A DNA stretch of 64,000 bases from Triglochin maritima (lineage: Eukaryota; Streptophyta; Magnoliopsida; Alismatales; Juncaginaceae): assembly GCA_963682175.1 (NCBI GenBank), contig OY821784.1:29617621-29681620 (forward strand), written 5' to 3'. Under the pieces are notes generated by a model. The model made no database searches, had not been told where the DNA came from, and saw only the letters and a program-made list of their open reading frames with translations. This document shows positions 1-64,000 of this stretch, in pieces (the first letter of the stretch is position 1; every line of letters starts with the position of its first letter). The position numbers and the translations under genes are program-made.

Positions 1-1054
1 GTTAAGGAAGAGGCACTTGGTCCTTAACCGTAGGGCTCTAAAAGATAATGGTTTACATAAATCAAAAGATATTCACAATCATGGTAATTAACATGGAACA
101 TTAATTACCGAGATAAGATTGTCGTGTTAGTCATCGATTGTTGTAGCTCTACAAACAATTGACGACACGAGTATATAAAAAAGGAAAATGTTACTTTTAT
201 ATATTGAATAGACCTAACAAGTAAAACATATGGAATTGTGTTCCGTGTCATTAATGTTTTACTGTGTCTTGGATCTTAAGATATGAGACTTATATCCTTT
301 CACTCAAGAAGTGTTTAATTTGATTATTGTCAAAAGCGATCAATGAGTATAGTGACAAAGGCAATAGTTGGTCGAACATGACTTGTGCTAGAAAAGATAG
401 CTAGTCCAACGATTATCATTGCCCTCTTAATTGAGTGATGATATTAGTGGCCCCTTGGTAAAGCAAAATTATAATGTGCACAATGTGACTTGAGTTAAGT
501 AACATAGTTATAATTAGCTTAAAGAGATCAAGAAATGAATATAATGCAAAGGTGACACATTTCTACTTTAATATCATGAGGCAAGGGACGGACACAAGTA
601 GTGCACTTACATCACTAAATGCATCATATTTTGGTTCGGGTTGAACAAAGACATCTATGCTAATTGGGTGACTATAATGTGTAGCTAGATACCGCTTATA
701 GTCTGAGATATTAAGTGTTTAATATCACTGCCAATTTGGCTTAGATCCTCATATATGTCACACCACAAAACTGGGAAACAAGAGGGTTGATTTTAAGTTC
801 ATATGATGTGTCGAGTTTCATGTGAAAATGGGACACATGTGGTGAATTAATTAAAATCAATATGTTATGAGAATTAACATAATTAGAATCATAATAAATT
901 CACATGAGATGTATATATATTATGGGGTGTAATAATTTAATATTACATAGGATAATATATTACATAAGATGTGAATTTGCTAAAATCCCCAAAACATCAA
1001 ATTTTGTTGGAAATAAATCCAAAATTTGACAAAGGCAAAATCGGGATCAAACAC

Positions 1055-1420
1055 GGTGAACCGTTCATGGTTCGGTCGACCAGGGCATCTTCGGATCGGT
1101 TAACCGAATAGGGAACGAGTAAATGCAATTGGTTGACCAAGATTGTCTAGAGTGCCTGGACAATCGGGTTCGGTTAACCGATTGGAAACGGTCAACCGAG
1201 AAATAGTATTTTCGGTAGACTGAATTGACCCGGTCATCCGATGACTATGTCCGAGGAGCGATTCTGGTACATCAACGGTAGACCGACTACAAGACGTAGT
1301 TCGCCCGAATTCTTCCAGTGAATTTTCCTCATAAAGATTCGGTCGACCGTCTACCTCACGGTGCACCGAACACGTGTTATAACTGAATGGTTCGGTTGAC
1401 CTAATAATTCTCGGTCTACC
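1055..1420 (+). repeat. GGTNNACC palindrome array in element A 5' LTR
   Basis: Sites have constant GGT and ACC arms and a changing central dinucleotide: GGTGAACC (1055), GGTCGACC (1074, 1341), GGTTAACC (1098, 1172), GGTTGACC (1131, 1394), GGTCAACC (1190), GGTAGACC (1214, 1277), GGTGCACC (1360), GGTCTACC (1413). Many are paired 18-19 bp apart: 1055/1074, 1172/1190, 1341/1360 and 1394/1413. The block ends about 170 bp upstream of the TATA box, so it should lie in U3. The same array recurs at about 8900-9265 in the 3' LTR. Confidence 0.85.
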
Positions 1421-1587
1421 AAACAAGAACGATTCTACCTGAATTATTAAATCATGGGTGGAATGATTCCAGATTTAATTGAAACGTTTTTGTGGGTGAT
1501 TATGTGGAATTTAGAGATTAATTTTAGGAGAGAAAAACAAGGGATCATGACTAAATAATAGCTCTTCATAATGATGTTATGGGAGCC

Positions 1588-1594
1588 TATAAAA
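1588..1594 (+). promoter_or_regulatory. TATA box of element A LTR
   Basis: TATAAAA, conserved at 9444-9450 in the 3' LTR. It is the only strong TATA motif between the palindrome array and the LTR end, so it probably sets the U3/R start. No transcript evidence is available. Confidence 0.6.
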
Positions 1595-2046
1595 TGGCAC
1601 CTATTCCTACTTGTTTTAAGACTAATGCAAAATTCTTTCTCCCATTAATCTCTCCCTTATCACCACGAAAATCTCTTAGTAAAATTAAGTTTTAGAGATA
1701 AGATTCTCAGGCGCTTAAAGATGGGTAATTAGCTTGATTCTAAACCTTATTAGAGATTGATTGACAAGCTCCTTTCTCTCTAACTTTGTTTAGAGTTTGG
1801 TGAACACTCCGACACAATTCCGTGGATGATTCAGCAGGCAACGCGACTCCGGATCATCAAAAGGTTTTAGAGAACCTTTAAGTATGATTCTACCTTTGTG
1901 GATTATTTTAATAAATATAGGTTGCATGTTATTAGAATAAAACACAAATAGATGTACATAAAATTGCTGAAAATATGAAATCGATCTTGTATGTTATATT
2001 AAATTTTAAAAAATATATACATACATGGGGACACGAAATCCTCCCG

Positions 2047-2058
2047 TGGTATCAGAGC
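2047..2058 (+). other. Primer binding site of element A (tRNA-iMet type)
   Basis: TGGTATCAGAGC just downstream of the 5' LTR is complementary to the 3' end of plant initiator methionine tRNA, the usual Copia primer. Confidence 0.9.
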
Positions 2059-3549
2059 TTTTAGTTCATATTTTCAACAATTAGACTATATAATTAATTT
2101 TAGTTTACCATCTACAATCAAAACAATTCATGTTCAATGTCTTTTTCGAGTTTTCGATAGTTTTGTTGATTTAATTCTAATTGATTCTTTTGATAGGTTT
2201 AAATGTTTTAAAACACATCATGTGAATGTTAGAATTAATATTTAGACTGATTTCTGATTTATAGAATTTTCGTTTTAATTAAATGATTATTTTATAAGGA
2301 ATCAACAAAACGAAAAAGACATATGTTTATCTTTCTTTAAATGTTTAATTTTAGAAATTGGATAAACAGTGGTTCAAATATTTTATGAATTGAACTATGG
2401 ATGCATAAAATCATTTTTAATGGATTTGAAATGATTTTAGAATTGTTTGATTTAGAGATTCATGATAAACTAAATCGAGTAATATATAGTATATGTACAT
2501 GCGTTGCTCGAGTTCTCTAATGCAGGGATATGTGAGTTTATATGTTCCATCGAAGCCATGTGTGAATGAATGAATGAATGAATGAATGTGTATGTTATTA
2601 TTATTATTCAATCATAGGGACTTATGTATGTAAAAGCCAAATTTTATTTCTATGTATATGCATGCATATGAGAGGATTTTTACATAGGACTTGCACTAGA
2701 CAATTTTCAAAATTGAGAGATGCATGTTTATATTTTTGCAATATCAACATCCATGGTGCAAGAGGAAGAGGCTGAAGAAGTGCAAGGATCAAGGATCGAG
2801 GATCAGGGATCAAGGATCAAGGACGCGGGAACATATAAACTCACGCAATGTTTGTGTGAATGGATTTATTTATGTTTGTGTGCTTGATATATATGTGATT
2901 GTATGGATGAATGTTAGGATGTGTATAGATGATAAATATGCATGATCACCTAAATTATAAAATCACATATAAATGTTTAAATTGTCCAACCAAAAATTAA
3001 GTGTACCTTTCTTTCTTATTTCATCCACTACCAGCCATCGATCGAGGGATATTCTGCTCGCCCTTAGCGGGAGATAGCTTCCTCCATCTTTGGGAATAGT
3101 GGGAGATATAAGGTTGTCTATTGTTGTGCCACAAATAGATGTACGAGGTGCGATTCACCCTTAGTGGACAGCGAGTATATTTGTTTGTGAATACAATGGA
3201 TAAACGTATCTCGTACCAAATGAAATAAGTTTTCTTAACAAGACGCGGATCCCTAGCTCGGTTTTGAGAAAGAGAGTTTTTCTTACGAGGATTGGTCAAA
3301 TTCCCTCCTAATTAAAATGACAAGAATCATAAGAGTTTGAAAATGCAAATGTTGCGATATTTTGAAATGGTTATGAGTAGAAAAATGTTTTCCTACCTTG
3401 ATTTTATAATATATCCAATAGCCCTTAGCTAGTTTATGTTATAATTGATAGGATCTTGAATTGCCGCATTTATGGACAAGTTTTTATTTGCGGTATTGAT
3501 TTTTAAAACATAAAATTACATTAAATCCCATATAATTTATTTTGTAGAA
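2059..3549 (+). other. Untranslated leader of element A with short tandem repeats
   Basis: About 1.5 kb between the primer site and the gag start, AT-rich, with no ORF resembling a known protein. It holds a (GAAT)n run at about 2564-2588, a short TTA run near 2595, and a cluster of GGATCAAGGATC-like repeats at about 2783-2826. Short reading frames here look accidental. Confidence 0.7.
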
Positions 3550-6500
3550 ATGTCGAATATTCAACCTATTGTGCGATCTATGATTGAAAAACATCCTTTG
3601 GCAAATGATGGCTCAAACTTCATAAGCTGACAACTCAAGCTTAATATCGTGTTGAAGTTTGAGAAACTATCTCATATTTTGGATGGTGAAATCCCAAAAT
3701 TAAATGAGAAGGCAACCGATAGCGAGAAAGAGGCAAAAGCCAAGTGGGAAGACCAAGAGAATCTGGTTCACGATCTAATGTTGGCCTCCGTGGGTGACTC
3801 GCTTCAAGTGAAATACTTTGATTCAAAACCCAAGAAGACCATGGAAGCTTTAACAAAGATGTTTATGGATAGTGCTAGAAAAGAGCGCTATAAGACCACC
3901 ATCGCACTCACAAGGTGCCACATGGCGGAGGGAACATCGGTATCCATGCATTTTCTCACGATGCAAGGGTACCTTGAGAAGTTGTCGAAGCTCTCTTCCC
4001 CAATGCCCGATGACATTGCGGAAGATTTGATTCTTGGCTCGCTAGTCCCGTCCTACAAGGACTTTATTATGCACTATCATGTGCGTGAGAAAGGGGTGAG
4101 TCTTGAGAAACTTCACAATGCTCTCAAAATGGCTGAAGTTGACATGGGCAAGGGTCGGGACATGCACGTCCTAGCAGTCCATGGAGGGAGCAAGAAGATC
4201 ACCAAAGGTAAAGGCAAATTCACCAAAAATACGTCAATCAAGAGCAAGGGAGTAGGAGGTGCTCGTGGGAGGGCCTCGAGGGGGAATTCTTCGAAATCTC
4301 CGACTCCCAACACGGAGTGCTTTCACTGCGGTGAAAAGGGGCACATCCGGCCAAATTGCCCCAAGTACAGGGAAGACCTTGACAATGGAGTGATTGAACG
4401 TAAGCGCCCCAAAAAGGCCAAAGGTATATTTGTTATTGAGATAAATTTAGCCACCTCTGTCCATGATTGGGTAATTGATACCGGATCTTGTGCTCACATA
4501 ATTTCTAATGTGCATCTACTAAAGGATAGGAAGGAACTCGTGTAGAACGAGATGATTTTGAAGGTCGGAAATGGTGCGAGCATTGCTGCGATTGCACAAG
4601 GTTCTGTGGAGCTTCAATTATCTAGTGGTTTAAATTTATGTTTAAAGAATGTTTATTATGTGCCTTCGATCAGCCAAAATATTATTTCTGTATCATGTTT
4701 GGATATGGATAATTTTAATATAAATATTTCAAACTCTTGCTTGTCTATATCGAAGAATGGTATTTTCTATGCAAATGCAATCGTGAGGAATGATCTCTAT
4801 TTACTTGAATTGAATAATAAATGAATCTTAAACATCAATAACAAAAGGCTTAAAACTACTCACGTGAATGATACACTCTTGTGGCACTATCGTCTTGGTC
4901 ACATAAATGAAAAACACATCAAGAAATTGCAAGAAGCTAACCTTCTTGGTCAACTTGATTTTAAATCATTGGAGACGTGCGAACCTTGCCTAATGGGCAA
5001 AATGACCAAGAGGCCTTTCAAGAAGAAAGGACTGAGAGCAAATGACTTGCTGGATTTGATACATTCTGATGTATGTGGTCCGATGAGTACTAGTGCAAGA
5101 GACGATTTTAGGTACTTCAATACATTCATGGATGACTATAGTCGTTATGGCTATATTTATCTAATGAGAAACAAAAGTGAATCCTTTGACAAGTTCAAGG
5201 AATTCAAGAATGAAGTAGAGAACCAACTCAACAACAAAATCAAGTCTCTACGAATGGATCGTAGAGGTGAGTACTTAAGTACCGAATTTGACTCATTCCT
5301 AAAGGAGTGTGGTATTGTACCCCAGCTCACCCCTCCCGGTACACCTCAGTGGAATGGGGTATCCGAAAGGAAGAATAGGACATTACTCGACATGGTTCGA
5401 TCAATGATGAGTCAAGTTAAATTGCCGCTTTACTTTTGCAGTTATGCACTAGAAGCTGTGGCTTACACACTAAATAATGTTCCATCCAAATCCGTAGAGA
5501 AAACGCCATATGAGCTATGGAGTGGTAAAACACCTAAGCTCAATTTTCTCAAGATTTGGGGTTGTGAGGCCTATGTCAAGAGATTGATGTCGACCAAACT
5601 TCAACCAAAAGCAGATAAGTGCTTCTTTATAGGTTATCCTCGTGAGACAAGAGGATACTACTTTTGGCATATAACCTCCAATCACGTGATTGTAGAGAGG
5701 GATGCCGTATTTCTAGAAAAAGAATTTCTGGAAAGAATAAAAAGTAGTGGGAGTAGAGTTGTGCTTGAGGAGACTCAAGATATTCTACAAGATCATGATT
5801 TGAGTGGTGACATTCAAGATCATGAAGGCCCAACCGAGGTTCCTTTGGTTAGTGGGAGCATAAGTGAGAGACCCTCGCAAGAGATTGTGACAGAAACTTA
5901 ATCTTTCCCATCAAGTGTACGTTCGAGAATCGAACACGAACCAATTCTATAAGAAATTGTGGAAGAAGTTCGAGAAGTACACGTAGAACCAAAAGAACTT
6001 AGAAGGTTAACGAGGGAAAGGAAGAAACCCGATATGTATTTGGGACTTCATGAGATCATGGTACTAGATACCGATGATCCCTCAACCTTCCAAGAAGCAA
6101 TGGAAAGTAAGGACTCCAAACTATGGCTCAAGGTCATGAAATCCGAAATAGAATCCATGTATGATAATCAAGTGTGGAACTTGGTTGACCTTCCTCAAGG
6201 GAAAAAGGTCATTTAAAATAAATGGGTTTTCAAGAGGAAGATGGACATGGATTGGAACTTGACAACCTACAAAGCGAGGCTTGTAGCAAAAGGTTTCACC
6301 CAAGTTCAAGGAATTGACTATGATGAAACTTTTTCACTGGTTGCCATGTTCACGTCTATTCGGATTATGCTCGTTATTGTCGTATTTCATGATTATGAGA
6401 TATGGAAAATTGATGTCAAAACGGCGTTCCTTAATCGGAACTTGGAGGAGGATGTGTACATGGTACAACCTCAAGGTTTTGAAGATCCAAAGAATAGCGA

Positions 6501-7662
6501 GAAAGTATGCAAGCTTCGAAGATCCATTTATGGATTGAAGCAAACATCAAGGAGTTGGAACAAGCGCTTTGACGAAGAAGTCAAAAAGATTCACTTCGTC
6601 CAAAGTAAGGAAGAGCCTTGTATATACAAGAAGGTTAGTGGGAGCCACATAGTGTTCTTGATCTTATATGTCGATGACATACTCCTCATGAGAAATCATA
6701 TACCTTTGCTTGAGCAAACAAGAAGTTCATTGAAATCTACATTTTCGATGAAAAACATGGGTGAGGCTCAATACATCTTGGGAATCAAGATATGTAAAGA
6801 TAGATCCCGTAGACTCATTGGCCTAAGTCAACGTACGTACATTGACAAGGTCTTGGAAAGGTTCAGCATGAACAACTCCAAAAAGGGCAATGTGCCAATG
6901 AATATGGGTGTGCAACTCAAGAAGTCTCAACGTGCTGAATCACGTAAAGACTTGGAGTACATGAAAGATATCCCTTATGCTTCGGCAATAGGATCAATCA
7001 TGTACGCGATGACTTGCACAAGACCCAATGTCTCGTATGCTCTAAGCGTGACAAGTCGTCACCAATTCAACGCAGGTCCTGAGCATTGGACTGCGGTCAA
7101 GAATATTCTAAGGTACCTTAACCGGACCAAAGATAAGGTTCTTGTTTATGGAGGACAAAGGGAGTTAATAGCCGAGGGATATTCGGAAGCGAGTTTCATG
7201 AGTGATCCCGGCGATAGAAGGTCGCAATCAGAATACGTCTTCCTTCTAAATGGTGGAGTTGTGAGTTGGCGTAGTTGGAAGCAAAGCACTACGTCCGACT
7301 CAACCACCGCTTCCGAAGTAATGGATGTCGCTGAAGCGAGGAAGGAAGGAGTGTGGATTAAGAAGTTCTTTGAAGAGCTTGGAGTAGTTCTCTCGAGCGA
7401 GGGACCCATAGAGCTATTTTGCGATAATAGTGCATCTATCTCGCAAATCAAGGATCCCACATCACACCGCAAAGTGAAGTACATGGATCGTAAGTACTTT
7501 GTCACACGTGACTTCATCGACGAGGGCAAAATAAATCTGTTATGGGTGGACACAAACAACAACATAGTTGATCCATTCACCAAACCCTTATCCCAAGCCA
7601 AGGGCAAAATGCATTTCGAGTCCATGGGTTTGATGAACCATGTAGATTGGCTTGATGAGTGA
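3550..7662 (+). pseudogene. Copia Gag-Pol polyprotein of element A, decayed
   Basis: One frame of about 1,371 codons runs without frameshift from ATG 3550 but is broken by stops at 3628, 4543, 4822, 5899, 5950 and 6214. In order: Gag with a CCHC zinc knuckle (CFHCGEKGHIRPNC, about 4318-4359), aspartic protease (DTGS near 4477), integrase from about 4880 (the D-D-E residues are visible, the last in NGVSERKNRT), RT (YVDDILL near 6667), and RNase H to the C-terminus (FTKPLSQAKGKMH). It would package, copy and integrate the element in cytoplasmic particles and the nucleus. The missing frameshifts suggest moderate age. The stop at 3628 looks like a Trp-to-stop change near the Gag N-terminus. Confidence 0.92.
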
Positions 7663-7730
7663 TTAGAGAGGGTTACCCTAGTTATTACTATTTTATACAT
7701 TGAGAATGTATGTGAGAGAAAACTTTGATA

Positions 7731-7743
7731 ACAAGTGGGAGAT
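7731..7743 (+). other. Polypurine tract of element A
   Basis: AAGTGGGAGATT lies directly before the 3' LTR start (TGAAAGG at 7744). This is the usual plus-strand primer context in plant Copia elements. Confidence 0.8.
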
Positions 7744-9898
7744 TGAAAGGAATGTGTTCTAAAAGTTTTACTTTTATATGTCAATTATTATGAATTGAAT
7801 GTGCAAACATTTTGTTCCTTGATTATGGTATTCATCTTTTGGAAGTGTTAAGGAAGAGGCGCTTGGTCTTTAACCGTAGGGCTCTAAAAGATAATGGTTT
7901 ACATAAATCAAAAGATTTTCGCAATCATGGTAATAAACATGGAACATTAATTACCGAGATAAGATTGTCGTGTTGGTCATCGATTGTTGTAGCTCTTCAA
8001 ACAATTGACGACACGAGTATATAAAAGAGGAAAATGTTACTTTTATATATTGAATAGACCTAACAAGTAAAATATTATGGAATTGTGTTTGGTGTCATTA
8101 ATGTTTTACTGTGTCTTGGATCGTAAGATATGAGACTTATATCTTTTCACTCAAGAAGTGTTTAATTTGATTATTGTCAAAAGCTATCAATGAGTATAAT
8201 GATAAAGGCAATAGTTGGTCGAACATGACTTGTACTGGAAAAGATAGCTAGTCAAACGATTATCATTGCCCCTCTTAATTGAGTGATGATATTAGTGGGC
8301 CCCTTGCTAAAGTAAAATTATAATGTGCACAATGTGACTTGAGTTAAGTCACATAGTTATAATTAGCTTAAAGAGATCAAGAAATGAATAAAATGTAAAG
8401 GTGACACATTTCTACTTTGTATATATTCTTAATATCATGAGACAAGGGACGAACACAAGTGGTGCACCTACATCACTAAATGGATCATGTTTTGGTTCGG
8501 GTTGAACAAAGACATCTATGCTAATTGGGTGACTATAATGTGTAGCTAGATACCGCTTATAGTCTAAGATATTAAGTGTTTAATATTACTACCAATTTGG
8601 CTTAAATCCTCCTATAGGTCACACCACAAAACTGGGAAACAAGAGGGTTGATTTTAAGTTCATATGATGTGTCGAGTTTCATGTGAAAATGGGACACATG
8701 TGGTGAATTAATTAAAATCAATATGTTATGAGAATTAACATAATTAGAATCATAATAAATTCAAATGAGATGTATATATATTAGGGGTGTAATAATTTAA
8801 TATTACATATGATGTGAATTTGCTAAAAACCCCAAAAGATCAAATTTTGTTGGAAATAAATCCAAAATTTGACAAAGGCCAAATCGGGGTGAAACACAGT
8901 GAACCGTTCATGGTTCGGTCGATGGGGGCATCTTCGGATCGGTTAACCGAATAGGGAACGGGTAAGCGCAATTGGTTGACCGAGATTGTCTAGAGTGCCT
9001 CGACAATCGGGTTCGGTTAACCGATTGGAAACGGTCAACCGAGAAATAGTATTTTCGGTAGACCGAAGGTAACCCGGTCATCTGATGACTATGTCCGAGG
9101 AGCGATTCTGGTACGTCAACGGTAGACCGACTACTAGACGTGGTTCGTCCGAATTCTTCCAGGGAATTTTTCTCATAAAGCTTCGGTCGACCGTCTACCT
9201 CATGGTGCACCGAACACGTGTTATAACCGAATGGTTCGGTTGACCGAATAATTCTCGGTCTACTTAACAAGAACGATTCTGCCTGAATTATTAAGAGATT
9301 AATTAAATCATGGGTGGAATGATTCCAGATTTAATTAAAACGTTTTTGTGGGTGATTATGTGGAATTTAGAGATTAATTTTAGGAGAGAAAAACAAGGGA
9401 TCATGGCTAAATAATAGCTCTTGATAAGGATGTTTTGGGAGCCTATAAAAGGGCACCTATTCCTACTTGTTTTAAGACTAATGCAAAATTCTTTCTCTCA
9501 TTAATCTCTCCCTAATCACCACAAAAATCTCTTAGTAAAATTAAGTTTTAGAGATAAGATTCTCAGGAGCTTAAAAAAGGGTAATTAGTTTGATTCTAAA
9601 CCTTGTTAGAGATTGATCGGCTAGCTCCTTTCTCTCTAACTTTGTTTAGAGTTTAGTGAACACTCGGAGGCAATTCCGTGGACGATTCAGCGGGCAACGT
9701 GAATCCAGATCATCAAAAGGTTTTAGAGAACCTTTAGGTATGATTCCACCTTTGTGGATTATTTTAATAAATGCAGGTTGCATGTTATTAGAATAAAACA
9801 CAAATAGATGTACATAAAATTGCTAAAAATATGAAATCGATCTTGTATGTTATATTAATTTTTTTAAAAATATATACATACATGGGGACACGAAATCC
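7744..9898 (+). repeat. 3' LTR of element A
   Basis: Begins TGAAAGGAATG right after the polypurine tract and repeats the window's first 2 kb. TATA box at 9444-9450. Palindrome array at about 8900-9265. Ends near CGAAATCC, where gag coding sequence of another element (F) begins. Confidence 0.92.
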
Positions 9899-9901
9899 AG
9901 A

Positions 9902-11784
9902 TCGGCGACCTATCAACCCCCACATCAAAGGTCTCAGCATTATACTTACCAATCTCCTCATGCCTCATCGTCGGGTTATTCTAGCCAAACTCCACCACCC
10001 CAGCGGGTTGACCCGAAGAACCCTTCTTGTGATCCTACCCTTCAAGCGTTCATGCAGAGCATGCAAAGTACTGTCAAGGCTTTGGAAATGCAAGTTAGCC
10101 AGTTGGCTAATCAGCTCCATGAACGCGAGAAAGGCCAGTTACCGAGTCAACCTGAGGTGAATCCTTGGGGTACTCATTCTCAAGGAAGGCCACCAGTACC
10201 TCATGCTACCTCTGAACCGATCCATCATATTAATGTGATTCATACTTTGACGTCTGGTAAGGAGGTGGATAACCACATTGGGGTGCCTTCCTTTTCATCA
10301 CCATCTCTTGATATCACCAGACCTGCGGTGATACCTGCCTCTCTGAGGGAGCCGGATCATGAGGTTCCCTCCACAAATACTTCCAGGAAGGAGCCTGATC
10401 CTGAGGTTCCTTCTACATTTCCTTCGACAATGGGGCCGAACCCTGAGGTCCCCTTGTCTCCTCTTGTGTCGAAGGAATCAGATTCTGAGGTCCCCACTCA
10501 TGCTTCTTTGGACCAGAATTCTGAGGTTCCTTTGCAACACCCTTATGCCCCGAAGGCGCCATTCCCTGAGCGCCTTAAAAAGAAAACCTCGGATCAACAT
10601 GACAAGATGCCTGAGATGTTTCGGCAAGTTAAGGTGAACATCCCTCTGTTGGAGGTGATTCAGCAAATGCCACCTTATGCCAAGGTTCTCAAGGACTTAT
10701 GCACCAAGAGAAAAAATCATGTTCCAAAGAAAGCTTTTCTTGCGGCTAACGTGAGTTCTTTTTGGCACAACCCATGCAAGTCAAATACAAGGACCCTGGT
10801 TGTCCTACTATCTCTTGTGTGATTGGTGATGTGTCCATACATCGAGCCTTATTGGACCTTGGTGCATCTGTTAATCTTCTGTCATATTCCGTCTACATCC
10901 ACCTCGGTCTTGGAGACCTCAAACAAACAAAAACCACTCTTCAATTGGCTAATAGGTCTATGAAGAAACCAAGGGGTGTGGTGGAAGATGTGCTGATCAA
11001 AGTGGGGGAGTTCATTTATCCAGTAGACTTCTTTGTCTTGGATACTGAACCTGTGCCAAACCCACTTAGACAAATTCCTGTCATTCTGGGGCGACCATTC
11101 CTTGCGACTTCCAATGCCTTGATCAATTGTCGCAATGGTCTGATGCGCTTGACTTATGGTAGTCAATACACTGATTTCAACATCTTCACCATCGGCAAGA
11201 AGCCAGGTGCCTTCAATGACCCTGTTGGGGTCAACCTTATCCAGGGCTTGGATGAGATTCAAGTTGAGGGAACCTTCAAGTACTTCAGAGAATTGTTCGA
11301 TGGAGATCCTGAAGGTGGTGAAGATGTTTCACCTGGGCTGGCACAAGAAGGTGCCTTATGTTCTGATCACGTGGCCTTAGAGTCACCTCCTTTTGATCTT
11401 GTGGCCCTTGAACCACATTCTTCTGATCTTGTGGCCCTTGAGCCACATCCTTTTGATCACGTGGCCCTTGAGCCACATCCTTTCGATCATTTGGCTCTTG
11501 AGACCCAAGATACCATTTTTATGGCCTCTGAGCCACATGTTGTATCTGCTGAGGACCCCATATGGGTTAAGAATCAACCACCTGATACCCTACATTTCAA
11601 ACAACCACACAGAGGTTCACCTCTTGTTCATGCCTCCTATCTTGCTCACTCTCAAGAGGCATCAAACGACCACAACGCTTATAATGGTATCAGGTGGTCT
11701 AGCAATTCTGCTTTGTATGTTGTGAGCCCATGCATGTGCATTTTTGGCTCGAGAGATGGAGGGTTCCCATTTGATGTCCCTTGA
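9902..11784 (+). pseudogene. Athila-like Gag C-terminus and aspartic protease, frameshifted
   Basis: The Gag frame is open from the junction at 9902 to about 10755. It has a Gln/Pro-rich stretch and then a segment typical of Athila Gag (TVKALEMQVSQLANQL, about 10066-10113). A one-base shift near the T-run at 10756-10760 moves the reading to a second frame, open to 11784. That frame holds VKYKDPGCPTISC, the DLGASVNLL active site near 10857, and ILGRPFLAT near 11085. The protease is followed by an acidic tail with 10-residue repeats. A functional Gag would package RNA and the protease would cleave the polyprotein. N-terminus and pol are missing. Confidence 0.85.
11365..11505 (+). repeat. 30-bp in-frame minisatellite in the protease tail of F
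   Basis: About 4.7 tandem units of 30 bp start at 11365, 11395, 11425, 11455 and 11485. Each encodes a variant of DHVALEPHPF. The length keeps the reading frame, so the repeats probably expanded while the frame was under coding constraint. Confidence 0.85.
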
Positions 11785-13350
11785 CATATGAAGATGGGAG
11801 CCCATTTTTGTACATGGTTAAAAAAAGACTCCTTCAGTGAGCATCGATTGTTGTGGGCTCCAACCATTGAGTATTTGGGCCATATTTCTTTCACGTATTT
11901 GTATCCCTTCTTTAGCATCTCACAAGTTTTGAGGGAATTTGAGTTTTTGTCCATCAACATAACATTGAACTTCCTTTTCCGCTTCATGTTGGTGAGATCT
12001 CTCCTTTTTCATGCATAAATCCATGTAGTATTTTGCTCACATTCATTGATGACAATGCATGAAGTAGGTGTGGGGGGTGTTTTTACGTGTGTACATAGTC
12101 GAGTTTTTTCCCTTTGAATTTTGTTTTCTTTTGTGTCCCTTGTTAGGGTTATGTTAGTGTGCTACATTTAATATCGATATATCTGCTTGTCATGATCCTT
12201 GGGTGACTTGTCTTCTTTTGCTTGCCTAGTGCTTCAATATTTTCACATTTCTTTCAAAATCTTCACGTGTTTGCGCAAGAAAATATTTTGTGGGTTTTTG
12301 CGTGTGTTTAGCATGTGCAAAACCATTTTGAGGGAAAGTAAAACGAAAGCTCCCAAAATTGTCTTGAACTTGATGCATTAGGATATCTAGTACAATGACT
12401 TTATGATTTATCTAGTCATTAGGATGCACCCCAGTTGTCCCTCGGGGGTGAGTAATCATAGGGTTTCAGTGCTCAAACATTTAAAGAAGTCCACCCTGAA
12501 CCTAGTGAGTCAACAATTCGTGTCTGTTAAATTAAGGGAGTTTGTTGTAGTCAAGGACCCTTTAAATCTTGTTGTCAAACATTACGTGTAGGGGTTTTGG
12601 TTCATGTGTAGATAAGAAATAAGTGAGTAAGTGTTCTCTCTTCTCGCACGACTCCTATCACTCTGGAAACTAGGTCTGAGGGGACTTTGTGCCTGGTGCT
12701 TTCGAGTCATCTGACTTGGGATGCGCCGACTGAACTCTCGTTACACGGGTGGTAGGGATTGCCCTATGTGGAGATTTGGGGAAATGTGTACGTGATAGTG
12801 TAAGTCCTCATGGGCAATGTTGCACGAAATCTGACTCTGAGAGAATGAAACTCCAACTAATAAAAGAAAAGAAGAAAAAAAAACAAAAGAATGAGAAAGA
12901 AACAAAAAGAAAAAAATGGTAATGCAAATAAGAACCTTAATGGACTTTACACTGTGTCACTTGAGGATGTTGAGGTTGTCTATGTCTTTCACTTAATTCC
13001 TTAGTTAACTTGCATGAATGGTTCATTAGGCTAGGTGTGTGGACTGATTACCTATATAGAGTCGGCCAATAGGATTACCGCGTCCAATGATCAACAAAAT
13101 TTGTCCAACGAGTCGAGTGTCTAGATTGAATAATGCATCTTGTTCGGATTTTGTGGGTTTATCCGCTGAAAACCCTCAGGAGACAACACTCCTCCTGCTT
13201 GGCGACAAGGAGGTTTAACAGCTTGTTGCACGTGCTAAGTGCAACCGTGATTCCTACGAAAGTAAGTTAGGATTTCTTGTTTCTCGTTTGTTTTTCTCTT
13301 TCTTTGTTTTGCTCGGTTCTAGCAAAAACTTAGGTGTGTGAGTATTTGAT
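11785..13350 (+). other. Non-coding 3' region of element F
   Basis: No pol domain and no supported gene in about 1.57 kb. It holds a strongly purine-rich tract at about 12856-12917 (AAAAGAAAAGAAGAAAAA type), as found before the 3' LTR in Athila-like elements. Short ORFs on both strands resemble nothing recognised. Confidence 0.6.
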
Positions 13351-14872
13351 TGACATCATTTCATGCTTATATGTGTATCTTATATCCATTATGTTACACC
13401 TAAGCAATGCTACGTGACGAGTTTTATGTTTGAATTTCAGAAATAAAGAGGTTTTATGAGAAGAGGCATGAAAGGACCTAAAAGATAGGAAAATGACTGA
13501 ATTGTGAGACCTGGGGACTAAGATGCAAGGGAGAAGGACCTGAACGTAAGACTGAAGGACCAAAGGGCAAAACAGAAAACTCCACACCATCATGGAAAGT
13601 ATTTTGGCAATTCTATTCGGGTCGGAGCTCCAACAAGCGAAGTAGATGCATCCAAGACCAACAAATATATCAAGAAAAGCCCAGAATGAAAACCAGATGG
13701 ATCCAGATCCTGTAGACCGCCAATTGGCGGTCCAGATCTCTCCGGGTCTGCTAAGATTTTGCGTGCACATGTATTATTGTTTGTTTAGGCTATTTTTGGT
13801 ATTTGTTTAGTCCCATATCGGGGGATTGTCCCGGATTACCTTTTTCTATGGCTATAAATAGAATTCTCCCTCCTCTTTTGGTGGCCATCTTCTCTACTAA
13901 GAGTGAAGCCTTGAAGCAAAACTCTGGTGGAGAAAGAGGCTACTTGTAATTGAGTGAGTAATAATAGATGTTTTTCTTTAGTTGTGTTGCTTCTTTCCTA
14001 GTTTAAATTCCTTTCATATGCTTGCATGCTTTTTTGGTTTTATGTCATTTTAGTTTCTTTAATATTTCTTGTTTGCTTAGTTTAATTTCATTTTAGTAGA
14101 ATGTTTCATTTTAAAGTAGGTTGTAGTGTAATGATTAGTGAGTAGTTTCATCCCCATTTGGGGGTGGAGAAATATGGGATATGATCATGTAGTGTATTAG
14201 GTCTGTGTTATCTTAATCCCTTGAGCCTTATATGATTTCCATAACCATCTAATGAGATTTCACTCTTAGCTTTGATATGCTAATGCTCTTGAATGAAGCT
14301 TAGCTTATGCTTAGATTAGTGGACATATTTTATGGGGAATGATAATGTGAGGATATGGGATGGAATTAATATTGGAAACACAATTTTTAGTGTATGTACT
14401 CTGTTGCCTTTACCTTGGTTATTGTCTTGTATGTTTTAATGATAATGTGTTATCTTAATTCATGTGGAGGCATAGTAGGGTCTAGTCTTTATACATGAGT
14501 TCATTTAGCTTCATTCCAATTATTGTCTTGTATGTTTTAATCTTATGATCTTATCTTATTTCACGTGGAGGCAAAGTTGGATTTAGTTTTATGATTTCAG
14601 GCACTACATGTTGTGATGAGCATAATTGAACACACACACACATCTTTATATTCACATTATTTCTCTACCCCCTTTGGGGTTTAGTTTTATTGCTTATCTT
14701 CCATTTCCTTTTGCATTTTAGTGTAGTTTAGTATAACCAACCTTTCTTTCCTTTCTTTCCCACTCGCCTTCGCACAAACCAAAAGTCGACACACCTCCCT
14801 GTGGATCGACCCATATTTGCCACCACCTCAACGCGGTCGTGCACTTGCGGTTTAAATAAAACGAATCAATCA
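13351..14872 (+). repeat. 3' LTR of element F (Athila-like)
   Basis: About 1,522 bp, close to the 1,529 bp of the reverse copy at 59747-61275. It starts TGACATCATTTC and ends CGAATCAATCA. Blocks shared with the reverse copies include GTGCACTTGCGG and a CTACCCC-rich stretch near 14670. TATA box TATAAATA at 13853-13860. It has none of the CGGTCGACCG arrays found in the other LTR families here. Confidence 0.75.
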
Positions 14873-14967
14873 ATACAGTTAATATATTCTCTCTAATGTA
14901 GGAGGCAAGACCTATCAATTCATTCACACAACATATTAGAAATTACTACTTGATTATCACAAGATGA

Positions 14968-15383
14968 TGTTGGATTTTTGGCCTTAATCTATGTTTTGAT
15001 GATTTAATCAACCTAATCTTAATTGTGATCATGTAGAGTAGCACACATGTTGCATTGCATATATATTGCTTTGTGCTAACATCTACAGGTGATCAAGACT
15101 CAATGAAGAAAGGAAATCAAGTCAAGACATGTAATCAAGCTCAATTGAAGGCATGTATTTTGTATTTCTTTGAGTCTTAGGAAATTATGTAAATTGAGCA
15201 TACTTTAGATAAAATCAACTTAAACATACACTAGGTTCCTTAGAGAAGTCACATATGAAATTTCATAAAATTTGGACTTCAATAGATCATCCAAACTTAG
15301 ACCGGAAAACACCAAACAATTAACCTGAACTGTCTGTCGACATTCGGTCGAACAAAACAGACCGTTCGGTTGACCGAGTGATC
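14968..15383 (+). repeat. Family C (Sirevirus-like) LTR, 5' fragment
   Basis: Begins TGTTGGATTTTTGG and matches the first 400 bp of the solo LTR at 19272. It stops inside the first palindrome pair and joins, through about 35 bp of AT-rich DNA, to the truncated 5' LTR of element B. The rest of the LTR was probably lost with the start of B. Confidence 0.8.
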
Positions 15384-15417
15384 ATATATCCTGTTAGTGA
15401 TCATATATATCATATAT

Positions 15418-16855
15418 ATCTCTGGAGTTGAGTAGATCGTGGCTCGGTTGGATTGTCACCGGAGATTGGTTTCTTGAGGGAAAAGCTCGATGTTGGATCT
15501 TCAAAGGCTTCTACAAGACTTCAAGGTATGTCAAGCTCTACTTTGATACTCACTTATGCTCTCGTGAGTGGAGTGGCCGACGGTAGGCCGGATGGCTCGT
15601 CGGACCTCAGTTCAGCAGTTTCCTGCTGTGTTCGGTCGACCGAATGGTGGATCGATCGACCGTTGTTCGTGTGATTTTGGGGAGTCTGCCTTGCACAGGT
15701 CAAACGATGCTTCGTGCAGTCGATCGGTCAAGCATGTTTGGAAAGCTTTGGGTGTATTTGGTCGAACAGGTCCCCTTTGTCGTTCAACCGAAGCAATGTT
15801 TTAAGTTAGTTGGGGGTGTAGACCACAAACGGTCGACCGCCCTCAGATCTCGTTTGACTGATAATTTAAGTTAACTTAAATTTTGTTCGACCTTTTCGTT
15901 GTTTCGGTCGACCGGTGTAATTTTTTATAAATCGGATTTTACTACCTTTTTTCGGTCGATCGTCGATCTTGTATTGTTCGACCGTTTGTGCTTCTTGTGC
16001 GACAAGGGGTTTTTACTGGTGGTTTTCGGTCGAACGGGTCCCCTTTTCCGTTCGACCGGTTGGTGAGTTTTTTAGTTGGGCCAGTTCTCTGGATGGGGAT
16101 TTGGTCGACCGTTATGGTGTTTTATTCAACCATTTTGGTGCAGTTTGGTGTTGTTTTGGTGTTGTGGAACCAACTTGAGGGCAACGGGTCCCCGAACTTT
16201 TTGGGACAACGGTACAGACATTGCTGGCCTGAGAGTGGTTTGTTGGTGTTGTGGTGTAGTGGAACCAGCTTGAAGGCAACAGGTCCCCGTCCTTGGAGGG
16301 CAACAGTACTGACATTAACGGCCTGATAGTGATCCAGAGTTGTGTTGTAGCTGAGGATGTTTCTGGCTGTGGTGCATGGGGCACGTTTCAAGGTTGGGCT
16401 AGAGGACCCACGAGACACGTTCCTGTTTTGAGTCTGCTGTGGCAGGGATAGAGTTCCCTGGGGCCCATTGAGACATTGTTGTTTGTCTACTGCATTTCAT
16501 ATCATACGTGCTTATAGATGTCTAGTTCATTTGTTGTGATATGATTTTGGCATACGGTGTTTCCTTATGGGAAACTCATGCATAGTCATGTTTTATTTCA
16601 CGCCGTGAGCGGTGCTAGGAGGTGGTGACCGAGGAGGAGCATGTCCGTTGCTAGATCCTGTTTTTCTTGTTTTTGAGGTCTTAGTGATTACATGTATATT
16701 TCCCTTTATCGTTTGTTGTAATCACACTGTTGAACTCTCAGATATATATATTGTATATATGTTGGTGCACCAGTTGCCTGTTTCTTGCGTGATATCCTCA
16801 TGTTTGTGTTTATGTTAATTTTTTTATAATTTCTTCCGTTGTTGAGAATGTTACA
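15418..16855 (+). repeat. 5' LTR of element B, truncated at its start
   Basis: Aligns with about 23255-24761 of the 3' LTR and ends in GTTACA. It lacks the first 270 bp or so. Carries the palindrome array at about 15630-16120. Confidence 0.88.
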
Positions 16856-16858
16856 AAT

Positions 16859-16870
16859 TGGTATCAGAGC
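16859..16870 (+). other. Primer binding site of element B
   Basis: TGGTATCAGAGC three bases after the LTR end; tRNA-iMet type, as usual in chromoviruses. Confidence 0.88.
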
Positions 16871-19271
16871 GGTCGATTCTAACTCACTTGTCCAAAGAAA
16901 CCACCTTAGATGTCATTTATATAGTTTGCATTTGTAGAGCATGCATGCATCGTCATCTGATTTCGGTTTGATCTCTCGTGTGTAGATGCCTCAGAGACGC
17001 GTGAGACCTCCTCCACGTGGCCAGAGTACCAGTGAGGAGACTGGAGCCACGAATTTGGTTGAGGAGCGACGAATGTTATACGACACTATGCAGAGGCTGG
17101 GCGTTCTTTTAGAGCGTCAGTCCGGCAGAGAGGAGACTGTTGGGGTGGGAGTGGTGCATGACCGTTTTATGCGCCAACACCCACCTGCATTTGATGGTGG
17201 AGGAGATTCTGAGGCTGCCGAGGACTGGGTCTTTAAGATCCAGGAGATCTTCCAAGCGATTGGGAGTCCGCCGGAGAGGATGGCGGTTTTAGCCACGTAT
17301 GAGTTGGGCGGCGAGGCGGCCAACTGGTGGAGGACCACAACTGCAGTGGTGTTTCCTGGCAGAAATGACGTTAGTTGGGATGAGTTCCTCAGGGAATTCA
17401 ATGAGCAGTACTTCCCGGAGCATGTCAGGGATGGGAAGAGAGAAGAGTTCATGAGCCTTGACTAGGGGGAGATGTCACTGGCAACCTACGTCCGGAAGTT
17501 CAACGCTTTGGAGCGTTATTGTCCGGAGATTTGTGTGACACCGGTCCAGAGAGTGAGGAAGTTTATTCGGGGGCTTCAGAAGCATCTCCATAGACCAGGA
17601 CTATCAGGAGAACTATGCCTCAGACCTTAGCGGATCATGTGAAGTTCGCGACTCTCATAGACCCGAACTATTAGGAGAACTATGCGGAGTCCAGGAGGCT
17701 ATTGGGAAGATTAGTGGACACCCGGGAGTTCCACTAGCAGGAAATCTGGGTAATAGGCCCCGAATAGAGGAGAGCAGGCACGCCAGCCTGAGCCGTGCAA
17801 GAAGTGTGGCAGGATCCACCTAGGGCGACAGTGTGGTACCCGTTTAGGGGTTTGTTTCAGTTGTGGTCAGTCAGGTCATTACGTCAGAGACTGTGCGAGT
17901 GGACCAGGCGACTCTAGTGCCCGAGCGAGACCCCCAATAACGAATAGAGATGGAGGTCGTAGTCCTTTTGCGCCACCTAAGTAGGGACAGAGAACCGGGC
18001 GAGTATTCACCATCCATGCAGAGGAGGCGAGGGACACCAACACTGTGGTGGAAGGTATGCTATTTGTTGATGGTATGATTGCCAAAGGGCTTTTTGATTG
18101 TGTGGCCACAAAGTCGTTCATCTCGGAGCGATTTTTGAGCGTGTTGGGCCATACCCCTGCGATGTGGATTACCACTTTATAATTCTGTACACCCCTGGGT
18201 CTGGTGGGCACTGAGGAGCTTCCTCCCCGACACCACGATTGTTTCGAGAGACCAGGAGTTTCCGGAGGACCTGGTCTTGCTACCGATGGAGGACTTCGAC
18301 GTCATACTAGGGATGGATTGGCTGTCACACTATGATGTGCGAGTCTTATGCCGGGAAAAGAATATTCTTATCCCGAGGAAGGGTCTACCTGATTTGCTGA
18401 TCGTGGGGACGAAGGACAGAGGTGGTCGGGTAGTGGTGTCTGCAGTGAGGACATGGAAGTTGATTGAGCAGGGTTGTAGAGCCTTTGTGGCTACCTTAGT
18501 TGTTCCATATCCGTAGACGAGGACAGTGAAGGACATAGAGATTGTCCAGGAGTTTGCAGAGATATTTTCAGATATCTCTGGTCTACCGCCTCACATGGAG
18601 TTGGAGTTCGGTATTGATTTGGTGGCTGGGACCACTCCGCAGTCGAAGGCTCCGTATAGGATGACACCTACTGAGTTAGCCGAGCTGAGGAAGCAGTTGC
18701 AAGATTTATTGGATACGGGGTTTATCCGACCTAGTGTCTCACCCAGGGGAGCTCCGGTATACTTTGTGAAGAAGAAGGATGGCTCGTTGCGGACGTGTAT
18801 TGGTTACAGGATATCGAACAAGGTTACCGTAAGGAATCAATATCCTTTACCCAGGATTGAGGACATTTTTGACCAGTTGCAATCAGCAAAGGTATTCTCG
18901 AAGATTGATCTGCGATCCGGTTACCATCAGTTGAGGATCAGAGAGGCAGACGTTCAGAAGACTGCTTTTAGGATGAGGTACGGTCACTATAAGTTTCTGG
19001 TGATGACGTTTGGATTGACGAACGTGCCTAAAGCTTTCATGGATCTGATGAATAGGAAGTGAAGCCAATACCCTCGACCGATTTGTGATAGTCTTCGTGG
19101 ACGACATTTTGGTCTATTCACCAAATATAAAGCAGCACAGGAAGCACTTGAGGATTGTACTTGCCATTTTGAGAGATCATCAGTTGTACGCCAAGTTATC
19201 GAAGTGCGAGTTCTGGTTAGATAGTGTTGCTTTTCTTGGTCACATAATATCGGGAGCTGGGATATCAGTGG

Positions 19272-20804
19272 TGTTGGCATTTTGGCCTTAATCTTATGTT
19301 TTGATGATTTAATCAACCGAATCTTAATTAGAGTAGCACACACTATGCATTGCATATATATTGTATTGTGCTAACCTCTACAGGTGATCAAGACTCAAGA
19401 AAGATGGAAATAAAGTCAAGACATGTAATTAAAGCTAAATCGAAGACATGTAATCTTGATTTCTTTTGAGTCTTAGGAACAAAGTGTAATTGAGCATACT
19501 TGAGCTAAAATCAACTTAATCACACACTAGGTTCCTCATAGAAGTCACACACGAAATTTCACTTAATTTGGACTTCAATAGATCACCCAAACCTAGACCG
19601 GAAAACACTAAACTTAACTGTCTGCCCACATTCGGTCGACCGCAACAGGCCGTTCGGTCGACCGGATGATCAAGCTTTCTAATTGTGTTTCCCTGTCTGT
19701 TTCCGGTCGACCAAACCTTTCCAAACGGTCGACCGTTTGAACCTTATTTTCCCGACCGTTATTTTGTCGTATATACCCAACGGTCGTATTCGTATTAAAC
19801 CAAAAATACCCCAAATGTATTTCATGTATCGGTCGACCGAGGACCACGATCGGTCGACCGTTGGTTCATCTCTTGACAAACCCAAAGTGCCTGTCCATAA
19901 TCGGTCGACCGCCAAAACCAGTTTCGGTCGACCGGTTAACCTTGTCAAAATCCCCTGCTATCGGTCAACACAATTTCGGTCGACCGATCCATTTTTCCCT
20001 CTACCGAAATGCTTGTTCGGTCGACCGGTAATCGTGTTTGGTCGACCGTTTTATTAATTGACTTAAGTGTTCAGTCGACCGATTCATATTTCGGTCGACC
20101 GTATCCCTATCGAACCCAAGCGTTCGGTCGACCGTTGCACCTTTTCGATCGACCGTTTCTGGACAGATTTGCTGCCCGATTTTCTGCTTTGTGTTCTTTG
20201 CACAATATCCAACCAAATATTGTCCCAACGGATCTATTCTCTCTAAAGCTTATAAATAGAGTTGTAAAACACATTTTAACACAACTCTCCCACTACAAAC
20301 TTGTCCCAAACTTTAGAGAGAATTCCATACACTCCAAACCTCAAATCTCCACACTTAATCATATTTCCAATCTCATTCAAGTGTGCTCAAAGTTTAGAGA
20401 GTGTGTTCCACTCAAGTTACATTTGCTGTCAAGAAAGTAAAGGCTCCGGTGAAAGCCCGAAGCATCCTTCTCGGATTGTGAGAAGAGGATTCCAAGCTCG
20501 GCGAGAGTTGTTCGCGAGTTTGATGGTTGTAAGGCGTTGTCTCCCGGCCCGGAACGGGGAGGGGATAGTGAAGTCGTAGGCGGAGCTCGGTGATCCGAGC
20601 GGAGCTTGCAAGAGAGGATTAGGACCCGGGTGGGGTGCCGAACCTCTATAAAAATCGACCCGACTTCTTGTGATTTGCATTATTTTCCTTTACTTGCTTG
20701 TTTGTTTTTAATTTCCGCTGCGCATATCCATTGCTTAAACAAGTAGGTAATTAGGTGATTAGATAAAAAGTCATTAGTGGACCCATAACCCACACGATCC
20801 TACA
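19272..20804 (+). repeat. Family C solo LTR inserted in the RT region of element B
   Basis: 1,533 bp from TGTTGGCATTTTGG to GATCCTACA, flanked by the 5-bp target duplication AGTGG (19267-19271 and 20805-20809). The RT reading ISV...DPANVEAV is cut at this point. The start resembles that of the Sirevirus-like H LTR, so C is probably the same lineage. TATA box TATAAATA at 20251-20258. A single LTR with target duplication implies LTR-LTR recombination after insertion. Confidence 0.95.
19634..20154 (+). repeat. CGGTCGACCG dyad array in family C solo LTR
   Basis: Paired 8-mers (GGTCGACC or variants) start at 19634/19656, 19705/19727, 19831/19852, 19903/19926, 20019/20040, 20073/20093 and 20126/20147. 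Spacing within pairs is 20-23 bp. A looser pair is at 19963/19978 and a decayed one at about 19754/19781. The array ends about 97 bp upstream of the TATA box, in the presumed U3 promoter. Confidence 0.9.
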
Positions 20805-22971
20805 AGTGGATCCAGCGAATGTGGAGGCAGTGACTCAATGGAGAGTCCCGACGAGTGTGACAGAGATTAGGAGCTTTGTTGGACTGATGGGTTATTATCT
20901 TCGATTCATCAAGAACTACTCGAGGCTTGCTTCACCTCTGACGGCACTGACGCAGAATGGAGTGAAGTTTGTTTGGTCCCAGAAGTGCGAGGATAGTTTC
21001 TAGGAACTGAAGAGTCGGTTGACGACTGCTCAAGTTCTGACTCTTCCCAGTGGCAGTGGAGGTTTTGTGATTTATAGTGACGCTTCTGAAGTGGGTTTGG
21101 GTTGTGTACTGATGCAGCACGGTCAGGTGGTTGCATATACTTTGAGGTAGTTGAAGGTGCACGAGAGGAACTACCTCACTCATGATTTAGAGTTGGCAGC
21201 AGTGGTTCATGCAATGAAGACCTGGCGTCATTATCTGTATGGTGAGATGTTCGAGGTTTTTACAGATCCCCAGAGTCTGAAGTACCTGTTTTCGTAGAAA
21301 GAGCTGAATATGAGGCAACGCAGGTGGCTTGAGCTGATCAAGGATTATGATTGCACCATCTCTTACCATCCGGGGAAGGTGAATACAGTTGTAGATGGCT
21401 TGAGTATGAAGATGGAAATTTCAGCTGCCAGTTTTTGTATTCAGGAGTGGAGGCTACTTGAGACCTTGTCAGAGTGGAAGTCATTCACAGAGGACTCTGA
21501 GAGCGCGGCTGGATTGAGAGTAGAGCCTCCTATGGTCACAAGTATTGTCCAGGCTTAGAAGTTTGATGAGGAGTTAGCTGAGTTGTTGCAGTTGGCTACC
21601 AGAGATGGATCAGATTTTAGTGTAGGAGTTGATGAAGGTCTAAGATTCAGAGGTCGTGTCTGGGTACCGAAGGGGGGAGATCTGAAGAAGGAAATCTTGG
21701 AGGAGGCAAACAGATTCAGTTATTCTATTCACCAGGGCAGAACGAAGATGTATAAGGATCTTCAAAGGAATTTCTGGTGGAAGAAAATGAAGATGGAGAT
21801 AGCAGAGTTTGTTGACAGATGTCTGGTTTATCAGTAGATGAAAATTGAGAACTAGAGACCCATGGGACCGATGCAGGGGATCGAGCTTCCAGAGTGGAAG
21901 TGGGAGCATGTGACTATGGACTTTGTCACCGGGTTGCCGAGGACAAGAGGATTTCATGACGCGATTTGGGTTATAGTCGATCGACTGACCAAGTCAGCGC
22001 ACTTCTTAGCTATTCGGACCCCTTTACCTCTGGAGGGTCTAGCTAAGTTGTACATTGAGGAGATAGTCAGACTTCATGGTGTGCCAGTAAGTATTATTTC
22101 TGATCGACACGTCAGGTTTACTTCCAAATTTTGGGGGAGTTTGCAGCAGGCTCTGCGAACTCGGCTGAAGTTCAGTACACCATTCCACCCACAGACATAT
22201 GGTCAGTCTGAGAGGACGATCCAGACTCTAGATGATATATTGAGAGCTTGTGCTCTGGATTGGGCAGGACACTGGGATGAGCATTTACCGTTGATAGAGT
22301 TCACCTACAACAACAGCTACCATTCGAGTATTGGAATGATGTGGGCGGTAGACCTTGCAGATCACCAGTGTGCTGGAGTGATGTAGGCGAGAGACAGCTG
22401 GTTGGTCTGAGATTGTGCAGATGTATGCTGAAAAAGTCGATGTGATCAGGCAGAGATTAGCGACAGCTCAGAGGAGTCAGAAGAGCTACGCGGATAGGCA
22501 TAGGTGTGGGCTAATGTTTGAGGTAGGTGATCACGTTTTCCTGAAGATTTCACCATCTCGAGGAGTGATAAGATTCGGGAAGAAGGGGAAGCTCAGTCCG
22601 ATGTATGTCGAGCCGTCTGGGATTCTCGATCGTATCAGAGAGGTTGTATACAGGATTGCGCTGCCGACGTAATTTTCTGGTCTTCACAACGTCTTCCACG
22701 TTTCTATGCTGAGGAAGTACGTAGCAGATCGTTCACACGTGATTCAGTTATAGGTTCCGGAGATCCAGCAGGATTTGTCTCCCGAGGAGAGACCGGTGGA
22801 GATCGTGGATCGGATGGAACACCGACCCAGGAGGAGGACCATTCCGATGGTGAAGGTCAGGTGGCAGGACCATAGTGAGCGAGAGGTCACTTGGGAGATC
22901 GATGAAGAGGTCCGGAAGAAGTTCCCGGAACTGTTTGGTGAGTTTCGGTTGTAATTTCGGGGACAAAATTC

Positions 22972-22988
22972 TTTTAAGGATGGTGGAT
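22972..22988 (+). other. Polypurine tract of element B
   Basis: Purine-rich TTTTAAGGATGGTGGAT directly before the 3' LTR start at 22989. Element E has the corresponding tract. Confidence 0.7.
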
Positions 22989-24761
22989 TGTAATATCTTA
23001 AAACCTTATTTTTTGGGTTAATTGGTTTTTATGGGGCTAATTGGAGGATTTGGTTGGATGGTTGGGATGAGTTGGTGGAGATGAGGTGGATGGTGGAGAT
23101 CGAGAAGAGAAGAGTATAAGGTTGGTGGTTTCCATCTCTCTCTCTATCGTTTTTCTCTTTCCCGCTCAAATTCTCTCTCTCTACTTTGATCCTCGGCAAT
23201 CAGAAGCTCCGGAGAGGGTGGATTTGGTGAGGTGAGGTGAAGCTCAGGCGTTCTCCGGAGTTGAGTAGATCGTGGCTCGGTTGGATTGTCACCGGAGATT
23301 GGTTTCTTGAGGGAAAAAACTCGTTGTTGGATCTTCAAAGGCTTCTTTAACCCTTCAAGGTATGTCAAACTTTACTTTGATACTCACTTATGCTTTCGTG
23401 AGTGTTGGAGTGGCCGACGGTAGGCCGGATGGCTCGTCGAACCTCAGTTCAGTAGTTTTCTGCTGTGTTCGGTCAACCGAATGGTGGATCGGTCGACCGT
23501 TGTTCGTGTGATTTTGGGGAGTCTGCCTTGCACTGGTCGAACGATGCTTCGTGCGGTCGACCGGTCAAGCATGTTTGGAAAGCTCTGGGTATATTCGGTC
23601 GAACGGGTCCCATTTGTCGTTCGACCGAAGCACTGTTTTAAGTCGGTTGGGGGTGTAGACCACAAAACGGTCGACCGCCCTGAGATCTCGTTCGACCGAT
23701 AACTTAAGTTAACTTAAAGTTCGTTCGACCTTTTCGTTGTTTCGGTCGACCGGTGTAATTTGCTATAAATCAGATTTTACTGCCTTTTTCGGTCGACCAT
23801 CGATCTTTTATTGTTCGCCCGTTTGTGCTTCTTGTGCGACAAGGGGTTTTTACTGGTGGTTTTCGGTCGAACGGGTCCGCTTTTCCATTCGACCGGTTGG
23901 CGGGTTTTTCGGTTGGGTCAGTCCTCTGGATGGGGATTCTGACGACCGGTATGGTGTTTTGTTCGACCGTTTTGGTGCAATTTGGTGTTGTTTTGGTGTT
24001 GTGGAACCAGTTTGGGGACAACAGATCCCCAGCCCTTTTGGGGCAAAGGTACAGACATTGCCGGCCTGAGAGTGGTTCGTTGGTGTTGTGGTGTGATGGA
24101 ACCAGCTTGAAGGCAACGGGTCCCTGACCTTGGAGGGCAACGGTACAGACATTGCCGACCTGAGAGTGGTTCGTCGGATCAGCTTTGAGGGCAACGGGTC
24201 CCCGACCTTGGAGGGCAACAGTACGAACATTGATGGCCAGATATTGATCCAGAGTTGTGTTGTATCCGAGGATGTTTCTGGTTGTAGTGTCTGGGGCACG
24301 TGTGAGGGTTGGGCTAGAGGACCTACGAGAGTCGTTGTTGTTTTGTGTCTACTGTGGAAGGGAGAGAGTTCCCTGAGGCTCAGTGAGACGTTTGTCTACT
24401 CTATTTCATATCATACATGCTTATAGATGTCTAGTTCATTTGTTGTTATAGGAGTTTAACATACGGGATTTTCTTGTGGGAAACTTAGACATAGTCATGT
24501 TTTATTTCAGGCCGTGAGCGGCGCTAGGAGGTGGTGACCGAGGAGGAGCGTGTCCGGAGCTAGATCCTGTTTTTCCTGTTTTTGAGGTCTTAGTGATTGC
24601 ATGTATATTTCCCTTTATCTTTTGTTGTAATCACACTCTTGAACTCTCAAATATATATTGTATGTATGTTGGTGCACCAGTTGCCCGGTTCTTCCGTGAT
24701 ATCTTCATGTTTGTGTTTATGTTAAAAAATTTAAATTTCTTCCGCTGTTGAGGATGTTACA
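22989..24761 (+). repeat. 3' LTR of element B
   Basis: 1,773 bp, TGTAATATC...GATGTTACA. It ends 58 bp from the stop codon of the convergently arranged C2-domain gene, so that gene's 3' processing signals must lie in the short gap or in LTR sequence read antisense. Confidence 0.92.
23471..23968 (+). repeat. CGGTCGACCG dyad array in element B 3' LTR
   Basis: Pairs start at 23471/23491, 23535/23555, 23597/23619, 23669/23690, 23723/23744, 23791/23813, 23865/23887 and about 23939/23961. Spacing within pairs is 20-22 bp. Several pairs are a split inverted repeat, CGGTCGAAC...GTTCGACCG, rather than two full palindromes. Confidence 0.9.
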
Positions 24762-24819
24762 CGAAAGACATATAACCTAAACATGTAACCATTATTCGAA
24801 CATTAATTATCTAACATAA

Positions 24820-26840
24820 TCACAAACTCGTCGATCCCGGAAGATTGAGCAAAGTAAGCTTTAGTTCTATCTCCCCACGCTCCACATTCTTCAACTTCAG
24901 AGTCATGAGTTGAACCATAGTCCCGTTTTGCCAAAGAATTTCACTTTCTTTCGAGAAACAATTCTGATCGTCTGGTTGCACTCTTCTGATTGCAGTTCCA
25001 TCAGGGACTTTCAACGGAGCCAACGTGGATGCGAACAGAAGTGGTTGTATGTCCACCACTACGTCACCCATATGGTCATCTTGGCTGAACTTGTCTTCAT
25101 CATATACTTCCTATAACATGTTTAGTTGAAAATAAATTAATAATACTAGCAAGGTCAAGCATTAATATTCCCGTGTTTTCTTTGTTGAATCCTTAAATCT
25201 TTCATGCTATCTCTTTTTCGTAGAATGTTATCAAAGCATGTCCGAATTAGTTGAAGTGTGGAATTTCAGAATTCCAATTACTTAATTTTAAATTACGACA
25301 AAGTTTAAACTTTACAATCAGATTAGCATGATATATGTACATTACTATATTTTTTTAGACGGTCCCGTCCCTATGATTCTAAACCTTGAGGCAAAGTAAA
25401 TGGTTTTCAATATATTTTCTTTTGAAATGTTAACAATACCATATCTAGCCTAACGAAAGATGATATATTATCGTCATTTGAAATAGCGTGCTAGTGAACA
25501 AGAGAAACATATACACCTCATCCGCAAAACTTGAATTATAAATCTTGTCATTTTTAAGTTGTATAGGACCAACCAATGACACACCCTAATCAAAATGTAG
25601 GATTTATTGTGTATTTCCTTGTTGTAGTTTAACTAGGGACTCATTTCATCTGGGAATCTGATATTATGCCATTGGATGATTTCCCTTGAGAGCCAGCAGA
25701 TCCTTCGTTAATGATTCCCCCTTTTGTTTAGAATCAGCTGGGAATCATAGCTGATTCTTTTTATTATGTTAATAAAACTATCAAATTTAAAACAAAAAAA
25801 TTATAAAAACTTTAATTGCAAGTCCCATGTGAAGCACGCAATACTTTGGAATTTCCAAATGAGTTGGCTTACTCATGTCAAGTTTGTATATAATGGTGTT
25901 AGTGTTCTAGAATGGTGTTAGTGTTGTAGAGATCTCTACCTCAAACGTTTTCATATTGACATTGTGTAATTTTTAATACCTCAACTTTAGTGATTAGATC
26001 CTTCATAATTTTTCAAATTGTAAATCCAATTATTTTAGAACTTTGAAGGTTATAATCGATGCATTTATATACAGATTGAGGGTAAATATATATCTTTATC
26101 TAATAATAAATGAAAATAGAGGATACGTGGTAATAACTTACAAGCACGATTGGGATGGTTGGGTCTGCCAGGGAAAGAGTTAGATCTTCATTCCACTCCG
26201 GATCCAAAGATCGTTTCTTCACACTGGTCTTCAGTTTCTACAAAACAAGTCCAAAAAAAGTAACACTTGGGATTTGGGAAGGTAGGTAAGAGGAGGTTTC
26301 AATATTCCGAATAAATATTTACTATGTTTTCTGGATCAGTTTCCCAAGAGTTTCTTTTGTGGAAACGTATGAAAGCGATGATGCCTTTCTAATTAAACCC
26401 ATGATCCCATGATTGATCACAATTATCGAAAATACTAAGCACTTTCCTTGGTCAAACTTCAGATAAAGTGGACCTTAATAATTAGATCATCTTCAAGTTT
26501 TCCATGGGATGGTTAGTTTGACCATGCTTGAACAACAATTTATGGGTAGGATATAAACAGAGAATATGACAAGATCAGACAAACACCCAAAATTGGTCAT
26601 CTACAGTACCAACCACTAAAGGTATTGCTAATTGATCACCAATTTTTTTCAATCAAATCAAACTGCCAAAGGGTTTTTTCAAGCCAATAACATTTGAAAA
26701 CATGAATTGAATCCATTGATAGTTTTTCAAACCTGTTTGCCCATCATCAGGATGACATACGGATCGCTACTTATTGTATCCCTTTTAGCAAGGTTAATTC
26801 CCCGAAGCACTCGAACCCGCAAAAGAACATGTTTGTCCAT
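24820..26840 (-). CDS. Small C2-domain protein, CAR-like (C2-domain ABA-related family), three exons
   Basis: Exon 1 is 26840-26733 (36 codons from ATG), exon 2 is 26237-26142 (32 codons), exon 3 is 25110-24820 (96 codons plus TGA). Each intron has GT...AG ends at phase 0. The 164-residue product is a single C2 domain: HVLLRVRVLRGINLAKRD, SSDPYVI, DPEWNEDLTL, YDEDKFSQDDHMGD with acidic loop residues for Ca2+, then a tail with LKLKNVERGEIEL. This matches small plant C2 proteins of the CAR/ARF-GAP-C2 group, which bind membrane phospholipid in a Ca2+-dependent way; CAR proteins recruit ABA receptors to the plasma membrane. That role is inferred from family. No stop, shift or splice defect is seen. 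It lies between elements B and E. Confidence 0.88.
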
Positions 26841-26932
26841 GCTCAAATGGAAAAAGCCCTTAAATAAAGATCTAAAGCGTTTACTTTTTGGAACTTTGCT
26901 TTTGTTTCCTTTGGTTGTGGTTGTTCCGTTTA

Positions 26933-26940
26933 CTTATATA
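26933..26940 (-). promoter_or_regulatory. TATA box of the C2-domain gene
   Basis: On the minus strand CTATATAAG lies about 95 bp upstream of the start codon, allowing a leader of roughly 65 nt. Element E is inserted about 115 bp further upstream, so the core promoter is intact but distal elements are displaced by 8.5 kb. Confidence 0.65.
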
Positions 26941-27056
26941 GATGGGGAGAGAACCGAGGAAGGAAACGGTCATCCACTTATTTATTTTTTATTGTATTTG
27001 TTGGATAATTATTTGGTAAATTATATTCTAATGGTAGGTAAGTCTCTAGCCAGTTC

Positions 27057-29008
27057 TGTAACGTACCCGAAAACAGCGGAAAATTTAAACAATAATAAAG
27101 ACCGTTAACGGTCCACACTGGGCACGTCACGGGAAACAAACCAACATATATAATATAAATATGATCCACGTGGAAGTCAAATATACAAACTGACTGTGAT
27201 TACGACAAAAGCTATACAATATGTAATCACCTCAAAAGAAAGAGACTGATAACTACAGGATCTGATCTCGGGGGCACCGTCCTCGGTCACCACCTCAAAC
27301 TCTAACCCTGCTCGCTACCTGAAATGCAAACAACAAACATGCCTGAGTTCCCTGTAGGAACCCCGTATACCAAACCTCCTAAAAATATAAAAAGGAATTA
27401 AAGAGAATGCAATGCTATGCACATGATCATCCGCCTCGGGCCCACAATAATGCCCTCACCGCCTCCGCGGCACTGAACCACTCCTGCCACTAGGGTCAAG
27501 TCAGTCCATCGCTGCCTCACAAGGGTCAGTCGACACCACTGCTCCCCAAAAAGTGCAGGAAGGAACCCCCGGTACACGCCGCACCCATGGAGCGAGTCAG
27601 CCCGCCGAATACACAACTCGGGTCAGACGACAGTCACTGCTCCCCCAAGAGTCGCCTAACGCGCACCCTGCCGGAACATCCTCGGCCTACCGCTAAACCC
27701 TCGCAAACTGCCCAAGGTTTACGGTACACATCCCTCACACCCCGCTCGGTAAGAGAGGAAAAATGGTAGTACAATAATACGCCTTCGTCGAAGGTGAAAT
27801 CCGTAGCTCTCAAAGCCGGTAATCAACCGTCGCCTCGGAGCCGGTAGTCGACCTGACATCGACGGATCGCGTGTGGATAAATCCACCAACCTCCGGCAGA
27901 TCGGTCGACCACTACAAGCACACCGGTCGACCGGTCCCCCACACAGTACACAGTACTGTACAAACAAATCTACCGGTCGAACCACGCCAACCGAATTACC
28001 GACCAATCGGTCGAACAAAAGTCATCTAGCGGTCGACCGTTTGGAAGGTCTACGCTATACAATTTTATATAATATATATATCCGACCGGTCGAACCAAGG
28101 GGCCGTTCGACCGATAACAGGACTTTCAATATTTTGCCCAAGTCTCGTTCGGTCGACCGGAACTGAAATACAGTTCGACCGAAACAACACAAGCACTCTA
28201 CCGCTTAATTAAATGCTCAGTCGGTCGACCGAAAGTTAAAGAGCGGTCGACCATTTTGATGGTCAAAGCTCCCAACCGACTTAGCATCGAATGGATCGGT
28301 CGAACAAGGTAAAGGACGTTCGACCGTTTAATAAGTCAAAATCCCCAACCGACCCATTCTCATCGTTATTCGGTCGACCGGCTGAGTGGTCCCGTTCGAC
28401 CGATAACAACATAACCCCTTTTTCCCGCACAAATCTGGCATAACGGTCGACCGTCCTAAGACATCGTTCGACCGTTTGCGGGTAAACATCAATATAATAA
28501 TAGGATCGGTCGACTGCCCACAGGCACCGGTCGACCGATCGTCGTCTTCAACCTCTGAATTGGTTGAAATCCGACGGGGAATTCGACACCAACGTCGATC
28601 CCCAACACTCACAAGTCTTATGTGAGTTATAATGAAGATTTGGCATACCTTTTTCGATGGTTGAAGAAGCCTCCCGAGCTCCCTTCAACACCCCTTCTCT
28701 TCTTCTTCCCTTCTTCTTCTTCTTCTTCCTCTTCTTTACTTCTTCTTTTGCTCCGAAAGTCTCTCTCTCTCACTCTCTGTTAGATGCAAATGATGAAGAA
28801 ATGTTTTAACAAAATCCTATCTTAACTATATATATACATTCATCACCTCCATCTCCTCCAATCACCATTCACCTAAAACCCTTCCAATCACAACCAACCA
28901 ACTCTCTCTCTCTCTCCTTCCAACACCTCCTGCTCTTCATGCAAGATTAATTAGAGTTAATTAAGTTTAGGTTTAGTTAATTAAGATGTTTTAGATTAGG
29001 TTATTACA
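27057..29008 (-). repeat. 3' LTR of element E
   Basis: 1,952 bp, plus-strand ends TGTAACGTACC and GGTTATTACA. A TATATATATA stretch at about 28828-28836 lies some 175 bp from the LTR start and may be the TATA box. The palindrome array would then lie downstream of it, in transcribed R/U5. Confidence 0.95.
27903..28536 (-). repeat. CGGTCGACCG dyad array in element E 3' LTR
   Basis: Pairs start at 27903/27925, 28009/28031, 28088/28105, 28151/28173, 28223/28245, 28298/28318, 28372/28394, 28445/28466 and 28508/28529. Spacing within pairs is mostly 20-22 bp (one is 17). Pair-to-pair steps from the fourth pair on are 72, 75, 74, 73 and 63 bp. The filler between sites is mostly non-repetitive. The same array lies at 34470-35103 in the 5' LTR. 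Confidence 0.93.
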
Positions 29009-29023
29009 ATCTACCCTCCTTAA
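29009..29023 (-). other. Polypurine tract of element E
   Basis: On the minus strand AAGGAGGGTAGAT immediately precedes the 3' LTR start TGTAATAACC. Confidence 0.8.
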
Positions 29024-29057
29024 AAGAATTTCGTCCGCGAAATTCAAAACAACAGAC

Positions 29058-32000
29058 TTACCGAAACAACTCTGGATACTGCTTCCTAACATCCTCCTCA
29101 ATCTCCCAGGTAGCCTCTCTGACAGTGTGATGTTGCCACCTGACCTTCACCATAGGAATCGCTCTCCTCCTGAGCTGATGTACCATCTGATCCACAATCT
29201 CAACTGGTCTCTCATCTAATGACAAATCCTGCTGGATCTCCGGTACTGATATCTCTATCACATGAGCTGGATCGGCCACGTACTTCCTCAACATAGAAAC
29301 ATGGAAGACGTTGTGAAGTCCTGCAAACTGTGGTGGTAGTGCAATCCTATATGCCACCTCACCGACCCGATCCAATATCTCAAAAGGTCCAACATATCTC
29401 GGACTCAGCTTCCCCTTCTTCCCGAATCTCATCACACCTCTGGAAGGTGAGATCTTCAGGAAGACATGATCTCCTACATCAAAAGTCAGCTCACGCCTCC
29501 GCGTATCAGCATAACTCTTCTGCCTGCTCTGCGCCGTAGCTAGTCGTTTCCGAATCACGTCGACCTTCTCTGAATACACCTGGATAATGTCAGGTCCAAC
29601 TAGCTGTCTCTCGCCCACATCACTCCAGCATACCGGCGATCTACACGGTCTCCCGTATAATGCCTCATAGGGTGCCATCCCAATACTCGAATGGTAGCTG
29701 TTGTTGTAGGCGAACTCTATCAACGGCAAGTGCTCATCCCAATGCCCGGCCCAGTCCAATGTACACGCTCTCAGCATGTCCTCCAATGTCTGTATCGTCC
29801 GCTCTGACTGGCCATCAGTCTGTGGGTGGAAAGCTGTGCTAAACTTCAGACGTGTCCCCAGTGCTCTGTGTAGACTCTCCCAAAATCTCGAAGTGAATCT
29901 GGGATCTCTGTCTGAAATGATACTGACTGGTACGCCATGAAGTCTGACAATCTCCTCAATATATAACTTAGCTAGACCCTCCAGAGCAAGAGTGGTCTTA
30001 ATAGCTAAGAAATGCGCCGACTTGGTCAGTCGATCGACTATAACCCAAATCGCATCGTGGAATCTCCGTGTCTTCGGTAGCCCCGTAACAAAATCCATCG
30101 TCACGTGCTCCCACTTCCACTCGGGCAACTCAATCCTCTGCATCTGCCCTGCTGGTCTCTGATGTTCGATCTTCACCTGCTGACAGACCAAACACCTCGA
30201 CACAAAGTCTGCAACGTCCTTCTTCATACCTCGCCACCAGAAGTTCCGCTGCAGGTCTTTGTACATCTTGGTGCTCCCTGGATGAATGGAATATCTCGAT
30301 CTGTGTGCCTCCTCCATGATGTCATGTCTCAGGTCCTCTGTCTTCGGCACCCAGATACGGTCTCTGAATCTCAGACCTCCATCCACTCCAACTCTGAAGT
30401 CTGACCCATCTCTGGCAGCTAACTGTAACAAACTGCTCAACTCCTCATCTGTAGTCTGAGCATGAATCACTGCTGATACTGTCTGAGGCTCTACTCTCAA
30501 TCCGGCAATCACTGCGCCCTCAGAGCTATCAGCAAATGGCCTCCACTCTGCCAAGGACTCTAGCAGTCTCCACTCCTGAATGCATAGGCCTGCTACTGAT
30601 ACCTCCACCTTCCGGCTCAAAGCATCTGCAACTGTGTTCGCCTTCCCCGGATGGTAAGAGATAGTGAAGTCATAGTCCTTAATGAACTCAAGCCATCTGC
30701 GCTGCCTCATGTTCAGCTCCTTCTGCGAAAATAGGTACTTCAGACTCTGATGATCTGTAAACACCTCGAACGGCTCGCCATAAAGATAGTGTCTCCAGGT
30801 CTTCAGTGCGTGAACCACTGCTGCTAACTCCAAATCATGTGTCGGGTAATTCCTCTCATGGACCTTCAGCTGTCTGGATGCGTACGCGATCACCCTCCCG
30901 TGCTGCATAAGTACACATCCTAAGCCAACACCTGAAGCGTCGCTATAAATCACGAATCCACCCGTGCCACTCGGCAATGATAAAACTGGTGCTGTGGTCA
31001 ACAGTCTCTCCAGCTCCTGAAAGCTGTCCTCGCACTTCTGCGACCAAACAAAAGTGACTCCCTTCTGCGTCAGAGCCGTCAGTGGTGCTGCCAATCTCGA
31101 GAAGTCTTTGATGAAGCGACGGTAATAACCCGCCAGTCCAACAAAGCTCCTAATCTCCGTCACGCTCGTAGGGGTCCTCCACTGTGTCACTGCCTCCACC
31201 TTCGCCGGATCCACTGATATCCCCTCTGCCGATACAATGTGTCCGAGGAATGCCACTCTGTCCAACCAAAACTCGCACTTTGAGAACTTAGCATATAACT
31301 GCTGAGCCCTCAAGATGCTGAGTACAATCCTCAGATGCTCTCTGTGCTGCTCCACATCTGGTGAATAGATCAAAATGTCATCCACGAAGACAATCACAAA
31401 TATATCAATATACTGCCTGAATGTCCGGTGCATCAGATCCATGAATGCTGCCGGAGCATTCGTCAATCCAAATGGCATCACCAAGAACTCATAGTGTCCA
31501 TATCTCGTCCTGAAGGCTGTCTTCTGGATGTCCTCATCTCGAATCCTCAACTGGTGATATCCTGAACGCAGGTCAATCTTCGAGAAAACCTTCGCTGACT
31601 GCAGCTGGTCAAAGAGGTCCTCGATCCTAGGTAAGGGATACCTATTCTTTACTGTCACCTGGTTCAGCATCCTGTAGTCTATGCACATCCTCAAGGATCC
31701 GTCCTTCTTCTTCACAAACAAAACTGGTGCACCCCAAGGCGAGACACTCGGTCTGATAAATCCAGAGTCCATCAACTCCTGCAACTGCTTCTTCAACTCT
31801 GTCAACTCAGCAGGTGCCATCCGGTATGGAGCCTTCGACTGTGGTGTAGTGCCAGCTACCAACTCAATGCCGAACTCCAACTCCCGGTGTGGTGGTAAAC
31901 CTGGAATCTCCGCTGGAAAAACATCCGCGAACTCCTGCACCACCTCAATGTCCTCTAGCCTCTGAGACTCTGCCTCCGCAACCACAAGTGTCGCCAGAAA

Positions 32001-33500
32001 TGCTGCACAACCCTGCTGCAACAGTCTCTGAGCTCTCACAGCAGATACAATGATGCGACCCCCTCTGCTTTTGATCCCTCTAATCAGAATATCAGGCAAA
32101 CCCTTCCTCGGGATCAAAATCTTCTTCTCACGGCACAAGACTCGAACATCATATTGGGACAGCCAATCCATCCCAAGTATGACATCAAAGTCCTCCATCG
32201 GTAGCAAGACCAGGTCTGCCGGAAACTCCTGATCTCCCGAAACAACCGTGGCGCCGGGGACAAATCTCCCCACAGTGCCCACCAGACCCAGGGGTGTGCT
32301 GACCTCCAACGTGGCAGTCAACATCGCAAGGGTACAGCCCAACACTCCCGCAAATCGCTCTGAGATGAACGAGTGTGTCGCGCCACAATCAAATAACACC
32401 CTAGCTACTGAACCTGCGACAAGAAGTGTACCTTCCACGACAGCGCCTCCATCCCGAGCCTCCTCTGCCTGGATGGTGAAAACTCTGCCGGTGCGCTGCC
32501 CCTGCTGTGGTCTGAAAGGTGGTCTACCTCCGCCTCCTCCTCTGCCTGGTGCGGGTAAACCCGGTGGTCTGCTCGGCCCAGCTCCTCGGCTCGGACAGCT
32601 CCTAATAAAGTGGCCCAGCTGGCCACACCCATGACATGCTCCGGGGGTGAAACACGGCCCGGAGTGAAACCTCCCACAAGTACCACAAGGCTCTGGTCGT
32701 GGTACTGCAACTCCTGCTCCCTCGTATCGGGGCCTCTTGCCCGGATTCCCTCCAGTCTGCCCTCCTGGCCTCCCAGAGAACCTACCTGATGGCCTCCTCT
32801 CATCCTGGTAATTCTCCCTGTAGTCACGATCAAGAACAGTAGCACTCTTCACCGCATCAGCTAATGTGCTCGGCATGTGTGTCAGCACCTTCGTCCTCAA
32901 CTGCTTCCGGAGCCCTCGGACGAACTTCCCTGCTCTCTGCTCCTGTGTAATATACATCTCGGGACAGTAACGCTCAAAGGCGTTGAACTTCCCGATGTAG
33001 CCTGCCAAGGTCATGTCTCCCTGCTGAAGACTCAGAAACTCCTCCCTCTTCTCGTCCTGGACATGCTGCGGAAAATACTGCTCGTTGAACTCGCCAACGA
33101 ACTCCTCCCAGGCTATATCATCTCTGTCCGCAAACACTACTGCAGATGTGGACCTCCACCAGTTGGACGCAGCACCGCCCAAAACATAAGTAGCCAGGCC
33201 CACTCTCGCCTATGGAGGACAACCAATCGCACTGAAGATCTTCTGCATAGTGAAGATCCACTCCTCCGCAGCCTCTGCATCGTACTGCCCCAGAAAGGTA
33301 GGCGGATGCTGGCGCATAAACCGGTCATGCATAGCGCCAGTCCCCGTCTGCCCAGTCTGTGCCGTCTGCTGCTGTAGCATCTCTGTCAGACGTCCGACCG
33401 TATCGAACAACGTCCGACGCTCATCCTCCCAAGCCTCATCCCTCGCAGTCTCACTCTCACCGCGAGTATGGGCAACTGCCTTCTCCCGTCTAGGAGGCAT
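29058..33500 (-). pseudogene. Chromovirus Gag-Pol polyprotein of element E, one stop codon
   Basis: One frame of 1,481 codons from ATG 33500 (MPPRR, matching MPQRR in B), broken only by TAG at 33212-33210, where B has Glu. Gag; CCHC knuckle ([14 protein letters not shown], about residues 289-302); retropepsin with FDCGATHSF near residue 371; RT (FVDDILIYS, about 704); RNase H (YSDAS about 853); integrase zinc finger (about 1066-1106) and D-D-E core ([26 protein letters not shown]); C-terminal chromodomain-like segment ([10 protein letters not shown], about 1432-1474), which in the family directs insertion to chromatin. Apart from the stop everything is open. Readthrough or supply in trans would be needed. 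Confidence 0.93.
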
Positions 33501-33608
33501 CTGCCAAAGGAAACAAGACAATATCAATATAACCTGTGCATGCATGATCCTCTAGACCTAACTCCTAACTCAAAGGTGGTTTCTTTGGACAAGTACGCCG
33601 AGATCAAC

Positions 33609-33620
33609 GCTCTGATACCA
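33609..33620 (-). other. Primer binding site of element E
   Basis: Minus-strand TGGTATCAGAGC, three bases from the 5' LTR; tRNA-iMet type. Confidence 0.9.
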
Positions 33621-33623
33621 AAT

Positions 33624-35572
33624 TGTAACGTACCCGAAAACAGCGGAAAATTTAAACAATAATAAAGACCGTCAACGGTCAACACTGGGCACGTCACGGG
33701 AAACAAACCAACATATATAATATAAATATGATCCACGTGGAAGTCAAATATACAAACTGACTGTGATTACGACAAAAGCTATACAATATGTAATCACCTC
33801 AAAAGAAAGAGACTGATAACTACAGGATCTGATCTCGGGGGCACCGTCCTCGGTCACCACCTTAAACTCTAACCCTGCTCGCTACCTGAAATGCAAACAA
33901 CAAACATGCCTGAGTTCCCTGTAGGAACCCCGTATACCAAACCTCCTAAAAATATAAAAAGGAATTAAAGACAATGCAATGCTATGCACATGATCATCCG
34001 CCTCGGGCCCACAATAATGCCCTCACCGCCTCCGCGGCACTGAACCACTCCTGCCACTAGGGTCAAGTCAGTCCATCGCTGCCTCACAATGGTCAGTCGA
34101 CACCACTGCTCCCCAAAAAGTGCAGGAAGGAACCCCCGGTACACGCCGCACCCATGGAGCGAGTCAGCCCGCCGAATACACAACTCGGGTCAGACGACAG
34201 CCACTGCTCCCCCAAGAGTCGCCTAACGCGCACCCTGCCGGAACATCCTCGGCCTACCGCTAAACCCTCGCAAACTGCCCAAGGTTTACGGTACACATCC
34301 CTCACACCCTGCTCGGTAAGAGAGGAAAAATGGTAGTACAATAATACGCCTTCGTCGAAGGTGAAATCCGTAGCTCTCAAAGCCGGTAATCAACCGTCGC
34401 CTCGGAGCCGGTAGTCGACCTGACATCGACGGATCGCGTGTGGATAAATCCACCAACCTGCGGCAGATCGGTCGACCGCTACAAGCACACCGGTCGACCG
34501 GTCCCCCACACAGTACACAGTACTGTACAAACAAATCTACCGGTCGAACCACGCCAACCGAATTACCGACCAATCGGTCGAACAAAAGTCATCTAGCGGT
34601 CGACCGTTTGGAAGGTCTACGCTATACAATTTTATATAATATATATATCCGACCGGTCGAACCAAGGGGCCGTTCGACCGATAACAGGACTTTCAATATT
34701 TTGCCCAAGTCTCGTTCGGTCGACCGGAACTGAAATACAGTTCGACCGAAACAACACAAGCACTCTACCGCTTAATTAAATGCTCAGTCGGTCGACCGAA
34801 AGTTAAAGAGCGGTCGACCGTTTTGATGGTCAAAGCTCCCAACCGACTTAGCATCGAATGGATCGGTCGAACAAGGTAAAGGACGTTCGACCGTTTAATA
34901 AGTCAAAATCCCCAACCGACCCATTCTCATCGTTATTCGGTCGACCGGCTGAGTGGTCCCGTTCGACCGATAACAACATAACCCCTTTTTCCCGCACAAA
35001 TCTGGCATAACGGTCGACCGTCCTAAGACATCGTTCGACCGTTCGCGGGTAAACATCCATATAATAATAGGATCGGTCGACTGCCCACAGGCACCGGTCG
35101 ACCGATCGTCGTCTTCAACCTCTGAATTGGTTGAAATCCGACGGGGAATTCGACACCAACGTCGATCCCCAACACTCACAAGTCTTATGTGAGTTATAAT
35201 GAAGATTTGGCATACCTTTTTCGATGGTTGAAGAAGCCTCCCGAGCTCCCTTCAACACCCCTTCTCTTCTTCTTCCCTTCTTCTTCTTCTTCCTCTTCTT
35301 TACTTCTTCTTTTGCTCCGAAAGTCTCTCTCTCTCACTCTCTGTTAGATGCAAATGATGAAGAAACGTTTTAACAAAATCCTATCTTAACTATATATATA
35401 CATTCATCACCTCCATCTCCTCCAATCACCATTCACCTAAAACCCTTCCAATCACAACCAACCAACTCTCTCTCTCTCTCCTTCCAACACCTCCTGCTCT
35501 TCATGCAAGATTAATTAGAGTTAATTAAGTTTAGGTTTAGTTAATTAAGATGTTTTAGATTAGGTTATTACA
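33624..35572 (-). repeat. 5' LTR of element E
   Basis: 1,949 bp, almost identical to 27057-29008. Palindrome array at about 34470-35103 with the same 22-bp pairs (for example 34470/34492). TATATATATA at 35391-35400. A (TTC)n tract near 35270-35300 differs in repeat number from the 3' LTR. Confidence 0.95.
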
Positions 35573-35577
35573 AGTTC

Positions 35578-36310
35578 CACGCTACTTCTCACGCGTAAGA
35601 CCTTCGTTGTGCTTGGATGTTGTTTCTCATAAATAGTAGTTCTCCCAATAAGTTGTATAGTAGAGGTCGGAGTCTTCTTAACCATGTACTGTAAATGCAC
35701 ATGTGAAATTACAGAAAAACCAATAAAAGATGTGGGTCATAACGCATGTGATGGGGACAAACGGGTATTTCACATGTGATTGTAAGAAAATCTCCTAAAA
35801 CTTTTCTTATGAACTTCTCAAAAATTACATGGGAAAGTGTGATTTGGGGACAAGCAAAAAAAATTTATTCCCTTCACTTTTGTTATTTGGATGTTTGTGT
35901 CTCAACTTCTAAAGACAAAATTGTATGGAGAGATTCTAAAAGATTTTCCCACGTAATGTCCAAACACGTAGTTGGTGTGCGAAGGTGTTGATGGTTGAAA
36001 GTAAACTAATAAATTTTAACATCCATCAAGTTCACTTGTTCAATGTTCGAATTTCAAAAGAAATTTTTGATTTTCTATCCTTAAAATGGTCCAAAATTGA
36101 AAAAGATCAAGCTGTCATATTGACGTTATCTGAAAAATATACTTATGTTTCAATTTCTCCCGAAAGTACTCCTACCCTTTAAATATGAAAATCATTCACT
36201 CCATCTCTTTCTTTCGATAGTTGCAAACCTCTCTCTGTCTCTTTCGCGCATCCCTTCTCTTTCGCACTCGACCACTCAATCGAACAAAGCTCGAGCCGAA
36301 TTGAACCCAG
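35578..36310. other. Unique DNA, former upstream region of the C2-domain gene
   Basis: No gene recognised. Before E inserted, this lay directly upstream of the C2 gene and may hold its distal promoter. The last 120 bp (about 36190-36310) are pyrimidine-rich, with CTCTCTCT-type runs, like a plant 5' leader reading rightward. They are cut by an Athila-type LTR at 36311. Whether a second gene started here cannot be shown. Confidence 0.4.
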
Positions 36311-36760
36311 TGATTGATTCAGTTATAATTACCGCAAGTGCACAACGTCGGTGGAAACATGGCAAGTACGGGTCGTGGCCACGAGGAGCACGTGCAAGTC
36401 ATAGTTCACAATACTCGAGTAGGAAAGGAAAAGAGATATATGAGATCGAATTACACTAAGATGAGTACTAAATCAGAAAATAAATGATAAAAATAAACCC
36501 TTTAGGGGGTAGAGAAAGAATGGGAAAATGAGATTATGTGTATGTGTGTGTTCATTGGTACTCATCACAACATGTAATTCATAAAAACCAAATCCAACTG
36601 TCTCCACATGAAATAAGTTAAAACATACAAGACAATAATTGAGATGAAGCTAACATGAAATGCATAATGACCAAACTCCATTATGTCTTTAAATGAAATA
36701 AGATTTACCACAATCATTAAAACATACAAGACATTAATTAAGATGAGACCAACATGAGCA
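36311..36760 (-). repeat. Athila-like LTR fragment, reverse orientation
   Basis: Plus-strand TGATTGATTCAGTT onward aligns with 59747-60225 (the 5' LTR of G) and, inverted, with the end of the F LTR. It stops where CACTGCTGG begins, apparently cut by the CACTA-like element. Its other half is not found to the right. Confidence 0.8.
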
Positions 36761-38630
36761 CACTGCTGGAAAAAAGGGTTTTCACGTCGGTTGTAGCGTG
36801 ATATGCCCTCATATGACGTTGTTGTAGCCTCAATTTCCACACTTAATACCAACCGACGTCGTATTTGAGAGACGTAATAAAGAAGAATATACCACGTTGG
36901 TTGTAAAACCGACATGATATGAGGGCATATCACGTTTGATATTCAAAAACCGACGTGATAAGGTAGGCATACTATGTGGACTTTTCTGAAAAACGACATG
37001 ATACATTTACCTTTGTAGGAAGGTAAATGCGGCTTAATTCTAATCACTTTTAACCCTAAAAAACTCTACTTGCTTATCAAACAAAGATACAACAGAATTA
37101 AAAACTAACAAGCAAGCAAAGTAGAAATATGCAAACCACAAACGAAGACGGGGGATTTTTATAGAGGTTCGACACCCACACCCGGATCATAATTCTCTCT
37201 TGCAAGCTCTGCTCGAATCACTGAGCTCCGGTCACGACTTCACTATCCACTCCCCGTTCCGGGCTGGGAGAGAACACTTTTACAATCTTCAAGTTCGCGA
37301 ACAACACTCGCTGAGCTTGGTTTCTCCTCTCACAATCCGAGAGGATTGCTTCGGGCTTTCACCGAAACCTTTACAAGACCTTGGTAGCAACAAACTTGAG
37401 TGGGAAAATTACTCTCTAACTTGAGCACACTTGAGAAATATAAGAATTGATCTTAAGTGTGGAAATTGAGGCTTGGAGTGTTTGGAATGATCTCTCCAAT
37501 GTAGGAGGCAAATATGCGTAGGAGAGTTGTGTGAAAGTGTGTTGGACAACTCTATTTATAAGCTCTAAGTGAGACTTATAGCCGTTGGGACAAGTTTGGT
37601 AAGAGTTTGTGTAAGAAACACAAACAATGAAGTGCATGACACAATTCAGCAGAAAATCAATCGACCAAATCGAGTGTACCGGTCGACCGGTTGGTCAATT
37701 TTGACTACAACTTAAGTTCACTTAAGTGAACGATCGAACTAAGGTTTTGGTTTGGTCGACCGTTCGGGGGTTTTAGTCCGGTAAAAGATGGATTGGTCGA
37801 ACTAAGCAAATGGTCGGTTCAACCGGAAATATGCAGACACTTCTGGTTTCAAGGAGAAATTGGGTTTCGGTAGACCAAGGTCTAGGAGTCGTTCGACTGG
37901 AAACTTCTAGAGTGTTCAGGGCGACCAAGAAATGTTGGATCGGTCGACCGTTAGGAAAGTTTCTGTCGACTGGACGTTTGGTAAAATTGAGGTTTTGGGA
38001 AATCTGACCATTGTAGAATACGACAAGTTTAACAGTCATGTGACACGTGTAGACAGTCAAACTAAAGGCACTAAACGGTCGACCGGTTTAACACTAAATC
38101 CTGTTAACAGAATAAACAACCCAATCGGTCGAACGAAGAACTCGTTCCGGTCGACCGATTTGGTCCTGACAGTTCAAGTAAGGTTTAAGTGTTTTCCGAT
38201 TCGAGTTTGGGTGCTCTATTGAAATCCAAAATATGTGAAATTTTGTGTGACTTATATAGGGAACCTACTGTGTATGTGAGTGCTTTTTAGCTCAAATATG
38301 TTAAATTACACATAGTTCTTAAGACTCAAAATAAATCAAGATTACATGTCTTCAAATGAGTTTTAATACATATTTTGACTTGATTTTCTTTCTTTTTTGA
38401 GTCTTGATCACATGTAGAGGTTAACATAACGCAATATGTATGCAATGCAATATGTATGCTACTCTACATAGATTACAATTAATATTAAGTTGATTAAATC
38501 ATCAAAACATAAATTAAGACAAAAAAACCCACAACATTATCATGTCGGTTATATTATGTCGGTTTTTGAATAACCGACATACTATGTGTACCTTATCACG
38601 TCGGTTTTTGAATAACCGTCGTAGAAATCT
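36761..38630. mobile_element. CACTA-like DNA transposon remnant, split by a solo LTR
   Basis: Starts CACTGCTGGAAAAAAGGG, the form of CACTA-superfamily termini. It is followed by subterminal repeats of the ACGTCGGTT / AACCGACGT type on both sides of the inserted LTR. A stretch near 36935-36985 (AAAAACCGACGTGATAAGG) recurs inverted near 38590-38615. No matching right terminus (CAGCAGTG) is found, so the right boundary is approximate and the element is truncated. No transposase is seen. Confidence 0.55.
37014..38536 (-). repeat. Family C (Sirevirus-like) solo LTR, reverse orientation
   Basis: About 1,523 bp with plus-strand ends TGTAGGAAGG and ACCCACAACA, aligning in reverse with 19272-20804. 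Minus-strand TATAAATAG at about 37552-37560. Palindromes at about 37659-38165, with pairs 37659/37681 and 37733/37754. The flanks do not give a clear target duplication, so the copy is old or its ends have mutated. Confidence 0.85.
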
Positions 38631-39557
38631 TTATATTATATATATTTATATATATCTTATATCAATTATTGTATTTACACAACCAACAAATACACATAAC
38701 AATAACAAATTTATCCAACAAAAACATATTTCATTCAAACTATAGTCAATTACATAATTATTCAAGACTAGTCTCCCCAAGAAATATATATAGATAACTC
38801 ATAACCTCACTACATCGATAAGAACTTGGAACAAATAATATGCAAATCATAAATTAAACCAACTACCTCACCAAATAAACTTCTCTTGTCATCCACATTT
38901 TTATGTTAATCATTAATACTTTATGTTTCCATATCCATTACGCAGCCTTTAGATCCAATGTGGTGTTATAATACTTCCTGCAGGCAAGAAATTTTCGTCA
39001 CACAGAAGATAAATTTAACCTTGAATCTTATCACAAATACAGAAAATCATAGTAATGGTGATATGCCTTCTTCTATAGAAAATTCTGTAAGAAGCAAAAT
39101 AGTTAGATAAGGGAACGAAAGTCGTGTTATGCATAATTTCGCAGACAAAAAAGTATCTCAGAATTCTAGAAGAGGCACTCACACAAGATTAAACTGTTTA
39201 GGGAGCTAAAGCTTCTGAGATTGTTTTCCGCATTATATTGCTAAGGAGTTGTGACTGATACGTGAAACGGTACATAGAACTAATATTATTGATCTGTCAA
39301 TTTTTTTGATGTTCTTTAAAAAATTCACAGGTAATTTAAGAATCTATCTGAATCACTTTTAAGCTAGCATAGCAACAAAATAGTTCTGCTCCAATTTGAA
39401 CTACTTTCTGTGAGTTGTTTAATGAACTTTACAAATATTTCAACCTTATCTATTAGCAAAACATGTATGAATCAAAATCATCCAAATATATACCAAATAT
39501 AGACCTAAAGGATTGATGTTTGTTAAAAACAAATAATAATTTAAATTTAAACTTTAC
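38631..39557. other. AT-rich DNA downstream of the fucosidase exons
   Basis: No exon of the fucosidase family and no other gene is recognised. It may be former introns or 3' flank of that gene. Minus-strand 38978-38938 has an acceptor-like TTGCCTGCAG followed by a 12-codon reading ending in TAA, but it matches nothing known to me. Confidence 0.35.
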
Positions 39558-39694
39558 CATGTCCATTGTGTAGTACTCATAATGCTCCCAGAGATGTGTA
39601 CAAAGCCATGCTCCACCCATAGGCCACATAGCCCAAACAGGATCTCCACGATCTAGATATGTTTTTGCCCAAATATCAGAAACTTGATGCGCAA
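39558..39694 (-). pseudogene. Alpha-L-fucosidase (GH95) exon fragment, 3' exon
   Basis: Minus-strand translation AHQVSDIWAKTYLDRG, then WAMWPMGGAWLCTHLWEHY, then YTMDM, followed by a GT donor (GTAAAG). This is the conserved catalytic-domain stretch of plant GH95 fucosidase 2, an apoplastic enzyme that removes alpha-1,2-fucose from xyloglucan. The first dozen codons of the exon are decayed and no proper acceptor remains. No downstream exon is found. Confidence 0.8.
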
Positions 39695-40130
39695 ATATAG
39701 TGGCAAATTATGGTTACTATAATTTCCAGTTGGAATATTTGTGTAACAGACTTTTGAAGAAAACTTCAAGATCCATTTAAAGCACAAACATGCTATATGG
39801 TGCTCATAAAACTCTCGTTGTGCCTCAAAGAAAATATATCAATAAGTAAAATTCTTTTATTAATTATTAATAAGACTTATCACTTATGCTGCACGTTTGC
39901 AGAATTGGAAGTTGCTATACTTGATGCAAATAACTCTTTATGTCAATAATTTCAATGAGCTGTGAAGACAAATCACAATTTTCAGTTACTTACACAAGCA
40001 GAAATACTGACAGCATCAGAATTCAACCCTCATATAGCAGGAAATACTGACATAGCATCAGAACTAAAAGAACAGGCAGTAACAAGAAGTTCAGGACGAA
40101 TAATAGCTTAAATTAAAAGTTTCATTTTAC

Positions 40131-40263
40131 CTTGGCCGTTTTGCTTCCATTAACAACAAGACAATATATAAAATCAAAGAGTGGTTGTTGACATTCACTA
40201 AGATTGCAAGAAAGACAAGGACAATAGTTCATCTGTAGATTGATGTTCAAATGAGGAGCAGCA
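40131..40263 (-). pseudogene. Alpha-L-fucosidase (GH95) exon, middle exon with intact splice sites
   Basis: 133 bp bounded by acceptor CTGTGTTTGCAG and donor GTAAAA. It translates, in phase with the split codon of the exon at 57115, to DAAPHLNINLQMNY, CNLSECQQPLFDFI and NGSKTAK, the core of plant GH95 fucosidases. Two Trp/Leu-type positions read Cys (NYCPCLSC). The 5' side of its intron is about 16.9 kb away at 57114. Confidence 0.88.
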
Positions 40264-40523
40264 CTGCAAACACAGGGTAACAATAAATTTCCAAACTCAA
40301 ATCTTATCGACAAATAATTCTAAACAGTCTCAACTTCATATAACACTTGTTGCATGTTTTTACGAATCAATCAGAATATTTTGTCAATCCTTTGAAAAAC
40401 ATCAAGGTTTCGATAAAGCTATAAAACAGTAGAAGAGAGCAAATATATCGTAAAATTAAAGAATATATATTTGACAAGAAGTCAATCATAGCGGAATAAA
40501 GATAAATTTCCCAAAGATTTATG

Positions 40524-42015
40524 TGTAACATCCTCAAACAGTGGAAGAATTTAAATTTTTAATAACACACAATCAACCGAGGATATTACACAATAAAAGG
40601 AAACAGGTGCACCATATATATATATATAATAAATTCGAGTATTTCAAAAGTGTGATTACCCTTCAAAAGGCTAAACAATAGATACAAGTAATCACTCCGA
40701 CCTCAAATGAGAGAAACCAGGATCAGGTAGTAGCGCTCCTCTCATCGGTCACCACCCTCTATCACCGATCATGGCCTCAAAAGCAAACATGCAACAATAC
40801 CTGAGTTTCCAGAAGGAAACCCTGTATGCCAAACTCTACGATGCATGAACTGAAACACCTTAGCATGCAGTTCTACAAACAAGAAAAGCACCATATCCAA
40901 GCTGGGTTTCATGGCTTTTTCACCCAACCACAACACACACCACCGTTACGGGGCTCCAGGGTTTTTTCACCCAACCACCGCAACACACTAGTCGCCAAGC
41001 TGGGCTCCAGGGTTTTTTCACCCAACCGCAGCTACCATGACACGACCAAGGGCTCTAGGGTTTTTTCACCCAACCCAAACGTCCAAGGGCTCCAGGGCTT
41101 TTTCACCCAACCCTTAACACGCGGTCCATGCTCAGGCTGCAGGGCTCTTTCACCGACCCAGAACGCACTACGGAGCTCCAGGGCTTTTTCACTCAACCCC
41201 GCACAGACTAGCTGAGCTCCAGGGCTCTTTCACCCAACCATAGCTCTCCAACAGTTACGGGGCTCCAGGGCTTTTTCACCCAACCAACGCAACACACGCA
41301 TTTCCAAGTTGGGCTCCAGGGCTCTTTCATCGAACCGCAACTCTCACACAGTTACGGGGCTCCAAGGCTTTTTCACCCAACCACCGCAACACTCGTGCTC
41401 ACTAGCACACTTGCTGGAAGAACATCGGCACCCCAACTCGCCCCACGCGGACGACCACAACAACTGCACCTCCAACGTGCGAAGCTGGACACAAACGGTC
41501 GACCAAACTAAAAGTCCTGGTCGACCGAATCTCACAAACACAAGACAATTGCCTCGACCGGCACTCGATCGGTCGACCAATTCCCACCAACCACACTCGT
41601 TTGGTCGAACCAAAGTCAATGACCGGTCGACCGTTTAGAAGTCGCCTCCCAGGTTCCACGACCAATTGGTTGAACGGCAAAGGGGCCCCGTTCGACCGAA
41701 AGTCACCAGGGAAAAATCCCTCACACACAAAAATGAATCCGGTTGAACCCCCGAGCACTCTCGGTCGGCTGAATTCCACCAGGGAATTCCCCCAACTCTC
41801 ATCAACGAATCCGATCGAACCCCCGAGCACTCTTGGTTGACCGAATTCCACCAGGGAATTCCCTCAACATCAAGTCTGGTCGACCAAACCACCTTCGGTC
41901 GAACCAACCACCAATCCAACTTAAGTCACCGGTCGGACAAAGTCACACAGGCGGTCGACCGTTTAGATGGTCAACGCCCCAACCGACCTAATACAGTGCA
42001 CATGGTCGAAAGGCA
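40524..42015 (-). repeat. Family D chromovirus LTR, first (truncated) copy
   Basis: The plus-strand end TGTAACATCC corresponds to GGATGTTACA at the end of the B LTR. It carries the 25-bp-core minisatellite at about 40903-41400 and the palindrome array at about 41495-41965. It stops where the element A LTR was inserted at 42016. Confidence 0.8.
40903..41400. repeat. Minisatellite with core GGCTCCAGGGCTTTTTCACC
   Basis: About ten copies of a core of 25 bp (GGCTCCAGGG, then TTTTTCACCCAACC) are separated by 15-30 bp of variable spacer. The corresponding array lies at about 43957-44480 in the second D copy. Reading frames such as GLFHPT and GFFTQP repeats come only from this array. Confidence 0.85.
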
Positions 42016-43526
42016 TGAAAAGAATGTTTTTTAAAAGTTTTACTTTTATATGTAAATTATTATGAATTGGATGTGCAAACATTTTGTTCCTTGATTATGA
42101 TATTCGTCTTTTGGAAGTGTTAAGGAAGAGATGCTAGGTCCTTAACCGTAGAGCTCTAAAAGATAATGGTTTACATAAATCAAAAGTATTCACAATCGTG
42201 GTAATTAATATGGAACATTAATCACCGAGGTAAGATTGTCGTGTTGGTCATCGATTGTTGTAGCTCTACAAATAATTGACGACACGGGTATATAAAGAGG
42301 AAAATATTACTTTTATATATTGAATAGACCTAACAAGTAAAACATTATGGAATTGTGTTTTGTGTCATTAATGTTTTACTATGTCTTGGATTCTAAGATA
42401 TGAGACTTATATCTTTTCACTCAAGAAGTGCTTAATTTGATTATTGTTAAAAACTAGCAATGAGTATAGTGATAAAGGCAATAGTTGGTTGATTATGACT
42501 TGTGTTGGAAAAGATAGCTAGTCAAACGATTATCGTTGCCCCATTAACTGAGTGATATTAGTGGGTCCCTTTATAAAACAAAATTAAAATGTGCACAATA
42601 TAACTTGAGTTAAGTTACATAGTTATAATTAGATTAAAGAGATCAAGAAATGAATATAACACAAATGTGACACATTTCTATTTTGTATATATTCTTAATA
42701 TCATGAGGCAAGGGACAGACACAAGTGGTGCACTTACATCACTAAATGGATCGTGTTTTAGTTCAAGTGGAACAAAGACATCTACCCTAATTGGGTAACT
42801 ATAATGTGTAGGTAGATACTGCTTATAGTTTGGGATATTAAGTGTTTAATATCGTTGTCAATTTGGCTTAGATCCTCTTATAGGTCACACCACAAAACTG
42901 GGAAACAAGAAGCTTGATTTTGAGTTCATATGATGTCGGGTTTCATGTGAAAAAGGGACACATGTGGTGAATGAATAAAATCAATATGTCATGAGAATTG
43001 ACATAATTAGAATCATAATAAATTCATATGAGGTCTATATATTATGGGGTGTAATAATTTAATATTACATAGGATAATATATTACATAAGATGTGAATTT
43101 GCTAAAACCCCCAAAAGATCAAATGTTTTTGGAAATAAATCCAAAATTTGACAAAGGCAAAATCGCGGTCAAACACGGTGAACCGTTCATGGTTCGGTCG
43201 ACCGAGGCATCTTCGGATCGGTTAACCGAATAGGGAACGGGTAAGCGCAATTGGTTGACTGATTAGATCAATTAAGTTTTAGAGATAAGAATCTCAGGAG
43301 CTTAAAAAGGGCTCATTAGCTAGATTATAAACCTTATTAGAGATTGATTGGCTAACTCATCTCTCTCTAATCTTGTTTAGAGTTTGGTGAACACTCGGAG
43401 GCAATTCCGTGGACGATTCAACGGGCAACGCGACTCCGAATCTTCAAAAAGGTTTTAGTGAACCTTTAGGTATGATTCTACATTTGTGGTTTATTTTAAT
43501 AAATGTAAGGTTGCATGATATTAGAG
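42016..43526 (+). repeat. Solo LTR of the element A family, internally deleted
   Basis: Begins TGAAAAGAATG like the A LTR at 7744 and follows it to near its end. About 300 bp are missing near 43260, removing most of the palindrome array, and roughly the last 110 bp are missing at the duplication junction. Confidence 0.88.
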
Positions 43527-43956
43527 CATGTTGACAAGAAGTCAATCATAGCGGAATAAAGATCAATTTCCCAAAGATTTATGTGTAACATCCTCAAACA
43601 GCGGAAGAATTTAAAATTTTAATAACACTCAATCACCCGAGGATATTACACAGTAAAAGGAAACAGGTGCACTATATATATAATATATATTGGAGTATTT
43701 CAAAAGTGTGATAACACTTCAAAAGGCTAAACAATAGATAAAAGTAATCACTCCGACCTCAAATGAGAGAAACCGGGATCAGGTAGCAGCACTCCTCTCC
43801 TCCGTCACCACTCTCTATCGCCGATCACGGTCTGAAAAGCAAACATGCAACAATGCCTTAGTTTCCAGAAGGAAACCCCATATGCCAAACTCTACAATGC
43901 ATGAACTGAAATACCCTAGCATGCAGTTCTACAAACAAGAAAAACAACATATCCAG

Positions 43957-44480
43957 GTTGGGCTCTAGGGCTTTTTCACCCAACCACAGCACACACCACC
44001 GTTACGGGGCTCCACGGTTTTTTCACCCAACCACCACAACACATTGGTCGCCAAGCTGGGCTCCAGGGCTTTTCCACCCAACCGCAGCTACCATGACACG
44101 ACCAAGGGATCCAGGGCTTTTCCACCCAACCCAAACGTCCAAGGGATCCATGGTTTTTTCACCCAACCCAAACGTCCAAGGGATCCATGGCTTTTTCACC
44201 CAACCCTTAACACGCGGTCCATGCTTAGGCTCCAGGGATGTTTCACCCAACCTGAACGCACTACAGGAGCTCCAAGGCTTTTTCACCCAACCCCGCACAG
44301 ACTAGCTGGGCTCCGGGGCTCTTTCACCTAACCGCAGCACCCACACAGTTACGGGGCTCCAGGGCTTTTTCACCCAACCACCGCAACACACGCATTTCCA
44401 AGCTGAGCTCCAGGGCTCTTTCACCCAACCGCAGCTCTCACACAGTTACGGGGCTCCAAGGCTTTTCCCCAACCACCGCA
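43957..44480. repeat. Minisatellite in the second family D LTR
   Basis: Roughly ten units with core GGCTCCAGGGCTTTTTCACC and variable spacers. Unit order differs slightly from 40903-41400: an AAACGTCCAAGGGATCC unit is repeated here near 44130-44190. So the array changed length after the duplication. Confidence 0.82.
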
Positions 44481-44588
44481 ACACTCGTGCTCACAAACAC
44501 ACTTGTCGGAAGAACATCGACACCCCAACTCACCCCACGCGGACGACCACAACAACTGCACCTCCAACGTGCAAAACTAGACACAAAC

Positions 44589-45265
44589 GGTCGACCGAAC
44601 CAAAAGTCTCGGTCGACCGAATCTCACAAATACAAGGCAATTGCCTCGACCGACACTCCATCGGTCGATCGAATCTCACAAACACACTCGTTCGGTCGAA
44701 CCAAAGTCAAGGACCGGTCGACCATTTAGAAGTTGCCTCCCAGGTTCAACGAACAAAATGACAAATCGGTCGAACGGCAAAGGGGCCCCGTTCGACTAAA
44801 AGTCACTGGGGAAAAATCCCTCACGCACAACAACGAATCCGGTCGAACCCCCGAGCACTCTCGGTCGACCGAATTCCACCAGGGAATTCCCCCAACTCTC
44901 AACAACGAATTTGGTCGAACCCCCGAGCACTCTTGATCGACCCAATTCCTCCAGGGAATTCCCCCACGCTTAACATCAAGTCCGGACGACCGAACCACCT
45001 TCAGTCGAACCAACCACCAATCTAACATAAGTCACCAGTCGGACAAAGTCACACAAGCGGTCGACTGTTTAGATTGTCAATGCTTCAACTTACCTAAAAC
45101 AATGCACACGGTTGAACGGAAAAGGGGACCCGTTCGACCGAAATCAACCAGGCTTGCCGCAAATGCACAACTAGTCGACCGCCCCAAGGGCATTGTTCGA
45201 CCGGTGTGAGGCAGAACCCAAATTCTCATTAAGAACAGTCGACCGTTTGCACCAACTGGTCGACC
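44589..45265 (-). repeat. CGGTCGACCG dyad array in family D LTR
   Basis: Pairs at 44589/44611, 44644/44663, 44694/44716, 44768/44790, 44841/44863, 44913/44935, 44984/45003, 45037/45059, 45110/45132, 45173/45195 and 45237/45258. Most are exactly 22 bp apart. Steps between pairs are 55, 50, 74, 73, 72, 71, 53, 73, 63 and 64 bp. Confidence 0.92.
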
Positions 45266-45342
45266 GATCAGGCAGTAAAATTTGCTACATGTTTACTTGC
45301 GACGAGCCAGAAGGCCTACCGTCGACTTCCAAATACTCACAC

Positions 45343-47124
45343 TGTAGGATCTACTAGCCCCTAAACTTAGTCTAAAGGGGGGGTGAATAGACTAATTACG
45401 GTATTAGTGATAACTATGCCAAATTCAAAATATGAGACAATAAAGAAGAAGAGATGAACAAACAAACCACTACTCCGGATGTATAGAGGTTCGGATCCAA
45501 CCACCGGATCCTAGTCCTCTCTTACGAATTGCTCTTACTCGAGCAACTTCGCGTTCTCCACTAATCCGATCTCCGTTGCGGGCCGAGATCACGCCTTTAC
45601 ACCACAAGCTTTGCGAACACCCTCGCCTAGCTTGGACCACCTTCTCACAACCCGAGAAGAGCTTCACTCCGGAAGCTTGTACAACTCTTGAAGAATAAAA
45701 CTTCAGCAACTAATCTTGGCACTTGAAAATGATGATGCAATCTAATGAGGATGGTTTCAAGTGAGAAGATTTGTGAGCACAAGGGTTTTTAGCACTTAGG
45801 AAGTAGTAATGAGATTTTGAGCTTAGAGAAAGATTGGGAGTCTTGAATGAGTGTTCTAAGCTCTATTTATATGCTCCAATCAAGTTCTAGCCGTTGGGGA
45901 TTAAGTGATGGAGAGTTGTGTAAGAAAACACAAATCAAAAAAGATAGCACAGGTTTCTGGCGACTAACGGTCGATCGGATCGAGTTACACGGTCGACCTA
46001 TTCAAGGCAGTGCTTCATTCGGTCGACCAAAAATGATAACGGTCGATCCAACTAGGCTGGAACTTAAGTGATCGGTCGAACGGTTTCGAATACCAGTTCG
46101 ACCGAAAAGAGACAGTAGCTCTGGGTCTGGAAAAGACTTAAGGTTCGGTCAACCGTTCAAAGAGTTCCGGTCGACCGGTAGACATGTTTGCTTTGAGACC
46201 CGATAATAACACATGTAATCGGTCGAACAAGGTAAGTGCAACGTTCGACCGAATCTGCCCAGTAGCAAAGAGACGGAGAAGAAACATGATTCGGTCGACC
46301 GTATAGGGAGGTCCGGTCGACCGGAATACTAAATCCAAACTTAGGTTAGTTAGAAAAATGTGTATACGACCGTTGGAGTATACGACAAGTATAACGGTCA
46401 TAATAAATACAAATACGGAAATCAATCGGTCGAACAGAGATGAACTATCGGTCGACCGAAAGTCCTACGCAGAGGACACGTGTCGAAATGAGATAGGCTG
46501 AAGGATTTGTATTTGGTAAAATAATTTCTCACTCGACAAGGTCAAACGGTCGAACCGAACATATATTTCGGTCAACCGAAATATAACAGTAAAACAGGAT
46601 ATGAAGAAACGGTCGAACGGATGAAGGAATTTTGTCGACCGATTTCTGACAGGCAAAATTTATAGGCGGAACGGTCGACCGGAAGAAGTAATTGGGTCGA
46701 CCGTTTTGAGACAAATTTTGTTGACTGGGAAGGTCTGGTGAAAAACGGTCGAACCAAATGGTTCTACCGGTCGACCGTTTTAGTTCAGTTTTTCTGTTTT
46801 TTGGTTCTAATGAGTTTGGTTGAGTTCTAATGAAGTCTAGGATATATGGAAGATAATGTGAGACTTCTATAAGTATCCTAAGTGATGTGTAATGCAATGA
46901 ATCATGAGTTTCAAGTGCCAAGTTACATTTAGGACCTAAATACATGGAATTGAAACTTAGCTACTCTTCGATCTTCATCTTTAGTTTAACTCAAACTTGA
47001 ATCCTGAAATGTTAGATGACACATATATATATGCAAGTAATAATATTTCAATTGATACATGTTTTTATTGAGAAGTTGATTAATCATCAAAACGGATTAA
47101 CGATTATTAGCCAAAAAGCCAACA
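45343..47124 (-). repeat. 3' LTR of element H
   Basis: 1,782 bp, plus-strand ends TGTAGGATCTACT and AAAGCCAACA. Minus-strand TATAAATA at 45864-45871. Dyad array at about 45969-46776 (for example 45969/45991 and 46747/46769, both 22 bp). Compared with the 5' LTR, several differences are CG-to-TG/CA changes inside palindromes. Confidence 0.95.
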
Positions 47125-47138
47125 ATCTCCCCCTTTTT
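47125..47138 (-). other. Polypurine tract of element H
   Basis: Minus-strand AAAAAGGGGGAGATT immediately precedes the 3' LTR start TGTTGGC. Confidence 0.88.
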
Positions 47139-47552
47139 GATGATGACAACTTATCAACCTAAATACATGTTTAGATTTGATTTTTATCATACACAATCAA
47201 TGACTAAAGCTCCCCCTATTTTATAGCTCCCCCTATCTATAAGCATGTATTTATTTCTCCCCCTTTGGCATAAGCAAAAAGACCCATAAGATAATGTGAT
47301 AAGCGTTTTAAGCAAATAAGATATGGTACCGGAAGCGAGATTATTTAGCCAAGCCAAAACATAGAAGAGACAACAATAAACCATGCAATTAACTTAGAAT
47401 TCATAACAAACATCAATAACAACGTCGAAAGCAAATACTACAAAGAGTTTCAAAACAGAATACATCAATAAACCAAAGTTTGAACCAACAACATCATAAA
47501 CCAAAATACAACGACAAAACGACACACACGCTCCACAAAACACAACATCAAA

Positions 47553-48827
47553 TCACCCAAGCCTCTGATCACGCAGCAGCGATGAAAGGGAGTCAAGAGA
47601 GGCTTCAATTCGGCCAAGCTGAGAGGATGTGGATGCCTCAAACGCATCGAAGCGAGCAGAAGTGGACGCCTCAAGTGCATCGAAGCGAGCAGAAGTGGAG
47701 GCCTTGAAGGAATGAACTTGATCCGAAAGTTGTTGAAAACGATACTGATCAATGGAAGATGAAGAGGACCACTGCCCTTGAGCCCAAGCAGCAGAGTCTC
47801 CCTCACCCCACCAGGAGCTGGAGTCGCGAGGGACGGAACGAGGCATCCACCTCGGATCTTCAGATACTTCTTCTGCCTCTTCTCCTTCTTCTTCGGAATT
47901 TTGAGCTGAGTCCTCAGAAGATGAATGAGGTGGCGAAGGAAGAGGAATGGATTTCATTTTGAAAAGGGTGGTCTTACAGAAAGGAAATTTGTAGACCACA
48001 GAGGGAAAAGAAGTGACATCGATATTCCATGTTTCAAGAAGCACAGTAATCCACATAGGGTAGGGAAGATACGATCCACTACGATGACACATGTGCGAGA
48101 TAATGAAACTAGGCCAATCTACCAACTTTTTCTTATAGATGCAATAGATGCACATAAAAGCCAAATTAGATATCTCGTTTCGGTGACCAAGTTTAGGAAA
48201 GATGTTGTAAGATATGATTTGGGCAAGAATCCGGGGTAGAGGGTGTAAAAGAGATGCATTGTGTTTGAAACGACCGTTTACCCGAGGAGGAGGAATAGCA
48301 TATAACTCATCAACCATTGACTCTAGATTGGTGTCGGGGAGAGCACCTTGAGGAAAGTCACGATAAATGTTTATTCCCCTTGACGAAAAACCTAGAGACT
48401 TAGACAATAATTCGGGTGTGATCCTATATTCAATCCCATTGATTAAGGTAGTCAAGACATGCTTATGAGGGACTTTTCTAAGATTGCAATAGAATTGTTG
48501 CACAAGAAATGGATAATAGGGTTTAGATGCAATAACAGTGTGAGAGTAAGTGAGTTTGTTTGCATCTAAAACGGATTGTAAAGACAAGTTATCAAAGTCG
48601 GCTACCTCAACCTTGCGACATGGTATGAAGTTAGCAACCGAGAAAAAATCATCCCACGACTTTTTAGCATCATCATCAACCGGAATGAACTGAAGCAAAG
48701 GTTGAACCGGAGAAGCCGGAGCACGAGAAGAGGAAGGTTGAGTGTCTTGTTTCTTCTTGGAGCGACTCTCGGAAGCCTTCTCTTGAGAGGGACGTTTCTT
48801 GGAGATGGTGAGCTTTGAGCGACCCAT
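47553..48827 (-). CDS. Third ORF (env-like position) of Sirevirus-like element H
   Basis: Intact 424-codon ORF downstream of pol. N-terminus basic and Ser-rich (SKLTISKKRPSQEKA). The middle domain (LVQQFYCNLR, INGIEYRITPELLSKSLGF) resembles the plant transposon-protein domain found in extra ORFs of plant retroelements. An acidic Ser/Glu stretch follows, then three tandem repeats of the ASTSARFDAL type in a likely coiled-coil tail ending RDQRLG. No signal peptide or clear membrane segment is seen, so the envelope label rests on position only. Function unknown; its survival without stops suggests recent selection or youth. Confidence 0.8.
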   Translation of the reverse strand: MGRSKLTISKKRPSQEKASESRSKKKQDTQPSSSRAPASPVQPLLQFIPVDDDAKKSWDDFFSVANFIPCRKVEVADFDNLSLQSVLDANKLTYSHTVIASKPYYPFLVQQFYCNLRKVPHKHVLTTLINGIEYRITPELLSKSLGFSSRGINIYRDFPQGALPDTNLESMVDELYAIPPPRVNGRFKHNASLLHPLPRILAQIISYNIFPKLGHRNEISNLAFMCIYCIYKKKLVDWPSFIISHMCHRSGSYLPYPMWITVLLETWNIDVTSFPSVVYKFPFCKTTLFKMKSIPLPSPPHSSSEDSAQNSEEEGEEAEEVSEDPRWMPRSVPRDSSSWWGEGDSAAWAQGQWSSSSSIDQYRFQQLSDQVHSFKASTSARFDALEASTSARFDAFEASTSSQLGRIEASLDSLSSLLRDQRLG

Positions 48828-49724
48828 TTTGGAAGAAAATGGTGGAGAAGGTGGAAAGTGGTTGAAGGGAGTCGAAAAAATGGAAGAACGAGTGGAGGAG
48901 GACGGCTGGAGAGGGTGGCGGTCGACCGGAATGGGAGGGGCGGCACTTAGGGTTTGAGGAGTGGAAATGGGTGAAATGAGGGAAATCCTCGCAGAAGCCC
49001 TAAATGTACAGAAAATAACACGAACGGTTGACCGCTCTCATTACTCGGTCGACCGGTGCGTTAATTTTTTTTTTGAAAACCTACGACAACACAGCTACTG
49101 GTCACAATCGGTTGGACGAGTATTACGCAATGGTCGACCGCTAGCAAAAAATTTAAAACCAGGGAAGCTACTGAAGATTTTTGGTCGGACGGAATGAGAA
49201 TGTCGGTCGACCGAAACACGAATATTCAAAGAAGGTGGAAACACTGACGAATTTCGGTCGGACGGAAGGAGAATGCCGGTCGACCGAATGATGCGTGAAA
49301 GTTGCTAGGTGATTTTCGGTTGGACAAAAAAACACACATACGGTCGAACGCAAAACTTATACGGTCGACTGCAAATCAACAAAGGTTCGACCGAAACTTA
49401 AGTTAACTTAAGTCAGGTCGACCAAGTGAGAAACGATCGAACTAAGTGGAATACGTGGTCGACCGAAACACACCAGGAGATCTCAAAAACGATACAGCAT
49501 TGGGACCGGTCGACCGAACAAACTACACCGGTCGACCGAAATCGAGAAAATTTGAGAAACTGCTAGATTAAAACAGTAATCCGGTCGAACGACACTTGCT
49601 TTCAGTTCGGCAGAAACACGTCTGAAAAGCCCAAATTTGATAAACACCCAATAAACCCGCAAGCAATTTGAAAGAAATCACAACCAAGAATGAAACTACG
49701 ACAGAGTCACATGAAATGTTCAAG
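48828..49724 (-). promoter_or_regulatory. Palindrome-rich spacer between pol and the third ORF of H
   Basis: About 900 bp without a coding domain. Sites at 48918, 49026/49047 (21 bp), 49110/49132 (22 bp) and onward to about 49600 are the same CGGTCGACCG and GGTCGAAC forms as in the LTRs. Their place directly upstream of the third ORF makes an internal promoter or processing region conceivable. This is inference from position only. Confidence 0.55.
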
Positions 49725-52700
49725 TTATACGTCATTTAAGTTGCACATGCCTAGATTTAGCCTTATATGAATGAATTGATCAACGTTTAAAGGTTTTGTG
49801 AAGATATCCGCAAGTTGATCATTAGTGGGAACAAATATAAGCTCAATGTCTTCCTTTGTTGCATGATCTCTTAGAAAATGATGTCTAACCTCAATGTGTT
49901 TAGTTCTAGAATGCAATATGGGATTTTTCGAAAGATTTATTGCACTAGTATTATCACATAAAATAGGAGTAGTTTGAAACTCAAGTTTCAAGTCTTTGAG
50001 GGTTTGTCTAATCCACAAGACTTGTGCACATGCACAACCGGCAGCAATGTATTCGGCCTCGGTTGTCGACAATGCAACACTATTTTGTTTCTTACTAAAC
50101 CAAGAGACAAGCGATTTTCCCAAGAAATGACAAGTGCCACTAGTACTTTTACGATCTAAAATGCAACTGGCATAGTCGGCGTCACTATAGGCAAGAAGAT
50201 CAAAAGCCCTAGTTTTGGGGTAAAACAAACCAAATTCTTGAGATCCTTTGAGATAGCGGAAAATACGTTTTAAAGCATTGAAATGAGATTCTTTAGGACA
50301 AGCTTGAAAACGTGCACACAAACACACGGAAAACATAATATCCGGACGACTAGCGGTAAGATAAAGCAAGGATCCGATCATACCTCGATATTTCTTGATA
50401 TCCACCTCCTTGCCATTTTCATCTTTGTCTAGCTTAGTGCTAGTGCTCATCGTAGTGTTATGTGGTTTGCTATCTTCAAGACCAAAGCGTTTTAAAAGCT
50501 CTCTTGTGTACTTAGCTTGGTGTATGAAGTTCCCATCTTTAGTTTGCTTAATTTGAAGTCCGAGGAAAAAGTTTAGTTCACCAATTAAGCTCATCTCGAA
50601 CTCCCCCTGCATAGACTTGGAAAATTCTTTGCAAAGACGCGGGTTACTTGCACCAAAAATTATATCATCAACATAGATTTGTACCACTAGTAAATCATGA
50701 TCATATGTTTTAACAAAAAGAGTGGTATCCACTTTACCCACACAAAAACCTTTGTCGATTAGGAAGTTCTTTAATCGCTCATACCAAGCTCTAGGAGCTT
50801 GTTTGAGGCCGTAAAGAGCCTTCTTAAGTTTAAACACATGGTTTGGGTAAGTTTCATTTACAAATCCTGGGGGTTGTGCCACAAAAACTTCTTCATTTAT
50901 AAAGCCATTTAGGAAAGAACTTTTGACATCCATTTGAAATAATTTTATGTCCATGTAAGATGCATAAGCTAATAACATGCGAATGGCTTCCATTCGAGCG
51001 ACGGGAGCATAAGTTTCATCAAAGTCTATACCCTCCTCTTGGCGATAGCCTTGAGCGACGAGTCTAGCTTTGTTTCTTATTACATTCCCATCTTCGTCAA
51101 GTTTATTTCGAAATATCCATTTAGTTCCAATAACCGATTGGTTAGAAGGTTTTTCAACAAGTTCCCAAACATTATTTCGAACAAATTGATTTAGCTCTTC
51201 ATGCATAGCCATTAGCCAAAATTCGTCATTACATGCTTCATCAACTTTCTTAGGTTCTAATGAAGAGATAAATGCATAAGAATCACAAACCACATGTGCT
51301 TTAGATCGTGTCGTCACACCTTGAGAAACCTCTCCAATCACAAAGTCCTTCGGATGATCCTTTCTATAGGTCCAATCCTTAAGAAGATCCTCCACGTCCT
51401 CTTGTGGAAGACTTGGAGACTCTTGATGAGACTCAAGAGGGGCATCTTGTGATGATACATGTCTAATTATATCCATACAATCATCATCAAGAGAGGAGTT
51501 ATCCACACAAGCTAACTCGTCAAAGTTAACGTGTAGAGATTCCTCAACACAACTTGTTCGTTTATTATAGATTCTATATGCTTTACTCCTATCGGAATAC
51601 CCTAAAAAGATAGCCTCATCAGATTTTGCATCAAATTTATCCAAGTTGTCTTTAGTATTGAGGACAAAACATTTTGAACCAAAAGCTTTAAAATATGAAA
51701 TTTTAGGAGTCCGGTCATGCCAAAGTTCAAACGGAGTTTTCTTCAAAATAGGTCTAATGAGAACACGATTCAACACATAGCAAGAAGTATTAACGGCTTC
51801 GCACCAAAAATATTTTGGAAGTCATTTTTCCACAAGCATTGTTCTTGCCATTTCTTGAAGAGTTCTATTTTTCCACTCAACTACCCCATTTTGTTGAGGA
51901 GTGCGAGGAAACGAAAAATTGTGCTCAATTCCATACTTTTCACAAAACTTTTGAAATGATTCGTTTTCAAATTCTCCTCCATGATCACTACGAATAGTGA
52001 TTATGTTAGAATCTTTTTCTCTTTGAACACGCTTGCAAAAACTTTTAAATTTTTCAAAAGCGTCATACTTGTTAGCTAAAAATAAAACCCAAGTGAATCT
52101 CGAAAAGTCATCAACAATTACAAATGCATATCTTTTCCCTCCTAGACTTACGGTCCTTGAGGGTCCAAAAAGATCTAAGTGTAAAAGCTCGAGAGGTTTT
52201 GAAGTTGACACCACATTTAGAGATTTAAAAGAAGATTTAAATTGTTTTCCAAATTGGCATGCATCACAAAGTTTGTCCTTTTTGAAATCAATTTTTGGTA
52301 GTCCTCTAACCAATTCAAGTTTGGATAATTTGTGCAATTGTGACATACTAATATGTCCCAAGCGGTTGTGCCATAACCAAGCTTCGTCATGTGAGGCAAC
52401 TAAACAAGTTTCAACACCTAGGTTTCTAAGATTATCAACATGAACAATGTAGATGTTATTTGATCTATATCCATTAAAGACAATTTTCATGTCATTTTTA
52501 GAGATGATATGGCAAGTGTGTTTGTCAAATACAACTAGAAAATTCTTATCGGTCAATTGACTAACACTAAGTAAGCTATGTTTTAACCCATCTACTAATA
52601 AAACTTTTTCAATGTTAGGAGTATTAGAATTACCAACATTGCCGATGCCGACAATGTGTCCTTTAGCATTATCTCCAAATGTGACGGTTCCTCCCTTCTT

Positions 52701-52781
52701 AGGCTTTAAGTTGGATAGAACATGGGAGTCTCCCGTCATATGCCTCGAGCACCCGCTATCGAGAATCCACTTCCCCTTTCT
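49725..52781 (-). pseudogene. Copia Pol of element H, one stop codon
   Basis: Protease WILDSGCSRHMTG near 52769; integrase with LWHNRLGHIS and the D-D-E core (LHLDLFGP, IRSDHGGEF, NGVVEWKNRT, where the usual Arg after Glu is Trp); RT from about 51120 (YVDDIIFGAS near 50670); RNase H (YSDADYASC near 50175) to the stop at 49725. The only break is TGA at 51824-51822, within integrase. Pol lies in the +1 frame relative to gag and overlaps its end by some 25 bp, so a frameshift would be needed to join them. Confidence 0.92.
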
Positions 52782-54525
52782 CCTTGCTTTTATCTACAAT
52801 CAAAGAAACAAGTGAAGACTTTGGTACCCAAATTTGTTTGGGTCCTTGAGGGTTAGCTTTTGGTACCCAAACTTGAGTAGTCTTAGGTACCCAAACATTT
52901 GAATAATTTGTTTTCCTAATAAAAGAGTTATTCATTTTAACAAAGTAGGAAGTGAGTTTCTTTTGTTTACCTCCCTTATAACCTAGACCATGTTTTGTTA
53001 AAGATTGAGTTTGAGTTCCAAGAAGCATATCAAGCATTTTTCTACCTAAGGTGAATTTCTCTAAGTCTTTCGTGAGTTGCATATTCTTGGCAATGAGATC
53101 TTCATTTAGATGATTATCTTTTGTAGATTTTAGAAATGTGATCTCATCATTTAGAACCTCAATTTCTTTTGTTAGCATATCACATTTCATAGATTGATCT
53201 AGATTAACTTTTCTAGCTAATTTGTTTTTATGACAAATCATTTCATAACGTTCGGCAAGTTCTTGAAAAGCATCTAATAGATCATCATAAGGAGGTGTTT
53301 CGTTTAGGGATACCTCATCGTCGTCGATTTCCACCACGTGAGGTTGATCACTTGTCTTTGGTGATGGAGGAGGACTCGAGTCGGAATCAACATTGGATGC
53401 CATAAAACACATGTGTGCTTCTTCTTCTTGGGAGTATTCGGAGTCGGAGTCCTTTGATGAACTTGAGTCATCCCAAGTGGCTTTGAGAGCCTTTTTCCAA
53501 TCCTTTTCGCGACGATCCCTTCTCTTGTAATCGTCACGTCTTTTAGGCCTCTCTTCCTTTTCCTTTCGGGGTGGCCTTTCATCTCTATCTTTTCTTGGTC
53601 TCTCATCCCTTTCTCTTCTAGGAGGATATCTCCTTTCTTCTCTTCGTTCACGATCCCTTGGCCTAAGCAAAGAGCAATCCTTCTTCATGTGGCCGGTTTT
53701 GTTGCACTCATAGGAAGTGAATGTCCGAGAAGTTTCTCCTCTTCCTTTTGCAAATTTTCTCTTGGAGAGAAACTTCTTGAAGTTGCGGGTTAGGAAAGCA
53801 ACATCTTCATCGGTGTCATCGTCTTCGATTGCGTCTGAATCCGAGGTTGCTTTTAAGGCAATTTGTTTTTCTTTACGCTTATATCCTTCCCGTTCCTTCT
53901 CCTTCTCTCTTCTTTCTTCCATTTGGATCTCATACGCCATGAGGCTTCCAATGAGATCCTCCATCTTCAACTTTGAGAGATCTTTGGCTTCTTCAATAGC
54001 CGTAGTCTTTTTCTCCCAATCCAAAGTCAAAGACCTAAGAAACTTTCGTACCCTATCACTTTCAATCACAACCTTACCAAGGTTCTTCAAAGAGTTAGTA
54101 ATAAGAGTAAAGCGAGTATGCATCTCGCTAATGGATTCATTCGGTTTCATAGCAAACATTTCATATTTTTGCATAAATGAATCTATTCTAGTTTCCTTAA
54201 CGGATGATCGACCTTCAAAGTGACTTTCTAACATATGCCAGGCTTCAAATGCGGAATCACATGCATTAATTCTACTATATTGTTCTTTGGTCAAGCCACA
54301 CATAATTATGTTCATGAGTTTAGCATTCATTTGAATCATGGCTAATTCATCATCATCCATACGTTCTAATGGTTTGTCTTGTTTATAAGGTATTTGGAAG
54401 AACACCCATAATTTAACATCATAAGATTGTATGAATGTGGTCATACGTTTCTTCCAATAGGCATAGTTTGTTCCATCAAACAAAGGAGGTCTTCCGGTGT
54501 GAAATCCCTCTCTTTGTTGGGCCAT
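52756..54525 (-). CDS. Gag of Sirevirus-like element H
   Basis: Open frame of 589 codons from ATG 54525 (MAQQREGFHTGRPPLFDG); an in-frame ATG 30 bp upstream is less likely because the family begins near MAQ. Contains the Copia Gag core (LMNIIMCGLTKEQYSRI, FEGRSSVKETRIDS), a zinc knuckle reading SYECNKTGHMKKDC with the first Cys replaced by Ser, a long Arg/Lys/Glu-rich tract (DERPRKDRDERPP), a coiled-coil-like segment, and WVPK repeats near the end. Gag would form particles and bind the RNA. The altered knuckle may weaken RNA binding. It ends at TAG 52756, overlapping the protease in another frame. Confidence 0.88.
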   Translation of the reverse strand: MAQQREGFHTGRPPLFDGTNYAYWKKRMTTFIQSYDVKLWVFFQIPYKQDKPLERMDDDELAMIQMNAKLMNIIMCGLTKEQYSRINACDSAFEAWHMLESHFEGRSSVKETRIDSFMQKYEMFAMKPNESISEMHTRFTLITNSLKNLGKVVIESDRVRKFLRSLTLDWEKKTTAIEEAKDLSKLKMEDLIGSLMAYEIQMEERREKEKEREGYKRKEKQIALKATSDSDAIEDDDTDEDVAFLTRNFKKFLSKRKFAKGRGETSRTFTSYECNKTGHMKKDCSLLRPRDRERREERRYPPRRERDERPRKDRDERPPRKEKEERPKRRDDYKRRDRREKDWKKALKATWDDSSSSKDSDSEYSQEEEAHMCFMASNVDSDSSPPPSPKTSDQPHVVEIDDDEVSLNETPPYDDLLDAFQELAERYEMICHKNKLARKVNLDQSMKCDMLTKEIEVLNDEITFLKSTKDNHLNEDLIAKNMQLTKDLEKFTLGRKMLDMLLGTQTQSLTKHGLGYKGGKQKKLTSYFVKMNNSFIRKTNYSNVWVPKTTQVWVPKANPQGPKQIWVPKSSLVSLIVDKSKEKGEVDSR

Positions 54526-54563
54526 TGCTACAAACGTGAATTTGTGTAAATGCAATTAACAAG

Positions 54564-54575
54564 GCTCTGATACCA
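54564..54575 (-). other. Primer binding site of element H
   Basis: Minus-strand TGGTATCAGAGC six bases inside the 5' LTR end; tRNA-iMet type. Confidence 0.9.
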
Positions 54576-54581
54576 ACCAAA

Positions 54582-56361
54582 TGTAGGATCTACTAGCCCC
54601 TAAACTTAGTCTAAAGGGGGGGTGAATAGACTAATTACGGTATTAGTGATAACTATGCCAAATTCAAAATATGAGACAATAAAGAAGAAGAGATGAACAA
54701 ACAAACCACTACTCTGGATGTATAGAGGTTTGGATCCAACCACCGGATCCTAGTCCTCTCTTACGAATTGCTCTTACTCGAGCAACTTCGCGTTCTCCAC
54801 TAATCCGATCTCCATTGCGGGCCGAGATCACGCCTTTACACCACAAGCTTTGCGAACACCCTCGCCTAGCTTGGACCACCTTCTCACAACCCGAGAAGAG
54901 CTTCACTCCGGAAGCTTGTACAACTCTTGAAGAATAAAACTTCAGCAACTAATCTTGGCACTTGAAAATGATGATGCAATCTAATGAGGATGGTTTCAAG
55001 TGAGAAGATTTGTGAGCACAAGGGTTTTTAGCACTTTGGAAGTAGTAATGAGATTTTGAGCTTAGAGAAAGATTGGGAGTCTTGAATGAGTGTTCTAAGC
55101 TCTATTTATATGCTCCAATCAAGTTCTAGCCGTTGGGGATTAAGTGATGGAGAGTTGTGTAAGAAAACACAAATCAGAAAAGACAGCACAGGTTTCTGGC
55201 GACTAACGGTCGACCGGATCGAGTTACACGGTCGACCTATTCAAGGCAGTGCTTCATTCGGTCGACCGAAAATGATAACGGTCGATCCAACTGGGCTGGA
55301 ACTTAAGTGATCGGTCGAACGGTTTCGAATACCAGTTCGACCGAAAAGAGACAGTAGCTCTGGGTCTGGAAAAGACTTAAGGTTCGGTCGACCGTTCAAA
55401 GAGTTCCGGTCGACCGGTAGACATGTTTGCTTTGAGACCCGATAATAACACATGTAATCGGTCGAACAAGGTAAGTGCAACGTTCGACCGAATCTGCCCA
55501 GTAGCAAAGAGACGGAGAAGAAACATGATTCGGTCGACCGTACAAGGAGGTCCGGTCGACCGGAATACTAAATCCAAACTTAGGTTAGTTAGAAAAATGT
55601 GTATACGACCGTTGGAGTATACGACAAGTATAACGGTCATAATAAATACAAATACGGAAATCAATCGGTCGAACGGAGATGAACTATCGGTCGACCGAAA
55701 GTCCTACGCAGAGGACACGTGTCGAAATGAGATAGGCTGAAGGATTTGTATTTGGTAAAATAATTTCTCACTCGACAAGGTCAAACGGTCGAACCGAACA
55801 TATATTTTGGTCGACCGAAATATAACAGTAAAACAGGATATGAAGAAACGGTCGAACGGATGAAGGAATTTTGTCGACCGATTTCTGACAGGCAAAATTT
55901 ATAGGCGGAACGGTCGACCGGAAGAAGTAATTGGGTCGACCGTTTTGAGACAAATTTTGTTGACTGGGAAGGTCTGGTGAAAAACGGTCGAACCAAATGG
56001 TTCTACCGGTCGACCGTTTTAGTTCAGTTTTTCTGTTTTTTGGTTCTAATGAGTTTGGTTGAGTTCTAATGAAGTCTAGGATATATGGAAGATAATGTGA
56101 GACTTCTATAAGTATCCTAAGTGATGTGTAATGCAATGAATCATGAGTTTCAAGTGCCAAGTTACATTTAGAGCCTAAATACATGGAATTGAAACTTAGC
56201 TACTCTTCGATCTTCATCTTTAGTTTAACTCAAACTTGAATCCTGAAATGTTAGATGACACATATATATGCAAGTAATAATATTTCAATTGATACATGTT
56301 TTTATTGAGAAGTTGATTAATCATCAAAACGGATTAACGATTATTAGCCAAAAAGCCAACA
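54582..56361 (-). repeat. 5' LTR of element H
   Basis: 1,780 bp, near-identical to 45343-47124. Minus-strand TATAAATA at 55103-55110 lies about 98 bp downstream of the dyad array. Confidence 0.95.
55208..56015 (-). repeat. CGGTCGACCG dyad array in element H 5' LTR
   Basis: Pairs at 55208/55230, 55260/55280, 55313/55335, 55386/55408, 55460/55482, 55532/55554, 55667/55689, 55787/55809, 55850/55872, 55912/55934 and 55986/56008. Ten of eleven are exactly 22 bp apart. Steps include 52, 53, 73, 74, 72, 63, 62 and 74 bp. Full palindromes alternate with CGGTCGAAC...GTTCGACCG pairs. Confidence 0.95.
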
Positions 56362-57114
56362 CACACTACTAAAGTGAGCGAGTTGACATACCTTGAAGGT
56401 TTGAAGAAACCTTCGAAGAACCACGACGGAGCTTCCACGAGCTCTTCTTCCCAAAATCACGATCCACCGACGAACGACTCGCCCAGTCAACAATCACAAC
56501 TCCTCGACGCTCCATAGACACGACTCCACCTCCGTCAACCTCCACCAACCAACCATGACCACAGAACACAAGTTAGGTCGAGGGAGGGAGAGAACCAAAA
56601 TGAGCAGGAAGGGTTAAGAAACCGATCACCTCCACGAGCAACCTAAACCCGACGCACGCCTCCACCACGCCCGAGCTCTACGCCAGAGTACAACTAAGGG
56701 AGAGAGAGCGTGAGAGAGAAGTAAGGGAGATGTGTGTGAGAGAGAGAGAGAGCTCACCTACATATCTTCCAATCCTCTAATATCAACCATCCATCCAGTC
56801 CACTCGATCTCAGCCGTCCAAACCCATCTCCTCCTAAACACCACCTAAACATCATTAAAATTCAATTAAGGTTAGGATCCCACATTATGTGTCACTGACT
56901 TCTTGAGCAGTGCAATTTGAAAATACAAATTTTGATATAAAAACATGGAACTAATACCACAAGGCATCTCTGAATTAAGTATAACAGATTTTAATTTACT
57001 ATTATGTCCGTTGAAGGTCAAGGTAATGATATGTAGCAGAATTGTTGTACAAATATAAGCACAGAGGACCTGAAAAAAATGATTACACATGATTGAATCT
57101 AGAGAAGAACATAC

Positions 57115-57178
57115 TCCCATGCTGGTGAAACATCTTTGTTCAATATTCCTTGTAAGTTTTAAGCCTTGGTTCCAGCAA
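57115..57178 (-). pseudogene. Alpha-L-fucosidase (GH95) exon fragment, 5' exon with stop
   Basis: Minus-strand reading AGTKA, stop, NLQGILNKDVSPAWE with donor GTATGT. It matches GTQVANLQGIWNKD-type sequence of plant GH95 enzymes and continues in phase into the exon at 40263. TAA at 57161-57159 replaces the usual Ala, and Trp of GIW is Leu. The 5' side is lost at the junction with the Athila-like LTR at about 57176, so the gene is dead here. Confidence 0.8.
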
Positions 57179-57936
57179 GCAAGCAATCAACAAACATAAA
57201 GGCAATTGCATCAAACGGAAGACATCAATGTAAAGAACAAAAATTAAACTAGATTGTAATGAATGATTACAAGGTTTTCTCTTCTCCTCCTTTTACACTA
57301 ATGAGTAGTAAATAAACCTAAAATAATGGAGGAAGCAAGAAGAAGAAGAAGAAGAAGAAGAAGGGAGATGAGGGATTATAATGATATTTATAGAAGAAAT
57401 AAAGGTTTTGATGGATCTGGAAGAAATCCGACTATTGTAATAACTTTCTCTGTAGTCTAGTGTACCTATATAATCGCAACAAAGCAACGGGAGAAATTAG
57501 GGACCAATTGGACCAGTTAGATCCGCCACTGGTGGATCAATTGGGTCCGATCTGCCCTAATTTTCTTCAATAACCTAATGTCCCATTTTGCACGTGGGGT
57601 GCACTCCTGGTCTGCTAGTTCGAGCCCGTTCGGTCTTAATTACCCAAATACTTCTCAAGATCATGATAATGAGAGATTTTTGCACCACAAATATTTTTCT
57701 TGTGCTCACGTCCCTCTTGATTACATTTTTGTCTTTCCTGATTTGAAGATGGGTCCTTGTTCATGACAAATATGTCCACTTTGCTTCATTTGAGTCTTTT
57801 TTCTTACATTTCAGTCATTTTCTCTTCATTTGTCTTCTTTAATACTTAATACCTGAAACACCACAAACAAACAGTCGAGTAGCACACAATTGGGGTAAAT
57901 AAATGATATATAGCATGAGTGTGATGTATGATGTGA
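57176..57936 (-). repeat. 3' LTR of element G, truncated
   Basis: Aligns with 60530-61275; about 780 bp of the R/U5 side are missing. Contains an (AGA)n microsatellite at about 57334-57364. Confidence 0.82.
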
Positions 57937-58800
57937 AAGGATGACACGATTCGGTCTCAGTTTGATACATTTGATGTATCTGTTACCGTATATGTTGAGT
58001 CTTCTTTTGGGGAAGAATGTCTTCAATAAAACGGTCACAAATTTATCGCAAGACCGAATCGAGTTCCCCAGGAGGTTGTACATCCATTTCTTCGTGTTAT
58101 CCTTCAACGTGAAAGAAATCATCCTCAGTTGGACGAAATCCTCATCAAGTTGTTGAAGCTTGAACATGGAGCATACATCCTCGAATTCACAGATAAAGAT
58201 ATACGCTTCCTCCTTATTGGCAGTGAATGTAGGAAGCTTGCTCACATATTGTGGTTTAATTCATAGTTGTTCGCACGAGCAGGCTGGAAAACTATGCAAG
58301 ACGACTGCGTGGCCTGAACATGATGGGTCCGCTCCTACAAAGTCATCGAGCGATCCTGTCGAGTGAAAATGTGACGGTGCATCTAGAACTCGATCCTGGC
58401 CAGGACCCTCTTCCTCTAGAGTTTGAGGAGGAGGAGGAGGTCTACGTGGTGGTGGGCCTGGACCGAGAAACTCCATGTATGGCCTCTCCCCCACCGACAT
58501 GAGAAGACTCGGCCTTGTGCTCTAAAGGAGCTCTAGGTGGAGATGGGTGACCACCTATATCATCCATCTCCAAAGAAAAATGCACTCTCTCAAGTCTAGC
58601 GCTCTCACCAAAATGAGTCCAACCTCGCATAAAACTCTCGACTTGACTAGAAAAAACTACACATGACAGAAAGTGTAATAAGAGGAGGAGACTAATTGAA
58701 GAATAGAGAGGAGGACAAGACTCAAGTGAGAAGGGAAGAATCGCTAGATCTAGTTTGGGTAGTGGGTGAGGGTAGAAGCCTAATTTAGCAAACACAACTC
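57937..58800 (-). pseudogene. Athila-like Gag fragment of element G
   Basis: Minus strand. An N-terminal part rich in Pro (PPPRRPPPPPQ) lies about 58440-58800. A frame-broken core 58245-57990 follows, with FEDVCSMFKLQQLDEDFVQLRM, FTLKDNTKKWMYNL and FFPKRR, which match Athila Gag. The frame then runs straight into LTR sequence, marking the deletion of the rest of gag and all of pol. Confidence 0.7.
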
Positions 58801-59722
58801 AAACAACCTAAGGTCACTATAGGTACTTACAACTAGATGACGCCTAAACGTGAGGTCATACTGCCTCATCACTCCTCACCTCCCTACAAAGAAGATAACA
58901 AAGCCCAGCAAGTGAGCCAAGATCTGCATATCTCGTCTCTCCTACTATCGACAAAGTGGGTGACGCCGATCAGGCTATGACTGTCTCGACCGGATCACTC
59001 TCCTAATGCGCCCGAGGTCCTTAGGGTCAATGTCTACTTGATTTTAGATTAAGGCTTTAATCATGAGTGATTTCTAGGGCTAAGGAAAATGTGATGAAAT
59101 CCAACACCTTATCTTGTACGGGATACCCCCTAGGTTGTTTTGAATCCTAAGTTAGAAATCAACACACGAATCAATCACTCGCCTCACTCTTATCCTGATG
59201 CACCTTACTAACTGTTGCATGCTCTAACCATGCATGAATGAGAGAATGGTTGCACGTACCTCATGTCAGCAATCGACAATGGAAATGTAAAGAAAGAAAA
59301 GATGATTGTGTGTAAGGTCAACAAATGATGCACGACTTAGATAAAAATTCATCTAATCTTTTGCTTTTAGTTTTAAGGTCCAAGTTATATTAAAAAAGGG
59401 TAATGCAAGACAAATTAATTATTGACACTTAAATAAAGCATACATGGCATAAAAAGTGGAAGTAAACGACTAGAAATAGGCAAAGGAAGCTACTGTAAAA
59501 ACATAATTTGCAAATAGCTCACCATAGCCGCTAGTGGCGGATACAAATCAACTACTACAGGATTGTCTGGGGATTTTGGTCCCCAGACTTTACCAGCACA
59601 CTCCTAATCTCCAATGTGTTGCCCCTGTCAACTTGTAACCCCTTCCAGTAACCCAACGAGAAAATAAAACGTACAACCCCCCCCCCCCCCACCGAAATGG
59701 TGAACTCGACTACGAAAATGTC
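58801..59722 (-). other. 5' leader of element G with a 14-bp poly-C run
   Basis: No gene seen. An uninterrupted C tract at 59677-59690 is the longest mononucleotide GC run in the window. A block near 59520-59590 includes GGGGATTTTGGTCCCC. Confidence 0.5.
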
Positions 59723-59740
59723 TCCCCGACAACGGTGCCA
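59723..59740 (-). other. Primer binding site of element G (tRNA-Asp type)
   Basis: Minus-strand TGGCACCGTTGTCGGGGA differs at two positions from TGGCGCCGTTGCCGGGGA, the site typical of Athila/Tat elements. Confidence 0.85.
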
Positions 59741-59746
59741 AAAACT

Positions 59747-61275
59747 TGATTGATTCAGTTATAATAATAGGAAGTGCATGGCGTCGGTGAACACATGGAA
59801 AGTAGGGTTCGTGACCACTAGAAGCGCGTGCAAGTCGGAGTTCACAATACTTGAGTAGGAAAGGAAAAGAGAGATATGAGATCAAATTACACTATGATGT
59901 GTACTAAATCAGAAAACAAACGATAAAAACAAACCCCTTAGGGGGTAGAGAAAGAATGCGGAAATGAGAATATGTGTACGTGTGTGTTCATTGGTACTCA
60001 TCACAAACATGTAATACATGAAATCCATAAAATCAAATCCAACTTTGTCTCAACATGAAATAAGATAAAACATCATCATTAAAACTTACAAGACAATAAT
60101 TGAGATGAGACTAACATGAAATGCATAATAACCAAACCCCACTATGTCTCCACATGAAATAAGATTTAACACAATCATTAAAACATACAAGACATTAATT
60201 AGGATGATGACAACCTGAGCACATGCATAGACATGTCATGTTTCCTCCTTATCCACTTCATTATCCTCACATCATCATTCCCCATAAAATAGGCACACTA
60301 ATCTAAGTATGTGCTAAGCATCACTCAAGATTATTAGCACATTAAAGATAAGAGTGAAAATCTTATTCAATGGTCATGGAATTCATGTGAGGTTCAAAGG
60401 TTAGGATTAACACACACTTAATAAATCACATAATCACATACCTTCTTCTCCAGCCACCCAACGGGGATGGACTACTCCGTACATAAAAACATAAACACAA
60501 CACAAAACCATAATTGAAATGTAGAAAACTAGATTAAGCAAGCACCAAACATAAAAGAAAATTGCATCAAAAGGAAGACATCAATGTAAAGAACAAGAAT
60601 TAAACTAGATTGAAATGAAAGATTGCAAGGTTTCCTCTTCTTTTTTTACACTAATGAGCAGTAAATAAACCTAAACTAATGGAGGAAGGAACAAGAAGAA
60701 GGAAGGGGAAGGATTATAATTGTATTTATAGAAGAAATTAGGGTTTGGATGGATGTGGAAGCGATCTGATGGCTGTAATAACTTTCTCTATAGTCTGGTG
60801 CACCTATAATCGAAACGAAGCAATGGGAGAAATTGTGGACCAATTGGATCAGTTAGATCCGCCAGTGGCAGATCAATTGCGTCTGATATACCCTAATTTT
60901 ATTCGGTAACTTAAATGTACTATTTTGCATGTAGGGTGCACTCATGGTCCGCTTGTTCGAGCATGTTCGCTGTTAATTCCCCAAATACTTCTCAAGATGA
61001 TGATAATGAGCCATTTTTGCACCACAAATATTTTCCTTGTACTCATGTCCCTCTGGATTACATCTTGGTCCTACCTGATATGCAGATTGGTCATTGTGCA
61101 TGACAAACATGTCCATTGTGTTTCATTTGAGTCTTTTCTTATCACATTTCAGTTATTTTCTCTTCATTTCTATTCTTTATTACCTAATACCTGAATCACC
61201 ACAAACAAACACTAGAGTAACACACATTGGGGTAAATAAAGGATATGCAACATGAATACGATGTATGATATGTTA
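59747..61275 (-). repeat. 5' LTR of element G
   Basis: About 1,529 bp. The plus-strand left edge TGATTGATTCAG matches the edge at 36311 and, inverted, the F LTR end at 14872. It has no CGGTCGACCG array. Confidence 0.85.
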
Positions 61276-61456
61276 CTAATCACCCAGGTTCGGACCTTGT
61301 CAAACCCGGATCGAAGAACAACTCCTCCATTGAAGTCGACGACGAAGGTCAGTTTTAGGACATGTTTTGTTTATGTTTCTTATTAGTTTTTTGATATAGT
61401 TTTTTAACATTAGGTTATTGTTTCTATAAAAATGTAGTTGATTATCTCCATTTATT

Positions 61457-61717
61457 GGTATTGATCTAAGTTTTGTGGCCTGGGTTGGAAGTCGAACTGT
61501 TTTTCTGTGTTTCCGACGAGGCTCGATATGTTCGATCATTGTTCAATATGTATTCGAGGGTCTCGATTTGTTCAACATGTGATATCGATTGGAATTGATC
61601 AGAGCTTTGTGCTTGGGATGGAAATCGTACCTTTGTTCTGTGTTTCCATCGAAGTTCGATAGGTTCGATATTAGTTTGATCCCCTGCTCCTTCAGTTTTA
61701 ATATTCATGTCCAACAA
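61457..61717 (+). repeat. Direct repeat of about 133 bp, two units
   Basis: TGGTATTGATCTAAG... at 61457 and TGGAATTGATCAGAG... at 61590 share TGTGTTTCC and TTCGAT blocks in the same order. They are diverged, with frequent TCGAT motifs. Confidence 0.65.
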
Positions 61718-62439
61718 TGTTGCGTAATGATGACATCACAGAGGTCATGGGTCTTGATTAGCTGCTATGCATAAGAGGTTATCTCGCAGAATGTTTGTGT
61801 GTTGGGACAATGGCCGGGGTGTTGCAGGTGTCGTGGCAGTGTGGGGCACTAGACGTTGATGTTATACGTTGAGTTGTGATGATAATAAACACTGATATTT
61901 CCCCAAAGACACCAACAACAGCGGCCCCTTCCTGGAACACCACTGCCCCAACTACAGTATGACCTGCCTTGCTGAGACACACATTCCTGACCTCCCAACC
62001 TCCCTAGTGTTTGATGTGACTCCTGACTATGAAGACAACTCCGGGTGGACCAGGAAATGGGCGATGTTTTGAAGTTTAACGTGCATGTTTTGAAATCACA
62101 AACTTTTTTTGGTTGATGTTGTTTTATAAATTAGAAATATTTTTTGGTTAATGTTGTTAATGTTGAAGTTACAAACTTTTTTAGGTTAATGTTGTTAATG
62201 TTTGTTGGTTGATATTTTTTGAATCTGTTTGAATGTTGTGCTCGATTGGACGGAAGGAGACAGTCTGAAGTCCATGAACAATTGTATTTTTTCAAAAACC
62301 GTATGTAGTTTTTGGGCATCCAACGCAACCATAAGTATTGTAGTAAATAACAACAAATCAAACCTACCGAACCCACGTTAAGTCGTAAAGCATCGAGCAC
62401 TATTGCGATATTTGGTGCGTCCATTGAGCATTATCGAGT

Positions 62440-62965
62440 GCAACATTAAAACATATCTAAACGAAGACTACGTTATAGAAAGACAACCATCAAGCAATAT
62501 CGAGCACTAATTGAGCACTATCGAGTGCAGCATTAAAACATATCCAAATTAAGGTTGTTCCATGTTAAGTCATAAATCATTGAGCAGTGTTGAGCTTCCA
62601 TCGCTCTCCATCGAGTACAACAACAGAACAGAAAAACAAACTCAACCTCATAGGAAAATGACCATCGAGCTGTTTCAAGCTCATGTCGAGGTCTATCAAG
62701 TGCAACATTAAAACAGATTTAAACGAAGACAATGTTATGGGAAAACAACCATCGAGCGATATCGAACACTATCGATTGCAACATTAAAACATATCAAAAT
62801 AAAGGTTTTCAATGATAAGTTGTAAAGCATCGAGGCTGCCGAGCTTCCATCGCTCTCCATCTAGTACAACAACAGAACAGAGGAAAACGAACTCAACGTC
62901 TTAGGAAAACGGCCATTGAGCTATATCGAGCTCATATTGACGTCTATCGAGTGCAACATTATAGT
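62440..62965. repeat. Tandem repeat, period about 250-262 bp
   Basis: CAACATTAAAAC starts recur at 62441, 62703 and, truncated, 62954. A second internal marker recurs at about 62530 and 62780, and GAGCTTCCATCGCTCTCCAT near 62600 and 62850. Units are dense in ATCGAGC/ATCGAGT. It may be a remnant of a satellite or of another element's LTR. Confidence 0.7.
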
Positions 62966-64000
62966 CTAACTTTACATCCCCTCTTATTGTGTCCACTTCC
63001 AGTGCATCTACTGTACTTGCACCATTTCACCATAACATCCCCTAAAGATGGTAGAAGTTTCCTCTTTAGCCTTCCTATTAAGACGTATGTTGCACACCAC
63101 ATCTATCGTGACACTGGTCAATCTTGAATTTTGCAACCATATTCATATAGATGTGATGGTAACATGCACCGTGATTAACATACGGAAATACCGTCTCCAA
63201 AGCATGACTAAGCTAGCACGCATGTCTGATATAAACTCTAGGTTCTCGACGTCCCCAATGGTTTCCTTCAATTTATTCATGAAATAGGACCAAGAGTTAT
63301 GATTCTCATTGTCCACCAATTTTCTCGTTCTACCACGTCAACTTTTCCAATACACAACAGTTAAGCACAATATTTTTCTCTTTCATCTCCTCAACCACAA
63401 CACCTTATAAAAAAATCATCCTGTTAAGTCAACATTTCGTTTTCCTCTGACCCATTTCTTATATTGTACAAATAATATATATACATCACCATTTACCACT
63501 TATATGTATGAATTATTAATAAAATTGGATACTATTTTTTCATTTTATTTTATTTTAAAATTGTTAGACAAACTATTTGTAAAATAATTAATTCATAAAT
63601 AGTAAGCAGATAACAATAATATGATAAACCAAACTTACTAATATAACAATAATAATGATAATAGTTCAAAATATAACCAATTGGAAAGTTGAAGTTGTGC
63701 GAATAAAATCTTACAAAAGTGAAAGTTGTCGATAAAATCATTGAGAGATTGAGAATTTAACTACTAAAAATTTGGAAGTTGGGAATATAACTTTCTTGAA
63801 CTTGGAAATTGTCTCATTTGAATTAACCACTGAAAAACTAGTACCTCCAAAATACAATATTTTATAACAAAATGGATGTTTATTCGTACAACAAAAGACA
63901 AAAAAAAATTTGGTAATTTTTTTAATATTTTTTAATTTTTATTTTCTATGATAAGATATTTATTTTAGAAAATGAACCTTTTATCGACGCTATCTCATTT

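Follow-up and report, generated by a model that had tools for sequence, protein, structure and literature searches.

Why should the long terminal repeats (LTRs) of retrotransposons from two different superfamilies carry arrays of the same palindrome? The question is raised by a 64-kb stretch of the Triglochin maritima genome, referred to here as the window, in which the dyad CGGTCGACCG occurs 67 times in exact form against a mean of 0.02 and a maximum of 1 in 100 shuffles, and CGGTCGAAC, counted on both strands, occurs 54 times (shuffles: mean 0.24, maximum 2). With only 0.02 copies in the shuffles, base-composition bias is ruled out as the source of the dyads. At two or fewer mismatches, 165 of 170 sites fall in 11 arrays and in both LTRs of one further element (A), and within the window the arrays are confined to LTRs and the linker of one element (H). 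A preliminary description had named ten array intervals, all of which hold an array with ends within ~21 bp of the outermost sites (two or fewer mismatches), but its list was incomplete, lacking an array at 48919–49591 and those of element A. Its statement that two Athila-like elements (F and G, a label of that description) lack the array agrees with the absence of any site in 9899–14960 and 56362–64000, their presumed place. No tRNA or Rfam families were found in the window. A DNA-pattern scan of IMG/VR returned three loci (53–68% GC) with 2, 3 and 3 dyads, none of them an array, and scans of IMG/VR for relatives of the reverse transcriptase ORF of H or the gag-pol ORF of D found none.

Part of the pattern is already on record. 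In the available parts of Bousios 2010, RM motifs are described for Sirevirus LTRs and the region preceding ENV, other ('classic') Ty1/copia elements being said to lack them, and the motif of a Vitis Sirevirus is exactly CGGTCGACCG, with 10 copies in the 3′ LTR and 2 in the linker; those parts name no binding protein for the boxes (PMC2829016). The arrays in the window resemble these boxes, as there described, in their CGG-CCG-core palindrome, their multiple copies both within the LTR and ahead of the env-like gene, and their CpG-rich clusters (PMC2829016). Clustered, repeated palindromes with this core in at least eight copies, the definition of an RM box used here, are present in the LTRs of elements H, C, I, B, D and E (8 to 22 sites at two or fewer mismatches) and, in relaxed form only, in element A. 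The arrays lie at 0.17–0.65 of LTR length in B3, C, D3, H3 and I, broadly as reported for Sireviruses in the same source (PMC2829016), and at 0.52–0.70 in A.

Element H, on the minus strand with the target duplication CACAC, is a Copia element of the Sirevirus type by its coding domains and most of its junction motifs. Its 5′ LTR (54582–56361) holds 22 sites at 55207–56016 and its 3′ LTR (45343–47124) holds 20 at 45968–46777. Between them lie gag and pol in three ORFs (49725–54555; copia-type gag, integrase and RVT_2) and ORF3, the third ORF, located where Sireviruses have their env-like gene (47553–48827; 424 aa from the first ATG; PF20167). A second array of 13 sites (H_int, 48919–49591) is situated between pol and ORF3, 92–764 bp upstream of the first ATG of the latter, and includes a double ACTTAAGT box at 49396–49406. 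The PPT octamer AGGGGGAG occurs at 47127 with AT/TG (match at 47123) at the 3′ LTR, with extra copies at 47210, 47227 and 47257 and another at 50601 in pol, while the PBS ninemer TATCAGAGC at 54564 adjoins the LTR, the bases between reading TTTGGTTGG and not ATTGG. The element thus combines the Copia domain order, an env-like gene 3′ of pol and RM boxes both in the LTR and upstream of that gene. LTR homology places C and I, in neither of which a coding domain was found, probably in the same family. C, a solo LTR on the plus strand (19267–20809; LTR 19272–20804) that is inserted into the pol region of element B and flanked by the 5-bp target duplication AGTGG, has 15 sites at 19633–20155 and aligns with H3 at 62–64% over 377 and 496 columns. 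I, on the minus strand (LTR about 37050–38537), has 8 sites at 37680–38157 and two ACTTAAGT boxes, and aligns with H3 at 64% over 562 columns.

The second superfamily is represented by D, on the minus strand with the target duplication AGTTC, the gag-pol ORF of which (29058–33209; 1382 aa: gag, PR, RT, RNase H, INT and SH3) has the Ty3/gypsy order PR-RT-RH-INT. Each of its LTRs carries 19 sites, at 27902–28537 in the 3′ copy (27057–29009) and at 34469–35104 in the 5′ copy (33624–35572). A chromodomain match at 1345–1380 is sub-threshold (16.2 bits, E 0.01; Chromo cut-off 25.1), and a relative of D, P0006 (66% identity over 83%), carries PF00385. Among the best 120 of 3234 relatives the closest is JGI protein P0001 (83%), and those with organism names have 50–67% identity, some across one third of the length only. 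D may belong to Tekay. Element B, on the plus strand with broken pol frames, is assigned with D on the basis of protein similarity, four of six pieces matching the D gag-pol at 75–78% and the remaining two at 51% and 60%, and is likewise Ty3/gypsy; it has 10 sites in the 5′ LTR (15633–16111) and 13 in the 3′ LTR (23490–23969), with a ACTTAAGT box at 23702. Element E (40471–45342, minus strand), in which no coding match was found, is provisionally filed as a chromovirus because its LTR E_R resembles those of B (E 4e-41) and D (E 2e-16). E_R (43531–45342), interrupted by the insertion of H, has 14 sites at 44588–45266, and E_L (40471–42010), the type of which is taken from its homologous copy E_R, has 8 at 41496–41961 and a ACTTAAGT box at 41919.

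A third lineage carries the array in altered form. Element A is a Copia element on the plus strand with pol pieces 28–34% identical to H, a PBS ninemer at 2050 and no plus-strand octamer of the Sirevirus PPT AGGGGGAG near 7846 (the only one is at 17464). Its 5′ LTR (about 1–2041) holds 12 sites of a relaxed palindrome, CGGTNNACCG, at 1054–1421 and its 3′ LTR (about 7847–9898) holds 10 at 8897–9246, both at one or fewer mismatches. In the 5′ LTR, 7 exact CGGTNNACCG copies compare with 0.004 expected and 12 near copies with 0.24 expected. The site gaps are 18–19, 24, 34, 45, 64 and 74, the centres are varied and phasing is weak. The presence of the array in Ty3/gypsy LTRs, and in relaxed form in another Copia element, sets the window apart from the published Sirevirus boxes as covered in that account (PMC2829016). 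The preliminary description had regarded the sharing as undescribed; the Sirevirus half was already published with the identical motif.

The arrays share not only a motif but an arrangement. Dyads are most often separated by 22 bp centre to centre (43 occurrences in 13 regions, both LTRs counted), the distance noted earlier as a 14-bp gap between 9-mer half-forms, and such pairs are found in both superfamilies, as had been proposed. In a comparison over 45 pairs (90 half-sites, of which 42 tie), the outer half-site is the better one 39 times and the inner one 9 times (p=1.5e-5), with ratios of 19:4 in gypsy and 20:5 in Copia; the inner half-site has a C-to-A change in 18 of 40 gypsy and 12 of 50 Copia half-sites. 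A/T occupies the second base outside the pair in 35 of 36 cases for gypsy and in all 46 for Copia, compared with 0.56 and 0.62 in the spacers, and the Copia inner flank is likewise A/T-rich (41 of 46; outer versus inner p 0.056). With the 22-bp steps included, the best period is 10.4–10.5 bp in every one of seven arrays. Between rigid pairs (two or fewer mismatches) the group means of both superfamilies beat all 2000 nulls; at one or fewer mismatches the gypsy group score is reached by 2 of 2000, and I (293) and B_L (1763) are not distinct from nulls. The gypsy phasing between pairs depends mainly on E, since B_R (578 of 2000) and B_L (877) lie within the null and D_R barely above it (74), and without E_R and H_int it is absent (16 gaps, p about 0.19, best period 8.0); the five arrays pooled without those two give a best period of 7.9, not 10.5. 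It should be noted that E and H_int contain local 72–73 bp duplications and that H_R and H_int belong to one element. Phasing near 10.5 bp is therefore firm in Copia and weak in gypsy once E is set aside.

The palindromes could instead act as single-stranded hairpins of RNA or DNA, feeding small RNAs or affecting reverse transcription; the paired dyads are complementary and, in the available parts of two studies, maize Sirevirus palindromes are small-RNA hotspots (PMC5311732, PMC10760457). The arms do not covary, with a mean of 8.867 of 10 pairs against 8.860 when randomly re-paired (fraction reaching the observed mean, 0.52), inner changes on left and right are independent (Fisher p 0.34), and neither phasing nor a flank preference would be expected of a hairpin. 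Lacking covariation, a hairpin is rejected as the main cause and is very improbable as an explanation, and small RNAs may be a by-product of the arrays.

A second sequence, ACTTAAGT, recurs in the arrays, with 10 copies in the window against 1.2 expected and 9 of the 10 within arrays, although this box was chosen post hoc from data already seen. The core of the box, CTTAAG, shows no enrichment across the window (17 versus 16.3), and element D is without the box. Counting one LTR per element plus E_L, five of eight boxes stand 10–12 and 20–22 bp from the flanking dyads (chance 1.3%), an arrangement common to C, the H LTR, H_int and B. Together with the 22-bp pairs, the strict outer and relaxed inner half-sites, the outside A/T step and the phasing near 10.5 bp, these offsets form a grammar common to both superfamilies, which is not found in the available account of the Sirevirus boxes (PMC2829016).

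Identical offsets in four arrays would be expected had an array seed moved anciently between Sirevirus and chromovirus LTRs, by template switching or nested recombination, the sites later being retained as the spacers drifted apart through point changes and local duplication of units. The elements are nested here (C in B, H in E), and with dyads masked a 41-bp match joins B and H_int (E 5.8e-5). This match is largely the double ACTTAAGT box, and the remaining between-superfamily matches are that box and a few of 26–32 bp (E 0.06–0.6 or no better than 0.2), so that matches of 26–41 bp between superfamilies contrast with the long alignments confined within them. Nor are the spacers of 22-bp pairs more alike between superfamilies than shuffled ones (0.536 versus 0.541, p 0.62; 16 gypsy and 21 Copia spacers). 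Recent LTR exchange, one of the explanations first offered, is rejected on these grounds, and ancient exchange is possible but doubtful. The same spacers speak against another early suggestion, that the array spread as its own small mobile or tandem repeat which entered the LTRs; the 72–73 bp units duplicated in E and H_int would fit it, but the confinement of arrays to LTRs and the H linker does not, and it is scarcely credible.

We favor, at a probability of roughly 55%, the reading that the arrays form a platform for regulation in cis, to which one dimeric protein binds in pairs and which several lineages kept or acquired. The platform would occupy the upstream half of the LTR and, in H, a further position before ORF3. 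Each dyad would be bound by a dimer of a sequence-specific protein, two dimers probably binding cooperatively at a spacing of 22 bp, or roughly two turns of the helix; recognition would be strict at the outer half-sites (A/T A/T CGGTCGA) and relaxed at the inner ones (C/A C). Extra pairs near whole helical turns would place all of them on one face of the DNA, and a second factor may sit at the ACTTAAGT box, separated by one turn from the dyad on one side and by two turns from that on the other. Once occupied, the array would drive or de-silence the LTR promoter. TATA-like matches lie within the array in B and D and about 100 bp past it in C, I and H, where others occur too, and because these positions differ the promoter layout may differ between elements. 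We propose that the site is common to two superfamilies and, when relaxed, to a third lineage because all of them rely on one protein within a shared host, by convergence rather than ancient exchange. Of the earlier suggestion of convergent capture by one host DNA-binding protein, the single protein is the best fit, and it may be encoded either by the host or by an element.

An element-encoded factor would be most readily sought in ORF3 of H, as a nuclear DNA-binding protein acting on the arrays of its own LTR and promoter, either as an activator or in anti-silencing like VANC, and used in trans by the chromoviruses and A. The array directly before ORF3 matches the link between ENV and linker copies in the accessible Sirevirus account (PMC2829016). 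ORF3 is without a membrane-like segment (top 19-residue hydropathy 1.22), has a bipartite basic stretch at 79–95, just past the first Met at 70, and is predicted to form a C-terminal coiled coil (block pLDDT 75–86). Against this, LTR arrays persist in ENV-less Sireviruses in the same account (PMC2829016), protein searches with ORF3 gave no homologue, it has no PDB relative, and its single-sequence model (mean pLDDT 42.7) is poor outside the coiled coil, leaving a DNA-binding fold unreadable. We consider this origin of the factor rather unlikely. Also unlikely is the broader proposal that the Sirevirus ORF3 product ('envelope-like') is a nuclear anti-silencing or activating reader of paired, phased dyads, which unrelated Ty3/gypsy and Copia elements evolved target arrays to exploit.

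The VANC target arrays of VANDAL transposons offer a precedent for such use in trans. In the available parts of Hosaka 2017 they are short, repeated noncoding motifs, variable among related elements, and VANC6 acts on AT9TSD1, an unrelated non-VANDAL element that has the VANDAL motif and responds (PMC5735166). Unlike the present case, the factor there is known and element-encoded, the elements are DNA transposons, and neither published motif (YAGTATTAY, AGTTGTMC) is a palindrome like CGGTCGACCG (PMC5735166). A Sirevirus palindrome in another superfamily also has a precedent in maize, where CACCGGACNNNGTCCGGTG is found in Helitrons as well, as far as the accessible text goes; that motif is a different one, in a DNA transposon, and capture or nesting are both possible (PMC10760457).

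What is new here is the array in chromovirus-type Ty3/gypsy LTRs, its relaxed CGGTNNACCG form in another Copia element and the shared grammar. A common array in unrelated families suggests that they are switched by one common DNA-binding protein. The shared code and spacing rules provide a concrete probe, a paired site of ~38 bp, for finding this factor, and a way to test whether a common activator or anti-silencing protein is the object of convergence, or of parasitism, among retrotransposon superfamilies.

The palindromic site CGGTCGACCG occurs in 67 exact copies in the 64-kb window, where 0.02 would be expected, and its half-form CGGTCGAAC in 54 (0.24 expected). When sites with a TCGA core and up to two mismatches are counted, 165 of the 170 in the window fall inside 13 regions, consisting of 11 arrays (8 to 22 sites each) and two sites per LTR of the Copia element A; none occur in 9899–14960 or 56362–64000. 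The preliminary description proposed that Sirevirus and chromovirus LTRs have this dyad array in common, and an array is present in every one of its ten intervals, but two were omitted. The first is a second array of Sirevirus H at 48919–49591, between pol and ORF3; it contains a double ACTTAAGT box and lies 92–764 bp ahead of ORF3's first ATG. The other is a relaxed array of CGGTNNACCG in both LTRs of A (1054–1421 and 8897–9246), with seven exact copies in the 5' LTR against 0.004 expected. In element A the CGGT/ACCG arms are kept and the central dinucleotide is variable, as if reading were confined to the outer arms. With LTR bounds as set here, the arrays occupy fractions 0.17–0.65 of the LTR in C, I and the 3' LTRs of B, D and H, 0.52–0.70 in A and 0.04–0.43 in the truncated right copy of E; published Sirevirus boxes start 200–400 bp into the LTR and run for 300–500 bp (PMC2829016, in part).

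Elements were assigned from self-comparison, Pfam, tblastn and junction motifs. H is a Sirevirus, with Copia domains, the AGGGGGAG PPT with AT/TG, extra PPT copies, a third ORF and a CACAC target duplication; the PBS ninemer is present, but its leader is unlike the published one. A is a Copia element without the Sirevirus PPT. D is a Ty3/gypsy element with gag-pol as one ORF, an AGTTC target duplication and a chromodomain match of 16.2 bits, under the 25.1 cut-off. B, whose frames are broken, is akin to D (75–78% in four of six protein pieces, 51% and 60% in the other two). Classed by LTR similarity alone are the Sirevirus-type LTRs C (a solo LTR with duplication AGTGG, nested in B) and I, and the two LTR copies of E, the right of which has an end that aligns with B and D.

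The commonest step between dyads is 22 bp. Across the 45 pairs at this spacing (90 half-sites), the outer half-site is better in 39 cases and the inner in 9, with 42 ties (p = 1.5e-5), and the outer half is conserved and the inner relaxed in both superfamilies (19:4 in the gypsy group of B, D and E; 20:5 in the Copia group of C, I and H). Inner half-sites typically change from C to A in both superfamilies (gypsy 18/40, Copia 12/50). The second base outside the pair is A or T in 35/36 gypsy and 46/46 Copia cases, with spacer A/T of 0.56 and 0.62, and on the inner side in 21/36 and 41/46 (outer versus inner, p = 0.0001 for gypsy and p = 0.056 for Copia). A hairpin reading was rejected as the main cause: it predicts covariation of the arms, and none was seen (8.867 versus 8.860).

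Helical phasing differs among carriers. With 22-bp steps counted and periods of 6–14 bp scanned, the best period is 10.4–10.5 bp in seven of seven arrays, which come from one window and are not seven independent events; nulls reaching the score, of 2000, numbered 42 for the right LTR of B, 2 for that of D, 0 for that of E, 0 for C, 22 for I, 0 for the right LTR of H and 0 for the internal array of H. Taken by themselves, gaps of 26–160 bp also keep to a 10.5-bp period, both in gypsy (n = 23, p ~0.004) and in Copia (n = 31, p ~8e-7). When pairs were held fixed and gaps jittered (2000 nulls, sites with up to two mismatches), nulls at least as high numbered 578 and 877 for the right and left arrays of B, 74 for D, 0 and 94 for the right and left arrays of E, 11 for C, 61 for I, 4 for the right LTR of H and 3 for its internal array, and no group null matched either group mean. 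With up to one mismatch the same counts were 731, 1763, 44, 0, 162, 8, 293, 2 and 0, and two gypsy and no Copia group nulls reached the mean. The right array of E and the internal array of H hold local 72–73 bp duplications and were left out of one test, in which Copia remained significant (22 gaps, p ~1.4e-4) and gypsy was not (16 gaps, p ~0.19, best period 8.0); the five remaining arrays pooled gave p ~4e-4 at 10.5 bp, yet a best period of 7.9. On these results, phasing is firm in Copia and E, and weak or absent in B and D. Local duplication of such dyad-holding units (41735–41868, 44828–44966 and 49132–49288) is a likely route of array growth.

The ACTTAAGT box was chosen post hoc as the 8-mer most widely common to both groups. 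It occurs 10 times in the window against 1.2 expected (maximum 5 in 200 simulations), nine times within arrays, and its core CTTAAG is not enriched across the window (17 versus 16.3). Carriers are B and E among gypsy elements and C, I and H among Copia elements; D has none. Counting one LTR per element plus the left copy of E, five of eight boxes lie 10–12 bp from one dyad and 20–22 bp from the other. The chance of this is 1.3% per position, and a single double box in the internal array of H supplies two of the five.

With dyads masked, long LTR alignments are found within superfamilies only, mostly beside the array, though H and I have 34 bp in common inside it (E 1.8e-4). The best cross-superfamily match, B to the internal array of H (41 bp, E 5.8e-5), consists essentially of the double ACTTAAGT box. 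Next come the reverse of this match (E 0.008) and matches of A to B, E and D (26–32 bp, E 0.2–0.6). Spacers of 22-bp pairs have no cross-superfamily excess (0.536 versus 0.541 shuffled; 16 and 21 spacers), and thus the sites are kept while the intervening sequence turns over. CpG transitions account for 8 of 17 aligned differences between the LTRs of H (45343–56361; CpG positions 190/1780), 5 of 13 in D (27057–35572; 260/1950), 31 of 139 in B (182/1428) and 16 of 102 in A (141/2023). D and H are young and probably methylated insertions. The transitions resemble the decay of CpG under methylation; a motif holding three CpGs would therefore have to be renewed, or kept by selection, in active copies. 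H inserted at 45343, 76 bp away from the right E copy's last dyad, and an A-type fragment adjoins the left copy at 42010, ~50 bp from its last dyad; insertion near arrays is possible from these two cases only.

Sirevirus boxes have been described, with CGGTCGACCG given for a Vitis Sirevirus, and are said to be absent from classic Ty1/copia elements (Bousios 2010, PMC2829016, in part). The maize Sirevirus palindrome also occurs in Helitrons (PMC10760457, in part) and maize Sirevirus palindromes are reported as small-RNA hotspots (PMC5311732, in part). A published insertion preference for palindromes is only slight (PMC6911290, in part). In the openly licensed literature, mostly at the level of titles and abstract openings, no paper was found to describe arrays of this kind in gypsy LTRs; among the matches listed there for CGGTCGACCG, PMC2829016 alone concerns plant retrotransposons, by title.

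Palindromic sites, relaxed inner halves, an outer flank preference and, where present, phasing are the traces expected under a proposed model in which a putative dimeric protein binds cooperatively, in pairs, along a single face of the DNA. The ORF3 product of H (47553–49034, PF20167) is a candidate for the factor itself: it lacks any membrane-like segment and combines a bipartite basic stretch with a predicted C-terminal coiled coil containing short repeats, features unlike a classical envelope protein. However, protein and PDB searches found no homologue, the predicted model has no readable fold, and published ENV-less Sireviruses also carry boxes (PMC2829016, in part). Promoter layout may differ across elements, because C, I and H have TATA-like matches ~100 bp past the array, B and D have them within the array, and there are single matches elsewhere as well. 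VANC arrays are a functional analogue (PMC5735166 and the meeting report PMC12859917, both in part). Under the dimer-pair model, the dyad array would be a putative platform from which the LTR promoter is activated or protected from silencing, and it may serve ORF3 as well in the case of H.
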